Source of the DNA: Bryopsis sp. KO-2023
Taxonomy: Eukaryota > Chlorophyta > Ulvophyceae > Bryopsidales > Bryopsidaceae
DNA: 64,000 nt
Assembly (NCBI GenBank): GCA_030272585.1
Contig: BSYQ01000013.1
Location: 744,001-808,000, forward strand
Reading direction: 5' to 3'
Made by a program: the position numbers and the translations under genes. This document shows, in pieces, positions 1 to 64,000 of the stretch (its first letter is position 1; every line of letters starts with the position of its first letter). The notes beneath the pieces were generated by a model. That model was not told the DNA's origin. It saw only the letters and a program-made list of their open reading frames with translations, and made no database searches.

Positions 1-230
1 CCTTTTCTTTCACAGAACCCTGAGCCCCTGCATCGATAGACTGTTCCATACCCATTTTTGGACACCAACGCTCGCTGCGAGTTCCAAGTTCTGCAGCATC
101 CACCGTTCAACGGCTTCTGGTTCACATTTGTAGGGTCGCATGTCAGTCATGGGGGCATGATGTGGAAACCTTTGAATTCACCGAACTTGTGAGCGCGCGA
201 GAAGTTCCCAGGATTGTTGCAAGCAAAAAA

Positions 231-2046
231 ATGTCGAAGAGGCCGCCCAACGAACTGCTCAGCGACGGCTTGGAGGAGGCGCCGTTGATGAAAGCATGCC
301 TAGCCGCCTCTAATCTTTTGAACGACCCTGACGAACAGCAGGAGTTCGGTGGGTTTCATATGAATGTGTTTTTGATGTGTGTCGCAAAGCGTTTTCAGGT
401 TCGCTGATTTGAGCACCGTTGCAGTCGATGACCTTCTGTTGGGAGGCGACGCTCGGCAAAAGCTTCGAACGAGAGTTCTTCTGTCCAAAATCAAGCTGGA
501 ACGGACGAAGGTCGTGACTTGTGTTGAACAGAGCGTTTTTGATGTTGGATCCTTAGTCGAAGTCCTCCTCAGTTTGCTTCAGAGAATGTGCTGCAATTCA
601 GGAAAGAGAGAAAGCCACCGGTGCTGCCCATGCGGCTCGTCTTGAACTACAGAAACACAATCGCAGGATCCGCGCTAAACAAAAGTCGCTACGACTAGGT
701 GCGCACCACGCAAGAGTTTGTAGCAAACTCTTGCGTAATTTGCAGAATTTGGAGTATTCTGCAAACCACACCATGAGTAGTGCTTGAAGTTATGTAACCC
801 AGAGTTAGGCTCTGTGTGCGGATCCAGGAAGGGGTCGACAGGACTTCGGTGTTGCGAGCCATGTCCCGGCGCAGGACGCAAGCCAGTCGCACTCGTCAAG
901 CGAAGAAACGACACAAGTGAAGTCGAATAACTGGCGTGCACTAGCTTGGAGGTTTTTGTTGATCCTTACAGTCGTGCCGTTTGTATCGCAGGAAACAGAA
1001 AGCACCACATCAACAGAAGGGGGAGGCGTAGAAAGTAGTGAGGCGTCCTCCTCAGAATCAGCGGCATCCAGCACGAGTTCCGATCCCGACACTGAAAGGC
1101 ACTCAAGGTGCGCTGTGTATGAGTTTGTCGGGGGTCAAAAACAAAGCTTCAGCAGTAGAAAGAACTCTTTTCACAGAGGACGATCACGTGTGCTCGCGCA
1201 GGCGATCATCCAAACAGCTTGAGGCTGGTACCAGCTTGACAAAGTACGTCGCTTCGATCAAACGAAACATCCCTCGCCTCGAAAAGTCTTTGAGACGCAA
1301 AAAAGACGATTTGCAGCGAAACAAGGCCCAGCTTTCGCACAAAGGGAGGAAGTCCAATAGCAGAGACTCACGGGTGTGTTTATTGAAACCTTGTTGTCGG
1401 ATCCGATAACGTCTTTACAGTGGGGTGTCGTCGCAAAGTTCTCGGAGTGCCTCTGCCGTCCTGTGATATCGTGTGAAAAAGGCATGTTTGAAAAAGGTCA
1501 CGAGACTGGTGGTCCCAGTGGATGGAAACTTTGCACCACGCAGACATTTAGAGAGTTTGCCTTGGATAACAAGCGCTGTCGTGTGTGCTCCGCAGGACTC
1601 TGCCCAGAGGTCGAATGCAAGGCTATGGCGCCTAGATTCACCCTCTGCAAGCTCCCCTGTCGTGAGCATCGCTGAAGTCTCGAAAATTCTCGGCAAGCAA
1701 CTGCTCATTGAGGTCGTTGACGAATTGATGTACCAGGTAACAGTTGCAGAACCCCGGTTGTGTTGATTCCACAGCGACATAAATAGCAACTGTGGAAAGG
1801 AGTAATTCAGTTGGGTAGTTGTTGTGGAGTTTGTACAGTTAGGACTCTAGGTTGTGATATTTTAAGGGACTTTGGTTGGAACAGGGGTCGCACTTTTTAC
1901 AGTGTAAAAATATAATTCAACACAACGTTTTGCAACACTGTTTATTATCGTGCCAGGAAGCCGAAGATATTCAAGCCCTGCATGAGGCGTCGAAAGAGTT
2001 TGCTGTGAAGCTCCTCAAGAAGGCGATCAATCCTTTTAAAAAATAG
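231..2046 (+). CDS. Multi-exon gene, lysine-rich partly coiled-coil protein of unknown function
   Basis: A chain of short open exons on the plus strand. The best start is the ATG at 231 in an A-rich context (protein begins MSKRPPNELLSDGLEEAP). Two introns fit in phase: 353-398 and 511-556, each 46 nt and ending in CAG or TAG. The third exon (557 to about 695) encodes a charged helix with EREKATGAAHAARLELQKHN. Later exons carry a Ser/Glu-rich acidic stretch (about 970-1107), a basic coiled coil (about 1160-1373) and a final exon (about 1958-2046) ending LLKKAINPFKK then TAG. I could not make every middle junction agree in phase, so the model from 700 to 1957 is provisional. I do not recognise the family. 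The last exon (ALHEASKEFAVKLL) faintly recalls the second histone-fold helix of H3, which I treat only as a lead. Confidence 0.5.
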
Positions 2047-2683
2047 CATTCTGATCAAAAAAGAGCCCTGATTTTGCTATTTTCACAAGTCTGGATACAA
2101 TCTTTTATGTTCAAGATTGGATGGGTACATCTGCCTTTTTACGAATCAGCACTGGGAATGAAAGCACCTCAGCTCTATCGTTTAACACGGTGTAATTTTT
2201 ATTTTATTTTATATTTTACATGTATATATATTTTTTTAACCATCACAACATATTCCTCCCTTGAGATACTGCAATTTCTGAAGCAGGTTGTCATGAGAGT
2301 CAATTTCTGAGTTTTTGTTCCAACCAAGAGCCACAATGTGTCCATTCCCAAGAGTTTCAAGGTTGGACTTCCAGCCAATCAGCATTCCACTTCAGGCATT
2401 CTGCTCAACAAGCTTCCAAGCGACTCGGAGAAAATTAAAACAAAACGAGACAGGGATGGAGGTGACGAGACTTTGGGTGGGAAGGGAAATTCTCGTTCAT
2501 TTTTTTTGTGGGTTGCATCGTACGACACCAGATCCCCCACCACGACAGATCTCTGTGCATCGTGCAACAGAGCCAGCAATCGTTCTTCACCCCCATATCC
2601 AGCACCTTCACAGCCCGACACCTTGCGTTTTGTTCCTGTTGCACGCGCCACCTACTCCGTTTGCTCTTCGTCTCGTCACTAAA

Positions 2684-3248
2684 ATGGCCTCCATGTTGAG
2701 CTCTGCCCCTCGTGTCGGACTCCTGTCCAAGGTCGACAACAGGAAAGCCGTGAGGGCTTCTTCCAGGGGAACCCGTCAGGTCCGTAGCTCAATGTGTCGC
2801 AGTATCGATGAGGTTGTGTTCGTTAAGAAATGAAGGAAGGATCTCCTCGTGGCCGTCACCGCGGAAGGGATAACACTTGACGCCTTGATACTGGAACGTG
2901 CACTTCGTGCTAAAGATCTCCAAACGCGTGGTTCTGTAACAACAGGTCACCCGCGCCGCGTTCGAGACCCAGTTGGTGATGTCCGCTGCCAACGCTACCT
3001 GCTTGGCCCTCGGGCGATGGGCTTTCTTGCCTTTCCAGAGGCAATGCGTGGAGCGCGCTGGCCTCCCCACCCAGAACGGCGTTTCCCACGCCGAAGCTGG
3101 TGACTTCCGTGCCCAGGAGGCCGCTTTCATCACCAGCACTAACGATCCAGCCGGGTTCACCCTGGTGGACGTTCTCATGTGGGGATCCGTCGGCCATGTG
3201 TTGGGTTTCATCATTCTGGCCACCAATGCTTCCTTGAGGGTTGGTTAA
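2684..3248 (+). CDS. psaK: Photosystem I reaction centre subunit PsaK, plastid-targeted
   Basis: Two exons, 2684-2779 and 2946-3248, are joined in phase 0 across a 166-nt GT-AG intron (GTCCGT donor, ACAACAG acceptor) and give 132 residues. The first 32 residues are rich in Ser, Ala and Arg and lack acidic residues until late, as in a chloroplast transit peptide. The mature part has two hydrophobic helices. The second follows the signature TNDPAGFTLVDVLMWGSVGH, which matches the conserved PsaK segment around NDPAGFT-VDVLA-G--GH. PsaK sits at the edge of photosystem I, where it binds chlorophyll and contacts LHCI. Length is usual for the eukaryotic protein. The donor is weaker than consensus. 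The related subunit PsaG is less likely because the NDPAGFT motif is typical of PsaK. Nuclear coding points to the green lineage. Confidence 0.93.
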
Positions 3249-4517
3249 GTCGATCATTTGGGAGCAACAAAAATTTGAAGCTGTGAGGGATCCTACAATA
3301 GGAAAGGCATTGCTGAAATTCTCCTGTCTGCCAAAAAAACGATACGGTGGGGCAGGGATCGTATGCGATGGGAACTGGATTCTGTGTGGTTGAAAGAAAA
3401 TCATGCTTCTCAGTTTTGGACGAAAAAAGAAAAGGGAGGAAAAAAAAGGAGAGGATATATCAGTGGGGTGGTGGGGAGTTGGAATCCATGCTTTGAAATT
3501 TTGGGGGAGAGCCGATTTTGGGCTGTTATCCTGACAATATTGAGTGTAAAACAAGCGGGGCAGAAAATTTTCTGAGATTCAAAAATTGGTGGTGTGCCTT
3601 GGAGGCAGTTAAAGGTCCGAATTATGTGGAAAGAGGTGCCACAAAAGTGACAGTACTTGAAGAAACCACAAACCAGAGCTCGTGAGATGAGAACTGGCTT
3701 CGGTGTTCCATGCGTGGCTTGTGTTTGTGGAAAAATGAAAAATAGTTCCAACTGTAGGGAAGCCTAACATGGAAAAACCTTGAGCATGCACAGGGCTGGA
3801 CGTGTAGTCTCGTACCAAAGGGTGACAGTCACTTTGAGGTCTTGCACATGTGGCAGCAAACTTTTAAGCAAGAGTACCAGCTCAGAGAAAGCAGCAATGT
3901 CTACAAAGGAATATAAACAGCAGGAAAGACCCAGCAATGAGAAGTGCAAAGGACTCGATGACAAGAACAGTCGTAGACACATGATTTCGCATGCCGACAG
4001 AAGCGTTGGCGCTGCATTTTAGAAGTCGGGAGGAAAAAACACAAAAAGATCTGGGTAGAAACTTGTGCATTTTTTCCTCATATTTGGGCGTTGGATACTC
4101 CCCTTTAAAGTTCACTTTTGGGTAAATCAAAATTCACGCACAAAGAAACAGCCACAGTCCGCAGCAGAGCGCTTGTTGACTTTTTCCAACGGGGGTGGTC
4201 GTAATCCAAAGAAGAGCGACCACGCCCCGGTCTACTTTGTTGGCTTTTCGTGTTGAGGAGTCGTGAGTTGACACTTGCAACTTGAGGGGGGACTCTCACA
4301 GATCCATTCTCGCTCCAAGGAGAAAACCCTGCACATCATCCACCGACACATTGTGGTCGGCGCCACAGAGATTGTTCCCGAATCCGATTGTTTTCCACCG
4401 ACTGCTCAATTTCGAATCGACGCTGCGACGACGCTGGATTGTCGTCGCGTGCTTTGACGGAAACGTCGGTTGATCGGTTTGCTCATCGCACTTTTCAGCC
4501 AGGACGTTCTCTGCACT
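3249..4517 (+). other. Intergenic region between psaK and the F-box gene
   Basis: I see no convincing gene. Open frames here are short, lack splice partners on either strand and have no recognisable motif. The first part should hold the psaK 3' untranslated region. The last 250 bases before 4518 are rich in CG and lack long T tracts, which fits a promoter and leader of the F-box gene, but no TATA box is obvious. Confidence 0.5.
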
Positions 4518-6005
4518 ATGGCAACGGAGGCAATACCGCGCTGTTTCGATGATCTGCCAGGGCACGTGGTGCTGCGGATGTTAAGGTGACCAAGCTCTGT
4601 GTTTGTATTGCCGCCAAGCGGGGGAAAAGTGAGCGTGTTCGAACACACACACACACCGCGTCATCCTAACCCTGCCCCTCCAAAACAGATCTGCTCAATG
4701 GCGAGCGCAACACACACCCTCCCAAACCAATGCATCCTCTTTGGGGCAGCGAACGCCTGCTGGGCTTGTTTGTCCGTTGTCAAGCTTCGACTGACGCCTT
4801 CGTCTTGTGTTTGGCGAAGTTTCCTCACCCCCAAGGATCTCGCCAACGTTTCGTTGCAGGTGATACACCCCACGTGTTGGCACGTTACGCGACAACATAC
4901 ATTTCCATCTCGGTGAAATGATGGTGTTTGTGCTCGACAGAGCCAACGCTTCTACGAACTCACCTCCGATGAGAGGCTGTGGGAAGACCTTTATTGCCGC
5001 CGGTAAAGCGCCTGCTGGTCACTCACTGAGCAGTCCATTCCACAAGCTGTCGAACGCGCAATAGTCGTTTAGTGTTGTTCTTCATTTTTGACTGTTTCCT
5101 GTGGCCAGATGGCAGGACTCGAGAATTGGGAAACCTTCCGAGAGCTGGAAGAAGGCCTACAGGTTGGCCTCTGAGAACTCCATCCTTGTCTCTTTTTTTC
5201 TTCTTGGGGCTCGACATTGAGCCTATTTTTTTTGCTGATAGGATCCGCCAGTCCCTTCCTGAGAGACTGTTGGTGTCGGCGACTAAAATCCACGACCTGA
5301 GGGAACGCAGCGCTCTGATGGAATTGAATTCCTCCACCACATCTTTCCAGAAGGCAATGGAGGTACACCCATACCAGCCTGGGAGCGCTTGGTCAGATTT
5401 CCAGCGACAGACTTTTTGCATCCAACCCCCGTGAATAGGATTGAGAATAAGTACGTAGTTGCTGATTACCTCTTTTGCGCACACCCTCTTCTCAGTTGCT
5501 GTTCCCAATAGTTACTGCACTGAAGAGGAGCACGACCTTTAAGCTTTCGCTTCAGTACAAACAGCTCGCCGACGACCTGGAGTGGTGGATCAGCAATAGA
5601 CCCCAGGTGGAGACGCCCGCCGCCATTCATCCCGACACCTCAATAATCTGAAAAAAAAAAGAAAAAGGAGCTTCGTATTCCGCTTCCCTCTGACCCGTTC
5701 TTTTCTTTGTCCAGGCTGTGCAAAACTGCTTGCGATCACTGCAGGAGAGTCTGGAGTATTACAACAACGGTGGTTTTCGCTCCACCGATGAGGTCCTTGG
5801 CGTGAACAGAATCGCTGTGGCGATCAAAGTAGCCGTCACGGTTGTGGAGGGATTGGGTCGCACCTGCCCGTCTCTCATTAAAAACCTGCAAGAACAATTA
5901 CGGTCGATCGAGGAGTCCCTCAGTTCTCTATATCCCTCCGTCGTTGGCCACATGGCGATTCCATCGAGCTTGCAGTTGTTTCGTGATAAGGGCTTCGATT
6001 TCTAG
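4518..6005 (+). CDS. F-box protein, seven exons
   Basis: Exons 4518-4585, 4820-4859, 4941-5002, 5109-5162, 5242-5362, 5496-5606 and 5715-6005 all join in phase at GT-AG sites and give 248 residues. Residues about 8-70 form an F-box: CFDDLPGHVVLRMLSFLTP, then DLANVSL, RLWEDLYCRRW and SWKKAYR, matching the LP-----I---L--L---V-rC---W--L pattern and the usual trailing W-x-K-x-Y segment. F-box proteins bind Skp1 and bring substrates to SCF ubiquitin ligases in cytosol or nucleus. The remainder (about 75-248) is helical with no WD40, Kelch or LRR repeats, so the substrate is unknown. The ATG at 4518 is the first in frame and puts the F-box at the N-terminus. The acceptor at 5495 rather than the nearer AG at 5515 is chosen because only it keeps the frame. 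Confidence 0.85.
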
Positions 6006-9000
6006 CGAAAACGAAAGGAAATCCTTTTACGTTCATCGTTAAAAACGTTGTAACATAGGAACGCGATTTTGAAAACAAAAACAAAAAAAACATCGAGGTA
6101 CATTGTGGATGAGATTTTTTAAAACAGAGCCGACACCTGATTGTAAATTATAAGTTGTGTTTCTTCGGAAGGTCCAAAAGCCAAATCCTGATTTTGTGGG
6201 AGCCCCAAATGTTGATGACTGTGTGAAATTATTGTAAGCCTCGCATCATTGAACAGCAACACAGAAATTGTCATCAAGAAAGGTGAAACTCTGAAAACAT
6301 TCCAGGCTCCAGCCCCACCCTAGCAAAAAAACTATTTCGCGTCTGAAAAACATGGTGGCTGTTTTACGAAGCGCGAAATGAATCTCTTCAAAAATACTGA
6401 TTTTACTAAGAGTCCACGACGATTAAAGTGGATTAATTTTAATCTGCCAGGCCCACCCAGCCCCCCCCCCCCCCATGGTTGCGCCTATGATAGTAGAGGA
6501 GCGCAGAGTAGCGCTTCAATCTGGGAATTTGTCCGAATTCGCGCCCTCGTCGTTCGTCGAACACGTTGTCCGAACGAGGTCCCTGTGGTGGGGCACTTTC
6601 CCGGTCGTGGCGTGTACGATTATGACAAAAAGTGGTATTTAGGAACAAAAAAAAAACACTGATACACACGCACACGATCCTGTATCAATCAAATATATAT
6701 GGAACCAACCATTCCCTGGCTTCACTTTTAATACCTAGGCCCCCCCTCGGTCTCCCACCTCCACGGACAACTAGTCCAACAAGAACTGATTCCAAAAAAT
6801 TCCAGCAGATAATAAAACCTGTTCTATATATTTTTCTCTCGATACCTACTTTGTTGGACTACTGTTCTCCGATCTATCTGTACACTTCGAAGCTTTTTTT
6901 CTCATTTTGTGCCCCCTCGAAGTGTGGGATCGACCACGAAGTCATAATCAAATTCACATCACTATTTTTTAGACCTTGTGATATCGCCCAGGGGAATCCT
7001 CAAGCTTCGCTCATATTCATAATTTTTTGCGCGTATGCCTTCCTCGCAAATTCGCATGTAATTTTCTTGCTCAATGTAAGGCAACGCTGAAAAGTTCTTC
7101 TTTCTCCTGTAAGGCCACCACATGAATTTTTCTGATTTTTATTTTTATTTCAAATTCACCTGAAACATTGCTTTGTTTGTTGGCTTCTATTTCTACAAGG
7201 AGAAAAATTGAACCAAACAGAATACCAAACAGACTTTTCTTTCCTTTTGTTTCTTCTTCTTTTTTGGGGAAGAAACCTTCCATATATATAAGGGTTAGGG
7301 TTATCTGATTTTTATGTGGATCACAAAAAAGAGCAACAACTCACTTGAAGAGCAAAATGTGTTTTTCTGGCGGATGAATAGCATAGTTCGTCCAGCCCCT
7401 CGACATGCTCACTCCAAGCGCTCGCCATTCACTCTTCAACCAGCAAGCAAGCACCCCCACAAACACATGCAAAAAAAAAATCAATATCTCCAATTAGAAA
7501 TAGACTGGGTTTGAACCAGAAGAGCATTTGACAGAAGCAAACGATCATAATTTCTGATCGTTTTTTCCTTTTTCTCTTTTTTCCCTTGGAAAGATGCTGC
7601 AAACAGATTGGAGAGCAGCAGGACAAGCCAAGCCCACCTCATGCAACAGCCGATCCCCAACGTGGTTTTCTCTTGCAAGTTTTTTTGGCAGGATGACGTG
7701 TCTGTTGCAATTACCCGCCAACTCTTCAGAAACAATCCTTCACGCCAATGCTTATCTTTCCGAAAAACCTTGTGGGCTCTGGGGAAAATTTTGGTGTTAT
7801 TCTCGCTGCAACATGTCGCGGTGTGCTCACCGAAACTCAAAATTATCGTCCGCGTAGTAGAAGGAGTAGTCGATGTCATCCCGCAAATCCCTTGCTGCCA
7901 TGATGCCCAGACGGGAAGCGCAAGAAGCTACGAACGAAAGTAAGATCTCGGCCTAGTAGTAGCTTGGAATTCAGTCCTTTTTAAACAGCGTTGATTTTTG
8001 GGACACCAAGAAAGGACCACCTGCTGCTCATCCTTTTCTTTTTTGTTGTGCGTTATATGGGGGATGTGGCGGCGGGAAAAAGATCGGCTCCTGAGATCTC
8101 TGTCTAGACAGGACTGTGCTGCGAGGCTATTGAAACGACGGGGCTGCCCACATCGATCGATACTGTTGAGGTTTTTGTCGTCGAATATCCATGACCAAAG
8201 CAACTGTAAGAAGAGCAACTTGGTTTTTTTGGTGTGGGGAAAACTATTTTCCCCACACAGATTTGTTTATGGACCACCCCACCAACCATTCAAAGCTTAT
8301 GCACATGCAAGTAATTTCCTCAAAAAAAACCAAAAAACTGAGCAACTTCAAAAGAAGACCAGAGGACACTGATGCAAACAAATTTTGCAGTTTTTCAGTT
8401 GCATTGGCTGGACGGGAGGCTGAGCGAGGTGGACCCTCACTGAGCATCGAATTTCCCTATGATTTTCTCTCTCTGTTTTTCTTTTTTTTTTCTCATTGCA
8501 TTTTGCATGGAGAAACAATTGGTTGCAAATATCGAATGTTTGCATGAAACAATTGGCTTCCTGAGGCTTGTCCTCTTCTTGATTTCATGTCCAGCATCAT
8601 GGAGGATGGTGGCTTCTTGCTGGTATCTCTGCGATTCATTCATTATTTTCTTCAGTGCATAACAGCAGTTTGGTTTTCGATGGGCACTCGGTGTGTTATT
8701 TTTTTGGGAGAAATGGAACAGTCAGAGGAAAGCAGGCTGGAACGACTGAAAACAATCACTGATTCTTTGCCAGAGTTGTTTTCTTGAAATGATGGAAGAG
8801 AAAGACATATGTCTGGAGGCCAGAGGTGTGGAAGCGTGACAAATCTCTGAAGAAGCCTTGTTCAACAAAAGAACGGTTTCCAATATTTCCAGTGCACCTC
8901 TCCTCCTATCGATAAATTGATTTGCTTTTTTAAGAAATTACAACCGATAAAATTACATCAACACTGAAAATGCCACTGATCACAACACCCAAGATTGATC

Positions 9001-9524
9001 AGTCAGGTCAAAATGCACCCTGGTGGACTATACATATTCCTAGCCACATAACTCTCCACATCATACGAAAGGGAATAGAAAAAACCCCCAAAAAAACACG
9101 TTCGACCCTCCCATCCTTCTAAAGAAAAAGAGGAGAAAAAAACAGAAACAGCTCCTGACCTTTCCCAAACATCGGCTTCCTTGCAAATTGTCATGAATCT
9201 TCTCCCCAGTTTTTTTTGCCCCCCCCCCCCTCCCCCCTCAAATCTTATACTTCATTTTTCTTATCTCGATCCTCTCTCAAAAACAAAAACAATAATACAC
9301 ACAAACAAAAAAAAGGAAAGCCTCTCAAAAACAAAAACAATAGTACAAAAAAGAAGAAAGCCCTTTCAAAAACGAACTCCCCCCCTTCCCCCCCCAGGGA
9401 AATGGCACCCGGTCCTATTCCTTCACCCTTTCCTGCACAAATTCAACCATCAATTCCACAAAAAGAAAACCAAACTATCCTTTCCTCGTTCCTTTTTAAC
9501 CCCCAAAAAGCACTTGACAGATCA
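6006..9524. other. Gene-poor interval with low-complexity tracts
   Basis: About 3.5 kb without a gene I can support. It holds a C tract near 6462, A-rich and T-rich runs, a short telomere-like AGGGTTAGGGTTA near 7290 and a dispersed repeat copy at about 8182-8470. Around 7590-7960 overlapping frames stay open on both strands, including a plus-strand stretch reading SFTPMLIFPKNLVGSGENF, but no splice partners or family motif appear. The end (9190-9520) is C- and A-rich and probably lies in the 3' flank of the minus-strand gene that ends at 9525. Confidence 0.45.
8104..8475 (+). repeat. Dispersed repeat, copy 1
   Basis: Bases 8182-8475 align by eye with 16922-17175 on the same strand. Shared landmarks are GAAGAGCAACTTGGTTTTTT, a GTGGGGAAAA to TTTTCC inverted pair, and GGCTGGACGGGAGGCTG near the end, with many substitutions and small indels between. 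The two copies are therefore old. The adjacent stretch 8104-8170 resembles, in inverse orientation, the S1-like remnant near 19950 (both contain ATCGATCGAT next to a CGACGG or CCGTCG segment). I cannot tell whether this is a degraded transposon or a duplicated gene fragment. Confidence 0.6.
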
Positions 9525-10794
9525 TCAGTCAGACTCGGGAGTCGATTTCGGTTTCTTTCGATCACCGAGAGTTTCATCCCAAAGACCCTTTTCGACATCG
9601 GCCAGCTCTTTTGATCTTTTCAGTTCCTGCTCCCCGGACTTCATTTCGGCATCAATCATCTCCATCAAGCTGGAGTCTTTCGCATGTCTGTCAGCTTTTT
9701 TGTTCAGAGCTTCGACATTGGAGCCCACCCCACCCATCAATTCAGACAGGGATGTCGACAAATAGGATCCGGAAGCTCGGAGTGCTTTCAGAAGCTCCTT
9801 GTTGCCCTCCAGACTCGCGATCAAAGCGTTAGGTTCCGTCTGAGCCAAGCGTTCAACCTGACAGAAAATTATGGGAAAACCATGAAAACCCCTGAGGAAT
9901 AAATGATGGGAAAATCATGAAAACTCCTGATGAAGAGCAAGGCCAACAGCAGGGTTTAAACCTCACTGTAATGATACTGTCGAAGCGTACAATCACCGTT
10001 CCAGAAATTCAAGCTCTGGATCAGAAAGCTCGGCATATTGCTTGATCAGTGGAAGCTTCCAGCCGCGATGTGTGCGAGTTTGGGAACGTACCTGGACGTG
10101 CAGGATTCCAGCCAGAAACATGAAGGTTGCAAATTGGTTGAGGTCGAATCCGCTCATCAAAAACGGAGTGGAGTAGAGAAATGCCAGCATGAAAAAGGGG
10201 AAGCTGACATCGCAATCCAGCCCAATGAACACCCAAGCCTGAGGTAAACCAGAGAAAAGAATTCGAAATGTGATGACTGATTCAACAAGCAAAGAAATGG
10301 GGGAAGGCGTCCAAATGGGCAAACTGACGATTGCATGGAATCCAGCGCGTTTTATTTTGTTGGTGAAACAGACTATTATTTTTGGGTGTAAAACAAAACA
10401 GTATTGTATTTTCGCCACTCTGCTGCGCCGCCTCGCTCACCACCCAATTGAGAAAAGGAATGCAGCTGACCACCCCAGCGACCGTCCACTTGATCGCGTC
10501 GTCGTCCTTCACGAAGTGGAGACGTTCATTCGGAGCTTCCTCGTGCGTTATCAACGGAATCGAACCGTATGCCAACGCCGTCACGGCCGAACCACCCAGC
10601 AAAGTGTTCATCACCATCCCAAAAGTAGATCCCATCGACGCCAGTTCGCCGACGACCTCGCCGGCGTACGTCGCAACCAGGTTCCGGGACTGATCGTGCA
10701 ACTCGAAGTCGATACTTCGACGTTCGGATCCTTTTCGTCTGCCGAACGCAGGAAATACGGGCGTGAAAGATCCAATCGGGGACGCGATCGACAT
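9525..10794 (-). CDS. Conserved plastid-type integral membrane protein, three exons
   Basis: Minus-strand exons 10794-10441, 10238-10092 and 9857-9525 join in phase 0 (donors GTGAGC and GTACGT, acceptors CTCAG and GTCAG) and give 277 residues. The N-terminus (MSIASPIGSFTPVFPAFGRR) is Ser-, Pro- and Arg-rich, suggesting a plastid transit peptide. A membrane helix follows FVKDDDAIKWTVAGVVSCIP near residue 100, and two more lie in exon 2 around FPFFMLAFLYSTPFLMSGFD and the segment ending ILHVQVERL. The C-terminal 100 residues are charged and helical. From memory the layout resembles small membrane proteins of unknown function in cyanobacteria and plastids, but I cannot name the family. The ATG at 10794 is the first in frame after a stop upstream. 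It is divergent from the CPBP gene, with 351 bp between the two starts. Confidence 0.72.
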
Positions 10795-11145
10795 TCTCAC
10801 CACGGAGCGATGGCAGTCGAAAGAAAACCGCGTTTCAATGCTTGCTGTTAAATTCCTTTCCTCTCGTGCGTTATCGCGTTTCTGGGGTCGACGCCTATTT
10901 CCTCTGGGAACGCGGCCGGACCCAACGCCTCAAGAAAGCCAAAGCGTCAACTCGTGATAGATTAGGAGGAGGGCGTCGTACGATCCAGTTCTTACGTTTC
11001 TGGCAGCAAATCATTCGACGTTCGCGATACGTGATCGGCACTTTTGGAGTGGGCAGAGTATCTGTCCGATTCGCGACGCGAGACGAAAATCGCGATCGCG
11101 CGACGACTCCAGGGACGGTCTCGACTCGCCCCCATATCGAAAGGC
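10795..11145. promoter_or_regulatory. Shared intergenic promoter region of a divergent gene pair
   Basis: The 351 bases separate the start codons of the minus-strand membrane protein (10794) and the plus-strand CPBP protease (11146), both with plastid-like N-termini. The sequence is CG-rich with repeated CGCGA and TCGCG words and lacks a clear TATA box, as is common in bidirectional promoters. This is inferred from position only. Confidence 0.4.
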
Positions 11146-14100
11146 ATGAACTGTAAGGCGTCGGTGGCGTGCACGGCCAGCAGTCCTGCTTTTCGATGTC
11201 GCGCCACCCGACTGCTCTCCTGGGCCTCGAGGAGAGCCCAATGCGAGAACTCGGCGACGCGACCGTCGTCCGTAACAGCGTTGAGGCGCGAGGACGCCAC
11301 GAATGTCGTGTGCGGATCGTTGCTTTATTGTCGGCGCGGCGATGAGAGGAGTTGGCGATGGCGGGACCTCAGCTTGCGGGAGTCCACGAGACTGGCGGCT
11401 TCGTCGTCCGCCAACCCGGCGAACGCGTCTTCTGAGGACGATACTCCAGTGAGTGGGACGCTAGTTGGATCCACTGGATCAACCACGCCAAAGATGTGAT
11501 CAAAAACTTTAAACGGAATAGACAAGTACATATATATATATATATTTATTTATTTATTTATTTAGGTGCGCCTTTCTCACAACAGCGCTAGGTCGTTTTC
11601 GTTTCAACCAGACAAAAAAATATCCACCATGCTTCACACGGGTTGAGTTCATTCAACTCGCACAATTTTTTTTTGGTGATTTCTTAAATTGTTTCTTGAC
11701 TTGCTACTTTTTTGTAACTTTTTAACAACTAAGAAATACACCTCCGTGTTTGATTTTTGTTCTTGCTCATTACGGGGCCATGATTGGATATTCCCTTCGA
11801 TTTTTTTTAACCGTTTTCCTTTTCAAATGTATTACAGTTAGGCTGAAAAAAAAAATGTAGCCCATCCATAGCACAAATTAGTCATCCGGGCATTACGCTA
11901 TAAATAGTTTTGGTGCCATAGTATCTATTCGGGCTCAATCCCAAAGCTCACTGTTGCTTCATTTTGACATTCTACCGGGTCCAATAATCGAAAAGCATCC
12001 AAAAATTAGTTGGATTGAACATGTGCATGAAGGTTGGCTTCTATATTTAGGAGTCGGATGGCAAACGCAAGCTGGGCTCCAATGTGCCATGGGGATCCGG
12101 AAAGATTTTCGAGGTATGTGCGTACACACAATCCTCCTTTTCGAACCTTCGCTGAATTTTTTTCAGATTATTTCTTCAGTTGTGTACCTTTTCTTGCACT
12201 TGATAGTTCATCCAAGAAAATAAAATCGGATTTTTTGAAAGTCAACAGATATTATGGATGCTTGATTGGATTTGAAACCTGATTAATGAGACATAACAAT
12301 TATAGTAATAAGAAGAACAAGAAAAAAAAAAATCGATGGAATCAAACTTTGCCCCCGATGAGGGCTCCAGCGTCATTTCCTCCACTCCCTGTTTCAAACA
12401 AATCAATATCTACATGTATACATGTTATCATTATTTGCTTTTTTGCTTCACCTTGCAAGTGAATGTTGCTCAGGCATTCTGGGTTTGTCAATATTTCTCA
12501 CTCAAATAACTTTTTTGCGTATGTGTGTGTGTGTGTGCATGAACCTTAGATCATGGTTCTATGGCTGTTCGCTTTCTGCGTATTTCGAGCCGGGATTTGG
12601 AGAGTGGGAATGTTTCTGTTGGGGATATCGTCAGAAACAGACCTCACTCCAGCTGGCCAGGCGGCGTTCACTCTCGGATTAGATATGTCGATGCTGGGGG
12701 CGACGATCCTCATTTTGAAAAAATCGTTGCAAGGGTTTCGACCGCTCAGGGAAAGGGGGCTCTTTCCTTTGCGCTTCAAAGGGAAATGGTGGATATTCGT
12801 TTTGGTGTCTTGTTTGTGGATCCCATTGGTGGATTGGCTCGGAGCGAAAATGATGGTGAGGTTTTGGCAGAAAATGAAAGATTGTTTTTTTTCCATTATT
12901 TGTGGTGGAAAATATGCCGAGTCCGTGGATCATGGCCCCCCCTCCCCCCTTATTTTTTTGTAAGGATTAAAAAATGATATGATATTTTTTTCTCTTTTTC
13001 GTTTTGTTCTTGTTTTAGGCTTCCCTGAATAGGGGGCGTGTTTGACAAAAACAAAAATTAGGGGGGGGGGGAGTTATAAAATATTACACGTTGATGTGCA
13101 TGTGAGAAGGAATTTTAGAAGTGGAGCAGCAATGTTTGATATCTGAAAAATACAGGTAAGAGATGCCACACATGCACACAAAAAAACTTGAGTTAACTTT
13201 GGCTAATCCAGTGCTGCATCTTTGGCTGAAGTGAGTCTGCTGCTTTTTTCCCCCCGAATTTTCCAGATTTGGTTTCCTGATCCAACAGATGGGTTGCCCT
13301 CCAATATGGAGGTGCAATTGGCCAGGGGATGCACGGTAAGCTTTTCAAATCAATCTCGTTTTAGTTGACATAAAATATTTAAAATATAAAAAAAAAGACT
13401 CATAGAAACCAAGACAGATAAACGGTCAGACTGTGGATGCTGAAGACCTCCAAAAGTTGATCCTAGATTTGAATGAATAAAAGAAAGATATCGACTTACT
13501 CCCTCCTTTTGGAAAGAATTCTGAGAAATAATTTGGCTGGTTTGTGGCAGTTCTTTTTTTTTTCTGGTTAGCTTTTGGTTTATTTTTGCAACGTCAAAGG
13601 TGCAAATACAGAAGCAAAACGATGGACCATATGGGGATTTGTTTTTTGAGTAAAGAAATGTTGATCACATTGTTTTTCTTCTCGTCCGCCGTGAATCTGA
13701 GTTACCATGGCGTAGGTGGTGGTGGTGTTTTTTGTTTTTTTTCCTACTTTTTTTCAAGTATTTTCTTTTTCTTTTTAAGGAATTTGAGCCAGAGATGAAC
13801 TGACAGGGCGTAATTTGTTTTGTGTCATAGATTCCAAATGTATTGTACTTCATTTTATTATCGATATGCGCACCGGTGTGGGAAGAGGTAAGTGGTAAAG
13901 AAAAGGTGGTTTAATGAAGAAAATGAATGAAAAGAAATAGAAATTTGGTGTGGGATATGTATAAAAAATATATATATTTCTTATGTTTGCATCTTTTTTT
14001 AGGTGGGGGCCATGGAGAGGGTCCAAGAAACTGATATTTTGAAAAAGTAAAATATACCTATAATGTCCGATTACTCTAAAAGGGCATAATTTGGCCTTGG

Positions 14101-14662
14101 AAAAAAAATAAATAATAGTAGATAAGAAAAATAGGTAAAATGGTTAAAAATTTGTTCTGACCAAATTTATCATGGTTGAATTTTTGGTGACTTTGGCCCC
14201 TATCGGCAAAAACTAATCCCAGCTTACGAAAGAAAAAAAAATTAGCAAAAATAATTCGGCGAAAAAAGAATTACGCTTTAATTGCATCTCCATCTTCTTA
14301 CGTTCGGCTCCCTGCCCCCAATTCACCTCGAAATAATTCACCTCGTGTCTCTCTCGTATTTCCCTTAACTTCTGTGTTTCTTGTTTCTTGTTCTGATTTC
14401 TTTTTTGTTTCTGATGCAGACGATGTTCCGAGGTTTTTTGCTGCCATCCCTAGGGAAATTCCTTCCGACCAATCTGGCCATCATTTCCTCCTCCTCCGTT
14501 TTCGCCATAATGCACGGCAGCTTGCGACAATTCCTCCCTCTGTTCGTTTTGGGGGTAGTTATCGCCAGGGCCTTCGTGGCATCCAACAATTTGCTACCGG
14601 CCATAGTCCTTCACAGCTTGTACAACTGCTACGTGTTTTTACACGTCCTTATGAGTTCTTGA
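11146..14662 (+). CDS. CPBP (CAAX/Rce1-type) intramembrane protease, plastid-targeted
   Basis: Exons 11146-11448, 12051-12113, 12474-12482, 12550-12855, 13267-13335, 13831-13887 and 14420-14662 are all in phase 0 and give 349 residues. Residues 1-100 are Arg-, Ser- and Ala-rich, as in a transit peptide. The C-terminus has the family motifs: ICAPVWEETMFRGFLLPSL (the Glu-Glu and Arg of EExxxR), then SSVFAIMHGSLRQFLPLFVL (the FxxxH motif) and VLHSLYNCY (HxxxN). These residues form the membrane-embedded metal site in CPBP proteases. Plants have chloroplast members, some of which affect chlorophyll and photosystem maintenance. The third exon would be a 9-nt microexon (Ala-Phe-Trp) joining PWGSGKIFE to IMVLWLFAF. 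If it is not real, the adjoining junction is still in phase without it. The splice between 13887 and 14420 falls inside the catalytic motif. Confidence 0.86.
11530..11564. repeat. AT-rich microsatellite in the first CPBP intron
   Basis: An alternating AT tract passes directly into a run of ATTT units. It lies inside the intron between the first and second CPBP exons. Confidence 0.8.
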
Positions 14663-15939
14663 AGAAATGCTTTCGCATTGTGCCCCCTTTTTTTTCCCTA
14701 TTTCTTTTCTCATTTTATACATAAAAATATATACATATATATATATTTATAACATTTTCGTGGGGGGTTTAGGACATGACAAAATGAGGGAAGGGGAGGG
14801 GTGACGACCGGAGGAAGAAAAAATTATATAAAAAAAAGCAGCAGATTTAATGACTTTCCAAGAAAAAATCAAACGAACGATAGTCCAAGGAGAAAAGGAA
14901 GCCTTTTTTGAATTGCGGTTATGAACGGGATAAATATGAAATATAATTATGCACTGTTTTTTGGGGGGAATTTTCTCTTCTTTTTTTGTTTTTTTTAATC
15001 TTGCACCCCAATTGCGCAGAATTATTTCTTGAATTAAAACCCAACATTTTTTTCATATGGATCCTTCTTTTATTTTGTTTTCATTAAAATGGAAGAAGGG
15101 GGGAAGGGTTATGTTCTGCTTAAATTTTTTTTGGAGTAAAGAGAAGAAAGGGAAGGGAGAAAAAAAAAAATCGAAACTGGGTGGTAGTGGGGTGATGTGG
15201 AATTTGCTGTTAGTGAATCAGAAACCAAAAAAGAATTCGAATCCTTTTTTTTTCCCCACAGAAATGTGTTTTTTCCCTGAATTCCTGGCGCTGCTTGGAA
15301 TATTCCCCTTCCCCCCCCCCTCATTCCTTTTTAATCCATGGAGTGAGCATTCATGCTCGATGGCATTTTATGTGAAAGATGGAGATCTTCACCGAATGCC
15401 ATGCAATGGGAACGGACAGTCTAGTCTTTAGAAGGCAGTCAGTCAGAACTATACAGCCGAAAGATGCCAAACTCTATGGATACAGAAATGGATGACCCCA
15501 AAATCTGTCTGCAAGAAAATCAGGCATGCCAATGTTGGGTTGGAACAAACACAGCGCAGCTGTAGTTGGGTGGATGTGCCGCCCTTTTTCCTTCTCCTCG
15601 CGAAGAAAAAATCTTACCAACATGGGGAGGAAATCGCTTCGATCGAAACTGTAGTGTAAATTGGAATGTGCTCTTCCTCCTCTTGATCAATCTAATATCT
15701 CCATCATGGAGCATCAGGAAGTATACTTTTGCACTGTTCTTTTCAAAAAAAAGGGCAACTCTCACCTCGGCACATGCATTTTTGATTTGCCGCAAGAAAT
15801 CGTACAGAATGGGACCGGTTGGCATTCATGGCTGGGTGCAGAGAGCATGGCAATAAAAACCTGTTGAAGAAAATGCCTCAAAATTGATGAAAGGTTGATA
15901 GACCAACAAGATATCCACCTTAAAGAGTCACCCTAAAGA
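14663..15939. other. Interval without a supportable gene
   Basis: AT-rich sequence with A, T and G homopolymers and no exon chain I can support. The open frame near 15358-15431 and those at 15566-15867 have no recognised motif. They could be decayed upstream parts of the S1 protease remnant that follows. Confidence 0.4.
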
Positions 15940-16219
15940 TTGTGGAAGCACAATAAATGCCAATTTCCTGCTGCCGACATCTCCAAAGCACAAAAAATTC
16001 ATAGAATCATCAACACATCACCGGACCAAGATACCAATTCAGCTCCAGCAGAGTTTTTTCTGCTGATGCAAAAACCCCAACACCCTCTGAAGAAGAAGGA
16101 CACAGTCTTGTCATGTTTAAGCTTTTGTCTCTCCAGAAATTGTGGTTTTCTGCCTGAAGGATTGGCTGTTCTGGATTCATCAGGTGACTCTGGAGGTCCA
16201 TTGCTGATTCCTGACAGCA

Positions 16220-16250
<31 letters not shown>

Positions 16251-16339
16251 TCATCATTGTTGCTGGGGATCCGAAATTTGATCGACTGGTGGGGATTTTA
16301 TCTTATGGCCTAGAAGGCTGTGTGAGAGAGAGAGAGAAC
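15940..16339 (+). pseudogene. Trypsin-like (S1) serine protease, C-terminal remnant
   Basis: An exon probably starting at 16137 (after CTCTCCAG) reads NCGFLPEGLAVLDSSGDSGG, followed by PLLIPDSK. GDSGGP is the S1 signature around the catalytic serine, preceded by the usual Cys and Asp. After a run of 29 G (16221-16249) the sequence continues LIIVAGDPKFDRLVGILSYG then LEGCV, the normal S1 region with the SWG-like and final Cys positions, but in another frame. As written, the frame after the G run gives a short wrong tail and stops. One G fewer or two more would restore the family frame. I see no His or Asp exons just upstream in good order, so this is a broken gene, a fragment, or a gene whose homopolymer was miscalled. 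Confidence 0.7.
16221..16249 (+). repeat. Homopolymer of 29 G inside the S1 protease frame
   Basis: The run follows the codons for Asp-Ser-Lys and lies between the GDSGGP motif and the LVGILSYG motif of the protease remnant. Its length decides which frame is read downstream. Long G runs also occur at 20416-20431, near 25600 and at matching places in the array, in or near S1-like sequence. Confidence 0.9.
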
Positions 16340-16921
16340 TAGAAGCACCAGGAACTACAAGATTACAATACATTTGCTCAAATGCATCTCGTTTTTATCT
16401 CGATGAAGTCGAGACTTAAAACCCAGTTCTGGGTTTCCAAACGCAATATTCTCAGCCATTTTTTTCTTACCAGTCCCCAAATTGGTCTCTTTTCTATTCT
16501 CACCACCCAATTTTCACACCGTGATTTGGATTCGATACCACACCAATAGACAACATATACCTTGCTTGTGCAAGTCTTGATTGATTTCAAAAGCTCGATG
16601 AACACACCCAGGGTCAAAACGGCAACAACTGCACCCTAATTTCAAACTGGTATCCTTCCAACAATTTTTCCTGCCTCTCCTGAACTTGGAGCTCGATTTT
16701 CCTCAATCTCAATCTCTTGGCGATCCAAGCACCATCTCGGGGCTGAGATTGGGGGAAATCGTTGATTTCCTCTATCGAGTTCTGCGGCTTGGTTTTCCTG
16801 AACCACATAATTTAATAATTATATAATTATGAAATTCATGTATATTCATGTATAATTCATGTAAATATACATGAAACACAATTTGCCTTGGGACTCTATA
16901 GAAAACTTGTTTCAACCAACA

Positions 16922-17175
16922 TTGAATATTCGTGACCAACACAACTGAAGAAGAGCAACTTGGTTTTTTTGTGTGGGGAAAATAATTTTCCTCACACAAA
17001 ATTGTTTATGGACCCATCCGAAGCTTATGCAACAAGTTTCCTCAAAGAAAAACACCTCAGCAACTTGAAAAGAAACCAGGGCACATTTGATGCAATTTTT
17101 TTTTGCAGTTTTTCAGTTGCACTGGCTGGACGGGAGGCTGTGTGGGGTTGTCGAATTTCCCCATGATTTTCTATC
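16922..17175 (+). repeat. Dispersed repeat, copy 2
   Basis: Diverged relative of 8182-8475 in the same orientation. The shared parts are AAGAGCAACTTGGTTTTTTT, the TGTGGGGAAAA block and GGCTGGACGGGAGGCTG followed by a CGAATTTCCC block. The region between the S1 remnant and the MFS gene (16340-18068) otherwise holds short open frames on both strands without motifs, and an AT-rich patch of repeated TATAATTATATAATTATG-like words near 16815-16870. Confidence 0.6.
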
Positions 17176-18068
17176 TCATTTTTTTCCCCTGTTGTTTTGC
17201 ATTTTGAACAGAGCCTTGGATTGCAAGCTTCTGACAATCGAACTGTTAAAAAAGTTAAAACAAAATAAAGTGAGACCTCAGATTTTCTTGAGAACATTGT
17301 TTAAAGTGTGGTCTGTACAAAATTGCTTGAAGGTGTGGATTGTGATCGTTCTACTGCGTCGGAAGTTCGTTGCTTACGTGAGTGGCAACACACTTTGGGC
17401 CATATTAGGATCTTGATTTGGGGTGCTTCAACATTGAAAAATGTGAGCCTCTGGTAGCTCCCCAAATAACCTTTGATATGCATCTAATCGAGACGGTTTT
17501 TGGCCATTTCAGGGGAAGCTTCCCATTCCTTAATAATGCTTCAAGGTTTTTGCAAGGGGGAGCGAGACAGCTCTTTTTTGGAACCCCTTTATTAACTAAG
17601 CGCTTTCCGCTAGCAGAAAATGGGAAAAAAAACGATCCAGGAGCTGATGGAAGGCTGATCCATCCTGCCCAAACCCAATTGCACTTCGTTGCAAAAATAA
17701 CAGGTCTTCCTAACCTTAGCATCAGAAACGTTAATGCAGGTTTGTTTTACGTCCAAAATAGCTCCCCCATTATTTGCCCGAACTTTTTCTTCCACAAAAC
17801 AAAACAGAAAATACAGGAACTGCTCTTATGGAGGATCGATGCAGGTGAAACAAACATGGGGTCCTCGAAACAGGTTTCTTGGGGGTGCTTGCGCGAGTGT
17901 TCGTGTGTATGGTATTTGATTTTACGACCTTTTGAGTGTGTAATCATGATTTGATTTGATTTGATTTTACGACCTTTTGAGTGACACCTTTCATAAAGTC
18001 TTCTCGTTTTGTTGGTTGATTGATTGCGCCTGGACCGATTGGTGAAACTGCTGAAAACTCTCAACATC

Positions 18069-19619
18069 ATGTCGAGCTATCAGCTTACGTCCCAGTTTCT
18101 GTTCCTGAGGGCGTGGCTTCGCCTCACCACTGTATTGCCGCACATACCGAATCCCTTCCCCAACCCACAACCCTTCTTGGTTTCCTGGATGGACGCTGGT
18201 GGCAGCGATGATTGGGAAACACCCATGCTGCCAACGGATTCACAGTCCCCCCACTCAAGGAAAGAAGCAGATGCGGTGTACCGGATAATCTCCCGGCGGC
18301 TGTTGCCTTTCGCGCTCGCTACGGCGGTGATGGGTTTGGTGAATCGAGCGAATATCGGGTTTGCGCAAATCGGCATGTCTGCTGATATTGGCATAACGAA
18401 GTCCGAATTCGGCGCTGCCTTCGGCCTGTATTTCGTGACCTTCACGATTTTTCAAATACCCAGCAATGCCGTGTTGGAGAAGGTGGGGGGTCCGACATGG
18501 CTTGGGGTGCTGCTGATCGGCTGGGGTTTGGCGGCCTCAGTTTCTGGACTAGTTCGTAACGCGATCCAGCTGTACGTTTGGCGTCTGGTATTGGGGATGT
18601 TTCAAGCGGGAGCGATTCCTGGTTTGATTTACTATCTTGCCCAATTCTTCCCGAATTCTCGCATGGGCGTAGCTTTTGCCATTACGAGTTGCGGTGCCCT
18701 GGCTGGGTTGGCCATCCTGGCCCCATTGTGTGCTGCATTTCTAGCCATGGATGGGGTTCTTGGATTCAGTGGCTGGCGGTGGATGCTCTTCCTGCAGGGC
18801 CTTCCATCGATTTTGCTGGGGGTGGGGGTGATGTTCCTGCCCAAATCACCCGAGTCTTTTCTCACAGAAAGCCAGCAGTCGATTTTGAAATGGGACAAAT
18901 GCACGGAGATACAAAAAAGCACCTTGATGCACCATAACATCCCTTACCTGTGGAAAACCGTGATATTAAACTGCAACATTTGGTTGGTCATGTTCTCCGC
19001 CTTTCTCATTTGTGTGCTGAGGTATACTGCCATGTTCTGGACCCCCTTTTGGATCGATGCTATGACTCATCGGGGCGGGCTGGATTGGAGACAGACAGAA
19101 ACCTCATCAGAAACTCATAATGGGGTTCAAGACGCGCTCTTGTCCAGCCTTCCATACGCTGTGTCAGCTGTGGGGAGTTTGGTTTTCGCTTGGACGGCAG
19201 AAAGACTGCATGATAGGACCTATCACTTGTCCGCATTGAGATTCGGGGGTGGGCTCGTTTTTGTGTTGCTTCCTTGGCTTGCGGAGGTTCACATTGTTCT
19301 GGGGTTTGTTGCATTGATTATTGGCCATGTGGGGGCAAGTGGAGGCCTAGGGATTTCCGTGTCCCTGAGTTTATCATTTTTGACGAATGAAAACAAGAGC
19401 TTCGGAGTTGCCTGGATGCATTCCATCATGAATCTGGGTGGGGTGTTCGGCCCCATGATTACTGGATTTCTTGCGGATGTGTCTGGGTCCTATGAGTCAG
19501 CGATTTGGGTGGTTGGGGGAATGTCTATGGTAGGGGGCATCATAACTTTGTTTTTGAAAGATAGTGTCAGGGAGGAGGCGAGAAGAAAGCGGCTGGAGTA
19601 TATTGCCCTTCAGGATTAG
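18069..19619 (+). CDS. Major facilitator superfamily transporter, anion:cation symporter type
   Basis: A single uninterrupted frame of 516 residues. After a hydrophilic N-terminus of about 75 residues (possibly a targeting extension), there are about 12 hydrophobic helices. LLPFALATAVMGLVNRANIG matches the first helix of the ACS family, normally ending in D/N-R-x-N-IGFA. Further conserved blocks are FQIPSNAVLEKVG, then YVWRLVLGMFQAGAIPGLIYYLAQFFPN, the family hallmark R-x-LLG--EAG-FPG--YYL--WFP. Members carry organic anions such as tartrate, phthalate, pantothenate or nicotinate with cations; the substrate here cannot be told. The gene has no intron, while nearly all its neighbours do. The ATG at 18069 is the first in frame. 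A start nearer residue 65 is possible. Confidence 0.88.
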   Translation: MSSYQLTSQFLFLRAWLRLTTVLPHIPNPFPNPQPFLVSWMDAGGSDDWETPMLPTDSQSPHSRKEADAVYRIISRRLLPFALATAVMGLVNRANIGFAQIGMSADIGITKSEFGAAFGLYFVTFTIFQIPSNAVLEKVGGPTWLGVLLIGWGLAASVSGLVRNAIQLYVWRLVLGMFQAGAIPGLIYYLAQFFPNSRMGVAFAITSCGALAGLAILAPLCAAFLAMDGVLGFSGWRWMLFLQGLPSILLGVGVMFLPKSPESFLTESQQSILKWDKCTEIQKSTLMHHNIPYLWKTVILNCNIWLVMFSAFLICVLRYTAMFWTPFWIDAMTHRGGLDWRQTETSSETHNGVQDALLSSLPYAVSAVGSLVFAWTAERLHDRTYHLSALRFGGGLVFVLLPWLAEVHIVLGFVALIIGHVGASGGLGISVSLSLSFLTNENKSFGVAWMHSIMNLGGVFGPMITGFLADVSGSYESAIWVVGGMSMVGGIITLFLKDSVREEARRKRLEYIALQD

Positions 19620-19769
19620 GTTGGATTATGATGTGGAGTGGATGGTGTTGGTTTTTTGTGCTTGAAAAGTTTCCCAGATGATCGACACCAACCCTTGGTT
19701 TGCTTGTCCAATACTGATATCAGTAAGGAAGAAATCAATTAAATTAGAAAGATTCAATTAATTTTTTAG

Positions 19770-20272
19770 GTGGGTTGCTTGTCATCAGTGCAAAAGAAAC
19801 GATTGCAGTTCCATTGTGTTTGTGTCTTTTTCCTTTGCCCCTCAATGTTTCCTTTCCGCGTGGATCATTGTGGGGAATGGCTGCACAGTCGCACACCCCC
19901 GGTAGCCTCTACAAACGATTTTTCGTGGCTGTCCATGGTTTCTCAACACCTCAGCAGTATCGATCGATGGGACATTCCCGTCGTTTCAATAATTGTTGGA
20001 ACACACTCGATCGACACTGTCGAGGTTATAATCTATCACTTGTAGAGAATTCCAGCCCGACCAGCCGTTTGCCGCACCCCGATTTAATGCGCGCGCGAAA
20101 AAATGGACGAGCAGGTCTTTCCCCCTTGTCATACTGTCTTGGCGCCGCCACCAGTTCGTCTGCTCCGCACGAACGCCCTCTAGGCCTCTCCTTCGTGATC
20201 TTTCTGGTAGCTCTGTCTGCTATCTATCCATGCTCCACTTCGAAACGAATTCGTTTTCAAGAGGACAGGATG
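19770..20272 (+). pseudogene. S1 protease-like remnant left of the array
   Basis: A frame at 19770-20045 contains HCGEWLHSRTPP and then IPVVSIIVGTHSIDTVEVII, ending YHL. The second block resembles the S1 segment before the catalytic Asp (V--G-H------V--II-H). Another frame stays open to about 20270 and ends at a GTAAGC donor. The sequence just after it (20268-20460) is homologous to the sequence after a like donor in each array unit (25441 and so on). So this appears to be an older, diverged relative of the S1-like ORF in the units. No clean exon model or catalytic triad is visible. I rate the family call as likely but not proven. Confidence 0.4.
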
Positions 20273-20460
20273 GAGTAAGCTAAGTAGCATGGACCAGTTT
20301 TTCTCAACAGAAAGCAACAACCAAGGGTATGACACCCTTTAATTTCATAAATTCATTGGAATTGCTCTGAATCCCTGCTGCCATGTCCTGTGCAGGTCTG
20401 GGGTTGGCTTGCGTGGGGGGGGGGGGGGGGGCGATCAGAAACGGTGGAAACTCTGCTGAA
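20268..20460 (+). repeat. Diverged partial copy of array sequence, left flank
   Basis: Aligns with 25438-25645 of unit 1: GGATGGAGTAAGCTAAG, the ATGGACCAG and AACAGAAAGCAACAACCAAG blocks, a G run and GGTGGAAACTCTGCT. After the G run this copy has GATCAGAAAC where the units have GTTTCTGATC, its exact reverse complement, which indicates a 10-base microinversion. The region 20461-20699 next to it has no feature I can support. Confidence 0.75.
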
Positions 20461-20721
20461 ATTGCTCTCGACCAGGGGAGGCTGCTTGTTGCTTGAAAAC
20501 TTAGCTTGATGATGACGGAGAGTCGATCAGGGAAAAGTAAGAACAAATATCTATAAGATTTAAAACAAACACAAACATGAAGCAAAAATCAAAAAGTATC
20601 GGAAAAAAAGGACAAGCGAAGACATTGATGTTTTTTTGGCGGTTCAAATTTTGTATTCCCAAGGATATGCTGGGATAGCCCAAGGGATTTGGTTTCGTAA
20701 GTTTTTCTACCAGTTTTTCAG

Positions 20722-20836
20722 GCAGCAGCAACCGCCGTTTTCAACGGAGATGCATGAAAAAGAAGTGGATGGCTCCGAGCTCTTTGTTGGGGAAGCCCAA
20801 ACGAATAGAATCCACAGAATTATTATGGCAGAATAA
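20722..20836 (+). CDS. Terminal exon of an unidentified gene, unit 1
   Basis: After the acceptor ACCAGTTTTTCAG the frame reads QQQPPFSTEMHEKEVDGSEL and FVGEAQTNRIHRIIMAE, then TAA. It is acidic then basic, with no motif I know. In units 2-4 the upstream partner would be the end of the previous unit, but in unit 1 it is unique sequence, so an upstream exon shared by all copies is unlikely. Copies: 28482-28596, 36219-36333 and 43968-44082, with one Lys codon change (AAG to AAA at 20756 and equivalents). Confidence 0.35.
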
Positions 20837-21041
20837 GGCTCCATAATGCTCCATCGTATTTGCTTGATGTGTGCATGTGGTGTGACACACTCTTGATAAT
20901 CATCTGTGTGTAAAACAAAAAAAACGGTGCAAATGGGGCAAACGATCGAGTAGGTTGTTAACAGAAAATTTATTGCAGCGTCAAAATCTGTGACTCATTG
21001 GTGTGCTGGCATTCGTTGTTGATTAACGAGATTAGATTTTC

Positions 21042-21386
21042 AGAGCTGAGGAAAGACCGACTCAATCTCGGATGGGGTGGGAAGAATCGAGTGCAAAGGA
21101 GGGAGGAGAGGCAGCCACGCTGGGTGATGATGGACTGCTATGGGAAAATTCCTCCCAAAGTTGGAGGCATCCACAACTCTGCCAGCTGGCAGCAAACGAA
21201 TGCAAGCGAGCTCCAGGGCTGCCACCCACCCGGGCTCGACCTGCCTCCAGGATGTTTGAAATGGAATGTCCAGTCAGCAATCGACATCCCGATCAGAATT
21301 TAGATTTGCCTCCAGGGTTGAATCCACCAGGCCTGAGAGCCTTGAAGAAGAACGATCAAGAACGATCCGGCATCCCCGATGTCTGA
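21042..21386 (+). CDS. Unidentified exon, acidic Gly/Ser/Pro-rich, unit 1
   Basis: Follows the acceptor AGATTTTCAG. The frame reads AEERPTQSRMGWEESSAKEG, then GEAATLGDDGLLWENSSQSW, later ARPASRMFEMECP and PPGLNPPGLRALKKNDQERS, ending GIPDV and TGA. The start of this exon is paralogous to the coiled-coil exon at 25819, which follows the same acceptor block. It overlaps the start of the next ORF out of frame. No family recognised. Copies lie at about 28802-29146, 36539-36883 and 44288-44632. Confidence 0.35.
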   Translation, partial: RAEERPTQSRMGWEESSAKEGGEAATLGDDGLLWENSSQSWRHPQLCQLAANECKRAPGLPPTRARPASRMFEMECPVSNRHPDQNLDLPPGLNPPGLRALKKNDQERSGIPDV

Positions 21387-21582
21387 CATGGCAGCCAAAG
21401 TGAAGGATCTGCTGCCAACATCCCCTACTTTGCATCCTGGTCAATTCATGGCTGCCAATGCTGAGGATACGGTGGTGCAGAGCAGCGAGTGTGAGTGTAA
21501 GGAAATTTTTTCGATTGCTGAGCAAGGAGTGGGATTCGAGCAAGGTGGCCAACTGGATCCGGTGGGGCAGAACCAAATTTAA
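21379..21582 (+). CDS. Short acidic ORF ending in a conserved coding block, unit 1
   Basis: 67 residues from ATG at 21379: MSDMAAKVKDLLPTSPTLHP, then DTVVQSSECECKEIFSIAEQ and GGQLDPVGQNQI before TAA. The 3' part recurs at 23977-24072 with an in-frame loss of eight codons and the same stop, which supports real coding at least in the past. Function unknown. Copies: 29139-29342, 36876-37079 and 44625-44828. Confidence 0.45.
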   Translation: MSDMAAKVKDLLPTSPTLHPGQFMAANAEDTVVQSSECECKEIFSIAEQGVGFEQGGQLDPVGQNQI

Positions 21583-22345
21583 TTTTTGTCGAGGTGGTGG
21601 TCAAGCCAGCTTACAGCCGGATTTACTGCTTGCCAGAAAGAACAACGGGGATGATAATGGAAACCAATGCCGATTATTGGCGTCGAAAAAAAAACATTGT
21701 GAAAAAGGGTTTTTGTTTTTTGTTTTGTTGTTGGGAGGCTTGCATGGATGGTGGCACTGTTTTTTTGGTAAAATTTGTACATTAGATTTTGTATATATTT
21801 TTGTAGATTCCTTCCAGGTGCTCGGAGATTGTGGGATGCTGGATTAAAAATCATCTTTTTCTGATTCTTAAAAAGTGTTTTAGATTTCTGTGGAGGGGGA
21901 AAAAGAAGACAAGGGAGGTTTTTCCCACATCTATACGTTTCGTGCGTCGGAAAACATTCTGCCCAAAAAGCTCCGTCGGTCTTTCCCGCTGGCGAACGAA
22001 CAAACAAACACACAAACAAACACACAAACAAACAAAAGAACGAACAAAAACTTTGGCAGCCGTCCCACCCGCTGGCTTCCCCCCTCGCCACTGTTTCTCT
22101 TTCGAGGGTCCCGCTCTCCGCCCCCCTGTTACCGTCGTCGATGATGGCCCGGCCAATCGGGGACACGGAACAAGGGTGCTTCACTGAGCTATCCTGACAA
22201 TGGTTGTTGACTGTGTCCGTATTAATCTTTTTTGCGTTTCGTTGTTTGAGACGTTTTTTTTCCAGAAACAAGTGACTGTATTTTGACTCCACTTTTTGTG
22301 GATGAGCCGCATCAGTCCGCAGAACCGTGATCCGCTCATCCACAG
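21465..22345 (+). repeat. Internal subrepeat B, copy B1 (unit 1)
   Basis: Starts at GATACGGTGGTGCAGAGC and runs through TACAGCCGGATTTACTGC, a CACACAAACAAA-type tract (about 21998-22045) and a block ending CCGCTCATCCACAGAAA. It shares its first 450 bases with B2 (from 23981) and most of its length from 21585 with B3 (from 26301). Copies lie at the same place in units 2 and 3, and unit 4 holds a B1-B2 hybrid. Confidence 0.85.
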
Positions 22346-22454
22346 AAACCCCCCCCCCCCAAAGCCGTTTTTGTTCTCGATCCAGTCGCGCTTCGTGAAT
22401 ATCGCTCTATTGTGAAGACTGCCACCGCGCGATGTCATGTGAAAGGAGCTCGTG

Positions 22455-23155
22455 ATGGAAGTCGCGAAAAAGAAGGCGGCTGCGCTCTTGATCGATCGTG
22501 GGTGAGCGTGGAGGGGTGATTCGAATGATATCGCTGTCTGCTCCTCGATTCGATAGGAAAAGAAAACAGCGCCGTGTCGGCGGTGGGAAATGGAAAAGAA
22601 TTTCTTTCGGCCAACCATCCAGCTGGCAAACGTTTGGCTGGATGGCGCCGCTTTGTTATTTCGTTTTCCCCTCGAATTGGGGGAATTTGGCGCTTTCTCT
22701 GTGGATATGTGATCATGAACGGCTGCTCTGCTTGGCCGCATGTTAGGTGCCAATCATCATTTTCGCAGGTCGCCGCCAAATGATTTTGGGCATCGGAGAC
22801 CGGGACGTAATGGCCAAGCATGATGGGCTCGTGGACGGAGGGCTTTCGGTGCTTCGACTCAGTAATCGTCCGATTGAGTGTTTTTTTCGCATTGGTATTA
22901 TTTAGCCGCTGGGGCTGCGATCGGGAACAGTCCAGACATCGTACAGGAGCCGATCAAGGCAAAATGCGGCGTGAATGCCAAAGACAGCGAAGGATGGACT
23001 CCCCTGCATTTCCCATGTGGCGGCGGGGAATCCTTGTTCATTGATGCTCTCATCGACAGTGGGGCTGATGTTGGATCGAAAACTGGGAAAGGGGCTGAGA
23101 TCGATGCTCAGGATTTGAAAGGATTTGACACTGCAATCTGCCAAGGGGGATGAAC
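22455..23155 (+). pseudogene. Ankyrin-repeat gene piece, unit 1
   Basis: The frame at 22878-23153 contains VNAKDSEGWTPLHFPCGGGE, then SLFIDALIDSGADVGSKTGK and GAEIDAQDLKGFDTA: nearly two ankyrin repeats with the usual GWTPLH, I--LI--GADV and AQD--G-TA positions. The next expected residues (LQSAKGDERLEIF) lie in the frame one base away, so the gene is frameshifted or spliced in a way I cannot see. An upstream piece ending MEVAKKKAAALLIDRG then GTGAGC (donor at 22502) looks like the end of another repeat. Ankyrin repeats bind proteins; nothing shows the partner. Copies: 30638-30913 and 38376-38651 for the core; absent from unit 4. Confidence 0.6.
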
Positions 23156-23159
23156 GTTT

Positions 23160-23970
23160 GGAAATCTTTTGTGGATGGCGACATACAAAAGAAATTCATC
23201 CCAGCTTTCCAGAAAGATACTGCTGTCTTGGTGAGTCCGGAGTCTTACCATACATTCAAAGGATGTTTGGGAGGTATGGGATCAGGAGGGGAAAAAGGAG
23301 GCTGTTGGTTGGGTCTTTTCCATGAACGATTTCTGCTGGTGCTGTCAGAAGGGAGATCATCGATACATGTGGCAATGTACGCATGAATTGCTTACCAGGA
23401 ATCCTGTATCAACCTCAGCAAAAAAAAAACGAAAACGAAAACAAATAAAAAATCGAAATCCAGTCTTGATCTCAGATGGATTGAACAGCCGTCCGTCGGG
23501 AATGCCCCCTCAAAAAATTAAGAATTGAAATTGGAGACTTATGTATTGGATAGAAATGAAGTTTTATAGTTATCTATTGGAAGTGAAAGAAAAACAAGTT
23601 TTTTGCAGAGGAACGACATAATGTTTGCTGTGGTTTACTGATGAAATATCTGTGCGTAGTCGTACTGCCCATCGAACTTTTGGGGGAGTTGTTGCATTTT
23701 TCTCCTGCTGGTGCCAAATTCTCGCCATCCCTTTTTGGAAAGACGCATCTGTTTTTTTTTTCTTTTTTTACGTTCCATGGCATTTGGTTATGTTTTTTTG
23801 TGCGGGTCATCTGGCTATGCTCAGGGAAGCATTAGTGCTTGATTACGCAGCAGATGTACTGTGATGAATTTCTTGATATACCGCTCATAATAACGTGTCG
23901 GGGACATGCAATTCCAGCATTCATTCATTTTTTTTTTCCTACTTTTTTCCAGTGATGTTGTTTTTCTGAG
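23160..23970 (+). other. Interval after the ankyrin piece, unit 1
   Basis: A good donor (CTTGGTGAGT, 23229-23238) is followed by short frames without motif, including a Cys-rich NDFCWCCQKGDHRYMWQC near 23325. A piece reading GHLAMLREALVLDYAADVL near 23804-23863 could be a last, decayed ankyrin repeat. No complete exon chain can be drawn. Confidence 0.35.
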
Positions 23971-23976
23971 TTGCAG

Positions 23977-24072
23977 GGTGATACGGTGGTGCAGAGCAGC
24001 GAGTGTGAGTGTAAGGAGATTTTTTCGATTGCTGGTGGCCAACTGGATCCGGTGGGGCAGAACCAAATTTAA
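23977..24072 (+). CDS. Terminal exon paralogous to the acidic ORF, unit 1
   Basis: After a T-rich tract and GAGTTGCAG the frame reads GDTVVQSSECECKEIFSIAG then GQLDPVGQNQI and TAA. Compared with 21459-21582 it lacks exactly 24 bases, keeping the frame and stop. Copies: 31738-31833 and 39476-39571. No copy in unit 4, where the region is deleted. Confidence 0.45.
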   Translation, partial: GDTVVQSSECECKEIFSIAGGQLDPVGQNQI

Positions 24073-24474
24073 TTTTTGTCGGTAGGTGGTGGTCAAGCCA
24101 GCTTGCAGCCGGATTTACTGCTTGCCAGAAAGAACAACGGGGATGATAATGGAAACCAATGCCGATTATTGGCGTCGAAAAAAAAGCATTGTGAAAAAGG
24201 TTTTTGTTTTTTGTTTGTTGTTGGGAGGCTTGTATGGATGGTGGCACTGTTTTTTTGGTAGAATTTGTACATTAGGTTTTGTAGATTCCTTCCAGGTGCT
24301 TGAAGATTGTGGGATGCTGGATTAAAAATCCGTTGTTGCTGCTGGATTAAAAATTCGTTGCTCATCTATATTCTCCCTGATTCTGACTGAAACGAGGGCT
24401 ATTAAAAAGTGTTTTAGATTTTTGTAGATAGGGGGAAAAAGAAGACAGGGAGGGAAGTTTGTTTTTTCCCACAT
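23981..24474 (+). repeat. Internal subrepeat B, copy B2 (unit 1)
   Basis: Shares with B1 the coding block, TACAGCCGG-like start, the GGGGATGATAATGGAAACCA block and the GGGGGAAAAAGAAGACA block, then diverges at CCCACATC. It contains a small internal duplication of GCTGGATTAAAAAT (24316-24330 and 24341-24355). Confidence 0.8.
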
Positions 24475-24843
24475 CGGGAGTCTTAATTCACTCCCCTGCC
24501 TCCTCAACTCTGAACTGTTGCTGCTTTACCCAGTGAACAAATTCATATGAATTCAATTTTGCCTCTTCACAGTCTCATCAGGATTGGGATAAGAAAAGGT
24601 TTCTCCCAGGACCAAAACAACCCTGAGTCAGACCAAACAAACAACAATGAAAAGAGACGCAAGGTTTGAAGAACCTTGGAAGCAGCAGTCCCAACGTTGT
24701 TGGTTAAACAAGACTTGAAGAATTCCAATGGCCGCGGACCGGTGGTGAGGACTGGAGGGGACCGGCCAGGGTGAAAGCACAGAGTGCGCTCAAATACTCC
24801 AAGCTCCGGAGGCTTTCCAAACATCGAATCCCGACGCAACACA

Positions 24844-25452
24844 ATGAACACCATGTGGTTGTTGCTCTCCGTCGTCGGAGCCTTGGCCGCGTGCCACTCT
24901 GTTCACCCTACTGGTGCGCTGAGGAACATTGCTCTGGCTGTTCAGCACTGCGGATCGGGTTGACGGCTTAACGTTTTACGCTTTCTTCTGCAGACACCTC
25001 GACGATGCTGCAACTTGGTCCCCAGTGATCGTTGCTTGACCCGACCGGGTCTCCCTTGTAAGTTCAGTCGTATGTTTGGTGTATGGGTCTTGCCAGGAAG
25101 TTGGAATTCCTGTTTCTGCTGTGCTGTTCTGTCGATCTTGTTGTTTACTTCCAACTCATCTGGGGGAGGTGGTGGGTCCAGGGGGGGCGACGGCGGCGGC
25201 GGCGGCGGAGGAGGAGGAGGCCGTTCCAATGGTGGTGGCCATAATATCTTCCCCAAGCGGTGGCTTCTATGAGGGTGGCGTCAGTGGTTCTTACCTCCCA
25301 AGTGGGAGAGGATCTCCATTGTACGAAAAGGCATGCGAATGTGGGTGGGTGGGTGGGTGGGGGCTCTGATGAGCGACAGAAATGTCGCAAGGGACGAATT
25401 CGATCTGGGTTTTCTAAAGGAAATGAAAATCTGCAAGGATGGAGTAAGCTAA
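24844..25452 (+). CDS. Secreted S1 protease-like ORF set, unit 1 (probably degenerate)
   Basis: ATG at 24844 starts a signal peptide: MNTMWLLLSVVGALAACHSV. After at least one intron (acceptor TTCTGCAG at about 25004) a Cys-rich piece ends at a strong donor CTTGTAAGT (25049). Further on, one frame reads VVGPGGATAAAAAEEEEAVP, then MVVAIISSPSGGFYEGGVSG, which fits the mature start of an S1 protease (IVGG----------P--V-I------CGG), but the GGC/GAG tract has expanded into Ala and Glu and the cysteine is lost. An exon at 25369-25443 (MSDRNVARDEFDLGFLKEM) may hold the catalytic-Asp region and ends at a GTAAGC donor shared with the remnant near 20268. No His exon or GDSGGP exon is visible in the unit. 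Copies: 32597-33205, 40335-40943 and 45563-46175. Confidence 0.4.
25166..25225 (+). repeat. GGT/GGC/GGA trinucleotide tract, unit 1
   Basis: Runs of GGT, GGC and GGA codon-like triplets encode poly-Gly, poly-Ala/Glu or poly-Arg-Pro depending on frame and strand. It is present in all four units with minor differences (AGGGGTGGCGA in unit 4, AGGGGGGGCGA in units 1-3). Confidence 0.8.
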
Positions 25453-25818
25453 GCAGCATGGACCAGTTTTTTCTCAACAGAAAGCAACAACCAAGGGTAT
25501 GACACCACATAAATTTCATAAATTCATTGGAATTGCTCTGAATCCCTGCTGCCATGTCCTGTGCAAGTCTCACACCGCAGGGGTTGGCTTGCGTGGGGGG
25601 GGGGGGGGGGGGGCCCCCGTTTCTGATCGGTGGAAACTCTGCTTGATGAGTGAATAGAATGGATGGTGTCACACACTCTTGATAATCATCTGTGTGCAAA
25701 TGGGGCGATCGATCGAATAGGTCGTTTAACAGAAAATTTATTGCAGCGTCAAAATCTGTGGCTCATTGGTGTGCTGCCATTCGTTGTTAATTAACGTGGT
25801 TCATGTGTAGATTTTCAG

Positions 25819-26083
25819 AGCTGAGGAAACAACAAGTGGAGACGCATCCAGGGATTGGAGCGTGTATGTGAAAGACCTACAGAAGCTTGTTCGAGAACAA
25901 GCTTCGGAAAGATCAGCTCTGCAAAAGGTACCTTTTTTTGGTGTGTCAAAAAACTATTCACCTTCTTTTTTTGATTTAATCCATTATTATTCACTTGAGT
26001 TTGTTGGACTGGCAGAAATTTCCCAGCCAGTCCAAGTGGCGGATGTTATGGAGCCATTGTTGAAATCAATGGCTGAAGGATAA
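25819..26083 (+). CDS. Coiled-coil C-terminal exon pair, unit 1
   Basis: Exon 25819-25927 (acceptor ATTTTCAG) reads AEETTSGDASRDWSVYVKDL then QKLVREQASERSALQK. A GGTACC donor and the acceptor TTTCCCAG (26021-26026) join it in phase 0 to 26027-26083, PVQVADVMEPLLKSMAEG and TAA. The part is helical and charged. Upstream exons were not identified. Copies: 33567-33831 and 41305-41569. Confidence 0.5.
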
Positions 26084-26300
26084 TATCTTAATTGCACAGC
26101 TGTGTACAACTTTCAAAAACCAAATGACTGATATTCAAAGTGAGATAGATTTTCATGGATCAAACGCAAGAAACATGGAATGTAATATGATTTCCCGTTC
26201 CCAACCAACAGGTGATGGTGAATGAATTCGGGCAAAGCTGCGGTTTTGGATGTGTGTGTGTGTGTTTTTCAAGATGTCCAGGCTGGAGCCCAACTTTAAT

Positions 26301-27165
26301 TTAATTTTTGTCAAGGTGGTGGTCAAGCCAGCTTACAGCCGGATTTACTGCTTGCCAGAAAGAACAACGGGGATGATAATGGAAACCAATGCCGATTGTT
26401 GGCGTCGAAAAAAAAGCATTGTGAAAAAGGTTTTTGCTTTTTGTTTTTTGTTGGGAGGCTTGCATGGATGGTGGCACTGTTTTTTTGGTAAAATTTGTAC
26501 ATTAGATTTTGTATATATTTTTGTAGATTCCTTCCAGGTGCTTGGAGATTGTGGGATGCTGGATTAAAATTCGTTGTTGCTGAACGATGAGGGGCTCATC
26601 TTTTTGTGATTCTTAAAAAAGTGTTTTAGATTTCTGTGGAGGGGGAAAAAGAAGACAAGGGAGGTTTTTCCCACATCTATACGTTTCGTGCGTCGGAAAA
26701 CATTCTGCCCAAAGAGCTCCGTCGGGTCTCAGCGACTGCCTCTTATGAAAAAGCCGAGGCAAGTGGATAGGTTTGCTACCAAGCACCAAACGTAACAAAC
26801 AAACAACACCGGTCTTTCCCGAACAAACACACAAACAAACACACAAAAGAACGAACGAACGAACAAAAACTTTGGCAGCCGTCCCACCCGCTGGCTTCCC
26901 CCCTCGCCACTGTTTCTCTTTCGAGGGTCCCGCTCTCCGCCCCCCTGTTACCGTCGTCGATGATGGCCCGGCCAATCGGGGACACGGAACAAGGGTGCTT
27001 CACTGAGCTATCCTGACAATGGTAGTTGACTGTGTCCGTATTAATCTTTTTTGCGTTTCGTTGTTTGAGACGTTTTTTTTCCAGAAACAAGTGACTGTAT
27101 TTTGACTCCACTTTTTGTGGATGAGCCACATCAGTCCGCAGAACCGTGATCCGCTCATCCACAGA
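26301..27165 (+). repeat. Internal subrepeat B, copy B3 (unit 1)
   Basis: Aligns with 21580-22345 (B1), without the coding block at its start. It has an extra stretch of about 80 bases (about 26727-26815) between GCTCCGTCGG and the CACACAAACAAA tract, and lacks the C run that ends B1. Copies lie at the same place in units 2 and 3. Confidence 0.85.
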
Positions 27166-27232
27166 AAACACAAGCCGTTCGAATCAACGACACGAATCCG
27201 CCGACAAAACGATATACTCTGGGGACGTCGGC

Positions 27233-27671
27233 ATGCTTCGGGCAGCCGCGCTGCAGTTCGATGGCATTACCTTGTTCAAAAACAAGGTGGCAGCTTTTAC
27301 TTTTTGAACTTGAGTATTGGGAGGGATTATTTCTGGGTTTTTTTTTTTCCCCTGGTTTACAGCCACTTGGATTGAAAAAGTCAAGAGAAGTCGATTTCCT
27401 GGAGAAACTGCGGTCGGCTGTTGGTCGAATTCATCCAGAATTTAAAAAGAAGGGATGCAAGTGTTGGATTGGGCCAGTATTGAGGTGACGATTGGTGTCT
27501 TTTTTTGTCTTCTCATTTTCTGTTGTTTTTCTTCTTGTGTGGATTTCGTGGATTTCGTGGATTTCGTGGAGATGTTGTTTGTATGTTTACAGCACCATAA
27601 AGAAAAGAGAGTCCAGATATACAATGGATGCAATATCTGATTTGTATATGCAACGGGCCTGCAACATCTAC
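27233..27671 (+). CDS. Small basic protein gene, three or more exons, unit 1
   Basis: Exons 27233-27286, 27363-27484 and 27593-27671 join in phase and read MLRAAALQFDGITLFKNK, then PLGLKKSREVDFLEKLRSAV, GRIHPEFKKKGCKCWIGPVL and STIKKRESRYTMDAISDLYM. A further exon starts at 27751 after AAAACACAG and stays open in two frames (one contains RKQPWWEDYRGRAAQDECL). Later acceptors near 28028 and 28203 may lead to a short last exon ending RRM and TAG at 28228. The protein is basic with a Cys pair. I do not recognise it; the IHPEF spacing only vaguely recalls histone H2B. Copies start at 34981 and 42719; unit 4 lacks it. Confidence 0.5.
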
Positions 27672-28459
27672 GTCTTTCTTTTTAATTTTGGTGCCATGTT
27701 TTTTTCCTTCCCGGATATGTTTAATAATTATGATGATGTTAAAAACACAGGAGCGATCTGTTGGCCATCAAAACAGACGTGAAATTGGCCGAAGCTTATC
27801 GACCGAGAAAGCAACCTTGGTGGGAGGACTACAGAGGCAGAGCTGCCCAAGACGAATGCTTGAACAGACTTCCCAGAAGGTTCGAGGCTATACAGCTTGC
27901 CAGAAGGTTGGACCGAACCTATAGATTTGATTCTGACAAAAAAAAAAAAAAAAAAAATGGGATGTGAAAATGGTTGTGATATGAGAAAATGTGGTGTTTG
28001 TTTTATATTTTTTTTCCTGGTTTTATAGAGGGGGGCTGGTGGAAGTCGAAGGAAGCCGGTGCTGGCGATGAGGCTCCAGGTATGGATCCAGATCCATTTT
28101 TTTTTTTTTTTTTTCAACCTTCTGAACATATGTGTATATGGAAGTTTCACGGTTGCGCTTTTGAAATTATCAAGCAGTCGGGTTTTCTTTTTGCCTGCTC
28201 CAAGATGTTCACGATTCGGCGCATGTAGCTTTCGTCGAGAGTTGCATTGGAGTGGGTCTGTCAGACCCACCTCTTTTTCCTATTAGTGCTTCTCCCTTTA
28301 ATTCTTCATTTTTCATATTATCCCCCCCCCCCCAAGAAATAAAAAACAACAAGAATAAGTATTATTAACAATAAACCAAGGTGTACCTGAAGATTCAGCC
28401 GATCCCTCAACATGCATGCAGATTCATGTAGTGATTTTTCGACACATAGGTGTTGAAAG

Positions 28460-31400
28460 AGTTTTTCTACCAGTTTTTCAGGCAGCAGCAACCGCCGTTT
28501 TCAACGGAGATGCATGAAAAAAAAGTGGATGGCTCCGAGCTCTTTGTTGGGGAAGCCCAAACGAATAGAATCCACAGAATTATTATGGCAGAATAAGGCT
28601 CCATAATGCTCCATCGTATTTGCTTGATGTGTGCATGTGGTGTGACACACTCTTGATAATCATCTGTGTGTAAAACAAAAAAAACGGTGCAAATGGGGCA
28701 AACGATCGAATAGGTTGTTAACAGAAAATTTATTGCAGCGTCAAAATCTGTGACTCATTGGTGTGCTGGCATTCGTTGTTGATTAACGAGATTAGATTTT
28801 CAGAGCTGAGGAAAGACCGACTCAATCTCGGATGGGGTGGGAAGAATCGAGTGCAAAGGAGGGAGGAGAGGCAGCCACGCTGGGTGATGATGGACTGCTA
28901 TGGGAAAATTCCTCCCAAAGTTGGAGGCATCCACAACTCTGCCAGCTGGCAGCAAACGAATGCAAGCGAGCTCCAGGGCTGCCACCCACCCGGGCTCGAC
29001 CTGCCTCCAGGATGTTTGAAATGGAATGTCCAGTCAGCAATCGACATCCCGATCAGAATTTAGATTTGCCTCCAGGGTTGAATCCACCAGGCCTGAGAGC
29101 CTTGAAGAAGAACGATCAAGAACGATCCGGCATCCCCGATGTCTGACATGGCAGCCAAAGTGAAGGATCTGCTGCCAACATCCCCTACTTTGCATCCTGG
29201 TCAATTCATGGCTGCCAATGCTGAGGATACGGTGGTGCAGAGCAGCGAGTGTGAGTGTAAGGAAATTTTTTCGATTGCTGAGCAAGGAGTGGGATTCGAG
29301 CAAGGTGGCCAACTGGATCCGGTGGGGCAGAACCAAATTTAATTTTTGTCGAGGTGGTGGTCAAGCCAGCTTACAGCCGGATTTACTGCTTGCCAGAAAG
29401 AACAACGGGGATGATAATGGAAACCAATGCCGATTATTGGCGTCGAAAAAAAAACATTGTGAAAAAGGGTTTTTGTTTTTTGTTTTGTTGTTGGGAGGCT
29501 TGCATGGATGGTGGCACTGTTTTTTTGGTAAAATTTGTACATTAGATTTTGTATATATTTTTGTAGATTCCTTCCAGGTGCTCGGAGATTGTGGGATGCT
29601 GGATTAAAAATCATCTTTTTCTGATTCTTAAAAAGTGTTTTAGATTTCTGTGGAGGGGGAAAAAGAAGACAAGGGAGGTTTTTCCCACATCTATACGTTT
29701 CGTGCGTCGGAAAACATTCTGCCCAAAAAGCTCCGTCGGTCTTTCCCGCTGGCGAACGAACAAACAAACACACAAACAAACACACAAACAAACAAAAGAA
29801 CGAACAAAAACTTTGGCAGCCGTCCCACCCGCTGGCTTCCCCCCTCGCCACTGTTTCTCTTTCGAGGGTCCCGCTCTCCGCCCCCCTGTTACCGTCGTCG
29901 ATGATGGCCCGGCCAATCGGGGACACGGAACAAGGGTGCTTCACTGAGCTATCCTGACAATGGTTGTTGACTGTGTCCGTATTAATCTTTTTTGCGTTTC
30001 GTTGTTTGAGACGTTTTTTTTCCAGAAACAAGTGACTGTATTTTGACTCCACTTTTTGTGGATGAGCCGCATCAGTCCGCAGAACCGTGATCCGCTCATC
30101 CACAGAAACCCCCCCCCCCCAAAGCCGTTTTTGTTCTCGATCCAGTCGCGCTTCGTGAATATCGCTCTATTGTGAAGACTGCCACCGCGCGATGTCATGT
30201 GAAAGGAGCTCGTGATGGAAGTCGCGAAAAAGAAGGCGGCTGCGCTCTTGATCGATCGTGGGTGAGCGTGGAGGGGTGATTCGAATGATATCGCTGTCTG
30301 CTCCTCGATTCGATAGGAAAAGAAAACAGCGCCGTGTCGGCGGTGGGAAATGGAAAAGAATTTCTTTCGGCCAACCATCCAGCTGGCAAACGTTTGGCTG
30401 GATGGCGCCGCTTTGTTATTTCGTTTTCCCCTCGAATTGGGGGAATTTGGCGCTTTCTCTGTGGATATGTGATCATGAACGGCTGCTCTGCTTGGCCGCA
30501 TGTTAGGTGCCAATCATCATTTTCGCAGGTCGCCGCCAAATGATTTTGGGCATCGGAGACCGGGACGTAATGGCCAAGCATGATGGGCTCGTGGACGGAG
30601 GGCTTTCGGTGCTTCGACTCAGTAATCGTCCGATTGAGTGTTTTTTTCGCATTGGTATTATTTAGCCGCTGGGGCTGCGATCGGGAACAGTCCAGACATC
30701 GTACAGGAGCCGATCAAGGCAAAATGCGGCGTGAATGCCAAAGACAGCGAAGGATGGACTCCCCTGCATTTCCCATGTGGCGGCGGGGAATCCTTGTTCA
30801 TTGATGCTCTCATCGACAGTGGGGCTGATGTTGGATCGAAAACTGGGAAAGGGGCTGAGATCGATGCTCAGGATTTGAAAGGATTTGACACTGCAATCTG
30901 CCAAGGGGGATGAACGTTTGGAAATCTTTTGTGGATGGCGACATACAAAAGAAATTCATCCCAGCTTTCCAGAAAGATACTGCTGTCTTGGTGAGTCCGG
31001 AGTCTTACCATACATTCAAAGGATGTTTGGGAGGTATGGGATCAGGAGGGGAAAAAGGAGGCTGTTGGTTGGGTCTTTTCCATGAACGATTTCTGCTGGT
31101 GCTGTCAGAAGGGAGATCATCGATACATGTGGCAATGTACGCATGAATTGCTTACCAGGAATCCTGTATCAACCTCAGCAAAAAAAAAACGAAAACGAAA
31201 ACAAATAAAAAATCGAAATCCAGTCTTGATCTCAGATGGATTGAACAGCCGTCCGTCGGGAATGCCCCCTCAAAAAATTAAGAATTGAAATTGGAGACTT
31301 ATGTATTGGATAGAAATGAAGTTTTATAGTTATCTATTGGAAGTGAAAGAAAAACAAGTTTTTTGCAGAGGAACGACATAATGTTTGCTGTGGTTTACTG

Positions 31401-34400
31401 ATGAAATATCTGTGCGTAGTCGTACTGCCCATCGAACTTTTGGGGGAGTTGTTGCATTTTTCTCCTGCTGGTGCCAAATTCTCGCCATCCCTTTTTGGAA
31501 AGACGCATCTGTTTTTTTTTTCTTTTTTTACGTTCCATGGCATTTGGTTATGTTTTTTTGTGCGGGTCATCTGGCTATGCTCAGGGAAGCATTAGTGCTT
31601 GATTACGCAGCAGATGTACTGTGATGAATTTCTTGATATACCGCTCATAATAACGTGTCGGGGACATGCAATTCCAGCATTCATTCATTTTTTTTTTTCC
31701 TACTTTTTTCCAGTGATGTTGTTTTTCTGAGTTGCAGGGTGATACGGTGGTGCAGAGCAGCGAGTGTGAGTGTAAGGAGATTTTTTCGATTGCTGGTGGC
31801 CAACTGGATCCGGTGGGGCAGAACCAAATTTAATTTTTGTCGGTAGGTGGTGGTCAAGCCAGCTTGCAGCCGGATTTACTGCTTGCCAGAAAGAACAACG
31901 GGGATGATAATGGAAACCAATGCCGATTATTGGCGTCGAAAAAAAAGCATTGTGAAAAAGGTTTTTGTTTTTTGTTTGTTGTTGGGAGGCTTGTATGGAT
32001 GGTGGCACTGTTTTTTTGGTAGAATTTGTACATTAGGTTTTGTAGATTCCTTCCAGGTGCTTGAAGATTGTGGGATGCTGGATTAAAAATCCGTTGTTGC
32101 TGCTGGATTAAAAATTCGTTGCTCATCTATATTCTCCCTGATTCTGACTGAAACGAGGGCTATTAAAAAGTGTTTTAGATTTTTGTAGATAGGGGGAAAA
32201 AGAAGACAGGGAGGGAAGTTTGTTTTTTCCCACATCGGGAGTCTTAATTCACTCCCCTGCCTCCTCAACTCTGAACTGTTGCTGCTTTACCCAGTGAACA
32301 AATTCATATGAATTCAATTTTGCCTCTTCACAGTCTCATCAGGATTGGGATAAGAAAAGGTTTCTCCCAGGACCAAAACAACCCTGAGTCAGACCAAACC
32401 CACAGATAATTAGGGGCCTGGAAAAACCTTGGAAGCAGCAGTCCCAACGTTGTTGGTTAAACAAGACTTGAAGAATTCCAATGGCCGCGGACCGGTGGTG
32501 AGGACTGGAGGGGACCGGCCAGGGTGAAAGCACAGAGTGCGCTCAAATACTCCAAGCTCCGGAGGCTTTCCAAACATCGAATCCCGACGCAACACAATGA
32601 ACACCATGTGGTTGTTGCTCTCCGTCGTCGGAGCCTTGGCCGCGTGCCACTCTGTTCACCCTACTGGTGCGCTGAGGAACATTGCTCTGGCTGTTCAGCA
32701 CTGCGGATCGGGTTGACGGCTTAACGTTTTACGCTTTCTTCTGCAGACACCTCGACGATGCTGCAACTTGGTCCCCAGTGATCGTTGCTTGACCCGACCG
32801 GGTCTCCCTTGTAAGTTCAGTCGTATGTTTGGTGTATGGGTCTTGCCAGGAAGTTGGAATTCCTGTTTCTGCTGTGCTGTTCTGTCGATCTTGTTGTTTA
32901 CTTCCAACTCATCTGGGGGAGGTGGTGGGTCCAGGGGGGGCGACGGCGGCGGCGGCGGCGGAGGAGGAGGAGGCCGTTCCAATGGTGGTGGCCATAATAT
33001 CTTCCCCAAGCGGTGGCTTCTATGAGGGTGGCGTCAGTGGTTCTTACCTCCCAAGTGGGAGAGGATCTCCATTGTACGAAAAGGCATGCGAATGTGGGTG
33101 GGTGGGTGGGTGGGGGCTCTGATGAGCGACAGAAATGTCGCAAGGGACGAATTCGATCTGGGTTTTCTAAAGGAAATGAAAATCTGCAAGGATGGAGTAA
33201 GCTAAGCAGCATGGACCAGTTTTTTCTCAACAGAAAGCAACAACCAAGGGTATGACACCACATAAATTTCATAAATTCATTGGAATTGCTCTGAATCCCT
33301 GCTGCCATGTCCTGTGCAAGTCTCACACCGCAGGGGTTGGCTTGCGTGGGGGGGGGGGGGGGGGGCGTTTCTGATCGGTGGAAACTCTGCTTGATGAGTG
33401 AATAGAATGGATGGTGTCACACACTCTTGATAATCATCTGTGTGCAAATGGGGCGATCGATCGAATAGGTCGTTTAACAGAAAATTTATTGCAGCGTCAA
33501 AATCTGTGGCTCATTGGTGTGCTGCCATTCGTTGTTAATTAACGTGGTTCATGTGTAGATTTTCAGAGCTGAGGAAACAACAAGTGGAGACGCATCCAGG
33601 GATTGGAGCGTGTATGTGAAAGACCTACAGAAGCTTGTTCGAGAACAAGCTTCGGAAAGATCAGCTCTGCAAAAGGTACCTTTTTTTGGTGTGTCAAAAA
33701 ACTATTCACCTTCTTTTTTTGATTTAATCCATTATTATTCACTTGAGTTTGTTGGACTGGCAGAAATTTCCCAGCCAGTCCAAGTGGCGGATGTTATGGA
33801 GCCATTGTTGAAATCAATGGCTGAAGGATAATATCTTAATTGCACAGCTGTGTACAACTTTCAAAAACCAAATGACTGATATTCAAAGTGAGATAGATTT
33901 TCATGGATCAAACGCAAGAAACATGGAATGTAATATGATTTCCCGTTCCCAACCAACAGGTGATGGTGAATGAATTCGGGCAAAGCTGCGGTTTTGGATG
34001 TGTGTGTGTGTGTTTTTCAAGATGTCCAGGCTGGAGCCCAACTTTAATTTAATTTTTGTCAAGGTGGTGGTCAAGCCAGCTTACAGCCGGATTTACTGCT
34101 TGCCAGAAAGAACAACGGGGATGATAATGGAAACCAATGCCGATTGTTGGCGTCGAAAAAAAAGCATTGTGAAAAAGGTTTTTGCTTTTTGTTTTTTGTT
34201 GGGAGGCTTGCATGGATGGTGGCACTGTTTTTTTGGTAAAATTTGTACATTAGATTTTGTATATATTTTTGTAGATTCCTTCCAGGTGCTTGGAGATTGT
34301 GGGATGCTGGATTAAAATTCGTTGTTGCTGAACGATGAGGGGCTCATCTTTTTGTGATTCTTAAAAAAGTGTTTTAGATTTCTGTGGAGGGGGAAAAAGA

Positions 34401-36197
34401 AGACAAGGGAGGTTTTTCCCACATCTATACGTTTCGTGCGTCGGAAAACATTCTGCCCAAAGAGCTCCGTCGGGTCTCAGCGACTGCCTCTTATGAAAAA
34501 GCCGAGGCAAGTGGATAGGTTTGCTACCAAGCACCAAACGTAACAAACAAACAACACCGGTCTTTCCCGAACAAACACACAAACAAACACACAAAAGAAC
34601 GAACGAACGAACAAAAACTTTGGCAGCCGTCCCACCCGCTGGCTTCCCCCCTCGCCACTGTTTCTCTTTCGAGGGTCCCGCTCTCCGCCCCCCTGTTACC
34701 GTCGTCGATGATGGCCCGGCCAATCGGGGACACGGAACAAGGGTGCTTCACTGAGCTATCCTGACAATGGTAGTTGACTGTGTCCGTATTAATCTTTTTT
34801 GCGTTTCGTTGTTTGAGACGTTTTTTTTCCAGAAACAAGTGACTGTATTTTGACTCCACTTTTTGTGGATGAGCCACATCAGTCCGCAGAACCGTGATCC
34901 GCTCATCCACAGAAAACACAAGCCGTTCGAATCAACGACACGAATCCGCCGACAAAACGATATACTCTGGGGACGTCGGCATGCTTCGGGCAGCCGCGCT
35001 GCAGTTCGATGGCATTACCTTGTTCAAAAACAAGGTGGCAGCTTTTACTTTTTGAACTTGAGTATTGGGAGGGATTATTTCTGGGTTTTTTTTTTTTTCC
35101 CTGGTTTACAGCCACTTGGATTGAAAAAGTCAAGAGAAGTCGATTTCCTGGAGAAACTGCGGTCGGCTGTTGGTCGAATTCATCCAGAATTTAAAAAGAA
35201 GGGATGCAAGTGTTGGATTGGGCCAGTATTGAGGTGACGATTGGTGTCTTTTTTTGTCTTCTCATTTTCTGTTGTTTTTCTTCTTGTGTGGATTTCGTGG
35301 ATTTCGTGGATTTCGTGGAGATGTTGTTTGTATGTTTACAGCACCATAAAGAAAAGAGAGTCCAGATATACAATGGATGCAATATCTGATTTGTATATGC
35401 AACGGGCCTGCAACATCTACGTCTTTCTTTTTAATTTTGGTGCCATGTTTTTTTCCTTCCCGGATATGTTTAATAATTATGATGATGTTAAAAACACAGG
35501 AGCGATCTGTTGGCCATCAAAACAGACGTGAAATTGGCCGAAGCTTATCGACCGAGAAAGCAACCTTGGTGGGAGGACTACAGAGGCAGAGCTGCCCAAG
35601 ACGAATGCTTGAACAGACTTCCCAGAAGGTTCGAGGCTATACAGCTTGCCAGAAGGTTGGACCGAACCTATAGATTTGATTCTGACAAAAAAAAAAAAAA
35701 AAAAATGGGATGTGAAAATGGTTGTGATATGAGAAAATGTGGTGTTTGTTTTATATTTTTTTTCCTGGTTTTATAGAGGGGGGCTGGTGGAAGTCGAAGG
35801 AAGCCGGTGCTGGCGATGAGGCTCCAGGTATGGATCCAGATCCATTTTTTTTTTTTTTTTTCAACCTTCTGAACATATGTGTATATGGAAGTTTCACGGT
35901 TGCGCTTTTGAAATTATCAAGCAGTCGGGTTTTCTTTTTGCCTGCTCCAAGATGTTCACGATTCGGCGCATGTAGCTTTCGTCGAGAGTTGCATTGGAGT
36001 GGGTCTGTCAGACCCACCTCTTTTTCCTATTAGTGCTTCTCCCTTTAATTCTTCATTTTTCATATTATCCCCCCCCCCCCAAGAAATAAAAAACAACAAG
36101 AATAAGTATTATTAACAATAAACCTGAAGATTCAGCCGATCCCTCAACATGCATGCAGATTCATGTAGTGATTTTTCGACACATAGGTGTTGAAAGA
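28460..36197 (+). repeat. Array unit 2 (7738 bp)
   Basis: Second full unit. By eye it is almost identical to unit 1 up to about 32390 and to unit 3 throughout. It lacks a 10-base stretch (ACCAAGGTGT in units 1 and 3) near 36122. It repeats all gene pieces of unit 1 at an offset of 7760 in the first half and about 7748 in the second half. Confidence 0.95.
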
Positions 36198-39100
36198 GTT
36201 TTTCTACCAGTTTTTCAGGCAGCAGCAACCGCCGTTTTCAACGGAGATGCATGAAAAAAAAGTGGATGGCTCCGAGCTCTTTGTTGGGGAAGCCCAAACG
36301 AATAGAATCCACAGAATTATTATGGCAGAATAAGGCTCCATAATGCTCCATCGTATTTGCTTGATGTGTGCATGTGGTGTGACACACTCTTGATAATCAT
36401 CTGTGTGTAAAACAAAAAAAACGGTGCAAATGGGGCAAACGATCGAATAGGTTGTTAACAGAAAATTTATTGCAGCGTCAAAATCTGTGACTCATTGGTG
36501 TGCTGGCATTCGTTGTTGATTAACGAGATTAGATTTTCAGAGCTGAGGAAAGACCGACTCAATCTCGGATGGGGTGGGAAGAATCGAGTGCAAAGGAGGG
36601 AGGAGAGGCAGCCACGCTGGGTGATGATGGACTGCTATGGGAAAATTCCTCCCAAAGTTGGAGGCATCCACAACTCTGCCAGCTGGCAGCAAACGAATGC
36701 AAGCGAGCTCCAGGGCTGCCACCCACCCGGGCTCGACCTGCCTCCAGGATGTTTGAAATGGAATGTCCAGTCAGCAATCGACATCCCGATCAGAATTTAG
36801 ATTTGCCTCCAGGGTTGAATCCACCAGGCCTGAGAGCCTTGAAGAAGAACGATCAAGAACGATCCGGCATCCCCGATGTCTGACATGGCAGCCAAAGTGA
36901 AGGATCTGCTGCCAACATCCCCTACTTTGCATCCTGGTCAATTCATGGCTGCCAATGCTGAGGATACGGTGGTGCAGAGCAGCGAGTGTGAGTGTAAGGA
37001 AATTTTTTCGATTGCTGAGCAAGGAGTGGGATTCGAGCAAGGTGGCCAACTGGATCCGGTGGGGCAGAACCAAATTTAATTTTTGTCGAGGTGGTGGTCA
37101 AGCCAGCTTACAGCCGGATTTACTGCTTGCCAGAAAGAACAACGGGGATGATAATGGAAACCAATGCCGATTATTGGCGTCGAAAAAAAAACATTGTGAA
37201 AAAGGGTTTTTGTTTTTTGTTTTGTTGTTGGGAGGCTTGCATGGATGGTGGCACTGTTTTTTTGGTAAAATTTGTACATTAGATTTTGTATATATTTTTG
37301 TAGATTCCTTCCAGGTGCTCGGAGATTGTGGGATGCTGGATTAAAAATCATCTTTTTCTGATTCTTAAAAAGTGTTTTAGATTTCTGTGGAGGGGGAAAA
37401 AGAAGACAAGGGAGGTTTTTCCCACATCTATACGTTTCGTGCGTCGGAAAACATTCTGCCCAAAAAGCTCCGTCGGTCTTTCCCGCTGGCGAACGAACAA
37501 ACAAACACACAAACAAACACACAAACAAACAAAAGAACGAACAAAAACTTTGGCAGCCGTCCCACCCGCTGGCTTCCCCCCTCGCCACTGTTTCTCTTTC
37601 GAGGGTCCCGCTCTCCGCCCCCCTGTTACCGTCGTCGATGATGGCCCGGCCAATCGGGGACACGGAACAAGGGTGCTTCACTGAGCTATCCTGACAATGG
37701 TTGTTGACTGTGTCCGTATTAATCTTTTTTGCGTTTCGTTGTTTGAGACGTTTTTTTTCCAGAAACAAGTGACTGTATTTTGACTCCACTTTTTGTGGAT
37801 GAGCCGCATCAGTCCGCAGAACCGTGATCCGCTCATCCACAGAAACCCCCCCCCCCCCAAAGCCGTTTTTGTTCTCGATCCAGTCGCGCTTCGTGAATAT
37901 CGCTCTATTGTGAAGACTGCCACCGCGCGATGTCATGTGAAAGGAGCTCGTGATGGAAGTCGCGAAAAAGAAGGCGGCTGCGCTCTTGATCGATCGTGGG
38001 TGAGCGTGGAGGGGTGATTCGAATGATATCGCTGTCTGCTCCTCGATTCGATAGGAAAAGAAAACAGCGCCGTGTCGGCGGTGGGAAATGGAAAAGAATT
38101 TCTTTCGGCCAACCATCCAGCTGGCAAACGTTTGGCTGGATGGCGCCGCTTTGTTATTTCGTTTTCCCCTCGAATTGGGGGAATTTGGCGCTTTCTCTGT
38201 GGATATGTGATCATGAACGGCTGCTCTGCTTGGCCGCATGTTAGGTGCCAATCATCATTTTCGCAGGTCGCCGCCAAATGATTTTGGGCATCGGAGACCG
38301 GGACGTAATGGCCAAGCATGATGGGCTCGTGGACGGAGGGCTTTCGGTGCTTCGACTCAGTAATCGTCCGATTGAGTGTTTTTTTCGCATTGGTATTATT
38401 TAGCCGCTGGGGCTGCGATCGGGAACAGTCCAGACATCGTACAGGAGCCGATCAAGGCAAAATGCGGCGTGAATGCCAAAGACAGCGAAGGATGGACTCC
38501 CCTGCATTTCCCATGTGGCGGCGGGGAATCCTTGTTCATTGATGCTCTCATCGACAGTGGGGCTGATGTTGGATCGAAAACTGGGAAAGGGGCTGAGATC
38601 GATGCTCAGGATTTGAAAGGATTTGACACTGCAATCTGCCAAGGGGGATGAACGTTTGGAAATCTTTTGTGGATGGCGACATACAAAAGAAATTCATCCC
38701 AGCTTTCCAGAAAGATACTGCTGCCTTGGTGAGTCCGGAGTCTTACCATACATTCAAAGGATGTTTGGGAGGTATGGGATCAGGAGGGGAAAAAGGAGGC
38801 TGTCGGTTGGGTCTTTTCCATGAACGATTTCTGCTGGTGCTGTCAGAAGGGAGATCATCGATACATGTGGCAATGTACGCATGAATTGCTTACCAGGAAT
38901 CCTGTATCAACCTCAGCAAAAAAAAAACGAAAACGAAAACAAATAAAAAATCGAAATCCAGTCTTGATCTCAGATGGATTGAACAGCCGTCCGTCGGGAA
39001 TGCCCCCTCAAAAAATTAAGAATTGAAATTGGAGACTTATGTATTGGATAGAAATGAAGTTTTATAGTTATCTATTGGAAGTGAAAGAAAAACAAGTTTT

Positions 39101-42100
39101 TTGCAGAGGAACGACATAATGTTTGCTGTGGTTTACTGATGAAATATCTGTGCGTAGTCGTACTGCCCATCGAACTTTTGGGGGAGTTGTTGCATTTTTC
39201 TCCTGCTGGTGCCAAATTCTCGCCATCCCTTTTTGGAAAGACGCATCTGTTTTTTTTTTCTTTTTTTACGTTCCATGGCATTTGGTTATGTTTTTTTGTG
39301 CGGGTCATCTGGCTATGCTCAGGGAAGCATTAGTGCTTGATTACGCAGCAGATGTACTGTGATGAATTTCTTGATATACCGCTCATAATAACGTGTCGGG
39401 GACATGCAATTCCAGCATTCATTCATTTTTTTTTTTCCTACTTTTTTCCAGTGATGTTGTTTTTCTGAGTTGCAGGGTGATACGGTGGTGCAGAGCAGCG
39501 AGTGTGAGTGTAAGGAGATTTTTTCGATTGCTGGTGGCCAACTGGATCCGGTGGGGCAGAACCAAATTTAATTTTTGTCGGTAGGTGGTGGTCAAGCCAG
39601 CTTGCAGCCGGATTTACTGCTTGCCAGAAAGAACAACGGGGATGATAATGGAAACCAATGCCGATTATTGGCGTCGAAAAAAAAGCATTGTGAAAAAGGT
39701 TTTTGTTTTTTGTTTGTTGTTGGGAGGCTTGTATGGATGGTGGCACTGTTTTTTTGGTAGAATTTGTACATTAGGTTTTGTAGATTCCTTCCAGGTGCTT
39801 GAAGATTGTGGGATGCTGGATTAAAAATCCGTTGTTGCTGCTGGATTAAAAATTCGTTGCTCATCTATATTCTCCCTGATTCTGACTGAAACGAGGGCTA
39901 TTAAAAAGTGTTTTAGATTTTTGTAGATAGGGGGAAAAAGAAGACAGGGAGGGAAGTTTGTTTTTTCCCACATCGGGAGTCTTAATTCACTCCCCTGCCT
40001 CCTCAACTCTGAACTGTTGCTGCTTTACCCAGTGAACAAATTCATATGAATTCAATTTTGCCTCTTCACAGTCTCATCAGGATTGGGATAAGAAAAGGTT
40101 TCTCCCAGGACCAAAACAACCCTGAGTCAGACCAAACCCACAGATAATTAGGGGCCTGGAAAAACCTTGGAAGCAGCAGTCCCAACGTTGTTGGTTAAAC
40201 AAGACTTGAAGAATTCCAATGGCCGCGGACCGGTGGTGAGGACTGGAGGGGACCGGCCAGGGTGAAAGCACAGAGTGCGCTCAAATACTCCAAGCTCCGG
40301 AGGCTTTCCAAACATCGAATCCCGACGCAACACAATGAACACCATGTGGTTGTTGCTCTCCGTCGTCGGAGCCTTGGCCGCGTGCCACTCTGTTCACCCT
40401 ACTGGTGCGCTGAGGAACATTGCTCTGGCTGTTCAGCACTGCGGATCGGGTTGACGGCTTAACGTTTTACGCTTTCTTCTGCAGACACCTCGACGATGCT
40501 GCAACTTGGTCCCCAGTGATCGTTGCTTGACCCGACCGGGTCTCCCTTGTAAGTTCAGTCGTATGTTTGGTGTATGGGTCTTGCCAGGAAGTTGGAATTC
40601 CTGTTTCTGCTGTGCTGTTCTGTCGATCTTGTTGTTTACTTCCAACTCATCTGGGGGAGGTGGTGGGTCCAGGGGGGGCGACGGCGGCGGCGGCGGCGGA
40701 GGAGGAGGAGGCCGTTCCAATGGTGGTGGCCATAATATCTTCCCCAAGCGGTGGCTTCTATGAGGGTGGCGTCAGTGGTTCTTACCTCCCAAGTGGGAGA
40801 GGATCTCCATTGTACGAAAAGGCATGCGAATGTGGGTGGGTGGGTGGGTGGGGGCTCTGATGAGCGACAGAAATGTCGCAAGGGACGAATTCGATCTGGG
40901 TTTTCTAAAGGAAATGAAAATCTGCAAGGATGGAGTAAGCTAAGCAGCATGGACCAGTTTTTTCTCAACAGAAAGCAACAACCAAGGGTATGACACCACA
41001 TAAATTTCATAAATTCATTGGAATTGCTCTGAATCCCTGCTGCCATGTCCTGTGCAAGTCTCACACCGCAGGGGTTGGCTTGCGTGGGGGGGGGGGGGGG
41101 GGGCGTTTCTGATCGGTGGAAACTCTGCTTGATGAGTGAATAGAATGGATGGTGTCACACACTCTTGATAATCATCTGTGTGCAAATGGGGCGATCGATC
41201 GAATAGGTCGTTTAACAGAAAATTTATTGCAGCGTCAAAATCTGTGGCTCATTGGTGTGCTGCCATTCGTTGTTAATTAACGTGGTTCATGTGTAGATTT
41301 TCAGAGCTGAGGAAACAACAAGTGGAGACGCATCCAGGGATTGGAGCGTGTATGTGAAAGACCTACAGAAGCTTGTTCGAGAACAAGCTTCGGAAAGATC
41401 AGCTCTGCAAAAGGTACCTTTTTTTGGTGTGTCAAAAAACTATTCACCTTCTTTTTTTGATTTAATCCATTATTATTCACTTGAGTTTGTTGGACTGGCA
41501 GAAATTTCCCAGCCAGTCCAAGTGGCGGATGTTATGGAGCCATTGTTGAAATCAATGGCTGAAGGATAATATCTTAATTGCACAGCTGTGTACAACTTTC
41601 AAAAACCAAATGACTGATATTCAAAGTGAGATAGATTTTCATGGATCAAACGCAAGAAACATGGAATGTAATATGATTTCCCGTTCCCAACCAACAGGTG
41701 ATGGTGAATGAATTCGGGCAAAGCTGCGGTTTTGGATGTGTGTGTGTGTGTTTTTCAAGATGTCCAGGCTGGAGCCCAACTTTAATTTAATTTTTGTCAA
41801 GGTGGTGGTCAAGCCAGCTTACAGCCGGATTTACTGCTTGCCAGAAAGAACAACGGGGATGATAATGGAAACCAATGCCGATTGTTGGCGTCGAAAAAAA
41901 AGCATTGTGAAAAAGGTTTTTGCTTTTTGTTTTTTGTTGGGAGGCTTGCATGGATGGTGGCACTGTTTTTTTGGTAAAATTTGTACATTAGATTTTGTAT
42001 ATATTTTTGTAGATTCCTTCCAGGTGCTTGGAGATTGTGGGATGCTGGATTAAAATTCGTTGTTGCTGAACGATGAGGGGCTCATCTTTTTGTGATTCTT

Positions 42101-43946
42101 AAAAAAGTGTTTTAGATTTCTGTGGAGGGGGAAAAAGAAGACAAGGGAGGTTTTTCCCACATCTATACGTTTCGTGCGTCGGAAAACATTCTGCCCAAAG
42201 AGCTCCGTCGGGTCTCAGCGACTGCCTCTTATGAAAAAGCCGAGGCAAGTGGATAGGTTTGCTACCAAGCACCAAACGTAACAAACAAACAACACCGGTC
42301 TTTCCCGAACAAACACACAAACAAACACACAAAAGAACGAACGAACGAACAAAAACTTTGGCAGCCGTCCCACCCGCTGGCTTCCCCCCTCGCCACTGTT
42401 TCTCTTTCGAGGGTCCCGCTCTCCGCCCCCCTGTTACCGTCGTCGATGATGGCCCGGCCAATCGGGGACACGGAACAAGGGTGCTTCACTGAGCTATCCT
42501 GACAATGGTAGTTGACTGTGTCCGTATTAATCTTTTTTGCGTTTCGTTGTTTGAGACGTTTTTTTTCCAGAAACAAGTGACTGTATTTTGACTCCACTTT
42601 TTGTGGATGAGCCACATCAGTCCGCAGAACCGTGATCCGCTCATCCACAGAAAACACAAGCCGTTCGAATCAACGACACGAATCCGCCGACAAAACGATA
42701 TACTCTGGGGACGTCGGCATGCTTCGGGCAGCCGCGCTGCAGTTCGATGGCATTACCTTGTTCAAAAACAAGGTGGCAGCTTTTACTTTTTGAACTTGAG
42801 TATTGGGAGGGATTATTTCTGGGTTTTTTTTTTTCCCTGGTTTACAGCCACTTGGATTGAAAAAGTCAAGAGAAGTCGATTTCCTGGAGAAACTGCGGTC
42901 GGCTGTTGGTCGAATTCATCCAGAATTTAAAAAGAAGGGATGCAAGTGTTGGATTGGGCCAGTATTGAGGTGACGATTGGTGTCTTTTTTTGTCTTCTCA
43001 TTTTCTGTTGTTTTTCTTCTTGTGTGGATTTCGTGGATTTCGTGGATTTCGTGGAGATGTTGTTTGTATGTTTACAGCACCATAAAGAAAAGAGAGTCCA
43101 GATATACAATGGATGCAATATCTGATTTGTATATGCAACGGGCCTGCAACATCTACGTCTTTCTTTTTAATTTTGGTGCCATGTTTTTTTCCTTCCCGGA
43201 TATGTTTAATAATTATGATGATGTTAAAAACACAGGAGCGATCTGTTGGCCATCAAAACAGACGTGAAATTGGCCGAAGCTTATCGACCGAGAAAGCAAC
43301 CTTGGTGGGAGGACTACAGAGGCAGAGCTGCCCAAGACGAATGCTTGAACAGACTTCCCAGAAGGTTCGAGGCTATACAGCTTGCCAGAAGGTTGGACCG
43401 AACCTATAGATTTGATTCTGACAAAAAAAAAAAAAAAAAAATGGGATGTGAAAATGGTTGTGATATGAGAAAATGTGGTGTTTGTTTTATATTTTTTTTC
43501 CTGGTTTTATAGAGGGGGGCTGGTGGAAGTCGAAGGAAGCCGGTGCTGGCGATGAGGCTCCAGGTATGGATCCAGATCCATTTTTTTTTTTTTTTTTCAA
43601 CCTTCTGAACATATGTGTATATGGAAGTTTCACGGTTGCGCTTTTGAAATTATCAAGCAGTCGGGTTTTCTTTTTGCCTGCTCCAAGATGTTCACGATTC
43701 GGCGCATGTAGCTTTCGTCGAGAGTTGCATTGGAGTGGGTCTGTCAGACCCACCTCTTTTTCCTATTAGTGCTTCTCCCTTTAATTCTTCATTTTTCATA
43801 TTATCCCCCCCCCCCCCCAAAGAAATAAAAAACAACAAGAATAAGTATTATTAACAATAAACCAAGGTGTACCTGAAGATTCAGCCGATCCCTCAACATG
43901 CATGCAGATTCATGTAGTGATTTTTCGACACATAGGTGTTGAAAGA
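36198..43946 (+). repeat. Array unit 3 (7749 bp)
   Basis: Third full unit, again almost identical to units 1 and 2. Private differences include CTGCTGCCTTGG near 38722 (CTGTCTTGG in the others) and CTGTCGGTTGG near 38800 (CTGTTGGTTGG). The C tract near 37847-37858 is one or two bases longer, which opens a longer minus-strand frame that I take to be meaningless. Confidence 0.95.
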
Positions 43947-46396
43947 GTTTTTCTACCAGTTTTTCAGGCAGCAGCAACCGCCGTTTTCAACGGAGATGCA
44001 TGAAAAAGAAGTGGATGGCTCCGAGCTCTTTGTTGGGGAAGCCCAAACGAATAGAATCCACAGAATTATTATGGCAGAATAAGGCTCCATAATGCTCCAT
44101 CGTATTTGCTTGATGTGTGCATGTGGTATGACACACTCTTGATAATCATCTGTGTGTAAAATAAAAAAAACGGTGCAAATGGGGCAAACGATCGAATAGG
44201 TTGTTAACAGAAAATTTATTGCAGCGTCAAAATCTGTGACTCATTGGTGTGCTGGCATTCGTTGTTGATTAACGAGATTAGATTTTCAGAGCTGAGGAGA
44301 GACCGACTCAATCTCGGATGGGGTGGGAGGAATCGAGTGCAAAGGAGGGAGGAGAGGCAGCCACGCTGGGTGATGATGGACTGCTATGGGAAAATTCCTC
44401 CCAAAGTTGGAAGCATCCACAACTCTGCCAGCTGGCAGCAAACGAATGCAAGCGAGCTCCAGGGCTGCCACCCACCCGGGCTCGACCTGCCTCCAGGATG
44501 TTTGAAATGGAATGTCCAGTCAGCAATCGACATCCCGATCAGAATTTACATTTGCCTCCAGGGTTGAATCCACCAGGCCTGAGAGCCTTGAAGAAGAACG
44601 ATCAAGAACGATCCGGCATCCCCGATGTCTGACATGGCAGCCAAAGTGAAGGATCTGCTGCCAACATCCCCTACTTTGCATCCTGGTCAATTCATGGCTG
44701 CCAATGCTGAGGATACGGTGGTGCAGAGCAGCGAGTGTGAGTGTAAGGAAATTTTTTCGATTGCTGAGCAAGGAGTGGGATTCGAGCAAGGTGGCCAACT
44801 GGATCCGGTGGGGCAGAACCAAATTTAATTTTTGTCAAGCTGGTGGTCAAGCCAGCTTACAGCCGGATTTACTGCTTGCCAGAAAGAACAACGGGGATGA
44901 TAATGGAAACCAATGCCGATTGTTGGCGTCGAAAAAAAAGCATTGTGAAAAAGGTTTTTTTTTTTTGTTGTTGTTGGGAGGCTTGCATGGATGGTGGCAC
45001 TGTTTTTTTGGTAAAATTTGTACATTAGATTTTGTAGATTCCTTCCAGGTGCTTGAAGATTGTGGGATGCTGGATTAAAAATTCGTTGCTCATCTATATT
45101 CTCCCCGATTCTGGCTGAAACGAGGGCTATTAAAAAGTGTTTTAGATTTTTGTAGATAGGGGGAAAAAGAAGACAGGGAGGGAAGTTTGTTTTTTCCCAC
45201 ATCGGGAGTCTTAATTCACTCCCTGCCTCCTCAACTCTGAACTGTTGCTGCTTTACCCAGTGAACAAATTCATATGAATTCAATTTTGCCTCTTCACAGT
45301 CTCATCAGGATTGGGATAAGAAAAGGTTTCTCCCAGGACCAAAACAACCCTGAGTCAGACCAAACCCACAGATAATTAGGGGCCTGGAAAAACCTTGGAA
45401 GCAGCAGTCCCAACGTTGTTGGTTAAACAAGACTTGAAGAATTCCAATGGCCGCGGACCGGTGGTGAGGACTGGAGGGGACCGGCCAGGGTGAAAGCACA
45501 GAGTGCGCTCAAATACTCCAAGCTCCGGAGGCTTTCCAAACATCGAATCCCGACGCAACACAATGAACACCATGTGGTTGTTGCTCTCCGTCGTCGGAGC
45601 CTTGGCCGCGTGCCACTCTGTTCACCCTACTGGTGCGCTGAGGAACATTGCTCTGGCTGTTCAGCACTGCGGATCGGGTTGACGGCTTAACGTTTTACGC
45701 TTTCTTCTGCAGACACCTCGACGATGCTGCAACTTGGTCCCCAGTGATCGTTGCTTGACCCGACCGGGTCTCCCTTGTAAGTTCAGTCGTATGTTTGGTG
45801 TATGGGTCTTGCCAGGAAGTTGGAATTCCTGTTTCTGCTGTGCTGTTCTGTCGATCTTGTTGTTTACTTCCAACTCATCTGGGGGAGGTGGTGGGTCCAG
45901 GGGTGGCGACGGCGGCGGCGGCGGCGGAGGAGGAGGAGGCCGTTCCAATGGTGGTGGCCATAATATCTTCCCCAAGCGGTGGCTTCTATGAGGGTGGCGT
46001 CAGTGGTTCTTACCTCCCAAGTGGGAGAGGATCTCCATTGTACGAAAAGGCATGCGAATGTGGGTGGGTGGGTGGTTGGGTGGGTGCTCTGATGAGCGAC
46101 AGAAATGTCGCAAGGGACGAATTCGATCTGGGTTTTCTAAAGGAAATGAAAATCTGCAAGGATGGAGTAAGCTAAGCAGCATGGACCAGTTTTTTTCTCA
46201 ACAGAAAGCAACAACCAAGGGTATGACACCACATAAATTTCATAAATTCATTGGAATTGCTCTGAATCCCTGCTGCCATGTCCTGTGCAAGTCTCACACC
46301 GCAGGGGTTGGCTTGCGTGGGGGGGGGGGGGGCGTTTCTGATCGGTGGAAACTCTGCTTGATGAGTGAATAGAATGGATGGTGTCACACACTCTTG
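43947..46396 (+). repeat. Array unit 4, diverged, internally deleted and truncated
   Basis: It starts like the other units but carries more substitutions (for example GGGAGGAATCG for GGGAAGAATCG near 44330, and TACATTTGCC for TAGATTTGCC near 44547). At about 44830-45070 it passes from the first internal subrepeat straight into sequence that follows the second subrepeat elsewhere, so about 2.5 kb including the ankyrin region is absent. It ends at 46396 in CACACACTCTTGA, where full units continue TAATCATCTG. Confidence 0.92.
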
Positions 46397-46492
46397 AAAC
46401 TTCAAGAAAGAAACTGGGAGGCTAGGCTGACAGAGGCAAAGTCAAAAACCTCAAAAACTACGAAGGTTGAGGTCGATGAGGATGTTGATTAG
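46397..46492 (+). pseudogene. 3' end of a gene cut by the array edge
   Basis: From the first base outside the array homology the frame reads KLQERNWEARLTEAKSKTSK then TTKVEVDEDVD and TAG: a charged helix with an acidic end, typical of real C-termini. Upstream in frame there is a stop at 46370 inside array sequence and no acceptor, so the true upstream exon appears to be lost or displaced. Confidence 0.45.
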
Positions 46493-46520
46493 CTATATAG
46501 CTAATCACTAGTGTATAGTA

Positions 46521-47282
46521 ATGGCTTGCTCTTCTTGTGAAGCTGACCCCGGTTGCGAACATGCTGGGGTGGAGGAGGTCAAGCTCAAGGAACTGCATGA
46601 TTTGGAAACTTTTCTTGCTGGTGGGGGAGTCCTTCAATGATAGTAACAAGACAAAATTGGAGTTTTGGTGTGGAGCTTTTTTAGCACCAGTGGTAAAGGA
46701 GACAGGGACATGGGGAAATATGGGAAGCAGCCTGAAGGGGCAGAGGTTGTGAACCTGGTGGAGGACGAAGAAAACAAAGTTGGGAGCACCAGTGATCTGA
46801 AGGGGGCTGCTGGAAAGGCTGTTGAAAGAAAAAGCTGCAAAAACAAAAACTTTGAAAAGAGCGAAGCGTGGCCATCGACACAAGGTATGACAACACCCTA
46901 CTACACAACTCGATGTTTTTTTTTTCTTTGTTCTTGAACTCCAACAAGAAAGAAACAAAAGAAATGATGATACAACGAGAGAATTGTTCCAATACAATAC
47001 GACATGTCTTTGAATCTTTTTTTTGGGGGTGTGTTGTTGATGCGTAGGCCATGGCTGGGACAAACACTTCAAAAGAAAACTCAGTGGGGGAGGGGGGACT
47101 CAAAAAGCAAAACAAGCAGCGAAATCTAATTGCAAGCAAAAAGGGTCGTTTCATTTCTTTTACCAAGAAATAAATGTCCAGGTGCTTGGGCATCGGGGGA
47201 AAAAAAAAAATCGAAATCTAAGCAATGGGCAGCAATGAATGTCTTGGTGAAATTCAGGGACAAGGATGGAGTCATCATGTGA
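46521..47282 (+). CDS. Small lysine-rich protein gene, exons partly resolved
   Basis: Three 3' exons fit well: 46685-46884 (TSGKGDRDMGKYGKQPEGAE, later SDLKGAAGKAVERKS), 47048-47181 (GHGWDKHFKRKLSGGGGTQK to FHFFYQEINVQ) and 47223-47282 (QWAAMNVLVKFRDKDGVIM, TGA), with matching phases at GTATGA/GCGTAG and CAGGTGCTT/TCTAAG sites. The likely first exon begins with ATG at 46521 (MACSSCEADPGCEHAGVEEV) but no donor in it gives the needed phase 2, so an exon or frame detail is missing. The product is rich in Lys and Gly and has no domain I recognise. Confidence 0.5.
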
Positions 47283-47663
47283 GGCAGTGAGGTGAATTGC
47301 TTGTGCATCATAGGCTGATCACTAATTTTTTAGTGCTGATTTGGTTTGATTTTTCTCTGAAAACCTCGAGGGGGATCTCTTTCTGAACACTATATATATA
47401 TTTTTGCTTTTATTATCCTGGTGCCGATTTTGAGGATTTTTCCATCGCCGTTTTTGTTATCCATGTGTTTTTTTTTTCCTTGTTCCCTTTTGTTAAAAAA
47501 AAAAAAGAAAAAATGATTTTCTTAATCTATTTTTCTGGGTTTTTTCTTTACAGCATGAATTTCACATCATGGTTGCAAATTATTTTATTTGGAAAAGATG
47601 ATGCTGAAGTAAGAAGTATCATAAAAGCCAGGGTGGTGTTTTTCCACCAAAGAAAGAAATCCC

Positions 47664-48012
47664 ATGGAAGCTTCCATGCGCAAATTGGAAGAGGTCAGTT
47701 GAAAACTAAAACTATTTTCCATGGTTTTCATTTTTTTTTCAGAATCTGTTTTTAGATCCAAAACAACAGTGAATTCAGCAAGTTTTGATCCGTTGATTAT
47801 TCACATTGATGTTAATGATTCACATGATCTTTTTTTTATTTTCATTCTTTTCCTTTCAAGTGATTAATTCAGTTTTTTTGTTTTTATCCCAGAGAGTTGT
47901 GAAACGGCTCGACAAGCATCAAATCAAAAAGGCGCAAAAAAGATGCAACGAGTTGAAAGGACTCGGATCGGCATTCATAAGCCGACGTTTTCAAAACTCA
48001 TGGGAAGATTAG
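47664..48012 (+). CDS. Short basic coiled-coil ORF, two exons
   Basis: Exon 47664-47693 (MEASMRKLEE) joins in phase 0 at a GTCAGT donor and an ATCCCAG acceptor to 47893-48012, RVVKRLDKHQIKKAQKRCNE then LKGLGSAFISRRFQNSWED and TAG. Only 49 residues if the ATG is the true start; it may be the 3' end of a longer gene whose earlier exon, near 47556, cannot be placed. No family known. Confidence 0.4.
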
Positions 48013-48940
48013 TCATCGCTAAAACAAAAAATTCCTCGAAATTGGTCATCCAAAATGTATATCATAATCCTATTCGAGATGCGGGCTGCCTAAAAAATAC
48101 TCCTGGCTTTGAAAAGTAAATAGTTGAACCCAAGTAACATAAAATATTTTTTAAAGAAGTTGAGAAGTGTTGCAAGAATAAATCATCAGATGTCACAGAG
48201 CGTTTTCAAAAAATGCACTCAAGTGCTTTCAAACAGCACTTTGCCATCCCAACCCACCCCCCCAAAAAAAATAGAAAAAGAGGGGGGTTCTAGCAGATGG
48301 ACATCCGTGCTCTTGACAACCCAGCATTCAACCTTCTTTTGCCAGGAGGGGGAGGGGGGAACAGGTCTGACTTACGAGAAATTTAAAGATTCCCCACAGA
48401 AGCCTCACCTCCAAACTAATACTTTGCAACATTCACTTCTGAGTCAGACCAACGAACGCTAAAGATTCGGGACGAGAAAATGCTTCATTTGGGTTGAATC
48501 GCAGCAGCTTGAATTTCTTTTCTCAGTTTTTCCAACGTTGAGATTTGGACAAGATCTCATTGCCCCCTTTTGCGAGCTTTAAAAAACCTGGCTCACAAAT
48601 GCGAATTTTGATGGCACCATGAAGCATGCCACCGAAGAAATTTTATAGAAAAAAAAAGTTGAATTGGATCTCTGCCAGCAGGAGTACAGCCCATAGCGAC
48701 CCAAACGCAAAAAAAACAAAAATATCAATCAATCGACCCCTTCTCTTTCATTCTTCCAGTTTTTTTTCTTTTCAATCCTTTTTTTAATTTTTGTAAACAC
48801 AATTCTCGACTTGGTCCCCTCCCCCGAAACGATTTCTTGACTAAAAAACACAAACGGAATTCCGCCACAGCAACCCCAAACCAACAGCCAGAAGAATTAA
48901 AATGAAAATGCAGAAAGAATGGCCTCAGCCGACTCGAATA
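48013..48940. other. Intergenic stretch
   Basis: AT-rich sequence with A and T runs, a C tract near 48259 and a G-rich patch near 48346. No exon chain or RNA gene is visible. It should include the 3' region of the minus-strand glycosyltransferase gene. Confidence 0.45.
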
Positions 48941-51900
48941 TCACTGAAACTTTTTCACACATCTCTGGTAAAAGAAGGGCACCCTAGACTCCGGCTTGCA
49001 TATCCCTGGACAAGAGGATTCGAAAAAAGCAATGCACATGTCCTCGTTCTTTTGCTCCAGGCATTTCCTATCGTCGCAACACAGCTTGGCCTCATCCACA
49101 TATTCCACCTCCAATCCGAGAAGCCACGCACCCAAAGTCACATCGTCATGTGCAAATCCGTGCATGACATCGGCGTTTTGGGCCAAATAGCGGGCAACCA
49201 ATCCGGACAGCCCGTAGACCTGGCCGTGAGCGTGTCTGTGGTAACTCAGCTTCTTGTCTTTGCCGATAGGGTCCCCAAATCGCCAATGGTCGGGCTCGTT
49301 CCATCGTTTGCGTGAGCTGGTGACGACTTCTCCGGATTTCATACAGCCCTGATTCAAAGCATTCAAAAACTCCTGGAATCTAAAATCTAAAATCCGAAAT
49401 CTAAAATCTAAAATCTACAATCTGGAATCTAAAATCTACAGTCTGGAATCTACAGTCTGGAACCTGGAACCTGGAACCTGGAATCTAGAATCTGGAGGCT
49501 GGAATCCAAAATCTGGAATCTGCTTACACTTGAGTAGGTCGCTACAGCAGTACACCTGGGGTTCTATTTCAAAATCTTCTGGCAGATGTCTCTCATTTTG
49601 AAAAGTCCGGCTTCACAAGTGAAAGAAAAAAGAATACATTGAGAATGAAAAGTTGATTTTCTTGGAGCGACTGTGATTCCTCGCCAGGTTGACTCACCAA
49701 GTACAGATTCCCCTTGTTTCGTTTCGGCTCCAAGAAAGCCACGAGTTGATCCAAATTTAACACCACGTCTTTCTCAACCTACCACCACCAAAAAATGTTG
49801 AACAAAAACACAGGAAAAAAAACACTCCCAAAAATAACATCAATACGACCACCGGTGGCTGGAGACAATAATCGATCAGAAACCAAACAAAACAAGCGAA
49901 ATTGCCTAAATAATAAATAAATAAATAAATAATCACCTTGAAGAAGAAATCGGCATCCACAGAGAGGGAGACGCCCCTTAGATATCCAAGCACTTTTTTT
50001 GGAGCGTCTTCGAATCCTCGGATATCGACCGGCATGATGTCCCCGTGTTCCTCCATTTCTTGTCGAAGATCCGACATCACCTTTTCATCCAACCAGTCAC
50101 TGAGGAAACAAGGAGGAAAAAAAAAAAGACAAAATAGTCGGCCATCCACGCTTTGCTACTTTTTTCTCTCGCCTTGCTTTTCGTCTCATGAAAGGTGTTG
50201 GTTTTTTTGGTTGTTTTTTTTTGGGGGGGGGGATCGAGGGTGTACAGAAACAGCCCAATCGCCCAAAAATATCCACTTCGAACTTTTTTTCAAACATCTC
50301 TTCTCATTCGCCGAAAAGCAATAAAAAAAAAACCCAAAGAAAGTGGCATGGATAAAGAAAGGATTATGGTTTTACCAAGTTTTACCTTTTCCCGACTATG
50401 AAGCGAATCATGACCCCCCGCTTCTCCTCCAGATCCTTGAGTTTTTCCCCGGTCGGCACCCAGGTGTTTCTCAAGTAAGTCCGGTGGTGCTTGTCGCCAG
50501 GGTCTGAATTCACCCCAATGAACACAAGCATTTTTTTCCCGACTTTTTCTTCTTGGGTTTCCTTGAAACTCCGCACTCTTGGAACTTTGGTCGCTGACTA
50601 AGAAAAAAAAACAACCCCCCAAAAAACGAAATTTAAAAAAAGGAAAAAAAATATTTGACAAAACCACACACGTCCATTAGGTACCAAGATACCATATCCA
50701 CATGGAGGAAAACTCTGGGTTTTTTTTTAATTAGTATTTAATTATTTTCTTCTTTTTTTTTGTTGGGGGATATCTGACACTATTGACTCTACACCCACTC
50801 ATCCCAAATATCCACAGAAAACAGAAAACCTGCCCTTACATTGATTCTCTCTGAGGAGATTCACTGTACAGTGGTTCTTTTCTATTTTTATTATTACTAG
50901 TACATTTATATATTTTTTTATTTTTATTTTTACACACCTCCCAGGCCCCCTTGGTGTGCACTTGCTCGTACAATGATGCGATCTGTGCATTTCTGGCCCG
51001 GATAATGTCATCTTTCCTTCGCATAGCATCCACCATCCCGGGCTGTTCTCTGGATTCGATGAATTTGACCGGGGATAAATGGAGCTCCTTTCGCAAAAGG
51101 CCATCTGGCTGGTAAGCAAACCCCCTTACCTGGAAAATCCAACAGGCACGTTTCAAGAAAAGGAGGAAAAAAAAGTGGTGTAGGGAAAAGAAATTATGGA
51201 GAAGCTTCTCAAAAGAGAGTATGTCTGACCAGGCACAAGCCGTTGGGGAGTGCAGCCTCTTGTTGAAAAAAAAAAGCGATTAATTAATTAAAAAAATGTC
51301 TCTATATTTTTATGAGTTCTGTTCCAACACATCCAAAAAGGAATTCCAAAATAATCCGCACATCGAGGCTTGTCTAACACTTTCCTCCAAAAAAGAAAAA
51401 AAATATATGTTCGGAAAACTCAACTTATGATTTTAATTTTCCCGCGCAAGCAACTGGAAATCTCGGCAAACTGTAATTGAAAAAAGAATTAAAAATCGAA
51501 GCCCCCAACCTGATAAACGTTGTCTGGCAGGGTCGGCAGCTTGAACCTGAACGCTACATTGGTCGCCACGACGGTTCCATTTTCCAGAGTCGGCGGGCCT
51601 GCGCATATTCTGTTTGTCAGACTGTGAGGAGCGGGGTTCTTAGCTCGAACATCGCCCACATGCACTCCGTCGACAAAAATCCCAACCTGCCACACACACA
51701 CCATGATGCATCCCCTCACCTCCCCAAATTCCCAATAAATTGACAATTTTACTACAATTGTCAATGTCATATCAATTGTCATTTTCTTTTCCGTGTGGCT
51801 CAGACACACCCCCCCCGGTAAAAAGCTGGCTTCAAGAAAAGATTTACCTTATTCCTTTCTTGAATCGGCCGGCTGGCAAACGAACTGATGGACTTTTCTT

Positions 51901-52726
51901 TGTTATACGACATTTGCTAAGATTCTGTTGCGAATTGAACTGTTGAGTTTACCTTTATCTGAGCATCCACCACTCCACGTTGACAGGCCCATCCAGTGAC
52001 ATACCCATCTTCAATGCCATCAAATTGACCCAGGATTGGATTTGGTGAGTCATCGGTGCTCTCATCATCAGCTTCAACTAAAACTCATAGAAAGTCAGAC
52101 ATACGATTATACAGAGAAGCATTATAATTTCTATTTTTTTCCAAAAGGGAATTTCAGCTCTAAGAGTGGGGTAGAGAGTTAGAGGGGAATAAAAACATCG
52201 TCGTTCTTCCCATTTCCCGATTTTGTTTTCATTTTTCTTTATTTGTAATTCTTGTTTGCCTCGAATGTGTCGCTGAATTTTATTGGCATTATTATGGTTG
52301 ATGATCTTGCTCGAATGCACGAGTTTGGAGCAGGTGCCATCAAGTGTTTGGTTGTCAGACAATCAAATGCAAACCAACAAATTTCCCTTTCCCTCTCTTT
52401 GAATTGAGAAAATCAAAAGAAATGCTTCCATTTAATACACGTTCTCCTGTGAAAATATATCAGAATGCATCGGTCTTCAGCAACAGAATTCTACATAACG
52501 ATTATAATACTGAAGTTTTTCCCCACATTCTACTGAATCCCCCTCCCACCTGTGTTTATTGCGTCGTCCTCCAATCGAGAACCTTGCAACTCCGGAATTT
52601 GGGCCCCAATTTTTGGGTGAACATTGTGGTATACCAGCTCCGGCTCCGGGGCTTTCGTCTCTTCCACAGGGGCCACCGGTTGTTCAGCCGCTACCTTAAG
52701 CTTTTTCACGAGTTGCCACTGCATGT
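48941..52726 (-). CDS. GT31 family glycosyltransferase (beta-1,3-galactosyltransferase-like) with N-terminal GWAC module
   Basis: Minus-strand exons 52726-52550, 52077-51953, 51686-51510, 51129-50938, 50597-50386, 50099-49937, 49778-49698 and 49348-48941 agree in phase; from Met at 52724 they give 510 residues. The C-terminal half is a GT31 domain: MLVFIGVNSDPGDKHHRTYL, RNTWVPTGEKLKDLEEKRGV, MIRFIVGKS, VDADFFFKV, then GCMKSGEVV, EPDHWRFGDP, HATGQ-like HAHGQVYGLS and AHDDVTLGAWLLGLEVEYVD with LCC. The order and spacing match plant-type GT31 enzymes of the Golgi. Upstream, FDGIEDGYVTGWACQRGVVD and VGIFVDGVHVGDVRAKNPAP look like the beta-rich GWAC repeat found with other carbohydrate-active proteins. 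The metal-binding DDD is replaced by EKD in KVEKDVVLN. A membrane anchor is not visible, so further 5' exons are likely. Confidence 0.88.
49376..49525 (+). repeat. Minisatellite in the last GT31 intron
   Basis: About fifteen imperfect copies of a 7-10 base word related to AATCTAAA, AATCTGG and AACCTGG, starting directly outside the acceptor of the last exon. The repeat ends in the sequence shared with the inverted-repeat element at 57113. Confidence 0.85.
49511..49573 (+). repeat. Fragment related to the 57113 element
   Basis: ATCTGGAATCTGCTTACACT, then TGAGTAGGTCGCTA and CCTGGGGTTCTATTTCAA match the left end of the element at 57113-57388, with a few substitutions. No right end is seen here. 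It lies in the same intron as the minisatellite, which seems to be built from the element's terminal GGAATCT words. Confidence 0.7.
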
Positions 52727-52980
52727 CTGTTGACTTTTGGAGTTGAGACTCCTAATACATAGGGGGACAAAAAAAAGTGTATTGACCGAAACATGCATCA
52801 AAACCTCGGTGCATGATGAGGCCTCGCTCAGAAATGTAGATGGATCAGCTCTGAAGAGATCTTTTGTTGTTTTCAGTTTCTTCATCCCACCCCCAGAAAA
52901 CCAATCAACCCCATCGCATGAAACCATTCTTGTTTCTTGTTTAATACAAGAAGTCAGCGACGCACGACAAACCTTAGGGC

Positions 52981-53084
52981 TTTTACTAGTTTTGTCCTTG
53001 TGTGTTTTATCCTGGCATATTCTTTGGATGTACTTTTACTAGTTGTGTACTTGTGTTTTATCCTGCCATCTTTTTCGGATGTAC
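52981..53084 (+). repeat. Tandem duplication of about 52 bases
   Basis: Two adjacent copies (52981-53033 and 53034-53084) share TTTTACTAGTT, TTGTGT, TTTTATCCTG-CAT and GGATGTAC with several differences. They lie upstream of the first GT31 exon found. The region 52727-53460 may hold missing 5' exons of that gene, but none could be fixed. Confidence 0.8.
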
Positions 53085-53460
53085 AGCCCCAGTCTCACCA
53101 GATGCTCCACTTGCCTTGAGTACTCCCATAGCCTGCGAAGGCAAAAAAGCAAAGAAGTGAAGATTCTGCTGCCGCAATCAACTTCTGTTGTTTCATTTGT
53201 ACTTTCCCCATCTTTCTTTTTTTGAGAAGGGCCTTTTTTGAGCTTAATGTTAATTTTTTGAGCTTCTTGTTTATGTTTTGATATTTCAGGCTCTGAAATT
53301 GTGGCATAGATGTTCCATGGTACTTTGTGAAGGTCCCAGGAAATTTTTAAGCCCACTGTTTCACTGTTTTCCCAAAAAATAGATAAATAACACAAGTTTT
53401 ATGTTGGACCAGTTGTCTTTCCGTGTTTTGTGCACACGAGCAAATCAATCTTCTCCGAGA

Positions 53461-54415
53461 AATTCAAGATAATCGTTCGCCCGTGTTCGTGCTACTGGGT
53501 GGGTACCTCCTCGCCACGAACATGGTCGCCACTGCGCTTACGAAAAGCCATAGTAGTCCTGTGTTGGACGTGCGCCTCTCCATCGTTGACGTAACCAGCG
53601 CTCTGCGTCGTTCTCAACCCCTTGCGCGGTTGGAGGTTCCAGACGAAGAGGGGCTTTCAGTGGTGGGATTGGAAGAACAAGAAGTTGCTTCGTTTTGAGT
53701 TGAGCTTGGTCTTTGCGCGGTGTTCAGTCTCGACACCTTCCGTCTGTTCTCTCCAGAAATTCCATGCGAGGAGTGCAAGAATAATCCGCCATGGTGGAAT
53801 TGTGGAATTACATATCTCGGGATCGCTTCAGTGATTTCACCACTGTCCAAAAGACACACAAACGAAAACTCACGTAACCTTTCTTTTTCTCGGTTGGAAA
53901 AGAAAATTAAGCTGAAAATATATGATCAAAATGAATCTCCAACCATGCGCTAGATTCGTCGGACATGAGGCTAATTGGCGCGAAGTTCCAGCAATTGGAA
54001 TTTTTAGGCTTCACTGCATCCACCCCACACCCCACACGCACCGCTCTTGCTTGTGTTTTTTTATTTGCTATTCGTCCGCGGCCTGGACACACTGGCAGGC
54101 TGGAGGGTCTGGAGGGCCGTGCCCTAGAAGGCTATGTTGTTGCTTCTCATGTCCTTCTGATGAGGTCGAACTTGTTTGGATTTTTTTTTAGTTCCATCTT
54201 TTCTTGCTACACAAGTTTCTGAAGCGGATCCGGCACGCGGAGGAGAACAAGACGTGGGTGCGCCGGTGCGTACCCATTTTGGCGACGGACCCCAACGGTC
54301 TCGCTGCGGGGTTGTGGTGATGATTGGGTTCGTCCTCGTTTCCAGCTGCAAGCGATCCAAGATCCCGCTACCTCGCGGAATACCCCACAAGGAACCCAAA
54401 GAACCCCTCAGCTGA
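53461..54415 (+). CDS. Possible gene with hydrophobic segment, structure uncertain
   Basis: A plus-strand frame open to 53698 has good codon texture (many C/G third positions) and reads VFVLLGGYLLATNMVATALT, a likely membrane helix, then SIVDVTSALRRSQPLARLEV and EEGLSVVGLEEQEVASF. Exon-like continuations follow after CTCTCCAG (53758: PCEECKNNPPWWNCGITYLG) and after CTACACAAG (54210: EADPARGGEQDVGAPVRTHF, then CGVVVMIGFVLVSSC and a stop at 54415). Phases between these pieces were not resolved and no ATG clearly fits. The opposite strand also stays open. No family known. Confidence 0.3.
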
Positions 54416-55260
54416 GGGCGGTGCCAGCGGAATTCGAAGTCGCGCAGCCAGACCGCCACTGCAACTAATACCTCTCGAACCGACGACGTTTTCGGTTCGT
54501 TAACAAAGCGTGGGAGATCCCCCAGTGGGGCACTTGCGGAAGTAGTGCTGGCGAAAAGTGCGTCTCGCTGCTGGGGAACAAACGGAAAGCATGGATAGCG
54601 TCGTCAGCGTGGAACTTGAGTAAAAGGTATTTTTTTTATCTGAGAGAGAATGGAAATTGTTTTCTTTCGACTGTTTCAGGGTTATCTCTTTTAAATGTTG
54701 AATGTGATGCTTCTTAGAAGCATCATGTATGGACGTCCATACATGGATGAAAACAAATGTATTTGCAAAAATCGCAGTTCCTGTGTCACCCCAAACAGGC
54801 ACAGCCATCCATTCAAAATCGAATGGAGGCAAGCAAATCTCAACTAGGCAACACCGTTCACTGATGCATGAGATGCTCATAAATCAAAAATTTGAATATG
54901 ATGTTCGAACATCCTAATATTTGAAGTCGAATGTCTCCTGTGTTTGGGAAGGGAAGGGAGGGGGGACTCCCTTGCTTGCTTTTTCCCCACTCCCACTGAT
55001 GACAGGTGACAACCACCTGTGAAAAAATCACTTCTTAAGGAAATCCACTCCCAGGCATATCTCCGGCAATATCTGTTTTGGTAGTGGGTCGATGACCATT
55101 CGCATATTGAAAAGTTTCCGTGGTTCAATTTATTTGTTTTCTCAAAAAAAATGGTGGTTCAATATAAATACATCAATACAAACAATCCATTTTTCTTGGC
55201 ACGATCCCGCGATTCTGCACTGAAAATCGATCCTACTCCAACCACATTTTCATTTCTAAA
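54416..55260. other. Interval without a supportable gene
   Basis: Contains short frames on both strands with no partners, a small inverted pair around ATGGACGTCCATACATGGAT near 54728, and the AT-rich 3' side of the channel gene. An exon reading CRQHYFRKC-like on the minus strand near 54520 has no support. Confidence 0.4.
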
Positions 55261-55275
55261 GGGAAAAAAAAAAAT

Positions 55276-55440
55276 CCACAATGCGATTTTAAGGGAAAAA
55301 AAGTCCATAATGCGATTTTAAGGAAAAAAAAGGGTCAGGACCTGGATCAGGATCAAGGCCAGGGTCAGCACATGGATGTAAGGAAAAAAAAAGTCCATAA
55401 TGCGTGATGATAAGGAAAAAAGTCCATAATGCGATATTTC
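55276..55440 (+). repeat. Interspersed 28-base repeat cluster
   Basis: Four to five copies of a word with the pattern AGTCCATAATGCGATTTTAA followed by GGAAAAAA, at about 55276, 55302, 55391 and 55420. Between them lies a 6-base GGATCA/GGGTCA repeat (55332-55372). On the minus strand they encode repeated HYGLFF, but I see no gene there. Confidence 0.85.
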
Positions 55441-55785
55441 CCCTCACAGATCCCCTCTCCAACCCTCTTTCCCCCACTCTTAGAAAAAGAAGCAACGGTA
55501 GGAAATACAAAACTGGGCGTCTATTCATGTAAAAGACAAGGGGACCCAAATGAACCATCCCCAATAGTGATACAAAAAAAAGCCAACAAACAGTTGGACC
55601 TAATAAAAATACAAAAAATATCCACCAACAAGAATAGATTTCCCCTCCACCCCCCTCTCTCCTTTCACACAAGCACCCCCCTGCAACAACTGGAAACGTA
55701 TCCTGCTTCTCGACTGAATGACTGACTGACAATGCCGGGGGAGAGGAGGTGTCAGAACATCGAAACACGTAGCTGGGAAAAAATT

Positions 55786-58329
55786 TCAGCTTACAGTAAC
55801 AGCAATCTCTGCTGGCAGATTTGATGGGGCAGGGTGTTCAGGTACAGTGACAGAAATGTCTGCTGGATCCGAAGATGGTGCAGGGGGTTCAGCCTTTTCT
55901 TGTGCTGTTTGATCGGTCTGCTGGCTCAGTTCCAGCTGTTGTCTGAGCTCCCTCATTTCCTTCAGCAAGATTGCACACTCCACCCCATCGCTCTGCCCCT
56001 GAACCTTCGACGACTGGCTCGACGGAGCAGCAACACGGCGCACCATTTCCACCTCCCCCCCCTCCCCCTCGAATCTGACGAACGTGGGCATTCGAACAGA
56101 GTACACCTGGTGACGTTTCAACATGCATCTGGTGATTGAAATCATGGATGCCAGGAAAATGCAGCCCCCCATCAGCACCCAAACTCCATAAACTTGCCAA
56201 AGGCCGAACACGAAGAGGGGGCTCTCGTTTCGACCTTCCTTGCATTCGTTTCTCGAGCCGAAAAGGTCGGCGATTCGCTGCAGCTCCGCCCCATCGGTCA
56301 ACTCCATGATGGCTTTGTTAATCTAGGATGTTGGAAAAATCAACTCAGTGTTTTTTTCCATGTATATTTTGACACATATTGAAAATCAATATTAGTTATT
56401 CCAAATTTTCGGCCGAAAGTTGAGAATGATTGAGGGCATGAATCCAACCCAAATATGTATCCATCTCAACCACACGTGGCAAACCCCTGACACACGTGGT
56501 GTATTTCCGGAAAGATTATATCCCTTCCATGCAAACAAATAAATTGATTATTAACCTTTTGAATATCTTGTATTGTTTTTGGGTGGTGAAACACCCCTCT
56601 GTTGAAATTCATCATATCAAAAAGCGACGAGCATTCCACAAACACCCACCAAAAAGGTTTGCAAAAAGGGGCAGGGCTGTCTGAAGCTTTTGGTCTCTCA
56701 ATCTAATGCCTTTCCATTAATGATTTAATGATTTAATATTTCATGATTAAATATTTCATGATTCTCAGTTATTTGTCAAAACACAAACCTGCGATGAGTC
56801 ATATCACTCACAGTTCTTAGGATGTCCGAAGGGACGGTATCCGGGAGGGGTAATGCATAATCAAAAGGCTCCACTTTCAAGTCGAACATGTACAGTCTGT
56901 CATGGCAGCCCCTTTTCTGCAGCACCGCAGCGATCCATTGAGAAGACATCGCCAGGGCTTCCGTTCCACCACTCTCCAGAGTGTTCAATGAATCGACCAT
57001 AGTGGTTGTATTGGCATCCATCACGACAATGTTGGGGATACCATACCTGCAATCACATAGGAGAGATGGGTCTCTTTTCCATTAGCACAACACCTTCTGC
57101 GCCAACTGATTTGGAATCTGGAATCTGTTTACACTTGAGTAGGTCGCTATGGCCGTATACCTGGGGTTCTATTTCAAGTCTCAATCAATGAGCTGTTCGT
57201 GCATACCATCCTCACACTTTCCACACCATCCGCTAGTCTCCACTCTCCAATCGCCAACTGATTTCAGCACCAACATTTCTTCTTTTTTTTCAATTTTTTT
57301 TTTTTTCAAAAAAGTAATTGCTGCAGAACACCTTTTTACAGGACCCAGGGGTCACAGCCAACCCAAGTGTAAACAGATTCCAGATTCCTTTTTTCACACA
57401 TTTTTTGAGGGAGAAAAGTTGAATGCTGCATATTCTTCAATGCATTTTCAAATCATTCATATTTCCTTCCGCTCATCTGAAACACGAGAAATGAGACGAC
57501 CTCACCTTTCCAGCCTGGGTTGGTAAACGGCCAGAGTGCCCACTGCAGCTCCGCTCAAGTCGGCGGGCGAGTTGACGGTGGCGGAGATTTTGCGCACGGT
57601 GAGATTCGAAGTCATGTTCGCTGTGTAGACCGTCACGATGATCAACACAAGAAATGCATACCCGATCATTATGACTTTCGCCTCCGCCGACCTGATCGAT
57701 TCGCCGCTTATCCCCAACAAAGTCGTCATAGACTTCCACACAGCGGCCGACATGCCAGCAGATAGCTCGCGCCAACTCTGCGGCAGTTTCTTCTGATCGG
57801 ATATGTATTCGAATATCAACAGCAAGAACGGCACCAGCACCAAGCCGGTCAGCAAAACCGTCGCCCAGACCGCCGTCGTGACCGGACGCGTGAAGCCCCA
57901 CCCGTTTCCGCGTGTATACCTCGCCTTGGTCAAGACGGCGATGTTGCCCCTGTAGAGGGGGGATGTGAAAGTCATCCCAGCTTTGATCCGGGCCTTGGAC
58001 ACCGTCAGCGACGCCCCAAGATGGCAGTTTCCTTCTGGGTCCGCCAGATCCTGCTCCACTTCTTCCAGCGACAGACATTTGAAACGATAGTATCTAGTGC
58101 TTCCGTTCGTGGGCTTTTCGCCTTTTCCCAAAAACACCCATCCCAAGCTTTCAGCTATCTTGTCGACTTCCAGCGCGTCCAAACCGACGGCCACATCGTT
58201 TTCGCAGGTAACGATTGGCTCCCAAGAGTTCATGCACACATCGTAAACAGGAGCGTCGTAGTCACGTTTGGCGGTCGCCGTGTTGATCAGAAAAAGCAGT
58301 GCCACCAAAATGGGGTCTGCGCGAGCCAT
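55786..58329 (-). CDS. Ionotropic glutamate receptor-like ligand-gated cation channel
   Basis: Minus-strand exons 58329-57506, 57046-56812 and 56322-55786 join in phase (donors GTGAGG and GTGAGT) and give 531 residues. A signal peptide (residues 1-20, ending NTATA) is followed by a ligand-binding S1 lobe with the typical ASLTVSKARIKAGMTFTSPL before M1 (about 150-174). Next come a pore loop (VWKSMTTLLGISGE, about 197-210) and M3 (about 216-240) ending VYTANMTSNLTV, the counterpart of SYTANLAAFLT. Exon 2 and the start of exon 3 form the S2 lobe. M4 is LWQVYGVWVLMGGCIFLASM. The tail is Pro-, Glu- and Gln-rich with a short coiled coil. There is no amino-terminal domain, so the layout is compact, as in bacterial and some algal receptors. 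The stop overlaps a GTAAGC donor, so a further exon is possible. It acts at a membrane, probably the cell surface. Confidence 0.9.
57113..57388. mobile_element. MITE-like element with 25-bp terminal inverted repeats
   Basis: The first 25 bases (GGAATCTGGAATCTGTTTAC then ACTTG) are the exact reverse complement of the last 25 (57364-57388). Inner parts also pair weakly (CCTGGGGTTC against GACCCAGGGG). The 276-bp element has no coding capacity and sits in the first intron of the channel gene. No target-site duplication is clear: the flanks are GATTT and TTTTTT. A related left end lies at 49511-49573. Confidence 0.75.
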
Positions 58330-58624
58330 TATTCCTGGCGCAAGTCACGGAGGCGAGAAAGGGAACCCCTTGCTTGCGGCGAATTGTTGGGGTCGGGACG
58401 TGAAAATGAGCTTAAATAATTGAATGGATGGGTGTATGATGTGCCCATTTCACATTTTCCATCCCTTTTTTTTCCGACGTGTTAAACTCGAGACATCCAC
58501 ACACACACACTCACTCTGAGTGAGTCACTCACATGACACAACACCACTCATTCATCTCACACTTCAAGACAAGGCCTCGAGTACCTAGTCCAAGACATCG
58601 GGGTTGTAAGTGTAACGTCGGTGG
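58330..58624. promoter_or_regulatory. Upstream region of the channel gene
   Basis: Between the channel start on the minus strand and a plus-strand TATA box. It includes ACACAC and GAGTGAGTCACTCAC words (58511-58531, an inverted pair around GAGTGAGTCACTC). It is likely a divergent promoter region. No other gene is visible. Confidence 0.4.
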
Positions 58625-58633
58625 TTGTTGAGT

Positions 58634-58640
58634 ATAAAAG
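58634..58640 (+). promoter_or_regulatory. TATA box
   Basis: TATAAAA in the context GAGTATAAAAGAGGGG. It is the clearest TATA box in the window on the plus strand, and predicts transcription from about 58662-58670 into the ORF that ends at 58885. Confidence 0.55.
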
Positions 58641-58720
58641 AGGGGAGTTTTCAATGTTTAAGCATCTCATCTCATCTTTTTGGGATCCCTCCCACGCCTC
58701 CAGGGCGTTGGCGAGGTAAG

Positions 58721-58885
58721 CATGAATCTCGTTCTCACACTTTCTTTCGAGGTCACTCGCTCACAATAGCGCCTCTCACACGTTCGAAAGCGCAACACCT
58801 CCGACAAAGAGGTTACACCGACGACGAGATCTTTGGTGTACCAAGTCCCATCAAACGGCCTAATTGGAAGCAGCGAGTTCTTTAG
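58721..58885 (+). CDS. Small basic ORF downstream of the TATA box
   Basis: The frame ends APLTRSKAQHLRQRGYTDDE then IFGVPSPIKRPNWKQRVL and TAG at 58885. It looks like a real C-terminus: a charged helix followed by a Pro/Lys tail. A GTAAGC donor at 58714 may join a first exon, but the phase does not fit, and no ATG in the final frame is placed. The first ATG (58655) is too close to the TATA box to be transcribed. Start uncertain; coordinates mark the last open part. Confidence 0.35.
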   Translation, partial: HESRSHTFFRGHSLTIAPLTRSKAQHLRQRGYTDDEIFGVPSPIKRPNWKQRVL

Positions 58886-59085
58886 ACGGAGTGTTTGAAA
58901 CCAAACCAAAGCAAACCAAACCAAACCAAAAATTACATTACATTGCAGGGAAACAAACAAACATCAATTACATTGTGTAGGAGAGATATTCTACGAACGC
59001 AGGGAAACACTCACTCGCAGTTTCGCCCCAAATGGCCAGATTAAGTACAGCGAACTCTTACCGTCCATCGAACCAACTCTGATTG

Positions 59086-59240
59086 GGATGGGGCCTTCAA
59101 AAAGGGTCCACGAAAAAACAGCCGCAGTACTTGGGCTGCCAGGAAATTTGGATGGGATTTCGGTAGGGAGATTTTTTCCTGATGATTATGATGGAGCCTT
59201 CAAAAAAGGGTCCATAAAAAAACAGCTGCAGTGCTTGGGC
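59086..59240 (+). repeat. Direct duplication of a 51-base segment
   Basis: 59086-59136 and 59190-59240 share GCCTTCAAAAA-GGGTCCA, AAAAAACAGC and TTGGGC with about eight differences. The intervening 53 bases are unrelated. The second copy lies in a frame that runs to 59507 (DGAFKKGSIKKQLQCLGEWQ onward), which I do not recognise and do not call as a gene. Confidence 0.85.
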
Positions 59241-59443
59241 GAGTGGCAGTCAGATTGCACAGGGATTGCATTTGTGGAGACAGTCTCGTATTATTTCTTT
59301 CCACCATCTATGTTCACTAGAAAAACCAGCCCAAACGCCACACATTTCAAACAAAACGCTCCTGCACTTCCATTTGCGTATGTAACCGTTGAAACGGAAA
59401 GACGCTCAAGATTACGAAAGAAGTATTGCGTGTTTGTACTGAT

Positions 59444-59488
59444 GCCGCCCAAACACCGTGTTTGGGCGGCTTACTGTGACAGTAAGCC
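59444..59488 (+). other. Two adjacent perfect hairpins
   Basis: 59444-59456 (GCCGCCCAAACAC) is the exact reverse complement of 59458-59470. The last three bases of that arm open a second hairpin: GGCTTACT (59468-59475), loop GTGAC, AGTAAGCC (59481-59488). It could be a terminator-like or RNA processing structure, a recombination scar, or a small element. No gene end is close. Confidence 0.75.
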
Positions 59489-60202
59489 TGACTCTTGTTG
59501 CGATTAATAGTTGCTGCCTTGAAGTGTTTGCGTCGAGGGCAAAGGGTGGCCATGAAAGCACTTGCTAACTGATCTATCGAACTCATACAACTCCACTTGC
59601 AGCAAAGAACGTAATAGACACCAAGATCATGAAATGTGCTGTCGACTCTTGAGCGTCGTCATTTCATCCCCAAGCTCAAACTGGAAAGAAACGATCACCA
59701 ACGCGTGGACTTCCTTCTCACTTTGCCGATAGCAAATCGAATTTTCTGATGTATGCGCGGCTGACAGAAACACACACACGCGCGCTTGTGTTCTTTTTCT
59801 TTTAAGTTGCGCGCGAACCTTTGTTTCCTCAGGACGCTCTTGACCATTGCACCGAAACACAAAACACTAACGGGCGTGTCTGGGATACACAAAAAAACGG
59901 GTTTCTTCCAGAGGCTATGTTTTTCCATCTGGGGGGGGGTGGGGCATTGTTTGTGGCTGCGCTTCAGATCAACCCTCCGTTTCAAAGTGTTGCGGATGCT
60001 AGGATTCCATCGCTAATTCACTTTTGGTTTTGGCTGCATTGAAGGACATATCAACCCCTCTACTTGGAGATGTGATGTTACTCACTCACACGATTGTCGA
60101 TTGAATTGAAATACAATTGATAGACTTATGAGCTGAAAACAAGCACTCTTTCAGTCAACGCGCTGGTTGACCTCGTAGCCTTCCTGTGGGCCAGTTAAAG
60201 GG
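59489..60202. other. Interval without a supportable gene
   Basis: Short frames on both strands, a CA/CG-rich tract near 59768-59785 (ACACACACACGCGCGC) and a G run near 59930. No exon chain. Confidence 0.4.
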
Positions 60203-60415
60203 ATGTCAAAGAGTGAGTCCTGGCACCATTCAATTGCAAGAAAACCTATTCCCACATCTGAGGGACCATGTTTGGTCTACCATATCATTAAGGGTAGTCC
60301 AGATGGAGTGTTGTTGACATTCAATACAAGCAAACCGTCTGAGATTTCCCAGTCTCTATCCATCGCCCTTCAAGCCCGTTTCTTCAAGACAGTTCATCAT
60401 CCCGCCGCCACGTAG
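60203..60415 (+). CDS. Possible 70-residue protein
   Basis: ATG at 60203 to TAG: MSKSESWHHSIARKPIPTSE, then GPCLVYHIIKGSPDGVLLTF and a helical end with SQSLSIALQARFFKTVHHPA. The alternation of a hydrophobic strand and an amphipathic helix is protein-like, and the frame stays open without introns. It lies just upstream of the RPxSA gene on the same strand and could instead be its 5' exon, though no donor joins them in phase. No family known. Confidence 0.35.
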   Translation: MSKSESWHHSIARKPIPTSEGPCLVYHIIKGSPDGVLLTFNTSKPSEISQSLSIALQARFFKTVHHPAAT

Positions 60416-60460
60416 AACAGCTTTTGTTTGCGTTGCTGGGATCTTTCCCTCAGGCTTCCA

Positions 60461-63105
60461 ATGGACATTCTAAGCACGGCGACCTTTGAATCGGAGGACA
60501 CCTTGATGATGGACGAACCCCCTGTGGTGGAGTTCGACTCAATGGCTGAGTGTCGCCACCTATCTCTTCCGCGAAACGCAAGTCGGAATTGTCAACCGTA
60601 CCATTCGGAAGCTTTAGAGTATGGAGGAAAAGGAGGTCCCTCACTCGAAAGTGAAGCATCCGTCCAGAGCCTGGGGTTGGGCATCAATGACGACTTTGAT
60701 GATGTCGCCGAATTCATTGTGGAGGTGCGAGAAGCTGGGATGTGAGATATTCGAACACACGCAGTCCTTGTGGATATTTCTTGGCGCTTGAAGCGTATCT
60801 ATTGCGCCCGCAGGAGGATGCAGGCGGCTCGGAGTCGGATGATTTCGATGAAACGGTGCGTCGAGAACACTTGAAGTTTTTGGAGCAGCAGCAGAGAAGA
60901 AAAGAAGCGGCAGCAAAGGGGCGGGCATGGTCAGCTCCCGCGAGGCCAACTTCTTTGAGCTCGCCGAGCAGCGCTGTGCAAAGGAAGAGGAGCGCTGAGC
61001 GCTCTGGTGAGCCAGAGTTTGAAGGTGAGGTCAGCATTTGGCGGTGGTGGATTGTGTCGAAAAGGCATTTATCATTCGTTCGGGATTGCTGAGACACCTT
61101 CCATCTGCAGTGCTGGAAACGCCTCGAGTAGAGTACAGCCCCGCATCATGCAACAGCCATGGCCGAACAGACGAGTCCCCTCGGCAACACATGAACAGAC
61201 CCAAATCTGCTTTTGAAATTGGAAGAGACTTCTTTCTGGGATTGGAGCATGCAGAACAATTCGAAGGTCAACATGGCCTCCAGGACATTATGGAAGACGC
61301 TCCTTTTGTATCTCAGGGAACGAGTGAATCCGAGCCTACCTCATCAAAAATGATTGATGTTCTAAGGGGTGGAGAGAATGTCAGCAGAGTAGAAAGGGAG
61401 TGCACGGAGAGGCCCCTTTCCAGAATGGAATCCCACAATGCACTCCCTGGAAGTCTGCAGCCAGACGAGAGGATTCTTGCATTGCCAGTGGACGGAAGCG
61501 CGGTCGCCTCTGGCTCAAGAGCTGATCTAGTAATGGAAGAGAGCGGCGTTGGGTCCCTCGACTTGTCTTCGGAGGAATGGCTGGATGCCGAGCAGAATTC
61601 CTTGAGGCAAGAAAGACCAGCTTGGGACGACTCAACTCGGGCCGAAGATACCCAGTCGGGGCAGCAAAGGCAAAACTATGTGAAGAAGAAGACATCTCAT
61701 GTTCTGAAAGGGGAAAAAACCCGAAAGAGGCCAGGTTCTGCCAACAGACCTCTTGCGTACTATGGTATCCTGGGCCTGCAAGGAAAGGGAAAATCTTCGG
61801 AGCAATCGTTTGGCAAAAACAGACCCCCATCGGCCCCAGCCACCTCGCAGCAACGTTCCAAGCAGCGAAAGCAAATCAAACGAGACGAGAAAATCGACCC
61901 TGTCTATAGGCGGCCACCTTCAGGGAGGAGCGCAGGTCAATTGAAGAGGGCCGAGTGCAGGAATTCGTCCACTGATCATACCACCACCCAAACGACCACG
62001 CCAGCATCGCTGCGCCCACAGTCTGCTCATCAATTAGGACAACCCACGAGCTATTTCGATTCAATGCTTCACCATGCCTTCCCCAGTGCCAAGGTGTGTG
62101 TGTTTTCTGTAATGCTGGGGAACATTATGAACACAGGTCCGTCGTTTCTCGAAAAAAATCAGAGTGCGCCCAAATGGAAGCTTTCGTTTTCTGTTTTTTT
62201 GGCTTCTTGACACTCCCCACCCAATGTTCTAGATCTTGGAAGAGTGTATGACTGGGGTTAAGCAACAAGTCGAAAAAGGGCGTCCATCGTCCACTCGATC
62301 TTCGGACTTCGGGTACCTCTCGTGCGCGCGCCAAGATGAGGGGAAAACAGGCTACCTGAGACAGCATGGAAAAATCCCACACTATTTTCATATCGAACCA
62401 CCTAGACAAGCGAAGAAGCGAGCGAGGAGCGCAGCATCCTCACAGCGTCCATCAAAAGCACGGCCGGAAACGGCGAGGATCTACGCCAAAAACATTCTCA
62501 GCATCATCAATGAAGCGAACCAAAACGCCAGGAAGTTGAACAGCAGATATCGCTACAGGCTGGACGATAGGCCAGGGTGCCATGAAGTGTATCTCCAGGT
62601 GTTCGATTCCTCGAAAGGGGAATGGCTGGCCAGGCCCTGGACGATGAAGAGGTTTCTTGGAAAGCACTATCTGATGCAAGAGAGAGTCAAGTTCATGAAG
62701 GTGGGGGGAAAGGGGACTGGAAGCGCAACCGCGACTCCAAGGGGAGGGAAAAACAGTGCGAGATCGAGTCTGAGGGGTTGTGACTTTGACGAATTTGGCT
62801 TCGTGCCCACTCATCGTATACCCAATCCAAAGCCTGTGTCCTCTGATTATTGCGACAATAGAGAAATTGATATTGCATTCGAGCAAGAAATGAAACACCA
62901 AGCCGAGAAAAGAGGGAGCATGGCGGATGATTGTGCCCGAAAGGCTTTGGTGGATGCGCTCGCTTCCATTGATGGTGTTGGGCAGAATAGAGTGGACTTT
63001 CCCATGTCTCCGAACATGCGGAAAATGAGGTCTGAACTCGTAGAGATTGAAAAGCTTTGTCGTCAGGTGTCGACGCAAGTGCGGTTAACACGGGAGTTTG
63101 TTTAG
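60461..63105 (+). CDS. RPxSA-motif protein, possibly axonemal, four exons
   Basis: Exons 60461-60724, 60814-61006, 61111-62093 and 62233-63105 agree in phase and give 770 residues. The N-terminus is acidic, followed by a short coiled coil (EHLKFLEQQQRRKEAAAKGR). Seven or more short motifs of the type RP-SA are spread through the protein: APARPTS, NRPKSAFEIG, RPGSANRP, NRPPSAPA, RRPPSGRSAG, RPQSAHQ and RARSAASSQRPSKARPETAR. The last is followed by a folded-looking segment, IYAKNILSIINEANQNARKL to EWLARPWTMKRFLGKHYLMQ. Repeated RP-SA motifs are common in flagellar and ciliary proteins of protists, so an axonemal or basal-body role is my inference. The ATG at 60461 is first in frame. No enzyme motif is seen. 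Confidence 0.75.
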
Positions 63106-63828
63106 GAAGGGAGGGTCGTGAGGTCTCTCTTGGTGTAATGCAAAGCATGGGGAAGGAAGTAAAGGGAACTCATGTAACGTACGAGACGTTTGTGTTTCGT
63201 GAATTCGTGGGTAGTTGAGTTGGCGAGAATATCAGTGTTGGAAGCCCTTCCCTTCGATCGACTTTCTCTTCTCCAACCATAGGTATAGCCAGAGAGGGCC
63301 TGGGGCCCAAGCCCTGGGCTCCCAAAAGACGCCTTGGCCCCTTCCAAGATTTTATGGCACCCCAGGAAAAAAGCACAAATTGTTCTTTGATCTGTGTTGT
63401 GTTTCTGCTGCACCTAATGTCCCCATTTTCTTATTTAATTGTTTTAGGCCTCCCAAACCCCCAGGATGCTTATTCAACTTTTGTGAAAACGAAGATCGGT
63501 GCCCTCACCAGTTGGGAGGACTTCCCATAAAACACACACCAACTCCTTCACTGTTGCTGCAAATTTGGCCATGATTCACAAAGGAGGCTGTGAGCCCCCT
63601 TTGAAATCCTGTTCAACAGGAAATCGTGGGCCTATTTTGTACAAGGGCGCATGATGATCTTAAATCGAGCAAAAATTATCACACGTGTGAGCGTGTGCTT
63701 TATCATTCGTTTTTATTCTTTTTTGCACTCTCGAGGTTCTGTTCGACGTTTTGCGCGTTTTCTGTCGTTGGATAGGGAAGCGGGTTTGTAGAACCGTAAA
63801 AGATTCTGAAAACTGTTAAACAGCAAAT
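63106..63828 (+). other. Intergenic region
   Basis: Holds the 3' flank of the RPxSA gene and the promoter side of the next gene. A near-palindrome GGCCTGGGGCCCAAGCCCTGGGCTCCC (split here as two arms, 63298-63310 and 63313-63325) and an inverted ACACGTGTGAGCGTGTG block near 63681 are visible. No gene is supported. Confidence 0.4.
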
Positions 63829-63888
63829 ATGTCGTGGCTATGCCCTGACGCTTTCTGGGACACCGTGGGCACCTTTTGGGAAGATAAG
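63829..63888 (+). CDS. First exon of a gene leaving the window
   Basis: ATG at 63829 after an A-rich leader (AACAGCAAAT) opens a 20-codon frame, MSWLCPDAFWDTVGTFWEDK, ending exactly at a donor AAGGTAATTT. The following bases are T-rich and intron-like up to the window edge. Product unknown. Confidence 0.5.
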
Positions 63889-64000
63889 GTAATTTTTTTC
63901 GACCCAACATTTGTGAAACGTGCGTTCACCACGTTATTTCGACTACTGTTTATTTTCTATTTCAATCCCCCCTCTGGCCAGCGAATAAAACCGAAATTCG

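Follow-up and report, generated by a model that had tools for sequence, protein, structure and literature searches.

Segmental duplications (low-copy repeats) with unprocessed pseudogenes, satellite DNA under concerted evolution, and Helitron or Pack-type elements with captured gene fragments are all known kinds of sequence. We compared with each of them an array of long units found in Bryopsis sp. KO-2023, within a window of 64,000 nucleotides (the whole stretch of DNA analysed, C13:744001-808000, from a genome of 91.09 Mb in 28 contigs). The array resembles a low-copy repeat in its long, near-identical head-to-tail and inverted copies, its broken genes and its intron sequence, but unlike a segmental duplication with unprocessed pseudogenes, its unit joins pieces of at least three unrelated genes and does not represent one locus. 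It is tandem and homogenised with a diverged edge unit, like satellite DNA under concerted evolution, although its unit is long and the window holds no more than three full copies. Several joined host-gene fragments, dispersed copies and a genome rich in Helitron_like_N frames recall Helitron or Pack-type elements; however, Rep or transposase was not found in the unit, and one copy carries flanking DNA. We consider it very probable that the array arose recently by segmental duplication, tandem as well as inverted, of non-coding debris from pseudogenes, with exchange keeping its units alike. It offers a layered example of the passage from broken gene pieces to a tandem repeat, with divergence of ~5-32%, by block, for the source genes, mostly 2-15% for the dispersed copies and ~0.03-0.2% for the array units.

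Self-comparison of the window, for which rows of at least 150 bp were used from 87 in all, gave one 16.67-kb match, 99.5% identical, at an offset of 7760 bp. Chance falls far short of explaining matches of 8-16 kb at >99% identity. As assembled, three units fill window 20700-43945, near-identical and head-to-tail as in a tandem segmental duplication, and no N occurs in the whole window. The array is laid out as follows.

20267-20699, plus strand: left edge of the family, running on into unit 1 and occurring in dispersed copies (sequence matches)
20700-28459, plus strand: tandem unit 1, 7760 bp (self-BLAST and unit alignment)
28460-36196, plus strand: tandem unit 2, 7737 bp (self-BLAST and unit alignment)
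36197-43945, plus strand: tandem unit 3, 7749 bp (self-BLAST and unit alignment)
43946-46397, plus strand: unit 4, partial and diverged, without the ankyrin block (self-BLAST)
28440-28480, no strand: tandem joint 28459/28460, unit end to unit start (unit alignment)

Alignment of the units revealed 14 substitutions in 7735 aligned bases and 8 indel events between units 1 and 2, 16 in 7744 with 9 indel events between units 1 and 3, and 2 in 7735 with 4 indel events between units 2 and 3, giving 0.26-2.07 substitutions per kb among the three full units. Eleven of the 14 substitutions between units 1 and 2 fall inside a single 33-bp cluster. The preliminary description had proposed a recent tandem amplification of a ~7.75-kb unit in three near-identical full copies, either young or homogenised, and the long match at the 7760-bp offset, the few substitutions per unit and the 11-substitution cluster common to units 2, 3 and 4 all agree with it. 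The extent that it gave, 20700-46396, stands at the right, where units run to 46397, but family homology begins further left, at ~20267. An MFS transporter gene lies left of the array, at window 18024-19619, and the flank downstream of it recurs at C7:737-738 kb and C13:1.497-1.498 Mb.

Searches with unit DNA detected further copies, on the opposite strand, at C13:488-584 kb, ~180 kb from the array. Two of them are long: compared with window 23502-30688, A1 differed at 12 of 7165 bases and A2 at 11 of 6851, while comparison with the next unit's stretch gave 22 of 7147 and 21 of 6842, respectively; A1 and A2 differed from each other at 7 of 6845 bases. Since the inverted clusters flank ~180 kb, inversion polymorphism there is directly predicted. 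One inverted unit copy is interrupted by a Ty3/gypsy-type retrotransposon (C13:530069-538301), the only LTR element whose position within a unit copy was demonstrated, which has 570-bp LTRs that are 100% alike, a GGAAC target duplication, and matches to gag, protease, reverse transcriptase, RNase H, integrase and a chromodomain. A second unit break in the inverted cluster, with TGCCC on either side, marks another insertion. Near but outside the unit, the element at C13:514750-523895 has 650-bp LTRs of 100% identity and matched nothing in Pfam in any of six frames, and LTR elements with LTRs 99.8% alike were also observed at C13:493266-502294 and C13:502294-510079.

The following pieces were recognised in unit 1 and the adjoining left edge.

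20545-21979, plus strand: S1, decayed copy of the 3' part of a poly(A)-binding-protein (PABP) gene (match to C4)
22003-22348, no strand: spacer block with a 3' hairpin, second copy at 26822-27167 (self-comparison)
22430-23977, plus strand: decayed ankyrin-gene region with deletions and filler (match to C13:1.974-1.976 and 1.962-1.965 Mb)
23980-24458, plus strand: S2, decayed PABP copy (match to C4)
24591-25220, plus strand: first exon and intron start of a secreted-protein gene family on C14, remainder missing (C14 matches)
24639-24671, no strand: cluster of 11 substitutions in 33 bp (unit alignment)
25642-26760, plus strand: S3, decayed PABP copy whose homology extends beyond the exon (match to C4)
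27294-28455, no strand: segment ~80-84% identical to C5:2511749-2513118 (sequence match)

Judged by these matches, the unit is a mosaic. Its pieces are decayed and unprocessed, derive from three or more unrelated genes and do not amount to a gene set. S1, S2 and S3 all match the same PABP-like gene (C4:4136-4139 kb), in which RRM_1 exons were recognised and the scan of a 393-aa frame gave an MLLE match of 27.5 bits against a cut-off of 27. Relative to this gene, ~735 bp, half an RRM included, are deleted from S1, where the stretch matching part of an RRM exon sits in an open frame of 113 aa; the RRM stretch of S3 holds one stop. A search with the RRM exon matched 29 places, and all 94 residues in an open frame were found at the C4 place alone; several others, 32-52% identical and likewise in open frames, appear to be additional PABP or RRM genes. 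An MLLE search of the genome matched 15 places, none of them in either C13 cluster. Positions 25694-26285 align to C4:4137003-4137637, ~327 bp past the open exon frame, and the frame together with the split RRM suggests that the stretch beyond is intron. The PABP piece appears to have retained introns and not to be a cDNA copy; a processed pseudogene was rejected, since the homology runs past the exon.

The ankyrin region shows Ank_2 homology at 22914-23078 (E 0.0027; 18.7 bits, cut-off 27.3), and the 332-aa source frame matches Ank_2 with an E of 4.7e-64. Its block order is swapped with respect to both C13:1.974-1.976 Mb and C13:1.962-1.965 Mb, and the block differs from the source by 8 nonsynonymous and 2 synonymous changes (ratio ~1.2). 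After the source gene, three more frames with ankyrin-like repeats were recognised by eye at C13:1975922-1977999. The signal peptide of the C14-type piece was likewise assigned by eye. The C6:4.41-Mb copy lacks segment 27294-28455 at the place where 27261 adjoins 20357, and no Pfam match was obtained in the one frame scanned of C5:2511.7-2513.1 kb.

Six-frame Pfam analysis of the unit 1 region (20200-28460) detected no domain above cut-off and only two sub-cut-off ankyrin matches. Codon changes were tested against six relatives, in windows that were free of stops in the unit, had >60 aligned codons and showed 8 or more differences; over the ankyrin part (22360-23960) this test had no relatives. 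No strong constraint emerged across the 144 window-frame tests. The best p was 0.0014, uncorrected, and the lowest values (0.0014-0.0021) cluster at 27190-27400 on the minus strand, which could be a weak coding trace. The longest ATG frame in units 1 and 2 is 186 aa, a length reached by 30 of 200 simulated sequences (longest simulated frame, 291 aa). In unit 3 it is 387 aa, on the minus strand; this frame exceeds all 200 simulations, depends on a 1-bp change, lacks a counterpart in units 1 and 2, and matched nothing in Pfam. It counts against a loss of coding capacity, which is otherwise indicated by the Pfam scan, the MLLE and RRM-exon searches, the codon tests and the ankyrin block. The intact frames and purifying selection of a functional tandem gene array were not found in the unit. 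A coding reading was set aside on the Pfam, MLLE, codon-change and ankyrin comparisons; as far as sequence tells, there is no working gene in the unit, and its relatives with open frames lie elsewhere. Gene prediction programs may report spurious PABP, ankyrin or secreted-protein genes in this region.

Known RNA genes and tRNAs were also searched for, with no Rfam match and no tRNA found. The spacer block at 22003-22348 is 96-98% alike in six relatives compared and 72-76% in two others. Compared with shuffled sequences, the fold of its plus strand is somewhat better (z -1.95, 5/200), whereas that of its minus strand is not (42/200), and a non-coding RNA role for this block is possible.

The joint between units is identical at all three unit boundaries, and two inverted copies also run through it. 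Judged against the ancestor-like copies at C13:1.559 Mb and C13:1.096 Mb and the left edge, the two ancestral ends share 2 bp of microhomology (AG), as end-joining would leave. In the 33-bp cluster, unit 1 carries the type of the C14 genes, and units 2, 3 and 4 carry another type, which was found neither in unit 1 nor in A1 and A2, the inverted copies; by this comparison the type of units 2-4 is the derived one. The spread of the cluster and the diverged edge unit fit exchange between units. We infer the following order of events. End-joining or template switching at the AG joint would have made the first tandem copy, and unequal crossing over may then have added more units and, along with gene conversion, would maintain their likeness. 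The second cluster could have been set up by inversion or inverted copying, and LTR retrotransposons probably entered it later. No protein product of the unit, or selection on it, would be required.

Unit 4, at the edge, is the most diverged unit in the self-comparison. It is without the equivalent of ~21853-24033 and shows 14 mismatches to 20700-21851. Its part 44790-46397 differs from 31795-33430 by 12 mismatches and from 24034-25682 by 20. Its S1-S2 layout was also found in the copy at C13:1.094-1.095 Mb. Over 834 bases, 3 changes were confined to unit 1, 4 to unit 4 and 5 to the outgroup, and over 259 bases the counts were 3, 3 and 5. A fresh deletion by S1/S2 recombination is less likely because the C13:1.094-1.095 Mb layout is alike and because of this split of changes.

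The preliminary description had left open whether genes were being amplified under selection or whether the array was an unequal-crossover product. The latter fits. That functional genes were amplified, for dosage or diversification, would accord with the high identity of the units, with their ankyrin, PABP-like and secreted-protein homology, and with the 387-aa frame of unit 3; however, the domains are below cut-off, the frames are broken, no clear codon constraint was seen and open relatives lie elsewhere, which makes this reading highly improbable. The gene parts named in that description proved to be decayed fragments: its ankyrin repeats are real and weak, its conserved terminal exons are most likely a decayed PABP C-terminal exon, and its signal-peptide ORF is most likely the first exon of the C14 family. 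An assembly that expanded a single or double copy could account for the near identity of units 2 and 3. We regard this as very unlikely: variants specific to single units are present, the edge unit has diverged, and the inverted copies have variants of their own. The assembler is also unlikely to have copied one stretch, because the unit variants are distinct, no N is present and the inverted copies are separate.

As a further explanation, the mosaic may represent a present or former non-autonomous mobile element of Helitron-like or Pack-type kind, one that carries gene fragments and became tandem at a later stage. Besides the joining of pieces from at least three unrelated genes, this would explain why parts of the mosaic occur at at least about 18 further places on 9 contigs (matches grouped by the author, places with the C14-type piece only left out). 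The old deletion joint at 21056/21059 is crossed by an unbroken match in three of six relatives. Four copies start at one shared boundary, whose first 20 bases have exactly 4 genome matches at up to 2 mismatches, and just outside it the flanks differ in the two copies compared; this favours a fixed end. On the other hand, a consistent right end was not found in the six relatives, and neither a Rep nor a helicase gene, as an autonomous Helitron would carry, was found in 20200-28460 by six-frame Pfam analysis. The copy at C13:1.497-1.498 Mb also holds the left flank of the array, which favours segmental duplication for that copy; C7:737473-738122 matches the left flank alone, up to 20269. The genome contains 34 Helitron_like_N matches, 25 of them in open frames of at least 1386 aa, but a search of the genome with the hairpin 25-mer, allowing 3 mismatches, gave 19 matches that all lie in mosaic copies and none at Helitron_like_N places. 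A Helitron would share its termini with an autonomous element, have a 3' hairpin and end motif, and insert between A and T without target duplication; the 25-mer search gave no support for such shared ends, and a Helitron-like carrier might have dispersed parts of the mosaic. Taken together, we hold a mobile-element origin to be unlikely, and somewhat more doubtful is the proposal that the mosaic represents a new non-autonomous family that picks up host-gene fragments, has a fixed left end and becomes tandem in retrotransposon-rich DNA.

Helitron_like_N matches were also seen grouped at two places in the genome. At C11:3347-3474 kb there are 11, with 4 on the plus strand followed by 7 on the minus strand, 9.3-22.6 kb apart, and at C4:279-302 kb there are three, ~11-12 kb apart; the open frames at both places are 1440-1816 aa long, and these may be tandem arrays of Helitrons. 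Within the window itself, a ligand-gated ion channel (Lig_chan) domain lies on the minus strand at 57502-58344.
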